Positions 1 to 64,000 of a stretch of 64,000 bases of DNA are shown here, piece by piece; the first letter of the stretch is position 1, and the number at the start of each line of letters is the position of its first letter. This stretch comes from Eunapius fragilis (lineage: Eukaryota; Porifera; Demospongiae; Spongillida; Spongillidae). The notes beneath the pieces are model-generated. The model searched no databases. It was not told the DNA's origin and saw nothing but the letters and a program-made list of their open reading frames with translations. The stretch covers positions 558,001 through 622,000 of the forward strand of contig OY811988.1 of NCBI GenBank assembly GCA_963681505.1. The letters are read 5' to 3'. The position numbers and the translations under genes are program-made.

Positions 1-110
1 AAACAGTGTCTGTGTCCGTGATACACACTGGGGTACCTCTTCTGTGATGAGCTGCTATAAAGAGCAGATAAGTTAGCCCTTCAAACCTTTGGCCCAGATA
101 GCCCATTAGA

Positions 111-381
111 TCTCTGTAGCTTAACTTTTTAGATCAACTTTGATGAGCATCACCACCATTTAAATGCTGTGGAGGAAACAGCCTTTTGCAATGCCACAAA
201 ACATGAATTCTATTACAGGAGATATGCATTATCTTAGTGATGAAAATGGAATATAAAATGGGAAATGGAAATGCCATTTTAAAAGTGCCATTGCACAAAA
301 ATGCTTTGCACACATTTGCAACGTCTACTGATCTCCGTAGCTTAACTTTAAAATTAACTTTGATGGGCATCACCATCATTA
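111..381. repeat. Degenerate duplicated ~50-bp segment
   Basis: The stretch at 111-161 (CTGTAGCTTAACTTT, then AACTTTGATGAGCATCACCA) recurs at 331-381 with few differences. The two copies lie in the same orientation about 220 bp apart. Together with the repeated ORF at 507-908 this marks the left edge as repetitive DNA. Confidence 0.5.
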
Positions 382-506
382 CCCGTAAGCTCAAAAAGCA
401 TTTTTGAACTTTGTCTTCTATAAAATAAACATTGTCCAATAATTTGGATTCGAAGTCCTTACCCTTTTAACTAAAAGGAATGTTCTTTGACACTGAATTG
501 TGATTT

Positions 507-908
507 CTATGGCAGGTTTCCATACAGTGGCTGCATGTGTTCTTTTACATAATGGGTAACTCCACCATGGTGAGCTGTTATATGTATAAAAGCAGCTAAG
601 CAGGCTACACCTTCAAACCCCTTCAACCCAAATAGACAAGGTCTTTTGCATTTTGGCAAAGAATGAAACATAACAAAGCCATGAAACAGCTCATATGGTG
701 GAACACAAATCACTTTATTTCCATTGTCGCCTGTGTATAAACATATTCCTTGCAGTAATTGAATCTTTATAAATCCATGCTGCCCACACATTATAATATC
801 AGAGGTAACTCTCTCTGGTACCATCCTACAGCATATTAATTCATGCACCTTATCCATAGTCTCGCACCATTGATAGCAGTATGCAATCGTTATTATTAAC
901 TGCACCAC
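507..908 (-). CDS. Hypothetical ORF, possibly an exon or repeat-encoded domain
   Basis: An open frame of 133 codons, rich in Cys and His and ending in GNLP before a stop. I do not recognise the family. A weaker copy of its 3' half is readable at about 1-130 on the same strand: FEGV..HITAHHGGVTHY here against FEGLTYLLFIAAHHRRGTP there. The unit is therefore repeated, and it either belongs to a gene continuing off the left edge or is a dispersed repeat. No splice sites or start context single out a start codon. It could also be chance. Confidence 0.25.
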   Translation of the reverse strand: MVQLIITIAYCYQWCETMDKVHELICCRMVPERVTSDIIMCGQHGFIKIQLLQGICLYTGDNGNKVICVPPYELFHGFVMFHSLPKCKRPCLFGLKGFEGVACLAAFIHITAHHGGVTHYVKEHMQPLYGNLP

Positions 909-1082
909 ACTACAATTTTTTCCTTAGGCCTTTAGACTTCTGAGTGGTCTTCTTCACTTGAGATTTATATTTTTCAATCCTGGCACTACCAAAAGAAAAA
1001 CCACGAAAAGTTGATCCATAACTTGACAGTTCTGTCCAGCACATTAGTAACAGAGTCCTCATCACACCCTTCACTTAACATA

Positions 1083-1312
1083 GACCCTGTTGGCTCTTTC
1101 CTTTCCCCAGAACATGGGTCTCCTGTTGGCTCTCTCCTTCCCCCCAGCACATGGGTCCCCTGTTGGCTCTTTCCTTCCCCCCCAGCACATGGGTCCGCTG
1201 TTGGCTCATTTCGTACCCCAGCACATGGGTCCCCTGTTGGCTCTTCCCCCCAGCACATGGGTCCCCTATTGGGCCCCCCCCCCAAACACATGGGTCCCCT
1301 GTTGGCTCATTG
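1083..1312. repeat. Minisatellite, unit of about 24-32 bp
   Basis: About eight imperfect copies of a unit containing CATGGGTCCCCTGTTGGCTC, separated by C-rich spacers of varying length. All frames stay open through it because the unit is C-rich, so the ORFs here (986-1291 minus, 1011-1340 plus) are by-products of the repeat. Confidence 0.85.
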
Positions 1313-3249
1313 TACCGGTGTCTCTAAGCTGATGCTGTAGTCGCTTCATGTTCTTTTGGTGACGTGCCAACCGAAGTTTTGATTTCCCATCACCTTAGAA
1401 AAGAGAGATTTTATAAAGCATGAGTATGTGTAGGTGTGACGACGGTATCATGTGTTGAACTGATCTCAAACATTCTTTAATTTAATTTTGGTATATAAGG
1501 TGTCATTTGATGTATGTAAATCATTGGTATTTTCCCGGCTGAGTGTTACACAGGTATACTAAATACGCCACTTTTCAATCTTTGAACTACAAGGCAAAGT
1601 AGGTGTAACTATTTTAGCTAGCACAGAACTGACGAAACTGTCGGACAAAGTAAGCATATCCTATAATGCACTATAGCGGTTCTAAAAGGCCCATGTGCAT
1701 ACCAATTGCCCTACACCACTTTTCATGCCTATTCCAACACACAATAATGCGTCTCCTTAATAAAACTTTACTTCATACAAGTTTCTTTTTAAAATTGTCT
1801 GCTATGTGGAACAGCCAATAATAATAATGTAGCTTGGGACAGAACTGTTGCAGTGGTGTGGAAGGAGTTACAGTGTAATTTTATTTAGACATGGTATCTG
1901 GAGGGGCTGGCCCAACAGTGGCTAAAGGAGGGCATGTCTGAGCTGTGCACACCAATTGGGCACACAATATATGCATAGAGGTAAAAGTAGCTCATGAGTC
2001 ACAAGCACGTGATCTTTTCGATCTGCTCACTGACCTTTGTAATGCGACATTCAAACCAAGCCAGCCAAACCTGTCATCGCACATCAAACACGTGCCTCTT
2101 CCTTTCAGTTATGCCCTTTTAATATAAGGACCTCCAGCAAGATAATACATGTGCACATGCAGGTTAGTTTCATGATTGATTGAGGTAAGTCAAGATGAAA
2201 AGCTTCATCTCAGCATCAAACTGACTGAGAAATTGTCCTTATCTTGCAATGAGAAAGAAACTTGCAAATGAACCCTGAAACTCATTCTGGCTATCATTAG
2301 ATCAGAGGTCAAGGTTTTACCGTATTATTATACACGCATGAGTGCATGTGATCGATCTTTTCTTTTCTGTGGGCCTGAATAATGACTATGTGATGCCTTG
2401 ATGTGAAATTGTCACCCACGAGCTCCTTAGTTTTCCCATTTCAACTGAGAGGGCTGAAAGTAATTCATTGCATATGCATGTGATTTCTTAGCACTACTTT
2501 GTATGGACAGGTCATTTCTACTGTCAATGTCTAACTGATCTCCCGCTCAGCCTCTTCAGCAGCATCATTAATGGGCCCATCCAGCCCTGACACTTGGTTT
2601 CATTCCTTTAGCTTGTTGTTATTACCTGAATGAAATTAATGCCCACACCAAGTTATTCATCAAATTACGAATTTAATTACGAATGTATACTGACATGATA
2701 ATTACCGCTATTAAAACACCGTGTATAATCATGTATACACATATACAGCGCGGTAAACGTTAGCATGTATAAGTGGATAATGTGCTACCAGAGTCCATTC
2801 TGACGTGTATTACCGCGATAGAACGCGCAAACCTTAGCAGGTGAATCAATTGAAATCACTATAACCGCTAGTGCCTTTAACGCGATTAAGCTAATAATGA
2901 TGCGTATATTTTCCCCTCGGGAATATAAAGGCCCTAGCACTTGTTCTGTGAACATGATGTTGAACTTTTCATTGATAATTTTATTTCTTACCTGTTGATT
3001 GGACATCCAACCAAAGTCTTGGTACTAATAATTACATGATTTCAATTTCACTTCTAACATTTACTTATTGCAGTTATTACTCCACATGTACACTCTCAAG
3101 TGCATTGTTATTCACAACTATCTTATCAGCAATTTGGCACAGCGCAATTTTTTCAGTTTCAATTTTGGTACTGAGCATCATGCATATGTATATAATACCC
3201 TATGTATTGTCTGTTTGTATTTACACTGTATGTGGTGCATTTTGTACAG
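1313..3249. other. AT-rich stretch with no gene seen
   Basis: No open frame here has coding character or paralogy to the neighbouring genes. It should hold the promoter or upstream exons of the UBAN-kinase gene starting by 3250, but I could not find coiled-coil exons in it. A reading into the 3250 exon from an ATG at 3202 is possible but gives a hydrophobic, intron-like leader. Confidence 0.4.
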
Positions 3250-6200
3250 GTAGCTATCTATAAAACAGATTTTGAGAGAGAAAGAGCAGACCGGGAGCAT
3301 ATGGCAGGTGTCGTGGAAACTGAGAAGTCAAAAAATACATACAAACAACGACTTTCTCCAGGTGTACATGAGGATGAGAGCAAAAGACAGGCACAGATTA
3401 AAATTATGCATGAGGATTATCAGAGAGCCATACGAAAGATATCTGAACTTGACACTGAAATCGTTGATTTGAAAGAGATGATCAAGGCATTTAATAGTAA
3501 AGAGGAATGTTTAAAAAGGTCTTTAGAGGAAGCATCAGCTACTAACACGAAGCTGAGTGAAGACAATCAGGTTCTGATCCAGCAAGTAAGGCAGTACAAG
3601 AAGCAGTCAGATAACCTGAGATCTCAGGTGGATGAACTCAAACAGGCAAACAGTAGCCTAGTTCAGCAGGTATGTGCTGCACCATCTAAATGAATATGTT
3701 TGAGTAAGAGGGGGAAAATGAAAATGATAAAAAATAAAATAACCTAACAACTTCACTCCATGAATGTGGCCAAGGGAGTAAGTATACTGGTCCACTTCAA
3801 TCTCCTTATGGTCCATGAATGTGGCCAAGGGAGTATACTGGTCCACTTCAATCTCCTTATGGTCCCTCTTAGGCACAAACTCTGTGTAGATAAAGATTAT
3901 GAAGCACATGCATGTATAAATCTTTGTTGATTGATATACCACGGGGAACCAATTATTATTATGTAGGTTACAATTATTGTACCCTACAGTGGTGTTGTGG
4001 TGTACCCGCCGCAAGGGGGGGGAGGGGAGGAGAGTACATAATGTTAAGGCACCCTATCCCCATATAATCGGCCAGGCAAACCGTAATACAGGGCTTTAAT
4101 TTAAAAAATTTAATTTATCTTTTTTTTCTTCATAAATTACTCTTTTTTTTTACATACTGTACATGTATAAATGAACGCTAACTTCAATCGTTATTTTGAT
4201 GCCCCTGTTTTTTAAGGGCTGTTGGGGGTGTAATTGCCTGGCCACACCACCACTAGTAGTACCCCATTTAAATTGAATTTACATGTTTTCCAAAGCATTA
4301 ATGTCTTAAGACATTGCACATGTATCAATGAGGGGTCACCAGCTCAAAATGCAAGCATTCACAAATTAACAATTGCTTTGCAAGCCATTAACAGTGTAAG
4401 TGACTATTGCACACTCTAGGTACAAAGGCAAATGGCAGGACACGACTACTACACAATACACACACTGGAGGGTCTTGATGAAAGAAAGTTGTAGGTGGTG
4501 GATCATATGGAGCTGTTTATGAAGTCATGATGAATGGAACACCTTGCATTGCTAAGAAAGTCCATGACATTCTAGTAGGCCAGGGAGGTCATGTTCAAGT
4601 TGGAAGTGATGAAGTTAAGGCTATAAGAGAGAAATTTCGAGTAGAATGTTCACTCCTTAGTAAACTAAAGCATCCAAACATTGTTCAATTCTTGGGTATA
4701 TTTCATGATAAAGATGATGATGTGCTTCTAATGGAATACATGCCCATGGACCTAGCCAAGTGCTTAGAGACTTGTATAAGGCAGAAATACATCATTCCAC
4801 TTCCAATACAGCTGTCCATCCTCCAGGATGTGACCAATGGGCTGCTTCACCTTCATTCATTAGCTCCACCCATCATCCATCGTGATCTTACAGCAGCCAA
4901 CATTCTCCTCACATCTGACATGAGAGCTAAGATAGCTGATCTTGGAGTGTCTAAAGTATTTGATTTGAAACAAATGCAAACAATTCAGCACACCAAAGCC
5001 CCAGGCACTCCTGCATACATGCCCCCAGAGGCACTAATGCCAGAGCCCAAGTATGATGTTAAGTTGGACATATTTTCATTCGGAGTTTTATCTCTTTATA
5101 TAGCAAATCAGGATTTCCCTAGTCCTCATGAAGTACTACTGACCACAGGTGTTGTTAGGCAGAAAAGTGTACAGGTTGCTAAACGACAACATTGGATCAA
5201 TAAAATGGGAGAGGACCATCTTCTTTATCCTATAGTGGTCCAATGTCTGCAAGACCTTCCAGAGGACAGGCCTACTACCATGGAACTCTGGAAAGACATC
5301 AGCCCTCTGTGTTCTGAACATAAAATTGGTTGGAACAATATAATGGAGGTAAAGTGGCATGATTTTCAGGTATTTTTTTGCATTATATAGAAACTGGTGA
5401 CACTTCTTTAGAAGCATGGATAAGTAGTTACATAGGTGATGCAATGCATTCTGATTGAATTGACATTAATCCATTTCATGTAATAATGTAACAAATAGTT
5501 TCTACATTTTACAGAAATCCTCATACATTGTATGTAGAAATTATTTTGGCAACAATGCAAAATAATACATTGATTGCTTCAATTGAGTTATCTGCTTTTA
5601 TATGATTACATGTGCTCACATGGTATCAACTGTTACTCAGATAAATTTATGATACGTGTGCCTCTATGTCCTCATGGAAAATCTGTAGCTTCTTATCGAG
5701 AATGAAAACCTTAAGGTGAAATGTGGAATGAAGACTGAGACAAACAACCAACAGGTACCAGTAGTTGTGATAGTACAATGACTGATAAACACTTCGACAA
5801 TATAGTATATTTCACAAGTTCACTACATTGTATTGTTTCTGCTCTGCTACATATCAGGGCATGTCTACTAAAGTTCTGCTTCCATGAGATTTTCATGATG
5901 TGTACATGTACATTAATGATGCCAACACTTCAGTTTTAATCCTCATAGCCTTGTGTAGGTTCTTTGTTATTGTTCATTGCCCACTGCTGGCCGGAAATAA
6001 AATTACCAGAAGTACGATACTAACAACATTTACTGGCCACACAAATGGATGCAATGGACTATGCAGTCGCACTCCTATGTATATGTATACATATTAGGGA
6101 TCAGCGTTCAAAAAAATCTTCCACTTCTAGTTTGATCCTTTATATAAAGAACATGTAGTAATTATTATGTATCTCTAGTGCATGCTGTGTGCATGTTGCG

Positions 6201-7026
6201 TCTGTATTTACTATGGCTATGTTCCTTTTTCTATCAGCCTGACCCTCCCATACTGCCCCCACAACCTACAATCAATGACATAGACCCCCCCAAAGTGACA
6301 CCAAGTGCACAACAAGCCTACCAGGATAGTCAGGTCAGACAGCCAAACCACGAGGATCCATATGCACACCAAGGTATGGAACAGGTGGCCCCTGGATTCC
6401 CTCTGAGAACAAACCCACCCAATATTCCATCATTCCAAGGCTATGGTTACCAGCCATCACCGGTCTACATCACTGCACCTGAGCAGGTTCAAGGGAATTC
6501 ACAGTCACATCCATCAAAGCATCCCCCCAAACAGGGAACACAGTGTGAAGAGGATGATGATCTTCCACCCCCAATATTGCCCCCTTCTCACCAAAAGGCC
6601 CCCCAGAGCCGCTCGCCTGTAAAGGTGCGGGCTGCATCAGGGCTGCCTCACGGCTCCCCATACCAGCAGCCCCAACCACCAGGGAGGTATGCACACACCA
6701 ATGTGGACATAGCAAACTATGGTTCACAGGTGTATGATAACCCACACTACCAGCAGGGGTGGCAGCAGGCTGTGGATGCACAGGGATTTGTGAACCCTCA
6801 ACCTCGGCTTGGAACAAGTGTGCCTCAGTCTCATTGGCCTGTTCAAAGAAGTCCTTATGTGATGCCTAATGCCCAGCTAAATTGTTTGGGTGGTGAGATA
6901 TCATCAGTCTACACCCCTCCTGACCCATTCCTTAGATGTCCCATCTGTCAAAATGCATTTAGGAAGGGAGATATTGAAAACTATGAGCGTCATATTCAGA
7001 TATGTGGCCAATGGTCCCAGTTGTAA
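3250..7026 (+). CDS. L1: UBAN coiled coil - type 2 kinase - Pro-rich - C2HC finger protein (5' end not found, one shift)
   Basis: Visible exons are 3250-3669, 4420-5348, 5689-5754 and 6238-7026, all phase 0 with AG/GT borders. Exon 1 encodes a long coiled coil opening with the UBAN motif IYKTDFERERADRE. Exon 2 is the kinase. Exon 3 is a 22-aa coil beginning LLIENENLK. Exon 4 is Pro/Gln-rich, with DDDLPPPILPP and YDNPHYQQGWQQ, and ends in a finger CPICQNAFRKGD..H..QIC. UBAN and NEMO-type fingers bind polyubiquitin in NEMO, optineurin and ABINs; a cytosolic ubiquitin-responsive kinase is inferred. Unlike L2-L4, the kinase follows the UBAN. The kinase exon is one base short near 4489 compared with L7 and L8, which breaks the frame before the Gly loop, so this is either a recent pseudogene or an assembly error. 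The first exon was not found. Confidence 0.75.
3758..3866. repeat. Tandem duplication of about 54 bp in L1 intron
   Basis: Two adjacent copies beginning CATGAATGTGGCCAAGGGAG and ending CTCCTTATGGTCC. The first copy has a few extra bases (AGTA). It lies in the intron between the UBAN and kinase exons. Confidence 0.8.
4420..5348 (+). CDS. L1 kinase exon (TKL/RIPK-like, type 2)
   Basis: A single-exon kinase domain. Motifs in order: Gly loop GGGSYGAVYEV, the Lys in CIAKKV, hinge region MEYMPMDLAKCLE, catalytic HRDLTAANILL, DLG in place of DFG in KIADLGVSK, activation-segment end PGTPAYMPPEA, and the F-helix Asp in DIFSFG. All catalytic residues are present. DLG keeps the metal-binding Asp and is common in TKL kinases. 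From about 4497 the frame is open to the end. Upstream, the exon start at 4420 (VQRQMAGHDYYTI..LDERK) is in another frame because one G is missing near 4489; the homologous exons at 48989 and 59723 read GGT where this one lacks a base. Confidence 0.85.
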
Positions 7027-7854
7027 CTTGCAACTATTGTATATGCATTGCAATTATGAGTTTAACATGTGTTCTGCTGCATTTGCATTAGTACATATAT
7101 ATGTGATACAAAGTAGATCCCAGGGAGATAGGGGCCCAGAATAGCATGTACATTAGATGGTATGTGCCGACCAGGCCATCACTAGTCGATAGGACGAACA
7201 ACTTGTGAGTACATATACTTAGCCTCACCCTCATGAGGCAGAATATCAGGGCAATGTTGGCCAGATGTGTCCCACCAACCACATCTTGTGACTTTTAGTT
7301 GTAGTACCTTAATGTGCATATTATTATTATTATTGACTATAATTATAATAATTTACAATAGTGTACTATTTAAAAAAACTATATACATGTATTATCTACA
7401 ATTATATAACACACAATCACATAAACAAACACAAACATCTGAAACGATCAGTTGCACCTTGATCTAGCTTGCACCCCCATGCTCAATGGGGCCCAGAGCA
7501 TGGCTTGTTATTATAGGAATATCACAAGGTTGGTTTTGTCGCCCAATCCTAAAAGGATTGTATACAATCAAATGTAACCAATAACTGAATGGCCATAAAC
7601 TTTGGAAGCTGTCCACAGAATGTACATTCCCCCGCCCAGGCCAGGATGACGAACAGGACAATAGACATTACTTCGATTCTACAAAGAAAGAAGTTATTTC
7701 TTTCTTACTGTATGCCCATACAGTACTAGTGTACGTGAAACTAAGACATGCATGTTCATATTGCTAGACCACCATGAAATTGATCTAGAAGTGAAACAAC
7801 AAAAACAATAACAACAGCTGCAATACATGTATATGTACCAGGTTGCTGGAGTTA
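7027..7854. other. Convergent intergenic spacer between L1 and L2
   Basis: The 3' ends of L1 (plus) and L2 (minus) face each other across about 830 bp. It should hold both 3' UTRs and poly(A) signals. I see no further gene. Confidence 0.5.
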
Positions 7855-10845
7855 TCAATGTCTGCCGCAAGTCTCGGCATGGCATTTATATTTCTGAATC
7901 TCTCCCTTCCTAAATACAACACCACACACACGACACAGCAGGTTGGGGTCAAAAGGGGCACCATCGCATGACACATCCACGACTGGACCACTTTGGAGGG
8001 GTGAATGCCTCAAGCCATCATCCATCCTTTGCGCTATGCTATTGCTCTGTGCAGGTCCTGGTATGGATGTAGAGCATGGGAGTACTGATAACTAATTGCT
8101 GACCAGAGTGGAGGGGCACATTGCTAATTAACCCAATGTACATGTATTTACCTTGTACTCTGGCAGAAGCATGTTGCTGAATGTCTTTCCTCCCCATGCT
8201 GTGATGTGGGGCTTCAGTGAACGTAGGTATGGGTACACCATAGTTGTAGTCGATTGGAATAACCGACTGAAAATGCGAGTATTGAGCATAATGAGGTGGG
8301 GGTGGCTTGTAGGGGACTTCCCCATGACTCCTGCAATGCATCTGTTGGAAGGAAGTGGGTTCAAAGATGGGAGGAGGCAGGTCATCCCTGTCGTTATCCT
8401 GATCACCTCCAACAGGTTTGGGCAACATTGCAACTGATTGATACCCCCTGCTTTTGCTTAGAAGTGCAGGCTCTGGTTCAAGGGCCATGCCTTCAACACG
8501 GCTTGATAGTGTGACCTCCAGCACAGGGGGTACCTGATGGATTGCAGTTGGTTCTAAGTGACCAGGATGTGATACTGAATGATTAGAGGTTTCAACTGTA
8601 GTCACTTGTGTAGAATGGCACTGGGGTATAGAATATACATGTCAATTAATAAATTACAATACATGTATGTATGTTTAACTCATCCATGATTTGTATGTGG
8701 ATAAGAGTCAGTAATTGAAACAACCATCAACAACAAGAAATTAAAAACGTCTGAGACAATTGCAGGAGAATATTGTAACAACTTATTTGGTGCAAATCTC
8801 TGTGTCTGAATCGTATCTGAACCCAAAGTTACACTGAGCGGTCAAAGTGAGCTAAGACAGTTAAACGTGTCAGATAAGGAAATGGAAGGTAACAGTACAG
8901 AAGGCAGCTCCACGTTTATTAAATTAGAGCTTAAATTACAACATTGTACTGTACATGCATGTTTCCCATGTATGACAAAATGCAAATCCCTCCATCACAA
9001 TTATATTCCGTGTATGGAAATTGCATTCAAGAAAAGCTACATTACCTGTTGTTTGTAGGCCTCCACCTGCTTCTGGTACTGCTTCACCTGGGCCACCTTC
9101 ACTGCTATCTCCTCATTGGCTTCACGCAATTGTGACGTTAGTTCTGTCAATTGTTGTTTCAAAAGATTTTCTGTATCACTGAGGCGTTCCTTGACAACAT
9201 TCAGCTGGATGAATGTAATAACTGAGATGGTGTAGATGTAGGATTTGTGGGCACTGTTAGTGTAAAAATTAAGAAGTGGGGATTCATGCACCAGGAATTT
9301 TTCCCCCAGATATAAAAGACTGCGTAGTAATGATCAAGTATGAACTGATAAGTTAATGTATTTTTGTAAGTCATTAATAGTTTGTTTCAAATCCCTAGCC
9401 TGATGCATAATTTCCATAATCTCAGTGCAGACTGTTAGGATTAATTTTGTTACAAACAGTGTTCACAAATCCTACAACATCCATCTTCATTTGTTGCATG
9501 TAAGCTATTATAAAATACCGGGTCATAAGAATTAAATCATATTTCATCTTTGGTTTGCTTGGCAGCTTGCACTCCATGGCAAGCCACTTAATTGTACAGC
9601 CTCACTCTTTTGCCAGTTAATACTGCATACATGAACTGACTTCTATCCCATACCCACAATAACGTTATCCACAGACTGCTAGCTAAAACTTACTCAGTGC
9701 TGCAACAGCCACGGGCAATGAGCCTTTATAATAGACTGATAGGCCGTAGCCAAGGTATGGAGCCCCTTGTACAGTTGTAGACAGGGGACTACTACTATAA
9801 GCTCTTTTCATTGGATCTGGAGTGTTCTAGTATTGTGTCATTTATCAGGATATCTTTGTGATGGCCCAGGGGCTTTTGCAAGCCTCTTTATTACTTTAGG
9901 AATATTTTGGGTAGCATGACAATTCTTTCCTGTATCAAAAAAAGGGACAGAGCATTTACCTTACTGTCATAAACAAAGCTTGGATTGGAAACTTATAACC
10001 AAGTCTACCATGAGTGAGTTATAAGGTCAGTGATTCAAATGTGGTGAGCTTGAAATTCGTATTGAGTATAACTTTCATTCAGAAATTGATTCATCAAAAG
10101 GAATAAATTTTGGGGCATCTAAGTTCTAAATGTTCTGCAGCTAGTGCCTTTGAATATAGCCGCTATACTGCATTAATAATACAACAAAAAATGTATTAAA
10201 CCAATCGAATAACACTTATAAGAAATGGAAAGGTTGTTTTGGTTCAAGTGTGGGGACAAGGGTGCATGTCTACATTGTCTGGTGTTTCTTGTTTCACCAA
10301 GTATGTTGTACACATACAAACGTTGGTGATTGCTTGCTCTATTCATAATATGCTATCATAAGGTTAGTTGTACAGTATTCCCTTGATAGAGGAATTGGCT
10401 ATTATTAACACTTAAAATCCTAAATACTGTACTCCCTGATTTTGTTATAAAAAGGCTAGTTAAATACCAGAACTGATCATCTTGTGTAAATGGATTACTA
10501 CCATATGATGTCAAACCTGCTGCTTAAGCACTTTTACTTCCATTTTCAAACCTTCCTTTTCTTTTTGAAGTTGTTCTCTCTGTACAATAGACAAAATTAT
10601 TTTATAACATCTCATAAATATGCACCGAACAAACTGAAACACACAATCCCACACACACATCAGTGCTTCCCCGAGCACCTCCCTGTATTATTTTTGTTGA
10701 TTAGGCCATAACTGTCTTATGCAATCTGAGGTTCATGCTTCTCTAACACATTTAGCCTATACAAATCAATCTTTACCACTTATCTATACAACACTTGTAC
10801 TTGATAATAAACACCCACTCAGCACCAGACTCTGTGGGAAACCCT

Positions 10846-10900
<55 letters not shown>

Positions 10901-13836
10901 TTTATCTCTCTCTATAATCCCATCCCTGCAAAAGCAAAAGCTTACCTCACCACTCTTACAATTCATCATTGCCTTCTTATCACCATTTTGAAAATCCTTC
11001 TATTTGGTGGAATATTGGGTGCAGATTAAAATGTTCCTACTACCCTAGAAAAATTCATGTAGTACACGGTACCCTTTCAATAGCAAAAAACTGATCTGCA
11101 AATACTAGAACTGGCTGTCATGCCTGTATCAGACGTTTTCTGTAACGATTCAGCAGGAACTTTGCCAGCATCTCCCATTTCCCTAATTTATGATTGTTCT
11201 GTTAGTTGATGGCCCCCACAACTATATGACCATAATTACATTTATTTTCTCGCGTACAATTTCTCATAACATTAAAATTGTAAAATTCAAGCAAAATATA
11301 ACAAGTCTCTAAAACAATTAATATATTTTTTAGTGTATAGATTTTTTTTTTTAACTCCTGTTGCTGTAAAAACACCTAGTGCATTTGTTGCTGATACGAA
11401 CTTATGAAGTTGCTCATTGAAAGCTATCTGGTGTACTTTTAGGCTATACGTGAACAATTATTACTCGCAATGCCACTTCATTACTTTAGACTCACTGGGT
11501 ATGTAGTTAATATGTCACGATATTGCCTGGTAGGTAACTACATGTATTCATGGACTTTTAGCATCAAAAAAGGGTATTGAAAATCGATCATGTCCAACAA
11601 GTATCCAAAATTAGAATTAGAGAACCTGAGCCAATTTACTGTATGCACAAACATCTTAAGGTTAAAATCAATTATCAGCTATTTTGAATACTAGTAATGA
11701 ATTTATACGCACACTATGTGCATGAATGCAACTGAAATCTATACTTACCTTCGATATTTCTTCAAGCGTAGTTCTAAGTTGAAAAACCACTTCATCAGTG
11801 GTGCGTAGTTTATCAACCTGTAAGGTTTTAAGGTTTTGTCACAACTTCCTTCCTCTGACCCAATTCTAGTATTATGGTACCATATGATTAACAATAATTC
11901 AAATTGTAGTGTTCCATATAGTACATTAATACACACCATGTGATTTTTTAGTTGGTCTACCTTGGCTTTCAATTCATTTGTCAGTTTTTCCATGGCCAGC
12001 TGCATTTTGGTTTTGCTTTCTTCACATTCAAGCATGTGATGTTTAAGTTTATCCTCAGCCTGTATCCGTGCTGCAGCCTGATTGGTCCTGTCATCGCGCT
12101 CACGTTTGAAGTCTTCCGCATACACTTGCATCTGATGGAAATTCACCATGCAGCGTACCAATGGTTAAATATGTGTAGATTTCATGGTACCAAAACAATA
12201 ATAGCTTTGAACTTGATTATAATATATCAGATATTGAGCTGCATTTGTTCTAATCTACAACCTCATCAGTCAGTTACATCTGTTTGCCATATAAGGTCAG
12301 TGAAAACCAAATACAGCTAACAAACACAACACAAATGGATAGACCAAGCACAAACAGATGACGTTTAGTCACACAATAACTATACATCCAATATAAACAA
12401 AGAATTGCACTGTCTGTAAATAATGATCCATTGACTAACCTGTGCATTTTGGTCTTCAAGTTTCATTTTCAGTTCCTCTACAACTTTAGACAGCCTGCTG
12501 CTACATTCATTTGACTGTTAGTTTTGAATTTTGTGTACATTGCAATGTGAGAAAGCAGAAGTAAAGTAAAAGGTTGAATTCCATGATTCAAACATGAATA
12601 GATACAATGTAAACGGGCCAATCCTAAAAGTGAATAAGTAATGGGGCTTGTCCAAACGATTTTTGGAAAAATTAGCGTCATTGTGACGTTAGGGGGGGGA
12701 GGGGGGGGGGCTACGACGCTAAGAAAAATTTTATTGTCGCAAGTATGTTCTTGTTCAGAGGGGGGGAGGGTTAATATGCTAACGTCACAATAACGCTAAT
12801 TTTTCCAAAAATAGTTTGGACAAGCCACCCTAAGGAGCTTAGTAAACCAATTATACCTACATCTATTTCAAAGGTCTAGGAATAACTATATCAAGCTTAG
12901 TAATGGGTATTGAAACCTAACGTTTCACTTCCATACAAGCATCATATCTAAGGGATTGTTATACTTATCACTTACCATCAGCAGTTTCATATTTGAAGAA
13001 TGAGAGTTAAGTGGACATAGCTTTTGCAGGTGGTTGTTTAGTTCCATTGTGGTAGGCCTCCTTCCCTGGTCATGCTCACAGCACCATGTGACAATGCCAT
13101 GTAGAGACTTCATTTCTGGTAAATCGCTCAACTTTCTAATCTGCTCCTCTTTCTTTTCAGAGTACGAAGCTTTGGATTGGATACCCGTATAGAGGGCTAC
13201 TATTCCGAAACTGAAGATGTCTAGTTTATAATCATATTTCAGTGGTTTGATGCCGGCCTCGGGAGGCATGTATGCAAGAGCACCAGGAGCCGTGGAAAGA
13301 ATCGATTCATCGACACTATTACCAAAGTCAGCTATCTTCGCGTTCCAGTCTGGAGTGAGGAGGATGTTGGTGGTAGTGAGGTCGCCATGGATGATGGGCG
13401 GGGCGAAGGAGTGTAGGTACAGTAGTCCAGCGGATACGTCTCGAAGGACAGAGAGTTTGATCTGGAGGGGGATGTTGGGGTAGGCTTCCAAACACGACTC
13501 CAGGTTTGTGTCCATCCTTTCCATCACCAGGACGAGGTCATGATTGTTCGGGTCGTTCCCGAACTCGACGCCAATAAACTGAACGATGTTGGGATGTCGA
13601 AGCTTGCTGTGCAGAACGCATTCCCTAACGAACCTGGTTAAAAGTGCGCCCGACTGTTCCCTTGGCACGGCCTCGTATATGCCCCTTCCCATCAAAATGT
13701 TGTGCAGGCTTTTAGCTACGCAGGGTGCACCGTTGTAGGTAATGCCATGGACTTTTCCAAACGCACCTTTACCGACTGGCATCACCTCTGTGTCCGGCCA
13801 AACTACCTTTATTCGGTACGGTCGTAATTCATCCAT
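7855..13836 (-). CDS. L2: type 1 kinase - coiled coil - UBAN - Pro-rich - C2HC finger protein
   Basis: Inferred exons (minus): 13836-12976 kinase, 12514-12440, 12131-11937, 11817-11749, 10579-10517, 9204-9046, 8620-8152 and 8057-7855, giving about 697 aa. All borders are phase 0 except the last intron, which is phase 1 on both sides, and the frame closes exactly. UBAN: VYAEDFKRERDDR, opening the exon at 12131. The exon at 9204 ends with the shared coil KVAQVKQYQKQVEAYKQQ. The Pro-rich exon has RDDLPPPIFEP and PHHSMGRK. The last exon has FDPNLLCRVCGVVF..H..TC then stop. The layout is an N-terminal RIPK-like kinase joined to a NEMO/ABIN-like ubiquitin sensor; the function is inferred from domains. 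Small exons could be missed in the 12.5-13.0 kb and 9.2-10.5 kb introns. Confidence 0.85.
10848..10899. repeat. (CA)n microsatellite in L2 intron
   Basis: About 26 uninterrupted CA dinucleotides. Confidence 0.97.
12643..12830. mobile_element. Short inverted-repeat transposon (MITE) in L2 intron
   Basis: The ends are inverted copies: CTTGTCCAAACGATTTTTGG on the left, and on the right TTTTTCCAAAAATAGTTTGG followed by ACAAG. The pairing continues inwards through TTAGCGTCATTGTGACGTTA and its inverse, and the middle holds poly-G. There is no coding capacity. The element at 23702-23922 has related ends. Confidence 0.8.
12976..13836 (-). CDS. L2 kinase exon (TKL/RIPK-like, type 1)
   Basis: A 287-aa first exon. 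Start MDELRPYRIKVVWPD is supported by the same start in L3 (MDELRPYQIK), L4 (MDALEAYKIQ) and L6 (MEDLSQYRVQ). Motifs: VGKGAFGKVHG, Lys in CVAKSL, IIHGDLTTTNILL (HRD Arg replaced by Gly, catalytic Asp kept), ADFGNS, ALAYMPPEA, DIFSFG. It ends at donor ATG/GTAAGT. Loss of the HRD Arg suggests activity that does not rely on activation-loop phosphorylation. The sequence is nearly identical to the L3 kinase. Confidence 0.9.
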
Positions 13837-13849
13837 TAGTAGCGTCGGC

Positions 13850-13912
13850 AGTGGGGAGTGGTCGGCAAAATAGGGTCGGCCACTCCCCTCTGACGGCCAC
13901 TCCCCACTGCCA
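13850..13912. repeat. Palindromic insertion just upstream of the L2 start codon
   Basis: GGCAGTGGGGAGTGG and its inverse CCACTCCCCACTGCC flank a GC-rich core that contains a further inner copy (GGCCACTCCCC). The edge is about 14 bp from the L2 ATG, so it lies in the 5' UTR or core promoter. L3, whose kinase is almost identical, lacks it. Confidence 0.7.
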
Positions 13913-13943
13913 ACTATACCCTACGCTACCCTAGTCCAAGGAC

Positions 13944-15175
13944 AGGGCCGGCCTTAACGCTAGGCAGACTAAGGGCCGCCGGTCAAAAGGGCCGCCAAAC
14001 TGTTGCTACTTAATTATTCATATGCTTATTAGCACTCGTACACATACCACCGCTAGATGCTATTAACACTATTAACAGATATGGAGCCATGACACTTTAA
14101 TTTGTCAAATAAAAGCCCATCAGTATATGCTCAGGTCAAAGAACCATCATTGGCATCAACAACATCCTCTGGCGTAACGTTTCACAATACGCTGGGCAGC
14201 CAGGATGGAGAAATGCAGCAGATTGAATTCACGGATATTGGATGTTGGCCACCTACGAACAAGCAAATTGTTTCATGCATTGTTGTAAAGGGTCCGACAA
14301 GAATAATCGACTGCGATTTTCCAGAAACTATATTAAGGTAATGTATAAATTTCAAAATTTTGAAAAGCTCCGTTCTGCTGATGCAACTGCAATAGGGCTA
14401 TGGCAGCCGTCAACAAAATGCGCACATCCATCGGAGTAGCATTCTGCTCTGGTACAATATGCATTAGCGCTTTTAGCTCAGTGAATATAACTGAGTTCAG
14501 TTCATCGATGTCACTATCTTCATTACCACCAGATAGCAAGTCATACAATGCTTCCATAGTACGTCATCTCTGCAGACTGAGTGCTTAATTAAGAGATGGA
14601 ATTTTTTTTAAAAAGAAAACCAAAGTTCTGTTCCTCAAATGCCATGTTAGAGCCAGAAACTTGAACTAACAGCTCAAGTACTCCCCGCTAATGCATTTCT
14701 TCGGCAAGGATGCACATTTGGAATTCATGCACTATATCAATCGTTTGTTTTTGGTTCAGCCGATTTTTCTGTATCTATCCAAAATTTTATGTGTTTCGAT
14801 GTGGTTTGAAGATGTTTCATGTTCAGCAAGAATATAGCCGTGATGTTTTTCCAATCACAGTATAAAGACATTTCTGCGTTCAACAATGACAGAAGATAGG
14901 CTTGAAAGCTTGGCTCTGATTTCGATTGAACATAATAATTCAGCAACCTTGGAGTATGGTACATTAATTGATTCGTTTTCAGCCATTAAAGATAGAAAAA
15001 TCGCTTTTCATGCACACTGAACTTAAAACTAATTCCATGCATTATTGTCACATGTTCATTGCGGACGATTATACGTTGTGTCGCAAGCTGCATACGTGGA
15101 TGGGAAAGAATGGGAAAGATCTTACGGAAATCATTACCATAGAAGAAAAAATTAAGATGGTGTACTACTGATTTG
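13944..15175 (+). mobile_element. Degenerate hAT transposon with ZMYM1-like transposase fragments
   Basis: The left end CAGGGCCGGCCTTAACG resembles hAT terminal repeats. A plus-strand frame at 14102-14336 reads like the N-terminal part of ZMYM/hAT transposases (DIGCWPPTNKQIV..GPTRIIDCDFPE). Further on (about 14885-15005, plus) a frame reads MTEDRLESLALISIEHNN..IDSFSAIKDRKI, which is the hAT C-terminal dimerisation motif. The catalytic middle is missing, so this is an internally deleted, inactive copy. The right end is not clear. Confidence 0.65.
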
Positions 15176-16450
15176 CTTGGCGCTTACTGGCGCAAGCTGT
15201 CACTTCTGCCTGGTAGTGTTGTAAGCATGGACGAAATTTTTTAACCTTTTTTCAGAAAAATGTACCACACGTGCTTAGAGAGCAGCTGCTGCAGCGATGC
15301 CGATAGCGTCTTATAGATATCCATTAGGAACCGGAGGGTTACCGAGTAAAATTATTCATTGCAATTAGCTATAGAGGTTGGGTAATCATGCTGAAAGGTG
15401 GTGCATGCTGAAATGAGTTATGCTAAGTGCTGAAATCCTGCAGTGGGGACCAATAATCAGCACGGTTGTTACCAGACCGGCAGTGGTCCTCAGACTAATT
15501 ATAACCGCACTTAGCTTTCAGAAGACGTTTCGATATTTAAAAATAATAATCAAAGCCATCCTTCTGTGTTGTTTTATAATTAAAAAACAGTAAGTATAGT
15601 TTAGGCCATTCCAAATGTGATTATAGTTACCCGTCCTCCGCCCACGTCATTATAATCCTATTCTCCCCCCCCCCCCCCCACCCCCTCCCCCTCCCCACCC
15701 ACCAATATTATGTCCTGTATTCCAATATAACACCTCTTTTGAGTATATTATGTAGAGCTTTAGAATGCGTATAATGTATCCAACGTAATTGCAACTCGGG
15801 GCTGAAAACTCAGGTGTAGGCAGCGGGCTGATGATGAGGCATATGTGATGGACGTGCATGATATGATTTAAAGTAAATAATGGATAATAGCTATATAGCT
15901 ACCCACCCGCATGGGGAATCAAAAAAGATCCGATCGGGAAACTATTTTCACATTAGGAATGGCTCTAATGCGACTACGTACCTTTTAAATAATAACTGAT
16001 CACTACCTACGTACGTACGCTATCGCGCTACCTACGCTACCTTATTACAGACATAAAACGTTTTAATAGTGGATACCGCAATGGATTGGTAAAATGCTTT
16101 AAATTGGAAGGTTTTAGCTGCACATGTACGTTTTGAAAGTGTATAATATCTTGCTTAATGTGGTACAGACGTACCTAGATCATGCTTGCCTAGGTCCTGT
16201 GGCGTTCTGAGAAATGTTGCCACAAGTAGGCACTTGAGGTCATACTAGTGGCATTTTTTAATTATTTTTATTTGGCAGTCGATTAATGCATGTGCGTATT
16301 AATTAATGTGATCATCGTATATAGTTTCTGTTATTATTGTGATTGGTTATCAATAAAAGAAATGAATGTGCAACAGAATACACAATCAGTGTTAATACAC
16401 ATGCCATTTGCCACACATCTGAACATAACCCCCTCACAGGTATCAACATC
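15176..16450. other. Spacer with no gene seen
   Basis: AT-rich DNA between the hAT remnant and the 3' end of L3, with a poly-C tract at about 15664-15700. No paralogous exon or known motif was recognised. Confidence 0.4.
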
Positions 16451-19400
16451 TCAGTTCTTTTTTGACTGCAAATTGACTGCTGGGACATCTGAGGTATGAG
16501 CAACGACAGGTGTAGACTGACGGTAGTCAACGTTTGACCTGGGTGCCGGATATCTGATTACATGTGGAACATCACTGGTCTGGCTAAATCTTGGATCATT
16601 GACAGCTTGCACAACGTTGTGAACAAGCCACTGAATCTGAGGCAGACTTGTTCCAGGCTGGGGGTTCACAAATCCCTGTGCGTTCACAGACTGCTGCCAC
16701 CCCCACTGGTATTGTGGGTTGTCGTACACCTGCGGACCATAGTGTGCTGCATACCTCCCTGGTGGTTGGGGCTGGGACTGGTACAGGGGGAAATCATCCA
16801 CTTCACTCCCCTGCTCCTGTGGGGATTGATATGCTGGTGATGACTGATGACCATGGGGAGTATATGATGGGTCGAATGCGGGTTGTCCCACAACATGGGG
16901 TGGATGGGGGTGCAGGGCCGGTGTTGTATGGTCAGTCTGCCAGAAAATATAAAAACATCTGTTTGAAAGCAACCTGCGAACACACAATTGCACATGCACA
17001 TAGCTGCAGGGTTCACTCAATCTGTGTGTAGTACACTTGTACCCTGATTCAATGACATTTCTACCAGGGAGTGGCAGATGGTTATAATATTAGTATGCTA
17101 TTGCAGATGCCACATCACCCTTACAATTTCGGGATGACATATGCTATGCACATGATGACAAATAACTGTTCTCACATCCAGTTGTGTGTGTGTGAATTCT
17201 ATGAGATTGAGATGATATTTGTATGTTTCATATTTTGCATTGATTTATAACCGTTTAGTACAGTTACATTTACGTGCATGGATATTAATAACGGTGAATT
17301 GGTGTTACAGGTCAGTATATTTCCATTGCCATATCTGAGCGTATAATTGATTACACATGATGATAAAATGTCAATAATTTGCACCCCCACAGCAAGCCTC
17401 TTCAAAACCAAGGGGTCCTGTTTAGCCTATACATTACCATGTGTACAGATAATGCTATGGTGATACAACAGGCAGACTTATTCTGCCTAACAGTTACTGA
17501 AGATATCTTCTTAGCTCTATTAGTTAATATTCAACAAATATATAAGAGGCGATTTCAATAAGTCCTGAAAGTGGTTGTTTACATGTTTACATGTACAAGG
17601 ACATTTCTGGGCACACGGGTAAATAATGCACAATGTTATAGTGATGCCACAGCCCGGCAGCAATAATGCACCTACCCTTTTCTGAACCTCTTCACGCCTA
17701 GTGAGGATGTCAACCTACAGTAAATGCATAACATAAATCAGATGCCTTAATTCTCTTCAAAAATATCTCTTGCCTGTTTTTTGTAATTCTCCACCTGTGT
17801 CTGATACTGCTTCACCTCGGACTCCTTCACTGCTACCTCCTCTTCTGCTTCCTCTATCATTTGCACAAATTTTTGTGTCTGAGTTTTTATTAACCTCTCC
17901 AGGTCTGCAAGTATAGCTTTATGCTGAGTGAGTTGGCTTTGCAATGTGTGGTCAAGTTCCTTTTTCAGTTTTTCCATATTCTCCATTGCTCTTGTCCTGT
18001 CAGTTCTCTCTGTGTTAAAGTCTTCTAAATAAGTGCTAAGCTATTGAGAAACTGCAATTTATCATGTTGACATTCATATCACACATTACCTGCATTTTCA
18101 GGACTTCAACTTGTTCCTTTAGTCCTTCATTTTCCTGCTGTAACCTCATAACATCTTTGTGTACATGTAACTGGCCCTCGGTGGTGTGGTCTTCCATTGC
18201 CTTAGAAAACAAAAGGGTATACAAACATGTCATAAGAAAGATTTTATATTATGGGAGTCTACGACAAGGAAACATCAGACTTGACAAAGGCTTTTTAAAC
18301 ACACAAACCTCTGCCAACTGATACTTGAGTTTCTCCTCATTCAACTTGGCTATCTGCTTCCGTAGAATTACCGCTTGGTCTTGGAGAGATAGTTGATTTA
18401 CCTGATATAAAATCAAAATTAAAATCACATGCACATGAATGAAATAAAGAATTCATACCACTTGTGCCGTATGAAGGTTTTAAATTTATGCATACAGATG
18501 CAATGGTAATACATGCAAGTGTTAAAGACATACGTCATACCTCCTCTGACAGTTCCCATCCTCCAACGTGCAGCGATGGATCCTGTTGATGTGCTACATG
18601 GGTACCCAGACCATCCAGTCTGTTCTGAAACGTGTCACACTTCCTTTCCAGTTCCTGACGAGCCAGCATGCTCTCGTTGAGCTCCCAATGCAGCCTGTGT
18701 ATCTCAGAGACGTGGCTCCCTTCCAATAGTTTGTAGTGAAAAATCTGAGCGTTTTGTTCACCCAGCAGCCCCTCCATACGGCTATGGGTGTTGGTCCTGT
18801 CAGAGGCCACATGCGAGCTTTCACTTTCTGAGCCAAAGGGATCGCCTGATATGTGCCCCTCTCCCGCATCAATTTCATGGATCCTTGATACACGGTCATC
18901 CATTGGCACGTGCTGATGTGCGTGCATCTCAATCTCCTTAGCGACACCCTCTGAATAAGGTTCCTGTGTCATGGTAATATAATATTTCGTGCATGAACAC
19001 ATAACATGGTTTCAAGCTCTAGAGCTGTTTTGCTTTCACAGCGAATGCACAATAAATACCCCCAACAGCCCAATTACCCCCCCCCCCCCCCCCCCTCCCC
19101 ACTTCAGCATAGCCCACTTTACTGCTGCTACATGCCCTATATCTGGTGTTCCCAGTATCATCAATTCTAAACAACACTCTCAGAGTACTATTATGGCATT
19201 GAAGTAATATATTTTACAAACAATGCAATCAATTGCTGAAATGCAAGTTGAGCAAACATTTCCATGCAGTAATTAATTACTAATACAAGAGATAATGACC
19301 ATCCTTGATCTTTGGTATTGTATTTAAGCTTTGGTGTTTAAGCTCTTAATGGTTTTATGTTTTGATCTTTGTGGATAGATTAGATATTGGTGCATGGTTT

Positions 19401-20628
19401 TAAGCTTAAGTTGTCATCAAAATGCCCATGCTCCTAGCTAGCAACTTCAGAATCCCAGGGATGATTTATTCCTTAACATATAATATTACTTCGAAATCTA
19501 CTGACATTATATTCAGTAGAACCAGTAGAGTACTGCGGACGCTACAGTCCTGGTCCTAGTGCGACGCCATTTTAAATGATGTCCATCTCATGATTTATGC
19601 ATGTATTTAACCAATATGATTATATTATTAGCTGATCAGACAAAATCTTTAAAATTTAGTATCAAACATGCCTCCAACATGCATTTCAAATATTGATAGT
19701 TAGATATATACCAACAGTTATGATAATAATGGTATCATATGTGGCAACACACAAAGAATTGTGGCACATCACTAACCATTTTCAGTTTCATATGAGAGTT
19801 GAGTGGGCATAGCTTTTGTATGTGGTTGTTTAGTTCCATTGTTGTAGGCCTCCTTCCCTGGTCATCCTCACAGCACCACATGACAATGCCATGTAGGGAC
19901 TTCATTTCTGGTACATCACTCAACTTTCTAATCTGCTCCTCTTTCTTTTCAGAGTACGAAGCTTTGGATTGGATACCCGTATAGAGGGCTACTATTCCGA
20001 AACTGAAGATGTCTAGTTTATAATCATATTTCAGTGGTTTGATGCTTGCCTCGGGAGGCATGTATGCAAGAGCACCGGGAGCCGTGGAAAGAATCGATTC
20101 ATCAACACTATTACCAAAGTCAGCTATCTTTGCCCTCCAGTCTGGAGTGAGGAGGATGTTGGTGGTAGTGAGGTCGCCATGGATGATGGGCGGGGCGAAG
20201 GAGTGTAGGTACAGTAGTCCAGCGGACACGTCTCGTAGGACAGAGAGTTTGATCTGGAGGGGGATGTTGGGGTAGGCTTCCAAACACGACTCCAGGTTTG
20301 TGTCCATCCTTTCCATCACCAGGATAAGGTCACGATTGTTCGGGTCGTTCCCGCCCTCGACGCCAATAAACTGGACGATGTTGGGATGTCGAAGCTTGCT
20401 GTGCAGAACGCATTCCCTAACGAACCTGGTTAAAAGTGAACCAGACTGTTCTCTGCACACGGCCTCATATATGCCCTTTCCCATCAAAATGTTGTGCAGG
20501 CTTTTAGCTACGCAGGGTGCACCGTTGTAGGTAATACCATGGACTTTTCCAAACGCACCTTTACCGACTGGCAGTACTTTTTTGTCCGGCCAAGCTACCT
20601 TTATCTGGTACGGTCGTAACTCATCCAT
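16451..20628 (-). CDS. L3: type 1 kinase - coiled coil - UBAN - Pro-rich protein lacking the finger
   Basis: Inferred exons (minus): 20628-19777 kinase, 18963-18541, 18401-18309, 18200-18090, 18040-17774, 17714-17676 and 16936-16451, about 756 aa, all phase 0. The 18963 exon is acidic then heptad-like. UBAN: TYLEDFNTERTDRTRA. The same exon ends with VKQYQTQVENYKKQ and a CAG/GCAAGA border, apparently a GC donor; reading through it would instead end the protein at 17747. The last exon is closely related to that of L1 (YGPQVYDNPQYQWGWQQ), but where L1 has its finger this gene is in a shifted frame and ends SKKN. The finger is therefore lost. A cytosolic ubiquitin-linked kinase is inferred. Confidence 0.8.
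19777..20628 (-). CDS. L3 kinase exon (TKL/RIPK-like, type 1)
   Basis: A 284-aa first exon starting MDELRPYQIKVAWPDKK. Motifs: VGKGAFGKVHG, Lys in CVAKSL, IIHGDLTTTNILL, IADFGNSVDES, APGALAYMPPEA, DIFSFG. It ends at ATG/GTTAGT. It differs from the L2 kinase exon at only scattered positions, pointing to recent duplication or gene conversion. HGD replaces HRD. Confidence 0.9.
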
Positions 20629-20835
20629 TTAACAATCGAAAACGTAAACATTACGTCAATAATTGTACACGTATATCAGCCACCTTATAGGATTTCAGTT
20701 GGACTATGAATCTCATTACAAATAAGCGACCCGTGTCTCTAACAAGACTACCGACGATCGGATCGTTTAGCTTGTTGGGCAATCGGACTAGAAGTCAAAA
20801 CTGAGCATTTCCGTCTTTGTTTTATGTCACAGAAC

Positions 20836-21058
20836 AGGGGCGGATACAGGGTTTTCCTAAAGGGGGGTTGAGACCCGCGATACGAAATGCGGGGGGGGGG
20901 GGGGGGGGGGGGGGGGGTGTCCGCTTTACACTCGACACGAAAAGGCGGGGGGGGGGGGGGGGGGGGGGGGGGTGCCTTCGCGTTACCATATATGAAAGGG
21001 GGGGTTGCAACCCCCAAACCCCGCCCCCCCCCCCCCCCCCCCCTGGATCCGCCTCTGC
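20836..21058. mobile_element. Short hAT-like MITE with poly-G/poly-C core
   Basis: Ends CAGGGGCGGATACAGG and, inverted, CAGAGGCGGATCCAGG. CAGAA is repeated on both flanks. An uninterrupted version of the site exists, inverted, at about 22150-22180 (CCGCGCGGTTCTGTGACATA), which shows the insertion cleanly. All frames are open through the G/C runs, so the Pro/Gly-rich ORFs here are artefacts. Confidence 0.8.
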
Positions 21059-22282
21059 AGAACCGCGCGGTTGTAGAGAACAAAATGGTATTGCCCGTCC
21101 TCGTACCCAGTCCCGGAACATGGTCTCCTCCTTCTTGGCAACGCATAACTCAGGATAGGAACACTTTTAAACTATGAAACTTTCACCAATAGCTTCAGAA
21201 TAGGCTGGAAGAGCCGCTTTCATATAAAATAATTTTGGTAAACAATTGACTACGTAAGACGCATAATTAGATAACTTGTAAGACGTAAAATGTTTGTGTA
21301 TAAGCAGGATATCTTTTGAATTTTTCTATGTAATGTGTTTTCCTAAATAACGCGTATGGTTTAACACCGTCATGAATAATTAATATTTTTCTACTTTGTA
21401 TATAAGTAACTAAAAAATTCTCTACGAGAAAGTTGGTGGTATCAGTACAGGATTTGAAGGCAATTGGTGGTGTAAAAACCAAGGAAACAAGGTCTTCAGA
21501 AGAGAAAAAATGTAATAGCCCTATATTTAGCACACTAACAACACATGCACATGCCCTAGAAATGTGCTAAATATAGGAATATTACATTTTCCCTTCTGAT
21601 AAAACCTTGTTTCCTTGCTTTTTACACCACCAATTGCCTATATACCACCAAATTTCTAGTAGAGAATGTTTTTAGTTACTTGTTTCCTTGATTTTTGTAT
21701 CACTGAAATCACTGTAAATATTATGTATCGCTGTAGGATGCACTTGCGATTCTAAAGCATCGTCTCGAACTTAAGGTATTTCGCACGTCGTTTCGCTCGT
21801 TTTTTTTCCTGACGTGAAGGCATTTTGAGAAAAACAACTTCACCAACAAAAGAGATTGCACCAAATGACGATTGAAGCACCAAAGCGTTTACTCTTAAGT
21901 TGTTCGCTATTTATACAAATTTTAGATATCTAAAATTACATCTTATAAGTTAATTATGCGTCTTACATAGACCGCACAGTCAATTGTTTACCAAAATTAT
22001 TTTGTATGAAAGCGGCTCTTCCAGCTTATTCTGAAACTATTGGTGAAATTTTCATTGTTTATAATTGATCCTATCCCGTGTTATGTGTTGCCAAGAAGAA
22101 GGAGGAGGAGGAGACCATGTTCCGGGACTGGGTACGAGGACGGGCAGTACCTCTACAACCGCGCGGTTCTGTGACATATAACAAAGACGAAACTGCTCAA
22201 TTTTGACTTCTAGTTCTATTGCTAACGATCTGATGTCGGGAGTCTTGTTAGTGAGTTCATAGTCGGGGTCAAATCCTATACG

Positions 22283-22335
22283 AGCAGGGTTGCCGAAAGA
22301 CAGGCCAGGCTCCCCGGCCTGTGGCCCGAAAGGTC

Positions 22336-22366
<31 letters not shown>

Positions 22367-22800
22367 GGGGCCATGGCCTATGTTTACTACATGTAGCTAT
22401 GTGTTCCTAACGTAAAATAGCTCATCAGAGCGTACAAATAGCGATTAACAAAGTATTAAGATTGCAAAATCGATAATGCCCCTCCCCTTTGGCGCCCTTC
22501 GTGGGTTGGCCACTCCCTTCGGTAAGCGCTGGGGCCGCCATGGCCTCAGGCAGCTCTTCCCTAGACTCAGATACCTCCCTTGTGTCTCCTACAAATCCAG
22601 ACCTCTGGGTGATTTAGTTATGTCTCACTTCTGCGCAATGCATGTACATGTACAATCGTGTGAATGATTGTATAATCTGCTTGCCATAGTCAAATTACAT
22701 CAGTGCATCTTTAAGGGGTGTGCCGGCCTCAACCCAACCTTTCAGGCCGGGGTCCGACCTGAAGATCAGGCCAGAAGGTCCGGCCTGGCCTTCGGCAAAC
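22283..22800. mobile_element. Insertion with GC-rich inverted ends inside the foldback complex
   Basis: The left end GGTTGCCGAAAGACAGGCC matches the inverse of the right end GGCCTGGCCTTCGGCAAAC, and the next bases also pair (CCCCGGCCTG and CAGGCCGGGG). The interior has a long poly-G run and no convincing gene. It separates the two arms of the surrounding foldback element. Confidence 0.65.
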
Positions 22801-23701
22801 CTGTATATGAAAGTTACTAGCGAATTTTTCAAAACTTCCGATAAATGGCGAACAACTAGAGTAAACGCTTTGGTGCTTCAATCGTCGTTTGGTGTAACCT
22901 CTTTTGTTAGTGAAGTTGTTTTTCTCAAAATGCCTTCACGTCAGGAAAAAAGAACGAGCGAAACGACGTGCGATATACCTTCAATGAAGTTCGAGACGAT
23001 GTTTTAGAATCGCAAGGGCATCCTAAAAGCGATATACATATTATTGGCAGTGATTTCAGTGATTTGGGTATGAACAAAAATCAAGGAAACAAGTAACTAA
23101 ATCTCTACGAGAAAGTTGGTGATAATAGGCAATTGGTGCATGGTGTAAAAAGCAAGGAAGCAAGGTCTCATCAGAAGGAAAAATGTAATAATCCTATGTT
23201 TAGCACATTTCTAGGTCATGTGTTGTTTGTGTGCTAAGTATAGGACTATTACATTTTCCCTTCTGATATAAGACCTTGTTCCTTGCTTTTTACACCATCA
23301 ATTGCCTTCAAATCTTATATACCACCAACTTTCTCGTTGAGAACGTTTTAGTTACTTGTTTTCATTAACCGCTCTTAGGAATTGTAGCGGCCACCCTCGA
23401 CTCAGGGCGACATAAGTTTTTGTTCGGTGTACGTAAATAATTGTAATATCACAATGTAAACAGGTTTCTATAAGCCTACGTATGTAGCTCAGTCATACAA
23501 TAATCTTTGGTTGCAGCGATCGACGCGTACAATAAAAATCAGTGTACATGAATTAAAACATTTGAATTGATTACTTAAACTCCATGATGAACAGGCTGCG
23601 TAAGACAGAGGACATACAGTAGGTATTTTTAGAATTTCAAATAATTTGAAAACACGTGTTAGGCCCTTTCGCTGCAACCATTAATCTATTCAGTCTCATT
23701 T

Positions 23702-23922
23702 AGGGGGCGTCTCCAAACTATTTCGGAAAAGATATCGTCATTGTACCCCCCCCCCCCCTCCCCCCCCCCCCCCCCCTCTCCCCATAATGTCATTGATATC
23801 CAAGGTTGTGATACATCTGAAAACGTCATGCACCTGACCCCCCCCCCCCCCCCCCCCCCCCCCATCCCCCCACAACGTCAAGATGACGTTATCTTTTCCA
23901 AAATAGTTTGGAGACACCCCCT
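23702..23922. mobile_element. Short inverted-repeat transposon (MITE) upstream of L4
   Basis: Left end GGGGGCGTCTCCAAACTATT, right end inverted GGGGGTGTCTCCAAACTATT. The pairing extends through GGAAAAGATA..CGTCA. Two poly-C blocks fill the core. The ends are related to those of the element at 12643-12830. It ends 200 bp upstream of the L4 ATG. Confidence 0.8.
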
Positions 23923-24122
23923 TAATATCAATCGGGAAGTCGAAGGAGGCTATATAGCTATAGATGGTAGATCCATGTCATGATTTTGAGAACAGTGATA
24001 TTGGGGGTATCGAAAAGTTGGTTTTAGGTTTGTTCATAGGGGGCTCGGATTGGTAGGCATTTGCAAGGTTTCGGCATGTACCCTCCCACAACGACAACAA
24101 TAAGAAAAGGGCGGAAGAGCTA

Positions 24123-24974
24123 ATGGACGCACTAGAGGCGTACAAAATTCAGGTAGTGTGGCCAACGGAAAGGGTAATCATACCTGGGGCTGGAGCGTTT
24201 GGTAAGGTCCACGGATTGCTCTACAATGGAGCGCCTTGCATGGCTAAAGGTCTACGTAGTGCCCTCGTGGGGAATCGGTACGACTCCATGCCCAGTGATC
24301 AATTGGCATCGTTCGGTGCCATCTTTGTTAGGGAATGTGTATTGCACAGCAAGCTTCGACATCCCAACATCGTCCAGTTTATTGGCGTCGAGGGCGGGAA
24401 CGACCCGAACAATCTTGACCTCATCCTGGTGATGGAAATGATGGACACAAACCTGGAGTCGTGTTTGGAAGCCTACCCCAACATCCCCCTCCAGATCAAA
24501 CTCTCTGTCCTACGAGACGTGTCCGCTGGACTACTGTACCTACACTCCTTCACCCCGCCCATCATCCATGGCGACCTCACTACCACCAACATCCTCCTCA
24601 CTCCAAACTGGAGAGCAAAGATAGCCGACTTTGGCAACACTGTCGACAGATCCATGATAACTATATCGAGCGGTGCTCTTCCATACATGCCAACAGGCGT
24701 TCTTACCTACCCTCAGACTTATGATTGCAAGCTAGATATTTTCAGTTTCGGGATAGTTGCCCTCTACATGGGCATCCAGGCTAGGGGTGCTGATCGTAAT
24801 AAACGGCAAGAACAACTTGAGGCCTTAAGAGCTACACCAGAAGTGGAGTGTGAACTCTACAAGATAGTGACATGGTGTTGTGAGCGTGATCCAAACAAAG
24901 GACCTTCTTCACGCGACCTGAATAATCACCTTCAAACGCTGGTATCATATCACAATCATTTTGGACAGATTATG
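24123..24974 (+). CDS. L4 kinase exon (type 1, activation-segment end changed)
   Basis: A 284-aa first exon starting MDALEAYKIQVVWPTE, with an in-frame ATG in good context and the same start as its paralogs. Motifs: GAGAFGKVHG, Lys in CMAKGL, IIHGDLTTTNILL, IADFGNTVD. Where paralogs have MPPEA this copy has MPTGV, losing the Glu of the APE motif that normally anchors the activation segment. The first part matches L2/L3 and the part after ADFGN matches L6 (SMITISSGALPYMP), a mosaic. Activity is doubtful. Confidence 0.9.
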
Positions 24975-27900
24975 GTGAGTTAGTCTTTGATTCACAATTG
25001 CACGTAATCCGATTGGCACAAGTACTGTATGTCAATTCATATTTGCTGCATTATGAACCTGGGGGACTCTGTTGTGATATTGTACAAGACTAGCTGGAAG
25101 CATATAAATTTAAATGATGCTGAATGTAACTGAGGTACTGGTACATAATTATAGCCTTAGCGGCATCAAACCTGACAGAGAAACACGTGCAACTTTTGAT
25201 TCGATTGTCAAAATGCACTGCTTCACACATTAAGTGCATATAATTATAACTAAGTACTGAATCTATGAGCAATTAGGTAGTCAGATGAAGTAAATATTTA
25301 CTGATTAACGAAGTGATTACTTTTAGCTCCTTTTAACTATGTATGTATTTATTATTGATCATCCTCTCATGGGTACAAGAGTATGCAAACAAGTACAGTC
25401 GCTCTAAAGAGTACAATTCAAATATAATGTTGAATTTCTGGGCACTGTTGTGTGAAGCATAATCAGATTGTGGAAATCACGTAACTATATATTTACAGCT
25501 GCGTGTATCATATTTTTACTTCAATAAAGTATTAGTTCAACGTACGCAGTAGCTGGTAAATAATGATTCAGTACATGTGTGCACCTGTCTAATAGTTTAT
25601 CATTTATATTTGCTCTGTGTGCTAGGAACTACATCAAGTTATAGAATCATTGGAGAAAGATAAGGCTCTGGCTGACAACAGGGTTCTGGAGATGAAAAGA
25701 GAGCTTGAAGGAGTTAAGAAAAGCATGAATGAAGAGGTCAATCAATTGAAAACGGAAGTTGAGAACCTCAATTCAAATGTTCAGGTTCAATTATTGCAGG
25801 TGCGTTTTATTATGTCATTTCTTAGTAACATGATGTGGGATCCAAGATAGATATGAGCACGTGCAATGTTAGATAATTAGAAGCAAAATAACATCTCAGA
25901 ATATGTGGTGGTGTTGCATGATGAGCTGAAACAAAAAAAGAAAAAAATAGTAAATAACCATGTGCATACACAGAAATGATGAAGTGTATCCAGAAGCCTG
26001 TTTGAGGCCCAAAGCACATGACTGGATGTCACATACTACACACAAACCCAACGATCAATTCCTCAAAGCATAGGCACCACCCAAATGACCCAGCTCCACA
26101 CCAGAGGCCCAAAAACCAAGTTACTTAACCACAAGCACCACCCAGATTACCCATAAAGTTCCCCCAAGGCCACACCCCAGCACCAACCAAACCAGAACCA
26201 CAGGATCTCTGCCCTCATTCCCTTTTCCCCACCCTTTAAGGTTCATCCACCCAATTTCAGAGAACCAACAATCATTCCAAATTTTAGCTGTGCCATGGCT
26301 GCTGACCCGCTTGTAGCTCCGATTTCATTTTAAAATAATAAAAAGGGAATAACCAGAGAAGCTATACAGAAAGCTGCTGTATTGTTCATCTATGTATAAG
26401 AATATCAACTGGCCTGGTGTGTTTTTTGTCTGCCTACTCCAAGCTGCCCACCAAGAGCGCAATATTGATGGCAGCTAACTGTGCAATGACATCCCTGAAG
26501 TTGTTGTGATGCAACAAGACACCTGCTACCTCCACATTTACAACATGGTATCCTAGAAGGTATCCTAGAAGGTATCCTAGAAAGTATCCTTGAAGGCATG
26601 TTAACAGAAATAGTATGGACCCAAAAATATGTAGATTCAAAAGTCACTGCTCGTATGCTTCCCACGATAACCCTCTACACCCTTGGGATCTTGGGCAGTG
26701 TTGCGAGGGTTTCTAAAAAGACTGCCAAATGTTGGCCTACATTATGGGGGAAAAGTGGCAATACCACCATGTCCCCAAGGTTGACGGAGCTGTATTGTTG
26801 TATGGATTCAGTGGCGCAGTACAGCATTTCCTGGCATTCACCGTAGCCAGGTTTTTGTGTTGTGGAGGAGAGAGGTGGGGGGGGGGGGGTGTGCTAAGTA
26901 TGTCTCAGTCGATTCAAGGGTACCACGTTTGTTCGCCCCAGAGGTTGTTTAATTTCAGATACCCACCAGCTATTCAATGTCATTACAATAAAAACTATAT
27001 AAGGTGAATGAAATGCATTCTTCAGAACTCTGATTCCACCTTTATCAGTTGGCTGCAACTCAATTTCTTCGCTGACCGACTGTTACACTCTGTACAATGT
27101 CCTACTGAGCTGGATGTTCAGTGCTCACCCCTTATTGTGTAGTGCTGTGTGCAGTGTCATTACAAGTAGGTTGCATGTTTGCCCTTGCTATGGTTGGCTA
27201 CTGCTGCTGAGCTATGTTTGGGTTAGGCGGTTCTCTGTCAGTGAGCTGTACCGCTGCCCCACAAGTGATGTGCTGCATGTATGTGCTGCATGTAGTCAAT
27301 TGTAGCTCACTGGTTCCATGCTCCTGCTGATGGCTGGTAGCTGTGTCAACCTTTTTTTTTTGTTTGTTGGGGAAGAAATTGCTCCATTGAACAACAGTTA
27401 TAGCATTGGCTCTTTTTTCTTTCCTGTTTATGTTCTTCACATTGTCCCATTTTGTCAAACAGTGTGAGTCAGTCTGGCACCTGGTATTTGATTGTGTACC
27501 AGTGCTGGTACATTCAGACGTGCACAATTCAATATGAACATATACAGCGTGCAGTTCTCACTATAAGTGTACATTGATAGCCAGACAAGCGGACCTTATA
27601 TGCAGCAGGGAGCAGGGAGGGCGGAGGGGGGGGGGGGGGGGGGGGGGGTAAATGAAAGGCTGCCTTCACAACCCTCCAGAGAATTAACCTAGCTCATATT
27701 TGAGCAAATTTCATAGGGTTACTTCATGTTCAAGTCCTTGGCAGTCTGCATGAGGGTTGGGGAATTTGCATGTGTGGTAAATATGTATCCTTGTATTGCT
27801 ATAGTTCATCACTACTTTAATGGATATTTAAATTAATGCATTGATAAATGCATATTTTAATTTGAACACTTTCACTAGGACATTCTTTGTAGAGCTGCAT

Positions 27901-30900
27901 ACTGTACTTCAAAGTGTTTTCAGCACTATTGATATTAATGTTCTGTATTGGTGTGTAGAATTGGCATATAAAACCCATGCAAGCAATTGTACAGACTCGG
28001 TCCTTTTTCAATAGCACACCATATCATTATAGATCCACACCTATGAAGAAGACTTTGAGCGTGAAAGAAACGATAGGGTTAGAATTGCTCAAGAAATGAA
28101 CAGGATGAAAGAAGATCTCAGTGATGCGACTGATTTAAAACAACATTGCAGCACATTGAAAGATAGTATAGATTTGCTAACAAAACAACTGAAAGACAAA
28201 GAAGATGAATTGAAGAAATGCCATCAGCAGGTTACTAACGCCTTAATGATTATGCCATTTTCACTACATCTAGTTAAGTAGCAATATTTTATGTGCAAAT
28301 TAATTTTTTAGAGGGGCAACACAAAAGTAATTAGGAATCTGCTATTTTACAAGTGCATAATAAAAGCATTGGTATATTGATATTCATATCTCTACACAAA
28401 TGGTCACTCACATGTAGGCACAGCAAGATGCCCCACAGCAGAGATCAACCAATGAATCAAACACGATTGGTTCCCTGGAAATAGAGCTAAAAACTGTTAG
28501 ATTGGAGAATGAGCAGCTCAAACACGAACGAACTGTCTTAAATGAAAATTTTAAAAAAATAGCAGCACTGAATCATGGTCACCCAGAAACCCAAGTTGCC
28601 ATTGCAAAAGCTGAAAAACACAGCAGAATATCCAAGCAGAGAACTGAAACACTTGAGAACCAGGTATTTGACATTAGAATGTTGCTCTTTGCAATTGTAA
28701 AATTTGAAATATATGCATGCACTGAGAATTGCCACTAGCCTGCTGTTATTTGACCACTGTATAACCTGGTGGTGGTTTATTGGATAAGTAACATCTCTTA
28801 CATGCTGCATTTCTCAATGTTCTAAAGACTTTACAGCTTCAAAAAGAACAGCATGATCTTCAAGAGGAAATAATGATCCTAAGAAATCAGGTTTGAGTGT
28901 TCTGTTGTTATATTACATTAATATATTTTGCGAGGTTTCAAAACTTATGTAATTGTATCTGTGATACATGTTCAATTTATGTGATATATACGGGTTCTAA
29001 ACTTCTTAAAAATAATACATGCGATCATATTCTATTGCTAACATCTACATGTAGGTATCTACATGCACTGCAAGGGTTAAACTAGGTGTAAAGGAAATTA
29101 TTTTGTTCCACTGTTTGTGCAGGCTTTGCCACATGATATACCTCCTTAAAGCTTGATCATCTCTACTAGCTTTATACCCTTAGAGCAAGTATTGCAATAG
29201 TACCCATGGGTTTGTTTTGACAGTTTATTAAATTAAATCTACACATGTGAGGGAAAGCACAGTGCAATTGCAATTAAATGTACTACTGCAATCAAGAATC
29301 AACTCATAATTGCCCTTTGCATGCTGGCATGAAAAGTACCTTCTACTGGCTGTTTGAAATGTTTCACCATCTCAGCTGCATATAATTACATTGTACTATG
29401 ATTATCACACGACTTTAAATAAGTTCTGAATCAAATTTCATTTCCCTGTTATGTAACGTCCTCCCTGATTCGACTATTGTACTGTTATGAGATATGTTAC
29501 TTATTAGATATGTGCAGTTATTGTAGTATATGTGACTGAAAAACTACTGGTATAAAGAATTGTATTTGTGTACAGTATGAAGAGGTAAAAACACTTAGTA
29601 AATGTAAGACTTACTGTAATTGTTTTCACACTACTGTTTGCACTGCAGAAGGAGTCAAATGCAGAGGCATTCAAGCTGGAGAGAATGCGTCTCCAAAATG
29701 AACTCGCTGATGTCACCAAGCAGCTGTCTACAGTGAAGGCTAACCTTGATGCTATGGAGACTATTATGCAGAGACAACTGAAAGATCTAAATACCCAACT
29801 TCATGAAGCAAAAGAGGAGATAGCAGTGAAGGTGGCCCAGGTGAAGCAGTACCAGAAGCAGGTGGAGGCTTACAAACAACAGGTACAGTATATTGTATTA
29901 TTTCATAGACTGTGTTCTTATAATCCTGCCAGCCTTATGTCATTGTGCCTTCCTTCTCTGCTACATGTACATGTACATATATGCTAATAAAAGTGCTGTG
30001 TATTACCTAACTAACAAGCTTGCTATGACTGAAAATTAATATGGGAATCGCTCAATAAAAGCATTTTGTTTCCTACATGCAGGTGCATGACTCATCTACA
30101 AACATACTTTCAAGTTTGGTGGAACAGCCCTGTGCTGAAGGAGCTCTTTTAAAAATGACACAGACAGATGACAAATGTGTCACACATGACCCTGAAACAG
30201 CTCAAGATGAACATTCTATTGAACCTGATGGAGGAAACCAGGAGCACGAAGATGAACATCTCCCCTCTCCCGTGTACAAACCATCGCGTCATCTGGATCT
30301 ACCCACAGCAGGTGATCACTATCAACCCACACAAGGTTATTATAGTCTACCAGCACTGCACACCACAGTAGACCATCAGATTCAATCAACATCAGGCTAT
30401 CACGGTCTACCTAATTCATCCCATCAAGGCAGTCATCTTGCCCAATCTGAAGTACCACAAATCGCACCCACTCACCAACCACAATCCCTTCAGTACATAA
30501 AGCCCCATTCCGATCATCCAAACAGGTACATGCAAAATGATGCTCCACATCCACACACCGATGTTCCCCATCACAGCATGGGGAGGAGGTACTTTGAGCC
30601 AGCCGTCAGCTGCCCCTTGCAGCAACAGGTACCCGAGGGTGTGCAAGGCAAATATTGGGTTAGCGAAAGGCCCCCGCTGCCGTCATATCAACTTTCAGGT
30701 TATGAACATGGTGCTAAGCACAGAGCTCCTTCCCCTTCAACACAAAGGTGTCGTGATGCAGATACAGACGGTGATGCATCACGTACGGTGCATGGTGGGA
30801 CTGAATTGAACGAGCAGTCGCGGTATGCTCCGTTGGATCCCAACCTGACGTGCCCCGCCTGTGGGTTAATGTTCAGGAAAGGAGAGATCCAGAAGTTTAA

Positions 30901-30928
30901 GCGCCACTCAGAAATGTGCATGCAATGA
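24123..30928 (+). CDS. L4: type 1 kinase - coiled coil - UBAN - Pro-rich - C2HC finger protein
   Basis: Inferred exons: 24123-24974 kinase, 25626-25799, 28033-28230, 28418-28663, 28837-28890, 29649-29882 and 30083-30928, all phase 0, about 867 aa. UBAN: TYEEDFERERNDRVRIAQ at the head of the 28033 exon. The 29649 exon ends with KVAQVKQYQKQVEAYKQQ. The last exon is rich in His, Pro and Gln with DVPHHSMGRRYFEP, an NEQSRYAPLDPNLTCPAC finger, the pair RKGEIQKFKRH..MC, and a stop. It is the most complete copy of the full architecture and is probably expressed. A ubiquitin-binding scaffold and kinase in one chain is inferred from the NEMO/ABIN families. The 2.2-kb intron after 25799 holds simple repeats only. 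Confidence 0.9.
26546..26600. repeat. 12-bp tandem repeat in L4 intron
   Basis: About four copies of GGTATCCTAGAA, the last ones diverged. Confidence 0.85.
27615..27650. repeat. Poly-G tract in L4 intron
   Basis: A long G run in the 2.2-kb intron. The surrounding 26.0-28.0 kb has no recognised exon. Confidence 0.85.
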
Positions 30929-31652
30929 TTCTGTGTAGTAATGCCAAGAATCTTTAAAGGATTTTCATTAGTTTTTTTGTTAAGTCTGCCTTATGAAGGC
31001 ATTTAAAAGTATTTGCATTTGTGTATTTTTTATAAATGAAGATCCTTATCAGAATTGGCAGAGCATTATGTACTGAGAAGATTAATCTATTTTTCACATA
31101 CTGTATGTGGACACCAATGAAGACGTGTACGCATGCATATGAATTAGTGCACAAGGCATCATTTACATGTAAATAAAGACCATCATTATTAATTAATTTA
31201 AATACAGTATTTTATAAGGTTTTACACAATAAAACTGCTTGGACATGTACACACATACACAGGGTAAATTAAACTACTGTAACAAAACAAATTTCTTAGA
31301 GTTCAAAGCAGCACATTAATCTGTAACATTGATAGTGTATAATTAAGGTGATTTTGTCACATTTTTCATTTCTTGGTGACAGGTGCTTACCAACTAAAGT
31401 TGTGTGGATTACCGTCATATTGGCAATAATACCACTGTAATTTAATTAGCCCATCCTAAGATGTCGACAAGTCAATTTGTCACCAGACCACGTGTACATA
31501 TCATTATGATGTAGTTATAAGTACATCAATGTACATTGGTGTTTGCGTACCACACACGACAGACAACAAATGTGTAATGACCTTTGAGCTACATGTACGT
31601 ACGTGTGCGCAAAACACTGGACCCCAAAACAAAAGCTATGTGTCTGCAACAG
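30929..31652. other. Convergent spacer between L4 and L5
   Basis: About 720 bp between the stop codons of L4 (plus) and L5 (minus). AATAAA occurs near 31170 and 31228 on the plus strand and may serve L4. No gene seen. Confidence 0.5.
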
Positions 31653-33736
31653 TCAGTCACTGGAACACATTTGCACATGAGTTCTAAATTTTTGGATTTC
31701 GCCCTTCTTGAAGATCTCCCTGCATATTGGACACTGCAGATTTGGGTCATCGGGGACATGCACACCAGACATGGGTCTGCGGGGCTCTGTGTCAGATGCT
31801 GCTCCTCCCAATCTAGTACCAGAGATTGCACCCTTTCTATTGGCTGAACTTGCGTTCTCATGAATGAGGACATCAATGTTTGACGTGGGCATCAGGACGA
31901 GTGGTGTAAGGTCATCTGCAGAGTCCGTCAGGTCTTCCGCAGCGTGTTCCAAACACTGGAGTCAAAAGAAATGAACACTATCGAAAAGGTCACATCTCTC
32001 AGCACATTTTAGAGCAAGAAATGACTATCAAAAACAGAACTGGAATGAAACATAGTATAAGTACACATGTATGCATTACTGTTCACTCTAAATATTCTCA
32101 TGCAATGATATTAATAACCACGGAACATTCAGTACATAAATTTATTTAATATACTTACAATCAGTTTGCATTCAATAAATAAAGATGTCACGGGAATATT
32201 TTCTATAATTGTATACTACATTTTGGCAAACCCAATTACATAAACATAAACATTAAGTAACTATGGTCCCTACAAACAGCAACTGGCTCACAAAGAAAGC
32301 CTGTGGATAACCACGTTATAATTTGTTCTTACACCAAGTGCATCTTGCTTGTAGCATTTAGTAGCACCACCCTGTTCCTGCTGGGAATGCATTAGTGATG
32401 TCCATACATACACCATACATGCTGTCCTCAGCACTCACACCATCACTTTTCCGCTTCCTGTTGACATTGCTATAGATACCACCTCCATTGGCTTTATCTA
32501 GCTGCAATGAGGATGGTTTGCTATTCAACAAAATTAATATGGCATTGTTAACAGCTACCTCCTGTTTGTAAGCCTCCACCTGCTTCTGGTACTGCTTCAC
32601 CTGGGCCACCTTCACTGCTATCTCTTCTTTGGCTGCTTCCAGTTCAACTTCCTGCTCAGCGATGGTCTGCTTGGCTTCCTTTAGTTGCTCTGTGAGGTCG
32701 TCCAACGTTTCCTTTAAAGTTGCATAGTCGTCTTTGTGTTTTGTAACTTTGCTCTCAAGGTCTGCTATCTCCTGCTGAAGACTTTCGGCCCTTTCCACTG
32801 CTCTCTCCCTGTCTTGCCTCTCCTGTAAGAAGTCATCCCTGTATGTGCACTTCTGCAATGGAGAAGTGGAGTGAGTGCACGAGATGTACATAAATTTGCT
32901 GTAACTGGTACACGTCGGCACCACATAACCTTGCGACACGTGCATTACGGATTATTACGGATTATGCACAATTGCACACTAACATGTAATGTAGATGTAC
33001 ACGTCAGGGACGGACGTACAAAGGGGGCATGGCAGAGGAAGAGGGGGGGGGGAGGGAGTTTATGGACAACTATCAATGCAGATTACCTAATTGTCTGCTA
33101 TGAATAATATTATTGAAGGGCTGGGAGGGGGGATTAAACCCCCCCAACCCCCCCCCCCCCCCCCCCCCCCCTCCCTAGATCTGCTACTGGTTGTGCTTGT
33201 GTACATGTGGCATGGCAACGTAAATGCATACAAGTGGTTACATAATATACCTGCATGTTACACGACTCTACAAATACATTTAGTGATGTACATCAGTATT
33301 AGTATTATATACAACCCTTCATTTTTATGTGAGAACGGTATTAATATACTTGCAGTACCTCAATTTTTAAAATGGACAATTTCTCTTTCATTTTCTTGTT
33401 CTCCACTTTTAATTCATTAAGTTCATCCTCCTCAATCCTTGAATGTTCGACTAACTGCCAAGAAAAGACACATTGGCTTTCATGGAGATGAAATATGCTT
33501 GCAGGTATCCACAAATTATTGCATCAGTTAACACATAATTTTTAATTACCATATGTGTGAGCTGTACATGGTGAAATCAGAGTGACATACAATATTTGAT
33601 AATGTTTGCTACATAATACATTCACCTTCACCGTTGATCCTTCTTGGGAATGATTAGATGACACTTCTTCATGCCCACTAAATTCGATAGGTTTATTGGG
33701 TCTTTTCCTCAACCCCTCTCGTTTAGAAGTGGCCAT
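31653..33736 (-). CDS. L5: kinase-free NEMO/ABIN-like UBAN and C2HC finger adaptor
   Basis: Inferred exons (minus): 33736-33626, 33454-33359, 32852-32559, 32501-32412 and 31955-31653, all phase 0, about 297 aa. It starts MATSKREGLRKRPNKP with no kinase exon upstream. UBAN: YRDDFLQERQDRERAVE, the closest in the window to NEMO (YKADFQAERQARE). The coil runs on to KVAQVKQYQKQVEAYKQ. A basic patch NRKRKSDG could be a nuclear signal. The C-terminal finger DDPNLQCPICREIFKKGE..H..MC ends SSD. The size is somewhat below vertebrate NEMO (about 420 aa). It is probably a ubiquitin-chain adaptor without enzymatic activity and may represent the ancestral form from which, or into which, kinases were joined. 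The donor of exon 4 is the least certain border. Confidence 0.85.
33008..33190. mobile_element. Short hAT-like MITE with G/C runs in L5 intron
   Basis: Left end CAGGGACGGACGTAC with poly-G, right end poly-C then CCTAGATCTGCTACTGG (inverse CCAGTAGCAGATCTAGG). The ends are similar to the CAGGGGCGGAT type at 20836 but diverged. Confidence 0.5.
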
Positions 33737-33944
33737 GCGTACTCTGTTAGAGGTTGAACGCCAGTGACATCATGCAACGCCAACAGCAAGGCAACGCATG
33801 TACAAATTTCTCTATGCAAGCGCACACACCTCGATAGCATATTATGTATGGATCAAATGCCAACAAACTGAATAATACCTCATAACCCCCCCCCCCCCCC
33901 TCCCAACATGGACCATATACCATAGAGGTTAAAATAATGGAATA

Positions 33945-34001
<57 letters not shown>

Positions 34002-35708
34002 GCACATACGTAAACAAATACACGCACACACTCACCATAGATATTATGCACTCACACACACGCGCGCGCGCACACACACACACACGATAGTTTGTTACTC
34101 AGATGCGCAATGACTTCAGACATCTTTGAGACTGGGCACGTAACTCTTCGTTGCTAGTGGCAAAACTATAGGTAGGCCTATATAGGCTACTAGCATATAA
34201 TATTTCTATAGGTACATACGATCTACCTTATAGCAGCCCTTTCAATTCGTTTCTTAGAGCTACTATAAACTGAGTTTGACTCTACGCATCACCAGACGAC
34301 ACCTAATTACATGTTGCTGCTCACCAACAAAGTCCGGACATGAGAAGACCTTTTATAATTCCATTTTTTTCAAAACAGACACGTTATTAAAATTTACCAT
34401 AACAGATTTTAATTAACGTAGTCGGTTTGAATTTGAGGCCTAAATATTAAGTCGACACAAGGCTGCTGGTTCAGAGACTGGACCCATCATGCTGACCAAT
34501 TGGTGATGCGTGATGTGGGTGAGCTCAAAGGTGAGTCTTACCAAGTTCTTAGTTTTGTGTGTGTGCGACCACACCCTAATGTATAAATCTAAGCATAATA
34601 AAAACTTTAACTCTAATGTATTACAGTGCCATATAACAATTAACACATAATCATACACTACAAATAAAGTCAAGACACGAGGGCAGGAACTCCCTTGCCA
34701 AGATGGCTCTGACCAAGGTGAAGTGCATCCTACTGTAAAGCCAAGATGGAAGGTTTGGGAGAGGACAAGCTGAAGGGATGCCAACCTAGAGAATGTAAGG
34801 TGAGGCTCTTTACCCCAGTTGCAGAATGTCTCGACAGCTAAGGGAATGCACTTCTGTAAGTGTTTGTGACCTTTGGACTATTCCACCTGCGCATGTCCAA
34901 GAGACTGGCTAAACCTGTTATTGTGTTATAGTATTTAAGGTAGTGTATTGTACCCATTGTATTCTCTGCTGTGCTATAGTGATTGGCAGTCCTAACTGAC
35001 CCTTGGCTAGACACTGCGCGTTTAGGTAGTGGGTCAAGCCATACACTACAACTTCCACTCCAATTCCTGACATTTGGGACCACTGGAGAGAAGCTTGCGG
35101 GTCTCCGCTACGTAGAAGCCGATGTGCTTAGTAACTCTAATCTAAATGTAAACATAATAAAACTTCTCACACCATTTTTTAACTACACTTTCTAACCATG
35201 AAATGCTGGGTGCATTTTTAGGGATAGTAACGTACTAGTTGTGTAGCCAAGGCCCAGGGGTAGGTTGATAATTGCCTATAGGCAGCTAGGGGTAGGTGTG
35301 GGTGTAGGTAAGTGGTAAGTAAGTGGGGATAGATTTTACAATGTAAGGGCTACATACAAGATAATGGGTAGGTAGGTAAGTAGGTATGCATGGGTAGATA
35401 TACATACATGTGTGGGGGTGGGTAAGGTAAGTGAGTGGGTGGTATAAAGTGGTTGGATATAGACCATGATTGGTAGGGTTGGGGTGGGATATAAAGGGGC
35501 CAAGGTGGGGGGGGGCTCTTATTATCTAAACGCCTATATTTCAGTTGATATGGCACAGAGAAATACTTCACAGTGTTCAAAAGTGCAAGAAGGTACATAT
35601 AAAATAAGAGCATTCTGATAAAATAAGAGTTGAAGATGGTACTCCAACAAAAAGGTAGGATAATTAAAACTGAAGCTGAACATGTATAAATGTACACGTA
35701 CAATAGCG
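33737..35708. other. Intergenic DNA upstream of L5
   Basis: Holds (CA)n runs at about 33947-33996 and 34046-34085, a poly-C tract at 33885-33901, and a TAGG/GGTA-rich stretch at about 35260-35500. Short open frames here (34440-34784 minus, 34983-35195 plus) show no recognisable domain. It should contain the L5 promoter just above 33736. Confidence 0.5.
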
Positions 35709-36030
35709 TGACTCTCAAATTAAAGTAAATTTAAGGTTTGTTACCGTTAAACATGTACCACTAATTGGTAATCCAGTTTGGCAGCAATCAAAACCAGTTG
35801 GTTTCATTACTGGGCACTAACTCATAATGATATTGGTACGACATAGAATAAATCAACAAACCAACATGCAAGTGTCAAGATGATATATTATACGTACATA
35901 GTTGTTACAGGTATAATATAATCTTGACACTTCCATGTTGGTTAGTTCATTTATTCAATGTTGTAGCAATATTTACCAATTAATGATGCATGCTTAACGG
36001 TAACAAACCTTCATTTACTTGTGAGAGTCA
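35709..36030. mobile_element. Foldback MITE of about 320 bp
   Basis: Both ends read TGACTCTCA inwards; the match continues through AAGGTTTGTTACCGTTAA and its inverse, then again at the centre (AACCAACATG..AAGTGTCAAG and its inverse). Almost the whole element folds on itself. No coding capacity. Confidence 0.85.
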
Positions 36031-36722
36031 AGCAATTTATGATGGTGCAGCCTACCTCAGATTGAGGTGTATGAAGATGCATCCCTTCCCATGCTTAAGA
36101 TGCATGGTGATGCTGGCAGTAACCTTTGTAGCCTAGTACCAACATAAACTTTGACTGTAAAGTTATGAGTGGAAATGTTGCACTCCATGAAAGTGTATTG
36201 TAATTTCACCCACATTGAACAGAGTATTTCATATCACAGGGATGATACAGCCCTGAAATGTAATGCACTGCACATAGAATATATACTCTAGCCTAGCTTT
36301 GAGTAAACAAGTGAAGTAATTATAATCATCGTTAATTTCACAGTTGTTGCAGGTGAATTGTCAAATCAATATCTGCATGTAATAATTACTAAATTACATG
36401 TATGTAGCAGTTGGTCAAAATTCACTCATCTATAAATTGTTGCATACATGTATAACTGTTTAACCTCGTAAAAGCTATTATTACAACAATTAATCATCCT
36501 TTTGCCATTACTAGCCAACTTGAATAAGTAAGCCAACACATTCTGAACAGTACAGGACAAATTCAAAATACATTAGCGGTAACTTATTCATGTACATGTA
36601 CATATAACAAGACCCAATCAGGTAAGGTACATGAACATAAGTGCAATGGTTTCCATATGAAAGCCAACAGTGTGTGCTATTGATGTACAAAAAAAGCAAG
36701 TCCACATCCCATACACACCACG

Positions 36723-39700
36723 TCAAGAATTACAGTGTTGCACATGAAGCCTGAACTTCTGTATCTCCCCCTTCTTGAAGACCAAACTGCACTTAGGGCA
36801 GGCAAGGTTGGGGTCCGGTGGAGCCACCACTTCACAACTGCCAACATATACATCTCGATCACCTAGATTGCTAAGGCCTGCAGCAACCTGGGGCTTCCCA
36901 GGGACAAATGGAGGTGGCAGGTCCTCAGGAGGAGGTGGAGGAGGATAGGGAAGTGGAGGTGGAGTAGGCACTCGACTGATGTGGTATGCATCTGGTGGAG
37001 GTTGTTGGGTGGTCCCTGCAGTTTGTGTTGTTGGAGATAACATGTTAGAATTAGAATCGTGACCAGTGCCCAGACCTATGCGAGGACTAACCAATGCCCA
37101 GATCACCACCAGCTGCACGGCCTTCTTCCTCATATATGGAAGATGCAGCATGTGGGCCCTGTGGAATGAGGAGGGGAGGAGGAGGGGAGGGAGGAGGGAG
37201 AGGGAGGAGGAGGGGAGGGAGGAGGGGAGAGGAAGGAGGGGAGGAGGAGGGAGAGGGAGGAGGGAGAGGGAGGAGGGGAGAGGGAGGAGGGGAGAAAGAG
37301 GAGGGGAGAGGGAGGAGGGGAGAGAGTGGTGGAGGGGAGGGAGGAGGGGAGAGGGAGGAGGGAGAGGGAGGAGGGAAGAGGGAGGAGGGGAGAGGGAGGA
37401 GGGAGAGGGAGGAGGGGAGAGGGAGGTGGGAAGAGAGGGAGGAGGGGAGAGGGAAGAGGGGAGAGGGAGGAGGGAAGGGAGGAGGGGAGAGGAAGGAGGG
37501 GAGGAGGAGGGGAGAGGGAGGAGGAGGGGAGAGGGAGGAGGGAAGAGGGAGGAGGGGAGAGGGAGGAGGGAGAGGGAGGAGAGGAGAGGGAGGAGGGAGA
37601 GGGAGGAGGGGAGAGGGAGGAGGGAGAGGGAGGAGGGGAGAGGGAGGAGGGGAGAGGGAGCAGGGGGAGGAGGGGAGAGAGGAGAAGAGATGGAGAGGAA
37701 AGGGATATCCAATGTTTTGTTAATTCGAACACAATGTAAAAATTACTCAAAAAGCAGAAATGCTGCATGCATATTATAATTCCTTAAGTATGTGCACGCA
37801 GCTAACGAAGAATCTGAAAAATAATTTTAAAAGTCAACAGTTTGTACCAGCATTACATGCAAAATACAATAGGACCACTGATATCATATTCATGGCACTT
37901 TTTGGGCTGGGTGGGACATGTATTGTATACACGTGTGTATAAATGGAGGACTTTTAAATCATGTACTGGACTACAGGATTTGCCAATGCTTAAATCTAGC
38001 TAGCATGTAAATTAGTATTGCCCATGCATTGCTGGTTACAGCATGACAAACATACATCAGCAAAAAGCGGTACCTTGGTAATAGTTGTAGTTGCCATAAC
38101 TTTGGTCATAACATCAGCCAGCTGTAATGGTTATACGATACTTATTATGGTTGTAAACCACTACACAGTTCACACATGCATATGTACATGCACATTTATA
38201 GAAATACATGCACATGTCAAATTGTGCCACCTCAATACCTGTTTGTCAGCCGCTTCCTTCTGTAATCTGATCTCATCAAGCTGTTGAGTGAAACCATACA
38301 TTAGAGGCCTGTTCACTGGAAGATACACACCAACGCATACCTGCTTCTTGAATTCTTGTGTTTGCCTGTTTTCCTACAAGTATTTGGGAGCAATGAATAC
38401 AAGTATAATACATATGGGATAGGGGCAGCAAAAAGGGACATAACAGGCGATACTATAGTTCATTTTCCATGAAGGAGCATCAAGGGCGAACATATAATTT
38501 AGAGTTCAGGCCACTGTACATGCCATGATGGACAGACTAATTTCCAGTGCATAAGAAAGAAGTCGTAGGTGCCTCCAAAAAATTCGAAAACTTGAAAAAA
38601 TATGCGCTAGGCCCCTTTTTGCTGCCTCATACCATATGTACAACAGTTCTTTAAATAGCACTAAAGAAATATACAGACAATTGGGTGCTTAAAGAAAAGT
38701 TAATAATGCAGTCACATTTTCAATCAAGTGACAAAAGACAAAAGGCAACACCTCAACTTTTGATTCTAATTAGGAACACTGCAAGGACAAACCACACCAC
38801 AATATACACGCAATAGTTTGTTTACTTCATTTTGAAACTGGAGAAACTTTGTCCTTGATGTATCATTAAAAAAATTACTGTTTGGTTTCTTGATGCACTT
38901 AAAATAATACTGACAAGAAGTACAAGTCCGTTTATGAACGAGAAATAATCTTTTTGATACACATACAACAAACTTTACTTGTGTGTGTAAGTGTGGTCTG
39001 CTTTAAACCAATGCATATAGTCCGCTAGCAATGACCATGTTTTACAAATATGTATCAAAATGATTTGTTCATATTCTAAATAGAGTCTGCAGGATCAAGG
39101 TTTGACACTGGTACATGTAACCATTAAAATTGACCTGATCACATGGCCATTGTTTGAGATGGTTAGACAGGGATGTTGTCTACCAAATACTGATAAATGA
39201 AATACAAATTACACAACAAACGTAGGGAGTGAGAGATGGGTGGGCCAACAGGTCCCATAATAAGGCTAACCATGTGAAGGAAAGGCCACACCCCTTCATA
39301 CATGTCTATTACCTAGGACCTTTATAGCCTGCCCTGACCTTCTGATCAGGAGGCCAGGGTTTGAGGGCACCTACATTTATATGTACAACCCTCCTAACAC
39401 AAGAGGTATGGTACACACATTGTATGCCAAAGTTAAGATTAGAATTACTTCTTTAACGGTAGTGCATATACTGTACCTGCTCAAGCTGTTGTTTGTAAGC
39501 CTCCACCTGCTTCTGGTACTGCTTCACCTGGGCCACCTTCACTGCTATCTCCTCTCTGAGGTCCCTTGTCACTGGCTTTAAGTCAGCCACTTCCTTGTCA
39601 GCAACAACAAGCTTGGATTTCACCTCAGCTATTTCCTGTCTTGCTGCGCTAAGGTCTTTAATCAGGCTATCCCTCTCCCCTGCTGCTTTACTTCTGTCTT

Positions 39701-42700
39701 CTCTTTCCTTTTTGAAGTCATCAGCAAATACATCCCTCTATACAGCACACATGTGTAAGTGTTCAGGATATACATGATCACGTATTGCACATGCAATGAA
39801 CACAATAACAGGATCACAGCACATTCTACATGTACCACCAGCACATGTATCATGCACATTACAACCTAAAATACCTCAGCTGCAGTTACTTCAAGTCTAG
39901 AAAGAAGACTTTGAAAGGATTCTTCCATTGCCTTCAGTTTCTCTGCTACACCATTCATGCAAGACGATGAGTCATCACCTGATACTTCAGCAGGTTTGTT
40001 TGCAGCTTCAGGGTTTACCTTGAATACAAGAAATATAAATATTTATTTGCTTCACATAAGTAGTGTTATGTAACTATGCACCTCATGAATTTCATCTTTT
40101 CGGCATTTCATCACTTCAGGGTTTGCCTTTTCCTTTTGAAGGTCACTGATCACCTTATTCTTAGACTCAATGATGTGTTTTAAGTTAGCTTTGTTCTCTT
40201 CCAATGAAGTAATCTGATCCATCAGGGTCCTTATATAGGCTTCACATGTGCTATGCTTACTAGATGGCTTTGACTTCCCTTTGAGCCATTCATTCTCCAC
40301 TTCTAGCTGACTTATTTTCTCTGTGTTTTCCTGCTTCTCTGCATCATTCCTTGCAATTACTTCCTTCATTGTCTAAAGATAAGCACATGTAAATACATGT
40401 GCATCAATATATGCTATACATGAACTGAGGTAACATGTAAAAGTTGCAATAATGAAGTTCAGAAATAGGCACCAGGGAGTCCATGAATTACACAAGCACA
40501 GAAAACTAGTAGTATTCTAAAATAATCCACATGTTACAGAGTTTATATGGGATAATTGTATACGCACATGTATAAATGTCACAAACATAAAACATCTGGC
40601 CTGGGAAATGATCAAATGCCTTAAGCCTTCGGCCCAGGCAAGGCTCAGGTTGTACATACAGGCCAATGACATGAGCAACATCAGTCACATGTGCACGTAA
40701 TGGCTGAACGTAGGATGGCAAATTGAATTAAGATGGCAATGAAGCCTAGCCGTGAAAATGAATATCAGGTTTAAATTGGCAGATCCAGCATTTAATGATA
40801 GCGGCTGTGAAGTTTTTGGATACGTATGCATGAGAAATGCACTTTTCGCTGCCATTCCCAACATTTGCGTATGTAGATCTGTGGTTAATTCGTAACTCCA
40901 TGTGTAATGCAACAGACCAACCCCCCACCCCCCCCGTCACCATCCACCAGTGGGTACATCCTGTTTGAGAGCCAGCATATCTGTCCAACACTTATATAAT
41001 GTTGTAGCCTCTGTAGATCTATGCCCATGTCCAGAGGTTGAGAACACCAATTGGTAAAGACATGCTCCACTTCTATTAATGACAATTTGGATCCTGCCTA
41101 TTTCTGAATTGATGCCAGCTCTCGGACTATTTATCACTGAGTTAATAATTTATAGGACATATTCCCCAATTTGTCCTTGTTTAAGTACAGCAATCCTTAC
41201 ATAAGGACTGTTTTAAACACCTCAAAGTCTCAGTTCGTACCCCATACCACAATGGTGGGACTGATTGTATTATTAAGTGAGAGGCTGGTGGGAGGGGGGG
41301 GGTACCTCCCCAGTTGAATGGCCTTTTTGATTTGTCACTACTACTTTAATTAATAAAGTATGTCAGCAGAAAATGCATTAAACATTTTAAATGCTTTTCC
41401 CGGTGGTCACCTATCCACCTATGCACACAATGGTAATTATTAAAGACTGGCTATAATTAACCTTTTATGGACAAGGATGAGAAACCTTACATGACATTTC
41501 TCATTAAGCCTATCAATCTCCTTCTTATGTCTGTCCACTTCCACCTCCATGCTTCTCTTTTCCATCTCCAACTCATTCTGCACCAACTATATTATAGAGC
41601 ATGTTAAATGATTTCATTGTTCATCATCCTGGGACATATGAACAAACAATAATATTTTTACAACTTCCATTTTAAATTGCATGCACTTTAGACTCAAAAT
41701 GAGGCTGGAATGCCATTATTAAATGGTTATGGAAGCATCAGATTTACAGGTGTAAACAAGCCATTTATATTTTGGGGCGGAGGGGAGTGGGGGTTATGTA
41801 GTAATTGACACACTCAACACACCATAATATACAATTTGCTGTGTATATTTAAAAAATCTTTGCATAACCAAGGCAATGAATGTTCCAAATTCGAATGTGA
41901 ATCTATCATACAACCCATGAGTGAGGAACCCAAGACTGCAATGTGAACTTTCATTTACTTACTTCCTTGTATAGATGTACCATATCCTTGTAAGGAAGTG
42001 GGTTGGCAGTGCACAGTGTTTGAAGGTGATTATTTAGGTCGCGTGAAGAAGGTCTTTTGCTTGGATCATGCTCACAACACCATGTCACTATCTGGTAGAG
42101 ACACTCCACTTCTGGTGTAGCTCTTAAGGCCTCAAGTTGTACTTGCCGTTTATTACGATCAGCATCCCTACTCTGGATACCAACACAGAGAGCAACTATC
42201 CCGAAACTGAAAATGTCTGATTTGTAATCATATGTCTGAGGGTAGGTAAGGGCTTCTGGTGGCATGTATGGAAGAGCACCGCTCGATATAGTTATCATGG
42301 ATCCGTCGACAGTGTTGCCAAAGTTGGCTATCTTTGCCCTCCAGTCTGGTGTGAGGAAGATATTGGTGGTAGTGAGGTCGCCATGGATGATGGGCGGGGC
42401 GAAGGAGTGTAGGTACATTAGTCCAGCGGACACGTCTCGAAGGACAGAAAGTTTGATCTGGACGGGGATGTTGGGGTAGGCTTCCAGTGACGAGGCAAGA
42501 CTCGCGTTCATCCTTTCCCAAACGAGGCAGGAGCCTCCGCCGTCTTCCTCGTACACAACGCCTATGAACTGCACGATGTTAGGGTGCCTCAGGCTGCTAT
42601 GCAAACGACACGCTCTCACCAATTGAGCGGTCAACTCATGGCGGCCCACCGAAGGCTTCTCATAGTTCGGTCTTTTCACGACGCAATAAGCCCCGCTAAC

Positions 42701-42799
42701 TTTATACTCCTTGTCAAACGCTCCTGCTTGAAGCACGCCCTCTTCCTTTGTGCGCGTGGATTCTGTCACCTGTACTCTATACTGACTCAAATCCTCCAT
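36723..42799 (-). CDS. L6: type 1 pseudokinase - coiled coil - UBAN - Pro-rich - C2HC finger protein
   Basis: Inferred exons (minus): 42799-41963 kinase-like, 41586-41491, 40372-40082, 40018-39875, 39737-39477, 38373-38341, 38280-38239, 38121-38074 and about 37112-36723, all phase 0, about 713 aa. UBAN: VFADDFKKEREDRSKAAGE opening the 39737 exon, which ends with KVAQVKQYQKQVEAYKQQ. The last exon has PPPEDLPPPFVPG, then PPDPNLACPKCSLVF..H..HC and ends NS. Its 3' splice site is uncertain: a 530-bp pyrimidine tract precedes it, and the same frame stays open through the tract to 37712. The acceptor CCGTGCAG at 37113 keeps phase 0. A ubiquitin-binding scaffold is inferred; kinase activity is unlikely. 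Confidence 0.8.
37150..37695. repeat. Polypurine/polypyrimidine tract of about 540 bp
   Basis: GGAGGGGAGAGGGAGGAGG-type repeats on the plus strand, pyrimidine on the gene strand. It lies in the last intron of L6, or is translated as Ser/Pro/Leu repeats if that intron is not removed. The large plus-strand ORFs here (37066-37779 and others) are by-products of the repeat. Confidence 0.9.
41963..42799 (-). CDS. L6 kinase-like exon (predicted pseudokinase)
   Basis: A 279-aa first exon. I chose the ATG at 42799 (MEDLSQYRVQVTE) by alignment to L2-L4; an ATG 66 bp further up is also in frame. The Gly loop is degraded (QAGAFDKEYK), a Lys remains in CVVKRP, HGD replaces HRD, and DFG is NFG (KIANFGNTVDG), losing the metal-binding Asp. 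PPEA and DIFSFG are intact. A conserved fold without the DFG Asp is typical of pseudokinase scaffolds. Confidence 0.9.
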
Positions 42800-43118
42800 A
42801 CTGCCTTTTGACGTCACACATTGTTTACATATGCATGCTTTAGATAAATTCCTGATCGTTACCAAAGATAATATGTTATCTCTGCCGCTACGTTAGGGGG
42901 GTGACTGCTCTCTGCCCAGAAAGTACTAGTGCCCTTGACCGTACCGGTATACCCCTCGGCCCCAGTGGCGTAGTGTGGTTGTTGAGCGCCCGGGGGCATA
43001 ATGCAATTATGGCGCCCCCCCCCCCCCCCCCCCCCCCCAGGGGCGGAGGTGGATCTAGGATTTTGCAGCGAGGGTTGGTATGCAGCCGCAAGGGCAGAGA
43101 GGGATGTGCCGGTGTAAC

Positions 43119-43885
43119 AGGATAGCCTGTCCCCCCGGACATCCCATCCTAGTACACGCTGTCCCTCTTTAGGATACACTGTCCCCCCCCCCCCCCTACA
43201 CACACACACACACACGCGCGCGCGCGCGTGTGTGTGTGTGTGTGTATGTGTTAGTGACTTGTCTGGAAAGAGGCCATATTACTCCCTTTCCGTGTATCTC
43301 CAAACAGTCGATAAATCCAGTCATTTCAAAGGAGACAATTTCAGTGTTTTGTAGCTGTCGAATGCCAGAAGAGGGAAGAATGATTCAATGTACAAAATGC
43401 AAGGAGTGGTTTCACAGGCAGTGTGCAGGTCCCTAGGAAGGCATGGAGATCCAAAGAATGCATATGGCATTGTGGTAGATGCAAGAATCGAAATGACTTA
43501 CATGTATAACATATATGGTCTGTATGATATTTGCATGCTTTGTTGTATTTGTTGTTATATATAATGGACTGAAGTGTATACCATCAAAAATGGCTACACA
43601 AAAGGAAAGTAGTTTGGAGACTTGTCCAAAATAGTTGAGGCCCAAGCGCCGTCGAGCTCCTTTGGTCGAGACGCCCCCAGCACGTTATAGTCACATACAG
43701 GATGCTTGTGCGCACTAAGTTCTCAAACATCAGTGAGGGGACTGCTAGTCCTAAGGCGGACTAGTATTCCTAGGACTAATGGTCCGCCGGGGGACAACGT
43801 ATCCTAGGACGCGGAGTCCGGGGGACTCCGCGTCCTAGGATACGTTGTCCGGGCGGACAATTTTTACGGGGGGACAGGCTATCCT
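43119..43885. mobile_element. Element nested in the hAT-like copy, perfect 19-bp inverted ends
   Basis: AGGATAGCCTGTCCCCCCG at 43119-43137 and its exact inverse at 43867-43885. The interior holds a CA/CG/TG microsatellite (43199-43248), a PHD-finger-like fragment, and a dense palindrome cluster at 43743-43860 built from TCCTAGGA and CGCGGAGTCC words. The target duplication is not clear. Confidence 0.8.
43332..43490 (+). pseudogene. PHD-finger fragment inside the nested element
   Basis: Reads ISVFCSCRMPEEGRMIQCTK then CKEWFHRQCAGP, the first half of a PHD finger (C-x-C..C-x2-C..H-x2-C). A stop follows; the next frame continues WRSKECIWHCGRCKN, with the last two Cys of the fold, so a frameshift splits it. 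PHD fingers are often carried by transposons; this one is broken. Confidence 0.6.
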
Positions 43886-44454
43886 ACTACTGCGGGCCTC
43901 GATCATCCCAGCAAGGGGGTATGCAAAGCTCCCCTAAAGCAGCCGCTTTGCAACTTTCGCACTTTTTAAGCCACAAAAACATGATACTTTCGTATTAACA
44001 GACAATAATTTAATACACTGCTCGCAAGCAACCTATGCCTTCGTACATTCAATCGTTTACAATAAGAAATTTAGTTTGGGGAAGTTTCCGCCCCCGCAAA
44101 ACTACCCTCGCCCTATGGACTGGCGCTATGTGTACCTGTCTGTACGATAATGCTAACTGCTCGCTGCCATTGTGAGCCTGTGCATAACAGGCTCACAATG
44201 GCTGAATGGCAGCGAGCGATAACCCTGAAGTTGGAACTGCAATGTGTCATGGGTGTATTCAACAGATTATGGAGGTGATAATTGGATACCGTATCTTCAA
44301 TGTCGGTGATTAGAAATAAATGTAAAAGTTTGCGTGCAGATGTTTGACTCAAGATATGCCCGGGGCCCGTTCGCGTTAGCGCGATAATTATCTGTGCAAA
44401 TTGTCTATTTTGGCGCCCCTAAACCCCCTGCGCCCGGGGACATATGTCCCCTCC

Positions 44455-44486
<32 letters not shown>

Positions 44487-44650
44487 CGCTACGCCACTGC
44501 TCGGCCCAACCATCATGCTGCATACATCATACAAACGCGGATCGAATTATACATGTAGATATTACAGTAGATATTTATTATTAGTAATATTTATATCATC
44601 TGTGAAATTATGCAGGTACTGACACAATACAAAAAATTACAAGTCAATAA

Positions 44651-45862
44651 TCAAATATCTCCTATTATTATTATTTTTATAAGATTTAGTTGAATGTATG
44701 ATGATGTGTCCTCGCCCACACCCTCTTCTTCTTCTGGGACGTCCTCCTCCCCTGCCTCCTCGCTATGCTTGTTCTGGCCAGTTGGTGGGGGTAGCACTGG
44801 TGGAGACAGCACTGGTGGTGGTGGTGGGGCAGCACTGATGGTGATGGTGGGGCAGCAATGGTGGTGGTGGTGGGGGCAGCACTGGTGGTGGTGGTGGGAG
44901 CAGCACTGGTGGTGGTGATGGGAGCAGCGCTGGTGGTGGTGGTGGGGGCAGCGCTGCTTCAGGAGGTGGCTGGGTGAAGGGGAGAGGAGTCGGAGGATGA
45001 ATGTCGTCATCCTCTTCCTCCTCTGACCCCTCGTTGGTGAAAAAACCTCTGAGGTCTTCAGCTGCCATCTACATGTATGTAACAGAGACTATGATTAAAT
45101 TTTTACCTCTTTCTTTTTTCAAGCAAAGTGCAAAGCCTAGAATTAACATGGTAGTAAATATTTACCTCTTTTTGCAAAGTGCAATATTCTGTGGGTGAGT
45201 GACTTTTATACCTTGTAAACGCCTTAACACGTGTGTAGACTGCAGTGCTAAAAATCTGTTGGTCCAATTCTATCATATAAATGACAGGGAGGGAAAGGGT
45301 GTATGTGTGTTGGTTGTGCTAAAAATCTATTGGTCAAATTTGATCCAGTAAAAATATTAATGCTCCCATCTAACATGGAGGTGTAGCCTATATGCAATAG
45401 ATGGATAGTGTGGGAACTCATGAAGTGATCAGTGTAGATCGATAAGTAAGGAAGCCTTATCAGATTAAAACAAAGGACACTGCTGTACACACAGTTGAGT
45501 CTCCATGCATGTGAAGTGAATGGTTTTGTGCAGATCCGTGGTGTACATAGTCGGGCGGGCCATACTACCGCGTTTGGACAGGTAGTAGGGTGACAAGCCC
45601 GACCAAACGCGGTAGTAAGGCCGCCCGACTTAGCTGTACAAATGTTGCATGCACAGCTTTTTAATGTTAATACAACATGCCATACATACCTTTGGGTGGT
45701 GGTGGTAGTTCTGTGACCCCTGCGGTACCGCGTCCTCTCGGAAGCACATTTAGCCAATCGGACTGCGGGGTCATTCCAATACCGACTCCTTTTAGATGCT
45801 TTAATGGCAGCTGAATTGTCCTCGTATTTCTGCAGCGCGGTTTCCCTCGAGGTCCTCTTCAT
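44651..45862 (-). CDS. Hypothetical two-exon gene (basic N-terminal exon, acidic/Pro-rich second exon)
   Basis: Exon about 45862-45690 starts MKRTSRETALQKYEDN and carries the pattern IKASKRSRYWNDPAVRLAKC then ASERTRYRRG, resembling the short K-A-x-R-x-R-Y-x-x-x-P-x-V-R repeats found in some transposon-encoded proteins. A donor AAAG/GTATGT follows. The next exon begins near 45068: one frame reads MAAEDLRGFFTNEGSEEEED and then Pro-rich, the other is His/Cys-rich and ends at 44651. Which frame is joined I cannot decide. The His and Pro runs come from a GGT/GGG repeat. Confidence 0.3.
45549..45630. mobile_element. 82-bp palindromic element
   Basis: AGTCGGGCGGGCCATACTAC and its near-exact inverse, with CCGCGTTTGG/CCAAACGCGG adjoining, around a ~25-bp loop. 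It would form a stable hairpin. It resembles a minimal MITE. Confidence 0.7.
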
Positions 45863-45899
45863 ATCGCTGCCTTTAGCAGCACGGTTCTCCTCGAGTTAG

Positions 45900-47420
45900 T
45901 TAGTGCGTTGTAGTTGTCGCATCTGTACAGAGGCGATTTTCTTTTCGGGATCGGGCCTTTGTAGCTGTCGCGCATTCTGCTTTCTCTTATATCCTTTTGG
46001 ACATTGCTACACAATACCCAGTTTAGTGTATGCAGAGATAATTCTATATATTATCTCTGGTGTATGTAGATACTGATAAATATAGATAGGTGATAACAAG
46101 GTGTAAATATTTTAGGTGGGCGTAATTACAACGCGATTCATCATTAGGGGCCGTAAATAGGGCATGATTCATGATGATTGATTACACGATGGCATATTCA
46201 AACAACTTCACTAGCCAAAGTAACAACTAAACTGCGATAGGAACATCTTAGTTCAGGTTAGGGTATTTATACTGCCTAAAATCTATTATATATCATTATT
46301 AAATAGAACTTGATATATATGTGTCTATATGACACGTAAGGATAACGTGCCGGTAAATTTCGAAGCGATTGGTACTATTGCCGGTCTTCAAAACCGTTCG
46401 TAGCTCGAGTTATACCTTCCTAAGAAAAATTAGAAGACGACGACGACGACGACCAAGAATTATTTTAGGACTGGGCACGAGAAACAGGAAATTGCTTGTT
46501 TCTCTATAATCACACCGTTTTATGACACGGAACCAACGTAGAACTGTAGATCGTTGTGCTCTAATTCCATCGCGATAAAGAGATAAGCGATCCGTTTCTC
46601 CGATGTTCCTCCAGACGCTAGTTAAGTTTTATTAATGACATTCATCAACCCTCAATCAATCCTATATTGAACCTGCTGCCGCCGGTTCAGATATAGGACT
46701 ATATTCTAATAAATAATAACGGTGAATGGTGCAATAAGAACTCAGTATTGAGCAAACCAGATGACCATCAGTTTTACCCCTCCATCATGATTCTACAAAA
46801 ATTGAGACGGTGTTTGTGTGAGGGGTGGGGGTGGCTGTTATTGGTCTTTAGGGTAAGGGTTAGAACACCATATCAGGTTGCATATTGGCATTGAAGAGAG
46901 TAAAGCATAGATCCCTCCAATTATCAATTATTTTTAACAGTTCTGTGTCTAATATGTCAATGATGTATTCATAAAACTATTAGTAATAAGGGGCACTGAG
47001 CGAGGATTGTAGTTCTGACAATACAGTAGTAATAGCTATACCCTTTACTGAGGACAAGCACTATGTTTGGAGCTTACATCTGTTCTGATCTTAGCCAGCC
47101 GGACATAGTCTTGTCTAACTGAATTAGAAGATGCACACACTAGTTACATGGGGGTCAGGGCACAGCAATGTAGATATGCAGATCCTTTGTGAGTATGAAG
47201 CTGCAAAATTGACTGTGACCATCTCATCCTGCCAGGCTTGTACACTGAATATGTAGAATCCAAAACCATCTTTCCAGCTATCTGTGACACTAGAACTAAT
47301 TTAATCTGGTATACTAATCGCTAGTCTTGATCATGCAGATGGAAGCGTCCTGATTGTATCACCATCGTACCTTGATGAAATGGCAGACTATTGGCTTGAC
47401 AACATGTGTAGACACTTACA
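45900..47420. other. Spacer with no confident gene
   Basis: AT-rich. A GAC repeat lies at about 46437-46453. A short plus-strand frame around 47330-47430 (ADGSVLIVSPSYLDEMADYW) has coding-like character but no partner exons or family I recognise. Confidence 0.35.
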
Positions 47421-47423
47421 ATC

Positions 47424-49115
47424 TATCCAGTGCATCATCTGAAGTATGTGCACCAGGCACAGCAGAACAAGTTCAAGAAGTACAGTATGATGTGCGGCCC
47501 CTTGCCCCGGGTCCATTTTGACGGACATGGGTTGCTGCGTTGTTAAAACCACCCATTCCTTCTGCAAATGTTTACTGTTGCCATTCAGAGGTGCTGCATC
47601 AATTTTGGGAACTTTGACCTCTCCTTTTAATTAATTTTATAAATAATTTCATGTTGGTAAAACAAATACCACTTGTAGTAGCAAAAATTGCTGTTAAAAC
47701 CATACAAACTTGCACCTACAAAACAAATAAATTTTACACCAGAGAGCAACAACTGATGATGCAGAATGAACATCCCAAAGCTCACCCTGGGCACGACATG
47801 GAGGCTCAAGCTGAAAGAAATGGGAAGCTGTATGTTAGAATCAATTATATACATTGCTATATCATTCACACTGCAGTATAACCATGCATCTGTTGAAATA
47901 TATAGTTATACGCCAAAGTATAGAGCAAAATCATATTGCGATACTGGTTCAGAAAAGAATGCTTATTGTAGGAGGGAATTACCTGACGGCTCTCAATATT
48001 TTTTCTCGACATCAAGCACACCACTGACTATTACAATAGAATTTTCAACCTCCTTCATAAGAAGCTGCACAGAGTGCATGGTAAAAAAGATTACATTATG
48101 TTAATGTAACATTGACAGTTAAAAATACATCAGTCATACTACTTGCCATATTACCACTGACAAAATATGTCACTGCAAAGAATCAGAAAACTATATGCTT
48201 ACAGCTAGTATCGACTTATCAAACAGTTACATGCACATGTGATTGTTATAATTAGAAGACATTTGCATTAATAATACCTCCAAAATATTGCTCCAACCCT
48301 TTGGGTGCTCAGTAGACATACACCGTACATCTTCCCAGAGTTTCGTGGTAGTAGGTCTGGCCTCTGGAAGGTCTTGCAGACATTGGACCACTATAGGATA
48401 AAGAAGATGGTCCTCTCCCATTTTATCCATTCAATGCTGTCATTTAGAGATCTGCAAATCAAATACTTTAGACACTCCAAGGTCAGCGATCTTAGCTCTC
48501 ATGTCAGATGTGAGGAGAATGTTGGCTGCTGTAAGGTCACGATGGATGATGGGTGGAGCTAAGGAATGAAGGTGACGCAGCCCATTGGTCACATCCTGGA
48601 GGATGGACAGCTTTTGGAAGTGGGATGATGTATTTCTGCTTCATACAAGTGTCCAAGCACTTGGATAGGTCCATGGGCATAAATTCCATTACAAGCAAAA
48701 TTTCACCTTTTTCACGATATACACCCAAAAACTGAACAATGTTTGGATGCTTTAGTTTACTAAGGAGTGAACATTCTACATGGAATTTCTCTCTTATATC
48801 CTTAACTTCATCACTTCCAACAGGAACATGACCTCCCTGGCCTACTAGGATGTCATGGACTACCTTAGCAATGCAAGGTGTTCCATTCATCATGACTTCA
48901 TAAACAGCTCCATATGATCCACCACCTACAACCTTTCTTTCATCAAAACCTTCCAGTGAACGCACTGTGTAATAGTCCTCTGTAGCCACCTGATTTTGTA
49001 GATAAAGATGTACATGCATATAAATTGAAATGAAAGTCAGTTAAATAGTTACTATACATATAACATAATAATATTAACCCTTCACTGACCAGCCCCTCAT
49101 CCCTGCTGTCACTGT
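47424..49115. repeat. Segmental duplication, copy 1 (pair at 58038-59835)
   Basis: About 1.7 kb covering the L7 second-kinase exon, its short last exon and flanking DNA is repeated at 58.04-59.83 kb in the same orientation. Shared non-coding words such as CATCTGAAGTATGTGCACCA and CACATCAGTCA at matching spacing show duplication of the block, not only of the exon. Confidence 0.85.
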
Positions 49116-52100
49116 AGAACTATGGATTATGCTTCAAAATGCTTCTAAACTCTTTCTAGAAGGAATTAGCATAGCAATTAATATACATGTGAGTATACCT
49201 CCATCATCTGGCGTGCTGTCCCTTCTCTGAGGACATCAGTCATACATTGCTTAAAGTCTGCTACTTCTTTCTCAGCAGCAGCAAGCTTGGATTTCACCTC
49301 AGCTATTTCCTGTCTTGCTGCGCTAAGGTCTTTAATAAGGCTATCCCTCTCCCCTGCTGCTTGACTTCTGTCGTCTCTTTCCTTTTTGAAGTCATCAGCA
49401 AATGTATCCCTCTATACAGCACACATGTGTAAGTGTTCAGGATATACATGATCACGTATTGCACATGCAATGAACACAATAACAGGATGACTGCACATTC
49501 TACATGTACCACCAGTACATGTACCCTGCACATTACAACCTAAAATACCTCAGCTGCAGTTACTTCAAATCTAGAAAGAAGACTTTGATAGGAGTCTTCC
49601 ATTGCCTTCAGTTTCTCCTCAGAGTTTCTCAATTTCTATGCTACACCATTCATACATGAGGATGAATCATCACCTGATACTTCAGCAGGTCTATACGCAG
49701 CTTCTGGGTTTACCTTTCAGAATATTAAAGCGGACAAGAAATATTTAATTGCTTCATATAAGTACAGTGTCATTGAGTGTCACTATGTACCTCATGAATT
49801 TCATCTTTACGGCATTTCATCACTTCAGGGTTTGCCATTTTCCTTTGAAGGTCACTGATCACCTTATTCTTAGACTCAATGATACGTTTTAAGGTAGATT
49901 TGTTCTCTTCCGATGAAGTAATCTGATCTGTCAGGGAGGTTTCACTTGTGCTATGCTTACTAGATGGCTTTGACCTCCCTTTGAGGCATTCATTCTCCAC
50001 TTCTAGCTGACTTATTTTCTCTGTGTAGTCCTGCTTCTCTGCATCATTCCTTGCTATTACTTCCTTCATTGCCTAAAGATAAGCAAATGCAAATACATGT
50101 GCATCAATGTATGCTATACATGAATTCAGGTAACATGTAAAGTTGCAATAATGAAGTTCAGACATAGGCACCAGGCTGCCCATGAATTACACAAGCACAG
50201 AAAACTATTGTACTAATCTATCATGTTAAAGTATTTATGTGGGATAATGTAAATAATATAAACATCACAAACATAAAACATCTGGCCTGGGAAATGATCA
50301 AATGCCTTAAGCCTTCGGCCCAGGCAAGGCTCAGGTTGTACATTTAGGCCAATGACATGAGCAGCATCAGTCACATGTGCACGTAATGGCTGAACGTAGG
50401 ATGGCAAATTGAATTAAGATGGCAATGAAGCCAAGCCATGAAAATGAATATGGTTTCTGTAGCAGATCCAACATTTAATGATAGCACAGAAGTTTTTGGA
50501 GATAACAAATATGTAGCATGAGAAGTGCACTTTTCGCTGCCATTCCTGACATTTGCATATGTAGATCTGTGGTTAATTCGTAACTCCGCGTGTCATGCAA
50601 TAGACCCCCCCCCCCCCCCCCGCCCTCCCCGCCCCTCCATCCGCCAGTGGGTACACCATCATAACTGTCAAACACTTATATAATGTTGCAGCCTCTGTAG
50701 ATCTATGCCCAAGACCAGAGGTAAAGGTGGGATTCTATTATATCCTTTCATTGCGCTTCAGCTGATTGATGATGTCAGAACACGGTGACAAAGTCTTTGA
50801 AACAGTAACTTGGAGCACATGGTTGAAAAACCCTGACATAAGAAGGCATCCCCACACAGCGTGCCCTGGTGTCAAAACGAGCAGTTTTTTCATCATCATG
50901 CCTGCCCATTTTCTGAATTGATGCCTCTTGCACTATTTTATCACTGAGTTAATAATTTATAAGACACTGACTTTTTAATTATCCATGCAAACATAGCTTT
51001 TCTTTTGGTGGCAACGATCCAGATAGGAAACAACTGATCAATGCAAACTTGTGTTTTCATGTGGCTCCATGCAGTAGTTATGCATGCATTTACTCAAGGC
51101 AAGCTTCACACAATTCAGCTCAGAAACTGGGCACCAATTGGAAGGGTTTGCTTATTTTCAGGTTGCTATGTGCAGGATAAAAGCCTGACAATGATGGTAA
51201 TATTAAGGATACAACATCAGCTAATATCAAGGTACACTTATCAGTACATTTGGAAAATGTCAATAATGAGAAATTCGTTAATCTTTATTCCCCAATTGTC
51301 CTTGTTTAAGTACAGCACTCCTTACGTAAGGACTGTTTTCAAGTTGTAAACACCTCAAGGTCTCAGTACCCCATACCATAATGGAGGGAGTTGATTGTAT
51401 TCAATATTAAGTCAGCGGCTTGGGGGGGGGGGGGGGGGGGGGGTACATCCCCAGTTGAATGGCGTTTTGGAATATCTTTGATTTGTCACTACAGTAATTA
51501 TGAAGCATGTCAGCAGAAAATGCATTTTAAATGCTTTTCCCTGTGGTCACCTATCCACCTATGCACACAATGGTAAAAAGACTGGCTATTAACCTTTCAT
51601 GGACAAGGAGGAAAAACCTTACTTGATATTTCTCATTAAGCTTATCCATCTGCTTCTTAAGTCTGTCCACTCCTACCTCCATGCTTCTCTTTTCCAACTC
51701 CCTTTAAATGATTTCACTGTTCATTATGCTGGGACACACGCACAAACAAACAACATTTCTACAACTTCAATTTTAATTGCATGCACTTGTGATTCAAAAT
51801 GTGGTTGGAATGCTATTTTAAATGTTGAAAATGGTCAAGGAATCATTACATTCTCAAGTTCAAACATGAGACATTATATTTCAGGTTGGCAGTTGGGGTG
51901 GTGGGGGTGGGGGGTTATGGTGTAATTTACACACCATAATACACAATTTGCTGTGTATTTTAAAAAGTAAATATTCCCATTACCAAGACAATGTTCCAAA
52001 TTCGAAACGTGAATCAATCATACAACCCATTCTAGTATATGCCATGAGTGAGGAACCAAAACATTTATAAAAGAATGCAATATGGCCCTTCCTATTTACT

Positions 52101-52211
52101 TACTTCCTTGTACAGATGTACCATATCCTTGTATGGAAGTGGGTTGGCAGTGCACAGCAGTGTTTGAAGGTGATTATTTAGGTTGCGTGAAGAAGGTCTT
52201 TTGTTTGGATC
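47993..52211 (-). pseudogene. L7: decayed duplicate of L6 that ends in a type 2 kinase
   Basis: Remnants in gene order (minus): type 1 kinase tail 52211-52104, coil about 51700-51626 (its 3' splice site deleted), coil 50072-49786, exon 49713-49570 with an in-frame TAG at 49638-49636 where L6 has GAG, UBAN exon about 49415-49198 (TFADDFKKERDDRSQAAGE), type 2 kinase 48989-48278, and last exon 48064-47993 ending EKKY. The second kinase has a two-base shift after CMKQKYIIPLP and lacks about 190 bp including the PPEA region. A P-like transposon begins at 52211 and replaces most of the first kinase. The gene is dead, but its layout shows an ancestor with two kinases around one UBAN. Confidence 0.82.
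49198..52211. repeat. Segmental duplication of L6 (pair at about 39560-42060)
   Basis: Introns and exons of L6 from the UBAN exon up to the kinase tail are repeated here in order and orientation, including non-coding stretches such as CCTTAAGCCTTCGGCCCAGG near 40619 and 50305. The copy stops abruptly at the P-like transposon. Confidence 0.88.
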
Positions 52212-53086
52212 ACATGTAAGCGGGCCGGGGATTGGAAACTAAGGCAATCATCACCAATAAATGGGTGACACTCCGTTACATTCTGCCGGGTTTCCCGGCA
52301 GGCTATTGTATAGTCTTATGGATTTAAATGGCTATTGTAGTCTTATGGATTTAAATGGCTGTGTTGTTACATGCATGCGCTTTCCTTTGCTATTTGAGCC
52401 ACTTAAAAATTACCATCATGCACACTCCGGCAGATGACTTACTTCAAGCAGTGAACAGTATAATCATAGATTGAATACGGGATCGGAAACGCAATATCTA
52501 ACGCCATAGAGTCGCGTGTTCTATCATCGTTTCGCATGAATCTAATTAAGTTCGCGCGGGCTTTCTTGGTGTGAAACTGTTGAATCGGGCAAGACGAAGA
52601 CATCAGAAGGTAAAATAGGCAGATCACGATTCCCTAAAGTCTTGAGATGGTTTCTAACTCTTTTGGTTAGTTCATAAAAAATATATCTAAAGGTTTAGAA
52701 TGCGTGTGATCACAAAACTAGTCGATCAAGCGTTGCCAAAGCGAAGTGAGATTTTGGGGCGAATTGCCGTGGCAACAGGCAGGGTGTTCAAGCGACGAAG
52801 CATGCCTTATGAGAACGCCCAATGAGTGAAGCGTGGCGTAGTGCTAGTTTGAAGAGAACAAGTCCTATCGCTTTAAAGATATATATATAGCTTCAAACAC
52901 AAAAAAATGACGAAAATACCTTCCGCGCCAGTCAAATTGTTGTATCACCATGGTGGATGGACGTGGCTTCAAAGTTAGTTTTACGAGAAGAACAATGGCC
53001 AATAGGTGGCGTAGGGGGGGTTTGAAGCTTTCTGTACTCATAGAAGCGTACTTACAGCCCTGTATATGTGATGATTAAATTAGGAC

Positions 53087-56000
53087 ATGTTTCGACGAGG
53101 ACGATTGTCAAGGAAACGCAAGCTCGAGCACAAAAGGCGCCAATGCAGTGGATTTACTGTCTCCATTGGGATTGATATTTGGAAGAATACCAGGAGGGCC
53201 CATCTGCAGCAGCAACTGAGTGAAGTAACTGTTGTGCAGACACTGCTTCCTCCAGGTAATGAACTATATGCTAGGTGTAGTGAGTACAATAAGTTATATT
53301 TTCAATAGGGTGGTTCAGAGTTGGTGATGGTGCTTTTGGCAAGGTGGACAAAGATCCTGATGGTATTTTGAGGTTGTCTCGATGTGTGGTCTTCAGTGAA
53401 AACATGGAATGGCATGTGCAGGTACGAGTCCAGCAGTATAAGATTTCATGTTGCATACAAATGTCTACAATTTGTTATAGGTTGATGGCAAGCAACTGAA
53501 CTCATCTGTGCCTACTTTGAGCCAGGCTCCTCAGTGTTGTACATCTATTGAGGATGTCAAGACACTTCTGAACTTTGTGCATTCTTGTCATCTGTGTTGT
53601 GGAAATAGTGATGAGAAGTTCATTGTCTATATTTCAACAAAGAATGGAAAGATAATGAATGCCTCAGGTAAGTACTCCAGTGGAAAAAAATATGGTGCAA
53701 TGATCCCACTGTTCTATTATGAAAACCGACAGGTAATGAGTGTGTGGCTTACTTGGACTCCTTACACTCTACGATTCGCCATGCTGAGTGTGAGATTCTA
53801 ATAACACCAGGGGAGGATGGTCATCACTGCTGTAGCAGGTGTAAGGCATACAGATGCAATCTAAGAACCTTAGTTAGCCGCCATGAGTAGCATGCATCTG
53901 ATACCAGCTGCACTGATCCCAGTAGTCATGCAGCCTTCTCACGCTTAAGTTCTCCTTTGAAGTGCACTCGTTATCACCAAGAACATGCACTACGAATAGC
54001 TTGTCAGCGTCAAGTCACCAATCTTAAGAAGAAACTTGAAGCAGCGATCGATGAAAGTGGGCTCATGGTGTCAAGCAGTTTACATGATGACCTTGTACAA
54101 ATCATGAAAGATAATGCTGAGGTAATTTGCACAACTCATCCACCTGGGACCTTTGGGCGTGTATTTTGGGAAGCTCAAATGCAAGCAGCTTCAGTCAAGG
54201 ATTCCAAACAGATGCAATGGGACCCTGTTATGGTGCGGTGGTGTCTCTATTTGCGCCATCTTTCCAGTTCAGCTTATGAGATGTTGCGAGAAACAGGAAC
54301 CATAAGCCTTCCGTCGCAAAGAACACTTCAAGACTACACTTACCACATCAAAGCTACGGTAGGATTTTCTGACGAAGTGGACAAGCAACTTGGAATTGAT
54401 GCAAAAGTAGCATCTTGTGTGGAACGAGACAAATGTGTCATTCTCATTTGTGATGAGATGCACATCCGGCAGGACCTTACATATGACAAGCACACAGGTA
54501 GGCTCAGCTGAATGTGTCCATGCTTTTTAAGCAAGCATACTGATTGTTCAATAGGTGCACTGACTGGGTTTGTTAACATTGGCGACATCAACCAGCACCT
54601 GGCTGAATATGAGAAGCAGTTAACAAGCGACGATGGCATCCGGAACCCTCTCGCCTCATCAATGCTAGTATTGATGGTCAGAGGACTGTTTACACACCTC
54701 CAGTTCCCCTATGCTCAATTCCCATGTACTGAATTGTCAGGCAAGTTTACATTTCTGTGTCGGTGACCTGTTTTGATATTATCCACAATGTAATAGGAGA
54801 CCAACTCTTTCCTATTTTGTGGAATGCTGTGTCACGGTTGGAAAACCTGGGGTTCTTAGTCCTTGCTCTATGTTGTGATGGTCTGTCTGCCAACAGGAAG
54901 TTTTTCAGACTACATGATACATGTTCTAGCACAGCAGTATACAAAGTTATTAATCCCTATGCCCATGATGGGGATAAACGTTACATTTTTTTCCTGTCCG
55001 ATCCACCTCACTTGGTGAAAACTGTTAGAAACTGCTGGGCAAACAAGAAACGAAAATTATGGGTATGTAATACATGTATTATGTGCATTGTAAAAATGAA
55101 ATGTATTGCCCATGTTTAGTGCAATGGAATGGATATATCATGGGATCATCTAACGGAACTCTATACAAAGAACAGGGCACAGGCTGATGACACTGGCTTA
55201 GCACTCATACCGAAGCTCAAGTATGAACATGTACATCTTACAAGTTATTCTAAAATGCGTGTTGACCTTGCAGCTCAAGTAAGGATGATTGGTGTTCCCG
55301 TTACAACGTACATGTTCCAATCATCAATGTATCTATACCTTGTTACATCCAGGTTCTCAGCAGTTCTGTAGCGAAAGGCCTAACACTGTTTGTAGGAGCC
55401 AAAGCAACACAAATGGCATATTTTGCAGAAATGTTTGACAAATTTTTTGACTGCCTGAACAGTTCAAGTCTGTCTGCAGGCAAGCTATCCAGAAATCCTT
55501 TTAGATCTCCATACAGATCAGGGAATGACTGGAAGCTAAAGGTACACTCAGATTTGACAGCAATAAAATACATTATACACTTTGTGTTAATAAATTACAG
55601 TGGCTAACAGATGTATTTCTGCCATATCTGGATGAGTGGGAGGAAAGTGTGGATAGAAGAGAAGGATTCAGTCCCTCGCAAAAGAACATGATGATGCTTA
55701 GTAAACAAACAAGAGAGGGTCTGAAGCTAACTGGTAAATGACAAAAGAAAATGTATGCTTGTAATTGAAGTTAAACTGAAGTTGCTTTTTCTTCAGTGAT
55801 GGCATTTGTAGAACTGGTGCAGTACCTGTTCACAATCCCAGGTGTTGGAGTGTTTCTGAGCAATAGGATTTGCCAGGACCCATTGGAAAATTTCTTTGGA
55901 CGACAGCGCCAACGAGGCAGGGCCAATGGGAACCCATCATCCTCTGAGTTTGTTCGAAACACACAAGCATTAAGAATTATATCGAATACATGTGGAACCA

Positions 56001-56089
56001 TACGTGGAAATTGCCGGGGTGGTGCTACCATTGATGCTGATATTCTAGACTCTGGTCCCCTTCCAAAGCGGCCCAGACATAGTATGTAA
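53087..56089 (+). pseudogene. P-like element transposase, spliced, damaged
   Basis: Exons about 53087-53255, 53309-53421, 53481-53667 onward, RNase H exon to 54497, 54555-54740, 54797-55062, 55120-55278, 55353-55541, 55601-55733 and 55797-56089. P-transposase landmarks: VILICDEMHIRQDL (first catalytic Asp), LALCCDGLSANRKFF (second Asp), FLSDPPHLVKTVRN and the C-terminal RICQDPLENFFGRQRQRG. An N-terminal THAP finger is not evident. A frame slip near 53745 and a TAG at 53888-53890 (after VSRHE) interrupt the part before the RNase H region, so it is probably inactive. The exon ending at 54740 uses a CAG/GCAAGT donor. Confidence 0.8.
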
Positions 56090-56149
56090 TTTTATGGAAC
56101 ATAAATGTTATACAGATGCATTGTAATTTTAAAACATTGTCTATTTCAA

Positions 56150-57113
56150 TTACTGCTTAGGACAAAGTTCACTTCGCAATGCCCTAGTCTTTGACATAGT
56201 TTTATGTTGCGCCTGTTTATAAAGTTCCATGCAAGAGCTTGCAAATCCAAAACCTCTAACAGTGACGTATAGGCTCACAATTCGCTGCAGCACCAATTTT
56301 GACACGTCCTCTTCAACCTGTGCAGCAATGATGCACCACTGAAAGAGTAAGTCATTGTTGCCAACTATAGCCTCTACGCATGTTGCAGCACCTTCTATTC
56401 TGTTGGAAGCAAGGGTAAAATGTCTTCGTATGAGATCTTCCATAATCAGGAATATGTCATACGCCTGATTATTTACTGTCCACAAACCCCCTCGATTTAC
56501 CAAGTCTACCCATTCTTCACTTTCACAAGAGCTGATTCCATCACCAGCAAACTCCATCACGAAACACATCATTTCCTTCTTTTTTGGGTGTGATCCCGAT
56601 TCTATTTTTTCATACACTGTACGGATTATGTAGCCAGCTACGTACCACAAGGCACATCTTTCTTGATGAGTTAATGGACGCACACATTCAGAATCAGAGA
56701 CACTAACAGCACTGTTGACAGGAAACTCAAGTTTGATCAAGATGTCAAAAATGTGTTGGGTCACAAACTGGTAAAATGCTGGGAATGCCTTCAAATGAAC
56801 TGTTTTCTGAATGAAGTCCTTCCAACTTTGAACAAATGTATCTGATGTTCTGAGGCGTTGGTACGAACTCCAGAAGCGCTCTTTCCTCAACACAATACTG
56901 GTGTGTTTGCAGGCAAAGCATGCTTGCAGCCTCACAACAAGTACATGGGCAAACCAGGTTAGTTGTTCTTCATTGGACATTGACTCCTTCCACCAATCTC
57001 TTAATGCTAGTGATGTCCTAATTGCTGCACACGTGTACTTTGACTCAACCTTGAAAGCTGTGTCTGTCTGTACTGCCTCAACAGCAACCTTAAAATACTC
57101 AGCAGAACCTTAG
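56150..57113 (-). CDS. Second gene of the P-like element, function unknown
   Basis: The open frame runs from about 57113 (acceptor CTAAG) or from the ATG at 56980 to a stop at 56150, at least 276 aa. Phrases such as QHIFDILIKLEF and TxQERxALWYVAGYIIRT resemble an uncharacterised protein found next to transposons in sponges and cnidarians, from memory. It is transcribed towards the transposase and the two stops are about 60 bp apart. No catalytic motif recognised. An upstream exon is likely if the AG at 57114 is used. Confidence 0.6.
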
Positions 57114-57555
57114 AAATACGAAGCGCATGTATAATACAACTCTAGTTGGTTAGTGGTCTTACGTGAATTCATGTTTCGCTACACGCACGAGTAATGACGT
57201 CATACTACCGCGAAACATTGATATTACCAATGCATTGTATTGCGTTTCCGATCCTGTACCGTAAGGTATTCAATCTATGGTATAATTCAGCAGAACGTTT
57301 GCGCGCGAAATTTTTTTTGTACATTCCTAGTTTTTCCACAGATTGTACATGTAGGGAGAGTAGAAACGAAGGAAATCATAGCCAATGAATGCGTGTCACT
57401 CCGTTACGTTCTGGTTTCCAGCTGCAGGCTATTGTGGTTTTGCGGATTTAAATGGCTAGTGTGCTTCGTCGCAGAAACTGATTTGCATTGTACGTTACAT
57501 GCGCCGGCTTAGTTTCTTTGCTATGTTAAATTTTAAAAATTAAAATTTAAATTTG

Positions 57556-58037
57556 TAATGGTCTTGCAGCAAGGTGCATTCAACCTTAATGGGTACTAAT
57601 AATAGAGCACGAATCAAAATAACTGCGGAAAGAATCGCTCTATATTACGATCGTGGGTTAGCATTTTGGAATACGTATAAATAACAGCCTACTACGTATC
57701 TCGCAATTTACAGAACTAAAATATAGTACTAACCAATGAATAAGCAATAAGAATAAGCTATTTAGCAACTTCACGAAGTGTACTCCGTAGAAATGTATAT
57801 ACCACGTAAGACACGTCATACGCTAATTATATTCATATTCAGGTTAGAGGGGGGGGGGTCCAGGCCAGACGCCCTGGATCCGCCAACCTCTGCCGCTACG
57901 TTAGGGGGGGAGGGGGGGGGGGGAAATGTTCTCTGCCCAGACAGTGCCCTTGACCGTACCGGTATACCCCTCGGCCCAACCATCATGCTGCGTGCATCAT
58001 ACAAACACGGATCGAATTACAGATATTACAGTATAGT
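57556..58037. other. Spacer holding the empty hAT target repeat
   Basis: From about 57888 the sequence CTCTGCCGCTACGTTAGGGG matches 42884 onward, continues through the uninterrupted CTCGGCCC site and matches 44500-44580 on the far side of the hAT-like element. Just before it lies a fragment GTCCAGG..CCTGGATCCGCC of the short hAT-like MITEs. No gene. Confidence 0.7.
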
Positions 58038-59835
58038 AGATACAATCTATCCAGCACATCATCTGAAGTATGTGCACCAGGCACAGCCCATTCATTCTGC
58101 AATTGTTTACTGATGCCATTCAGAGGTGGAATGCTACATCAATTTCGGGAACTTTGCCTACAACCCCTCTCCTTTTAATTAATTTTATAAACAACCTCAT
58201 GTTGGTAAAATTACAAATACCACTAGTAGCAAAAATTGCTGTTAAAACCATACAAACATGCGACCTACAAAACAATAAATTTTACACCAGAGAGCAACAA
58301 CTGATGATGTAGAATGAAAATCCCAAAGTTCACCCTTGGGCACGACATGGAGGGCTCAAGCTGAAAGAAATGGGAAGCTGTATGTTAGAATCAATTATAT
58401 ACATTGCTATATCATCCATTTACAGCAGAATAATCATCTGTTGAAATATGAAATTGTACGGCAAAGTATAGAGCAAAATCATCTTGTGTTACTGGTTCTA
58501 AATAAAGCACACTTATTGTAGGAGGGATTACCTTATGGCTTTCAATTTTTTTTCTTGACATCAAGCACACCACTGACTATCACAATAGAATTTTCAACCT
58601 CCTTCATAAGAAGCTGCACAATGTACGTGGTAAAGATTACATTGTTACATTGTTAATGTAACATTGACAGTTAAAAACACATCAGTCACATTACTTGCCA
58701 TATTTAGCACTGACATATGCCACTGCAAAGAATCAGTATACGACTTACATGCACATGCAATCATTATAGCTATAATGCATTTGCATTAATCGAAGATTAT
58801 ACCTCCAAAATATTGCTCCAACCCTTTGGGTGTTCAGTGGACATACACCTTACATCTTCCCAGAGTTTCCTGGTAGTAGGTCTGGCCTCTGGAAGGTCTT
58901 GTAGACATTGGACGACAATAGGATAAAGAGGATGGTCCTCTCCCATTTTATCTATCCAATGCTGTCGTTTAGAGATCTGTATTCTTTTCTGCCTAACAAC
59001 ACCTGTGGTCAGTGGTACTTCGTAGGGGTCAGGAAAATCCTGGTTGGCTATATATAGAGCCAACACTCCAAATGAAAAGATGTCCAACTGAACATCATAC
59101 TTTGGCTCTGGGATTAGTGCCTCTGGGGGCATGTATGCTGGAGTGCCTGGAGCTTTGGTCATTTGCTTAACTTTCAGCACTTGTTTCAAATCAAATACTT
59201 TAGAAACTCCAAGGTCAGCTATCTTAGCTCTCATGTCAGATGTGAGGAGAATGTTGGCTGCTGTAAGGTCACGATGGATGATGGGTGGAGCTAAGGAATG
59301 AAGGTGAAGCAGCCCATTGGTCACATCCTGGAGGATGGACAGCTTTATTGGAAGTGGGATATTGTATTTCTGCTTCATACATGTGTCCAAGCACTTGGCT
59401 AGGTCCATGGGCATGTATTCCATTACAAGCACATCATCACCTTTATCATCATATACCCCCAAAAACTGAACAATGTTTGGATGCTTCAGTTTACTAAGGA
59501 GTATACATTCTGATCGAAATTTCTCCCTTATAGCCTTAACTCCATCTCTTCCAACTGGAACATTACCTCCCTGGCCTACTAGGATGTCATGGACTTTCTT
59601 AGCAATGCAAGGTGTTCCATTCATCATGACTTCATAAACAGCTCCATATGATCCACCACCTACAACCTTTCTTTCATCAAAACCTTCCAGTGAACGCACT
59701 GTGTAATAGTCTCCTGTAGCCACCTGATTTTGTGGATAAAGACGTGCATGCATATAAAATGAAATGAAGATATATAACGTAATATTAACCCCTCACTGAC
59801 CAGCCCAACATCCCTAACACCTGCTGTCCAGGGTG
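58038..59835. repeat. Segmental duplication, copy 2 (pair at 47424-49115)
   Basis: The more intact copy of the block around the type 2 kinase. Its right border is near 59835, where the match to 49115 ends and AACCGATT-rich repeat DNA begins. Confidence 0.85.
58542..59723 (-). CDS. L8: type 2 kinase exon plus last exon; upstream exons not in window
   Basis: Kinase exon 59723-58803 begins after CAAAATCAG with VATGDYYTVRSLEGFDERK and runs open to GGAG/GTATAA. The last exon 58613-58542 (phase 0) encodes LLMKEVENSIVIVSGVLDVK and stops. Kinase motifs all intact: GGGSYGAVYEV, Lys in CIAKKV, HRDLTAANILL, KIADLGVSK, PGTPAYMPPEA, DIFSFG. The exon needs an upstream exon: the ATG at 59753 lies before the splice acceptor and is probably intronic. 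An LTR retroelement lies just upstream, so either the 5' exons are beyond 64 kb or this is an orphan duplicate. It is the best-preserved type 2 kinase here. Confidence 0.75.
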
Positions 59836-60100
59836 TGTAACCGATTTTCAGGTTTTGTAGGTTAATCGGTTATTCGCGATTACCTATTCGGTCAACTATG
59901 CGCTTAGTAGAATAGCAGGTTACCGATTTCAGAATTTCCTTTAGTCGAAATAACCGATTCTGTCTCTTAGTCGCGATTAGTCGATATTCGTTTCCTTCAT
60001 ATGCAGAAATCGGTAGCAAATCGATTACCCCTTTTGATATGCCCTTCGCTTTTCCCGCCTGTGCAACGGCATACTAACGAGTTAATTAAAAAAGAATCAT
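59836..60100. repeat. AACCGATT-rich inverted repeat DNA
   Basis: Many copies of AACCGATT and AATCGGTT/TCGATT in both orientations within about 200 bp (59850-60030), able to form hairpins. Possibly a small nonautonomous transposon. No gene. Confidence 0.5.
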
Positions 60101-63100
60101 TGTGATGTAATCAACACTTAGTCGCACGTCTGGGGACCCGGCTGAAGGTAACCATCAGTGCGCTCCCTCAATATACGCGCAGTGGGCACGACAATTTAAA
60201 TACATTCGCACTTTCTCTGCAGTATTGTACATGTGGATTTATCAAACGCGCTATGTACTCTTTTGCACAGGTGACAGGTGTCCAAATACTTCGGTACACT
60301 GTTTCTTTTCCAGACGTTCGACCATGACGTTCTGAATATCGTACATGTCTCGATTGGCGGCTTTGTCATATGCGTGAAGTGGTGTTCCACCATGAGGTGT
60401 CTAGCTGGCACTGCTCAGTTCTTATATTTTTGGCTTATAACTGCCAATTGTGGCGGATGGGAATGATATGTAATAGCGTTAATCACAAAAACCTATTTCG
60501 CTCACGTGCCCACCGATTACATCATACACACGATATATCAATCAATACATAAGTACTACATTCGTCCCTCTCTGTTCTAAAGCTCGTCTCGAGCTTTGAC
60601 TAATGCAACCTATCAGGTTGACGTCTGTTTCTCTCTGGATACCTTCTAGTGGCCAGTTCAATTGTGCCTGGTTGCTCTTGTGGAGGCAGTGGTGGCACTT
60701 GTAGAGGAGGTGGTGGAGGCCCTGGTTGCATGGGTGGTGCCGGTGCCTGTGGATTTGCTACTGGAAGTGGACTCTCAACAACAAAGTGCTCAACAAGTGG
60801 AGCTTTCCAGTCCATAGGGTGACGTGGCTGCATATGCTGTGCACCACTTTGCACATCTTCTTTCCCTGATGGTTGGATACGAGGTTGTAGACGATTTACA
60901 TGTACGACTTTAGTCCTTTTACCATCTGTGATCTCCATAGTAACTGGCGACTTCTTACTTTTCACTTTCCACTTTCCTTCCCATCGTGGGTCTAGCTTTC
61001 CTGCTGTTGGAATGGACAGCCACACTAAATCTCCAACTTTAAAACTTCGTTCTGCTGAATTCTGGTCATAATTTCCTTTTTGGCATTGTGCAGTCTCCAC
61101 AATATGTGCCTCTACAAGATCCTGGAGTTCAGCTAGTTTTGCTCGAAGAGTTCCTTGATACTGCAGTGCGTCATAACCAGTGAATGAAGAAAATGTGCTA
61201 GATTTTGGCTGCCGACCATACATTAGGACAAAGGGTGATGTCCCAGTCGAACTGTGCGTAGCTGATCGATAAGCATATAGCACCAAGGGTAAGTTATTCT
61301 CCCAATCATCCTGCCTTTGTGCATAGGTCCTGAGTAACTGCAGCAATGATCTATTCAGCCGTTCGACCATTCCATCCCCCTCCGGGTGGTAGGCAGATGT
61401 GTGACTCTTTTTAATGCCAAATGCTTCTAGGGTTTGACGAAAAATGGTGCTCTCAAAATTCTGCCCCTGGTCAGAATGAACAATGTCTGGGATTCCATAA
61501 GTGCAAAACAGCTTAACCATTTCCTTCGAAATCCTTTCAGCTGTCTGGTCAGGTATGGGGATCGCCTCCGGCCACTTTGTGAAATAATCTTGCACTACAA
61601 GCAGGTAGCGGTTGTTTCTGTTAGACAGGGGTACTTGTAGAATGTCAATGGCAACCATCTGCCATGGTCTACCTATCGGAACATTCACAAGTGGTGCCCG
61701 AGTTGGTTTCGTGAGCTTAGACTTTTGACACACTTCACATTCCCTGCAATGCTTTTCTACGTCACGAGCCATATTTATCCAGTATGCTTCTTGGCGTACT
61801 CGTTCGAGTGTCTTTTGTGCTCCCATGTGACCTGCCGATGATGCATCATGACAGTCTTTCAATACCTGGTCATGCATAGCCGTAGGCAGCACTGGTACCA
61901 TGATAGGTTCACAGGTAGGACCTGGCCTGTACTTCCTACACAACACATTCTCATGAATGACCAACTGTGACCAAAGTTGTAGATACCTTTTTAACGGTTG
62001 CTGTCTCCATTCCTGTTTTGCCTGTGGGCGTTGTGACATTTCTAGTGCATTTTTCAACTTCTGTATTATTGCATCCTTCTTCTGTGCCTGTCTGACATCC
62101 TCAATCGCCATACCTAAATGAAGAGTGGTGAGAGCTGAGTGAACAGTGAGAGTTGCAGTATCCTTCCTTCGTGACAAAGCATCAGCGTTACCATTTGACA
62201 ATCCTTTACGGTACACAATGGAGAAGTCATATTCCTGAATAGCAAGAGACCATCGACAAAGAAGACCTTCTGATTTCTGTTGGGCCAGCCATTGTAGTGG
62301 TGCATGGTCAGTCATTAACTGGAATGGTCGCCCTAAAAGGTAATGACGGAACTGCTTCATCCCCCACACTATGGCCAGACACTCTCTCTGTATAACACTG
62401 TAATTGGACTCTGATCTTGACAGCGTGCGACTAGCATAGCCAATTACATGCCCTTCTTGCTCTAATACTGCGCCTAGTCCCACACCGCTTGCATCAGTCT
62501 GCAAAATCATTGTACCTGCTTGTCTATCAAACCGAGGAAAAGCCAGAACAGGAGCTTCAGTTAACCGGCATTTTAGTGACTCAAATGCCTTGTTGCAATG
62601 ATCTGTCCACTTAAACTCAGCATCGTTGTGTGTTAACTGATGGAGTGGGGCAGCAAGATCAGCAAAACCCTTTATGTATCGACGGTAATAAGAAGCAAGC
62701 CCCAGAAACTGTCGTACATCTCCTGCATCTACTGGTTTAGGCCACTCTGTTACTGCCCGAATTTTGCTGTCATCAGGAGACATACCTTTTCCTGAAAATA
62801 CATGCCCTAGGTATGATACTTGTGACACCCCAATTTGACATTTTACACCCCCGCAGTGTTAATCCAGCTTTTCTTAATCTTCTAAAAGCCTCCTGCAAGT
62901 GACCTTTATGCACCTCCTCACTGTCCGAGTGGATTAAAACGTCATCGATATAAGTTGAGACAAACGGCAGACCTCGCATGATGATATTCATTAGACGTTG
63001 AAATGAACTTGGGGCTCCACTTAGACCAAAGGGCATCCTGGTAAACTGAAACAAACCCATCCCTGGACCTGGGCAGAAAGCAGTTTTCTCCTGATCAGCA

Positions 63101-64000
63101 TCATGTACTGGAACTTGCCAGTAGCCACTTTGCAGGTCCAACTTGCTAAAAATTACTGAACCTGAAAGACGATCCTGGACTTCATCCACAAGCGGCAATG
63201 GGTAAGCATCTTTGTGAGTTCGTTTATTCAGTTCCCGATAATCCACGCAGATACGTAATTCCCCTGATTTCTTCCTTGCATAGACAGCTGATGCCATCCA
63301 CGAACTACCACTCTCTTCAATTATTCCTTTCTGGAGCATGTGCTGGATCTGGCTCTCAACTTCTGTTCTGTAGTGCGCTGGTATTCTCCGAGGCGGAACT
63401 CGAACTGGTGGTCCATTCGTGGTGATTTTGTGGCATGTGATATTAGTTGTACCTGGTGTCTTGATGAATAGATCCTTGAACTCATGTACTGTAGAGTTGA
63501 AGCAAGGTTTAATGAATTCTGGAAATTCAAAATTTGCCTGATCATCAAATATGGGAATGGCACACCCCTCAATGTCTTCCTTATTGTCATCTACCACCGA
63601 TAGTGCAGCACAGAATTTTATTCTTCTTTGCTTATCAGCTTTCCAGATGGGTGCCAACTCTAGTGGGATGTAGCAACTCTTTTGCTTGCGGTTCTCATTA
63701 CTCCTTTTCTTTCCGGCTGGAGTAACAGTGACTGGAGTAGTTGTGAAATCTAAAATAAGACCTTTATCCTGTAGAAAATCGACTCCTACGATGACAGGAG
63801 TGATAAGGTCTTTGACCACAACAAAATGGTGCTTCATCTCTGCGTTTCCAAGGACCACGGTGGCTTCTACATAGTCCACGATTGGTAGTGCCTCTCCACT
63901 GGCTGTCACTAACTTTAGCTTCTGTGGTGGCTGTTGTCTGGTAATTCCTTTAAGACGGGAAACTAGTTCTTGACGTAAAAGTGAGACCGATGAACCAGAG
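60101..64000 (-). mobile_element. Ty3/gypsy-type LTR retroelement fossil, 3' part
   Basis: Metaviridae-like element on the minus strand, running off the right edge. Parts in order from the right: aspartic protease-like region (about 63.9-63.7 kb), reverse transcriptase (about 63.4-62.85 kb, core YIDD), RNase H (about 62.6-62.2 kb, TDASG), integrase with HHCC-like zinc region and DDE core (about 61.9-61.2 kb), then a Pro-rich tail ending at 60600. A purine-rich stretch next to 60560 and a TGTAGTACTT start suggest a 3' LTR at about 60101-60560; its far end is uncertain. The part seen is broken about once. It looks fairly young because the domains are well preserved. gag and the 5' LTR are outside the window. 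Confidence 0.88.

Follow-up and report, generated by a model that had tools for sequence, protein, structure and literature searches.

The 64,000-nucleotide stretch of Eunapius fragilis DNA analyzed here (the window) probably contains some members of a sponge family that has expanded, the single-chain "UBAN kinases". In the architecture that we propose, a TKL kinase would be joined, mostly via phase-0 introns, to a coiled coil with a NEMO/ABIN-type UBAN. The coil would be followed by a zipper specific to the family and by a tail rich in proline, and many members would end in a finger. The modules and their order, the exons that can be joined, the fusion models of Ephydatia muelleri, and the clustering are direct observations.

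A six-frame motif scan of the window located seven UBAN motifs (3259+, 12087-, 17996-, 28042+, 32808-, 39693-, and 49367-) and five C-terminal fingers (6937+, 7867-, 30851+, 31665-, and 36732-), in agreement with the seven UBAN-signature loci and five fingers claimed in the initial annotation. The UBAN pattern and the narrowed finger pattern were both composed post hoc, with the sequence already seen, and neither occurred in 200 dinucleotide shuffles, compared with 7 and 5 occurrences in the real window. One UBAN exon queried alone against PDB gave no match at E 0.01. The coil profile matched ABIN1, NEMO, and ABIN2 in PDB (E 7e-8 to 1e-5), and the top 17 of the 25 rows for the UBAN profile were ABIN1, NEMO, ABIN2, or optineurin, with ABIN1 best (E 7e-8); these profile matches support the assignment of the coil to a real UBAN type. 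ABINs are not known to have a kinase, whereas the sponge chain appears to carry one too. The sponge chains share with NEMO/IKKgamma and optineurin the UBAN motif residues and the order coil-UBAN-C-terminal finger. They differ in having a kinase attached, and the NEMO N-terminal IKK-binding family was absent among the Pfam matches listed at E up to 0.1 in 29 ORFs (in one list, the best 25 of 35) and at E up to 0.01 in 16 proteins. The finger gave weak matches at the profile level: the PDB rows for the sponge finger start at E 0.027, none is named NEMO, NDP52 UBZ is matched at E 0.039, and the Pfam matches are scattered and weak.

Seven TKL kinase exons lie within the window. Pfam kinase matches (reaching E 1.1e-38) were over the gathering score in ORFs at 4482-5387 and 24057-24980 on the plus strand and at 12928-13920, 19738-20628, 41954-42892, 48540-49040 (partial), and 58800-59792 on the minus strand. 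A same-strand kinase exon is within reach at six of the seven UBAN loci, the 32.8 kb locus being without one, as had been claimed. The earlier description of these kinases as "RIPK-like" was too specific. Among the best 60 PDB rows, kinase A (gene G) scored 71.6 bits with TNNI3K, 65.5 with CTR1, and 54.0 with RIPK2, and kinase B (the gene H copy, located beyond the window) scored 88.7 bits with TNNI3K, 85.8 with IRAK4, 71.0 with RIPK3, and 68.3 with RIPK2. Since TNNI3K, CTR1, and WNK1 outscore the RIPKs for both kinases, as does IRAK4 for kinase B, the RIPK assignment was dropped; judged by sequence, these are generic TKL kinases, with TNNI3K the nearest in PDB. A TKL-type kinase domain is what they have in common with the RIPK family, from which they differ further in that death, CARD, and RHIM families were absent among the Pfam matches listed for the same 29 ORFs and 16 proteins.

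It is rather unlikely that the products are decoys or inhibitors, dampers of the ABIN kind in which the kinase domain chiefly offers a surface for docking. ABIN1 as the best PDB match of the coil would fit such a role, and one kinase lineage has lost key catalytic residues: kinase A of gene D is pseudokinase-like, with a changed glycine loop, the alpha-C E replaced by A, and DFG replaced by NFG, and the kinase of Ephydatia P0127 is degenerate as well. However, six of seven kinase B rows keep the glycine loop, K, E, HRD, N, and DLG (the loop is changed in P0035), and kinase A of genes B, C, and H retains K, E, D, N, and DFG.

We also considered, and regard as unlikely, a coil that derives from UBAN, has lost ubiquitin binding, and merely dimerizes the kinase. 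The kinase B members P0006 and P0020 have a kinase and a zipper, and the UBAN motif was absent from both in the motif scan; in P0130, the motif is altered (ENF..ER..DK). All three proteins also count against the single-chain reading with a ubiquitin-binding UBAN. The Pfam scores of the coil are weak too. CC2-LZ matched all five scanned UBAN exons of the window (those at 28.0 and 49.4 kb were left out) at E 6e-7 to 5e-4, and the best of the five, at 30.2 bits, was under the curated cut-off of 35.3 bits, as were the best match in the whole-genome search (32.1 bits) and the scanned Ephydatia proteins (33.4 bits for P0001). Against a mere dimerizer, the motif residues D, F, E, R, D, and R are invariant in 13/13 aligned rows with a mean column identity of 27%, an invariance that is weaker than it appears because the rows were picked for motif presence. 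The D/E/R spacing of the sponge motif equals that of NEMO D311/E315/R319, residues at which changes impair ubiquitin binding according to one report (PMC11854354).

Gene models were built by hand, with exons chosen by eye and homology. The model of gene A (plus strand) starts with a UBAN and coil exon at 3250-3669 (YKTDFERERADR; motif scan and Pfam), followed by a kinase B exon with a Pfam match and a frame change near its start (4420-5348), a small coil exon (5689-5754), and a proline-rich exon with the C-terminal finger (6238-7026; motif scan). Gene B (minus strand) has a kinase A exon running from ATG to a GT donor (12976-13836; Pfam and exon model), a UBAN exon (11937-12131, YAEDFKRERDDR; motif scan and exon model), a zipper exon (9046-9204, EEIAVKVAQVKQYQKQVEAYKQQ; exon model), and proline-rich and finger exons at 7855-8620 (8620-8152 and 8057-7855; motif scan and exon model); its model includes a doubtful small exon, 12478-12440, without AG at its start. 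Gene C (minus strand) consists of a kinase A exon (19777-20628; Pfam and exon model), a UBAN and zipper exon (17774-18034, YLEDFNTERTDR) that is modeled from two codons past its AG acceptor and whose donor would be GC, and a proline-rich last exon in which the motif scan found no finger motif (16451-16936; exon model). Gene G (plus strand) has a kinase A exon (24123-24974; Pfam and exon model), a UBAN exon (28033-28230, YEEDFERERNDR; motif scan and exon model), a zipper exon (29649-29882; exon model), and a proline-rich exon with a finger (30083-30928; motif scan and exon model).

Gene E (31653-33736, minus strand) is a kinase-free UBAN-zipper-finger gene of four exons and 267 aa that resembles Ephydatia P0125. 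In gene D (minus strand), the pseudokinase-like kinase A exon (41963-42799; Pfam and residue check) is followed by coil exons and a UBAN and zipper exon at 39477-41577 (the latter at 39737-39477, FADDFKKEREDR; exon model) and by three small exons and a finger exon at 36723-38373 (the latter at 37112-36723; exon model), this last exon being modeled from a downstream AG that is in frame, the upstream AG being out of frame. A broken minus-strand locus at 48275-52211, with a stop and a frame change, contains a kinase A remnant, coil exons, a UBAN (49411-49196), and kinase B. The closest UBAN exons to the minus-strand kinase B exon at 58800-59723 are upstream, outside the window and beyond a retroelement. 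Retroelement and transposase pieces are found in the window.

The models of D, G, E, and H have exon lengths divisible by three, GT-AG junctions, and zero internal stops, and those of D (710 aa) and G (870 aa) share the order kinase-coil-UBAN-zipper-finger with phase-0 introns. A phase-0 donor at the kinase end meets a phase-0 acceptor at the coil exon in D, G, and H, which supports kinase and UBAN being joinable in one chain. Beyond the kinase A donor, the frame stays open for 2 codons in G, 3 in D, about 13 in C, and 16 in B before a stop, so a kinase-only product is possible. These stops and the kinase-free gene E would also suit a cluster in which kinase genes and NEMO/ABIN-like genes alternate as separate neighbors, unspliced to each other. 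We consider this improbable, given the phase-0 donors and acceptors, the same exon order at L018, at L031, and on C1, the fused models of Ephydatia, and the uninterrupted protein P0024. UBAN and kinase motifs occur together in 8 of the 165 listed proteins, and seven of the eight are from Ephydatia muelleri. P0026 contains kinase, UBAN, zipper, and finger within 674 aa, and P0024 (488 aa) reads coil-UBAN-kinase uninterrupted on a 2,219-base contig, which suggests that its sequence is a spliced cDNA. The claim that sensor and kinase appear to be in one chain is upheld at the level of joinable exon models and of the same fusion in the second sponge.

In genome searches, the window proved to be one section of a larger cluster (contig C18) that spans about 0.8 Mb and has 50 UBAN/zipper exons, in line with the tandem expanded family that had been claimed. 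The cluster map comprises all 50 UBAN/LZ and all 32 ZF rows of C18, 8 kinase A rows, and 25 kinase B rows, and excludes cross-type kinase matches, short second fragments, the weaker kinase row C18:770784, and C18 rows past 0.85 Mb. The genome searches also gave matches with stops. Outside the window, gene H was fully modeled as kinase A-UBAN-kinase B. Its exons recur at a second locus, and a third, on another contig, shows this order with a frame-broken kinase B. UBAN is flanked by two kinase exons at H and L031, with HGD for HRD in one kinase. In having two kinases, these loci may resemble tandem kinases such as JAK; at H and L031, unlike in JAK-type kinases, the UBAN coil sits between the two.

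The dN/dS ratio was below 1 in 4/4 kinase A and 3/3 UBAN paralogue pairs (range 0.24-0.87, without a significance test). Little or no constraint was seen for the linker exon cc2 (0.58, 1.21, and 1.07). Of the three kinase B pairs, two gave ratios of 0.98 and 0.87; the kinase B copy at 108892-109812, with a stop, a dN of 0.37, and perhaps out of frame, is little informative. That the window is mainly a graveyard of recent tandem copies and transposons with few working genes, as the two broken kinase copies (the 4.4 kb exon and the 52.2-48.3 kb locus), the mobile-element pieces, and the stop-bearing genomic matches might suggest, is very unlikely in view of these kinase A and UBAN ratios, the open models of D, G, E, C, and H, and the relatives in a second species.

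Under the single-chain reading, the products are most likely kinase scaffolds clustered by polyubiquitin, a function that we infer. The coil would dimerize and bind M1/K63 polyubiquitin, as NEMO and ABIN do, and would therefore draw two kinase domains together; the paired kinases could then activate each other or phosphorylate clients on the same chain. Gene E, which has no kinase, and the copies with degenerate kinases (gene D and Ephydatia P0127) may serve as scaffolds or as ABIN-like dampers. Innate immunity or stress would be our guess for the pathway, based on the families involved.

In vertebrates, the kinase and the ubiquitin-gripping coil of NEMO/ABIN are on separate proteins, and kinase activation on polyubiquitin requires several proteins to meet. 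Among the literature matches listed, a one-chain UBAN kinase was absent from titles and abstract openings. We tentatively suggest that this sponge lineage may have a large repertoire of self-contained kinases activated by ubiquitin chains, including the kinase A-UBAN-kinase B form, diversified like an immune receptor family. If true, a single molecule would combine the roles of sensor, switch, and enzyme known from NEMO/IKK or RIPK systems, and this one-chain version, which an early-branching animal would have expanded to dozens of copies, would offer a simple system for testing kinase activation by ubiquitin chains. It would also show sponges elaborating a branch of NF-kB-type signaling in their own way.

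A six-frame motif scan of the 64-kb window located the UBAN motif, the ubiquitin-binding coil of NEMO/ABIN/optineurin, at seven places and a C-terminal zinc-finger-like motif (CX2C..HX3C, hereafter the finger) at five, reproducing both counts of the initial annotation. Neither the UBAN pattern nor a narrowed finger pattern had any match in 200 dinucleotide shuffles.

Exon models were picked by eye plus homology. Gene D (42799-36723, minus strand) comprises nine exons coding for 710 aa, in the order kinase A, coil, UBAN plus zipper (a family-specific coil), three small exons, and a proline tail with the finger; all exons are multiples of three and all junctions are GT-AG. A CT-rich repeat (37190-37680, minus strand) lies directly ahead of its last exon and may serve as the polypyrimidine tract. 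Gene G (24123-30928, plus strand) repeats this domain order in seven exons that code for 870 aa. The exon model of gene C (754 aa) joins like those of genes D and G but requires a GC donor, and no finger motif was found in this gene in the six-frame scan. The gene B model fits save for one doubtful small exon, with its finger exon joined in frame. Gene A has the order UBAN, kinase B, finger, with a frame change in the kinase exon, and gene E (33736-31653) encodes 267 aa of UBAN, zipper, and finger without a kinase. What is left of the broken locus at 52.2-48.3 kb is the tail of a kinase A together with a coil, a UBAN, and a kinase B. Nei-Gojobori dN/dS values, all based on few differences and given without a significance test, were 0.26-0.53 for four kinase A paralogue pairs, 0.24-0.87 for three UBAN pairs, 0.58-1.21 for the cc2 linker coil exon, and 0.30, 0.98, and 0.87 for kinase B pairs, the latter two including a copy with a stop. 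The window also contains P-element/TNP-like transposase pieces (53891-55604, plus strand), a 319-aa ORF without a Pfam family (56150-57109, minus strand), and a retroelement pol ORF with RNase H and integrase (60600-62858, minus strand), presumably of gypsy type, with kinase B (59.7 kb) on one side and UBAN exons (68-72 kb) on the other.

Phase-0 junctions, a constant order despite very different locus spacing, and independent gene models indirectly support the presence of kinase and UBAN in one chain. In three protein searches (up to 8,000 candidates scored per search; 120 of 309 matches given in one of them), 8 of the 165 proteins listed carry both motifs, and seven of these are named Ephydatia muelleri (P0001, P0022, P0026, P0035, P0126, P0127, and P0136). 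Among the matches listed, proteins of this species were also the closest named relatives at the window loci. P0026 reads kinase A, UBAN, zipper, finger; P0035 reads UBAN, kinase B, zipper, with UBAN ahead of the kinase as in gene A; and the kinase of P0127 is degenerate. P0006 and P0020 have a kinase and the zipper, with the UBAN motif missing. The Ephydatia Em gene models are AUGUSTUS predictions with RNA-seq used for training, according to the available text of PMC7385117. P0024 (488 aa, from a contig of 2,219 bases) holds coil, UBAN, and kinase B in a single open frame. It may come from an intronless gene; since an intron of gene A splits the exons joined in P0024, spliced cDNA is the probable source. 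No UBAN-kinase protein beyond Ephydatia and the source of P0024 was found among the matches listed, which include the Halichondria panicea kinases P0044, P0052, and P0086, none of them one of the eight with both motifs.

The window spans C18:558001-622000, and the family extends beyond it in this genome (219 Mb, 24 contigs searched). Gene H, at locus L018, is a complete 834-aa model of six exons, all multiples of three, in the order kinase A, coil, UBAN, kinase B, short tail. At L031, unjoined matches to the gene H exons lie in the same order with AG/GT edges, but the UBAN match ends before the donor. On contig C1, kinase A (L034) is again followed by coil, UBAN, and kinase B (L019), at ~55-76% identity, with kinase B split across two frames and HGA in place of HGD in kinase A. 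The UBAN-zipper exon has at least 51 genome matches, 50 of them on the contig of the window (C18:17222-801087), and the finger at least 35, 32 of them on C18; these counts are lower bounds, and many rows cover just the zipper part of the query. For the kinases, the rows selected on C18 number 8 (kinase A) and 25 (kinase B), some of them fragments. The family occupies the initial ~0.8 Mb of C18, a contig of 6.26 Mb.

Two places on contig C6 (L020 5251-7293 and L021 4674-7187) each hold three tandem UBAN exons plus a finger, CPICGRK, and whole-genome kinase A and B searches gave no kinase match near them; these are perhaps conventional NEMO/optineurin-like genes. A UBAN exon on contig C12 (L022 4697-4732) reads YKADFSQERRDRETLAE, with kinase B-like exons 8-17 kb off. 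In view of the C6 places and the C12 exon, the NEMO-like set of this genome probably goes beyond the fused family, which would be an addition to it.

Pfam searches recovered the kinases, with seven exons above the gathering score in the window, while matches to the UBAN family stayed below its cut-off: none of five window UBAN exons scanned, and none of the family's seven genome matches, reached the cut-off. A single UBAN exon likewise matched nothing in the PDB at E 0.01, whereas a 13-row coil profile matched ABIN1 (E 7e-8), NEMO (3.1e-6), ABIN2 (1.1e-5), and optineurin (0.0028). These four proteins account for the top 17 of 25 PDB rows, followed by apolipoprotein A-IV. The six motif residues do not vary across the 13 rows, which were picked for having the motif; in P0130, outside these rows, the motif is changed. 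According to the available text of PMC11854354, changes at NEMO D311, E315, and R319, whose spacing equals that of the sponge motif, impair ubiquitin binding. The finger gave weak PDB matches (best E 0.027), among them the UBZ fingers of NDP52 (0.039) and TAX1BP1 (0.15).

Kinase A starts at its own ATG in the models and has the signature HGDLTTTN, and kinase B has HRDLTAAN and IADLG. Twelve kinase A rows (nine from this genome, three from Ephydatia) form one clade (100/100) in a 21-row tree that carries a long-branch warning. The lysine, alpha-C glutamate, catalytic Asp, Asn, and DFG are all present in kinase A of genes B, C, and H, as well as in that of gene G, where PPEA is altered. In gene D and two close copies, the glycine loop is altered and the alpha-C glutamate missing; gene D itself also has NFG for DFG, so its kinase looks like a pseudokinase. 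The kinases had been described as RIPK-like. However, PDB scores for kinase B of gene H were 88.7 bits for TNNI3K, 85.8 for IRAK4, 85.2 for CTR1, 71.0 for RIPK3, and 68.3 for RIPK2, and those for kinase A of gene G were 71.6 for TNNI3K, 65.5 for CTR1, and 54.0 for RIPK2. The RIPK assignment was therefore dropped, and TKL kinase is the safe name for both types. Two metagenome proteins, P0007 and P0008 (984 and 925 aa), have three tandem kinase domains per chain.

No title or abstract start describes a kinase-UBAN fusion among the literature matches listed. The term NEMO is absent from the available part of a 2026 review on holozoan NF-kB (PMC13042239), and in that of a NEMO comparison paper (PMC10694592), 'sponge' occurs once, within the reference list. 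As literature coverage is partial, this silence is no proof that such reports are absent.

The fused proteins most likely work through clustering of the attached kinases on ubiquitin chains by the UBAN coil. The modules and their order are those observed in our analysis; dimerization, chain binding, activation, and the pathway are extrapolated from NEMO and ABIN. The coil would dimerize and dock on M1 or K63 chains, and this docking would cluster the attached kinases and activate them, while kinase-dead and kinase-free members would act as modulators.
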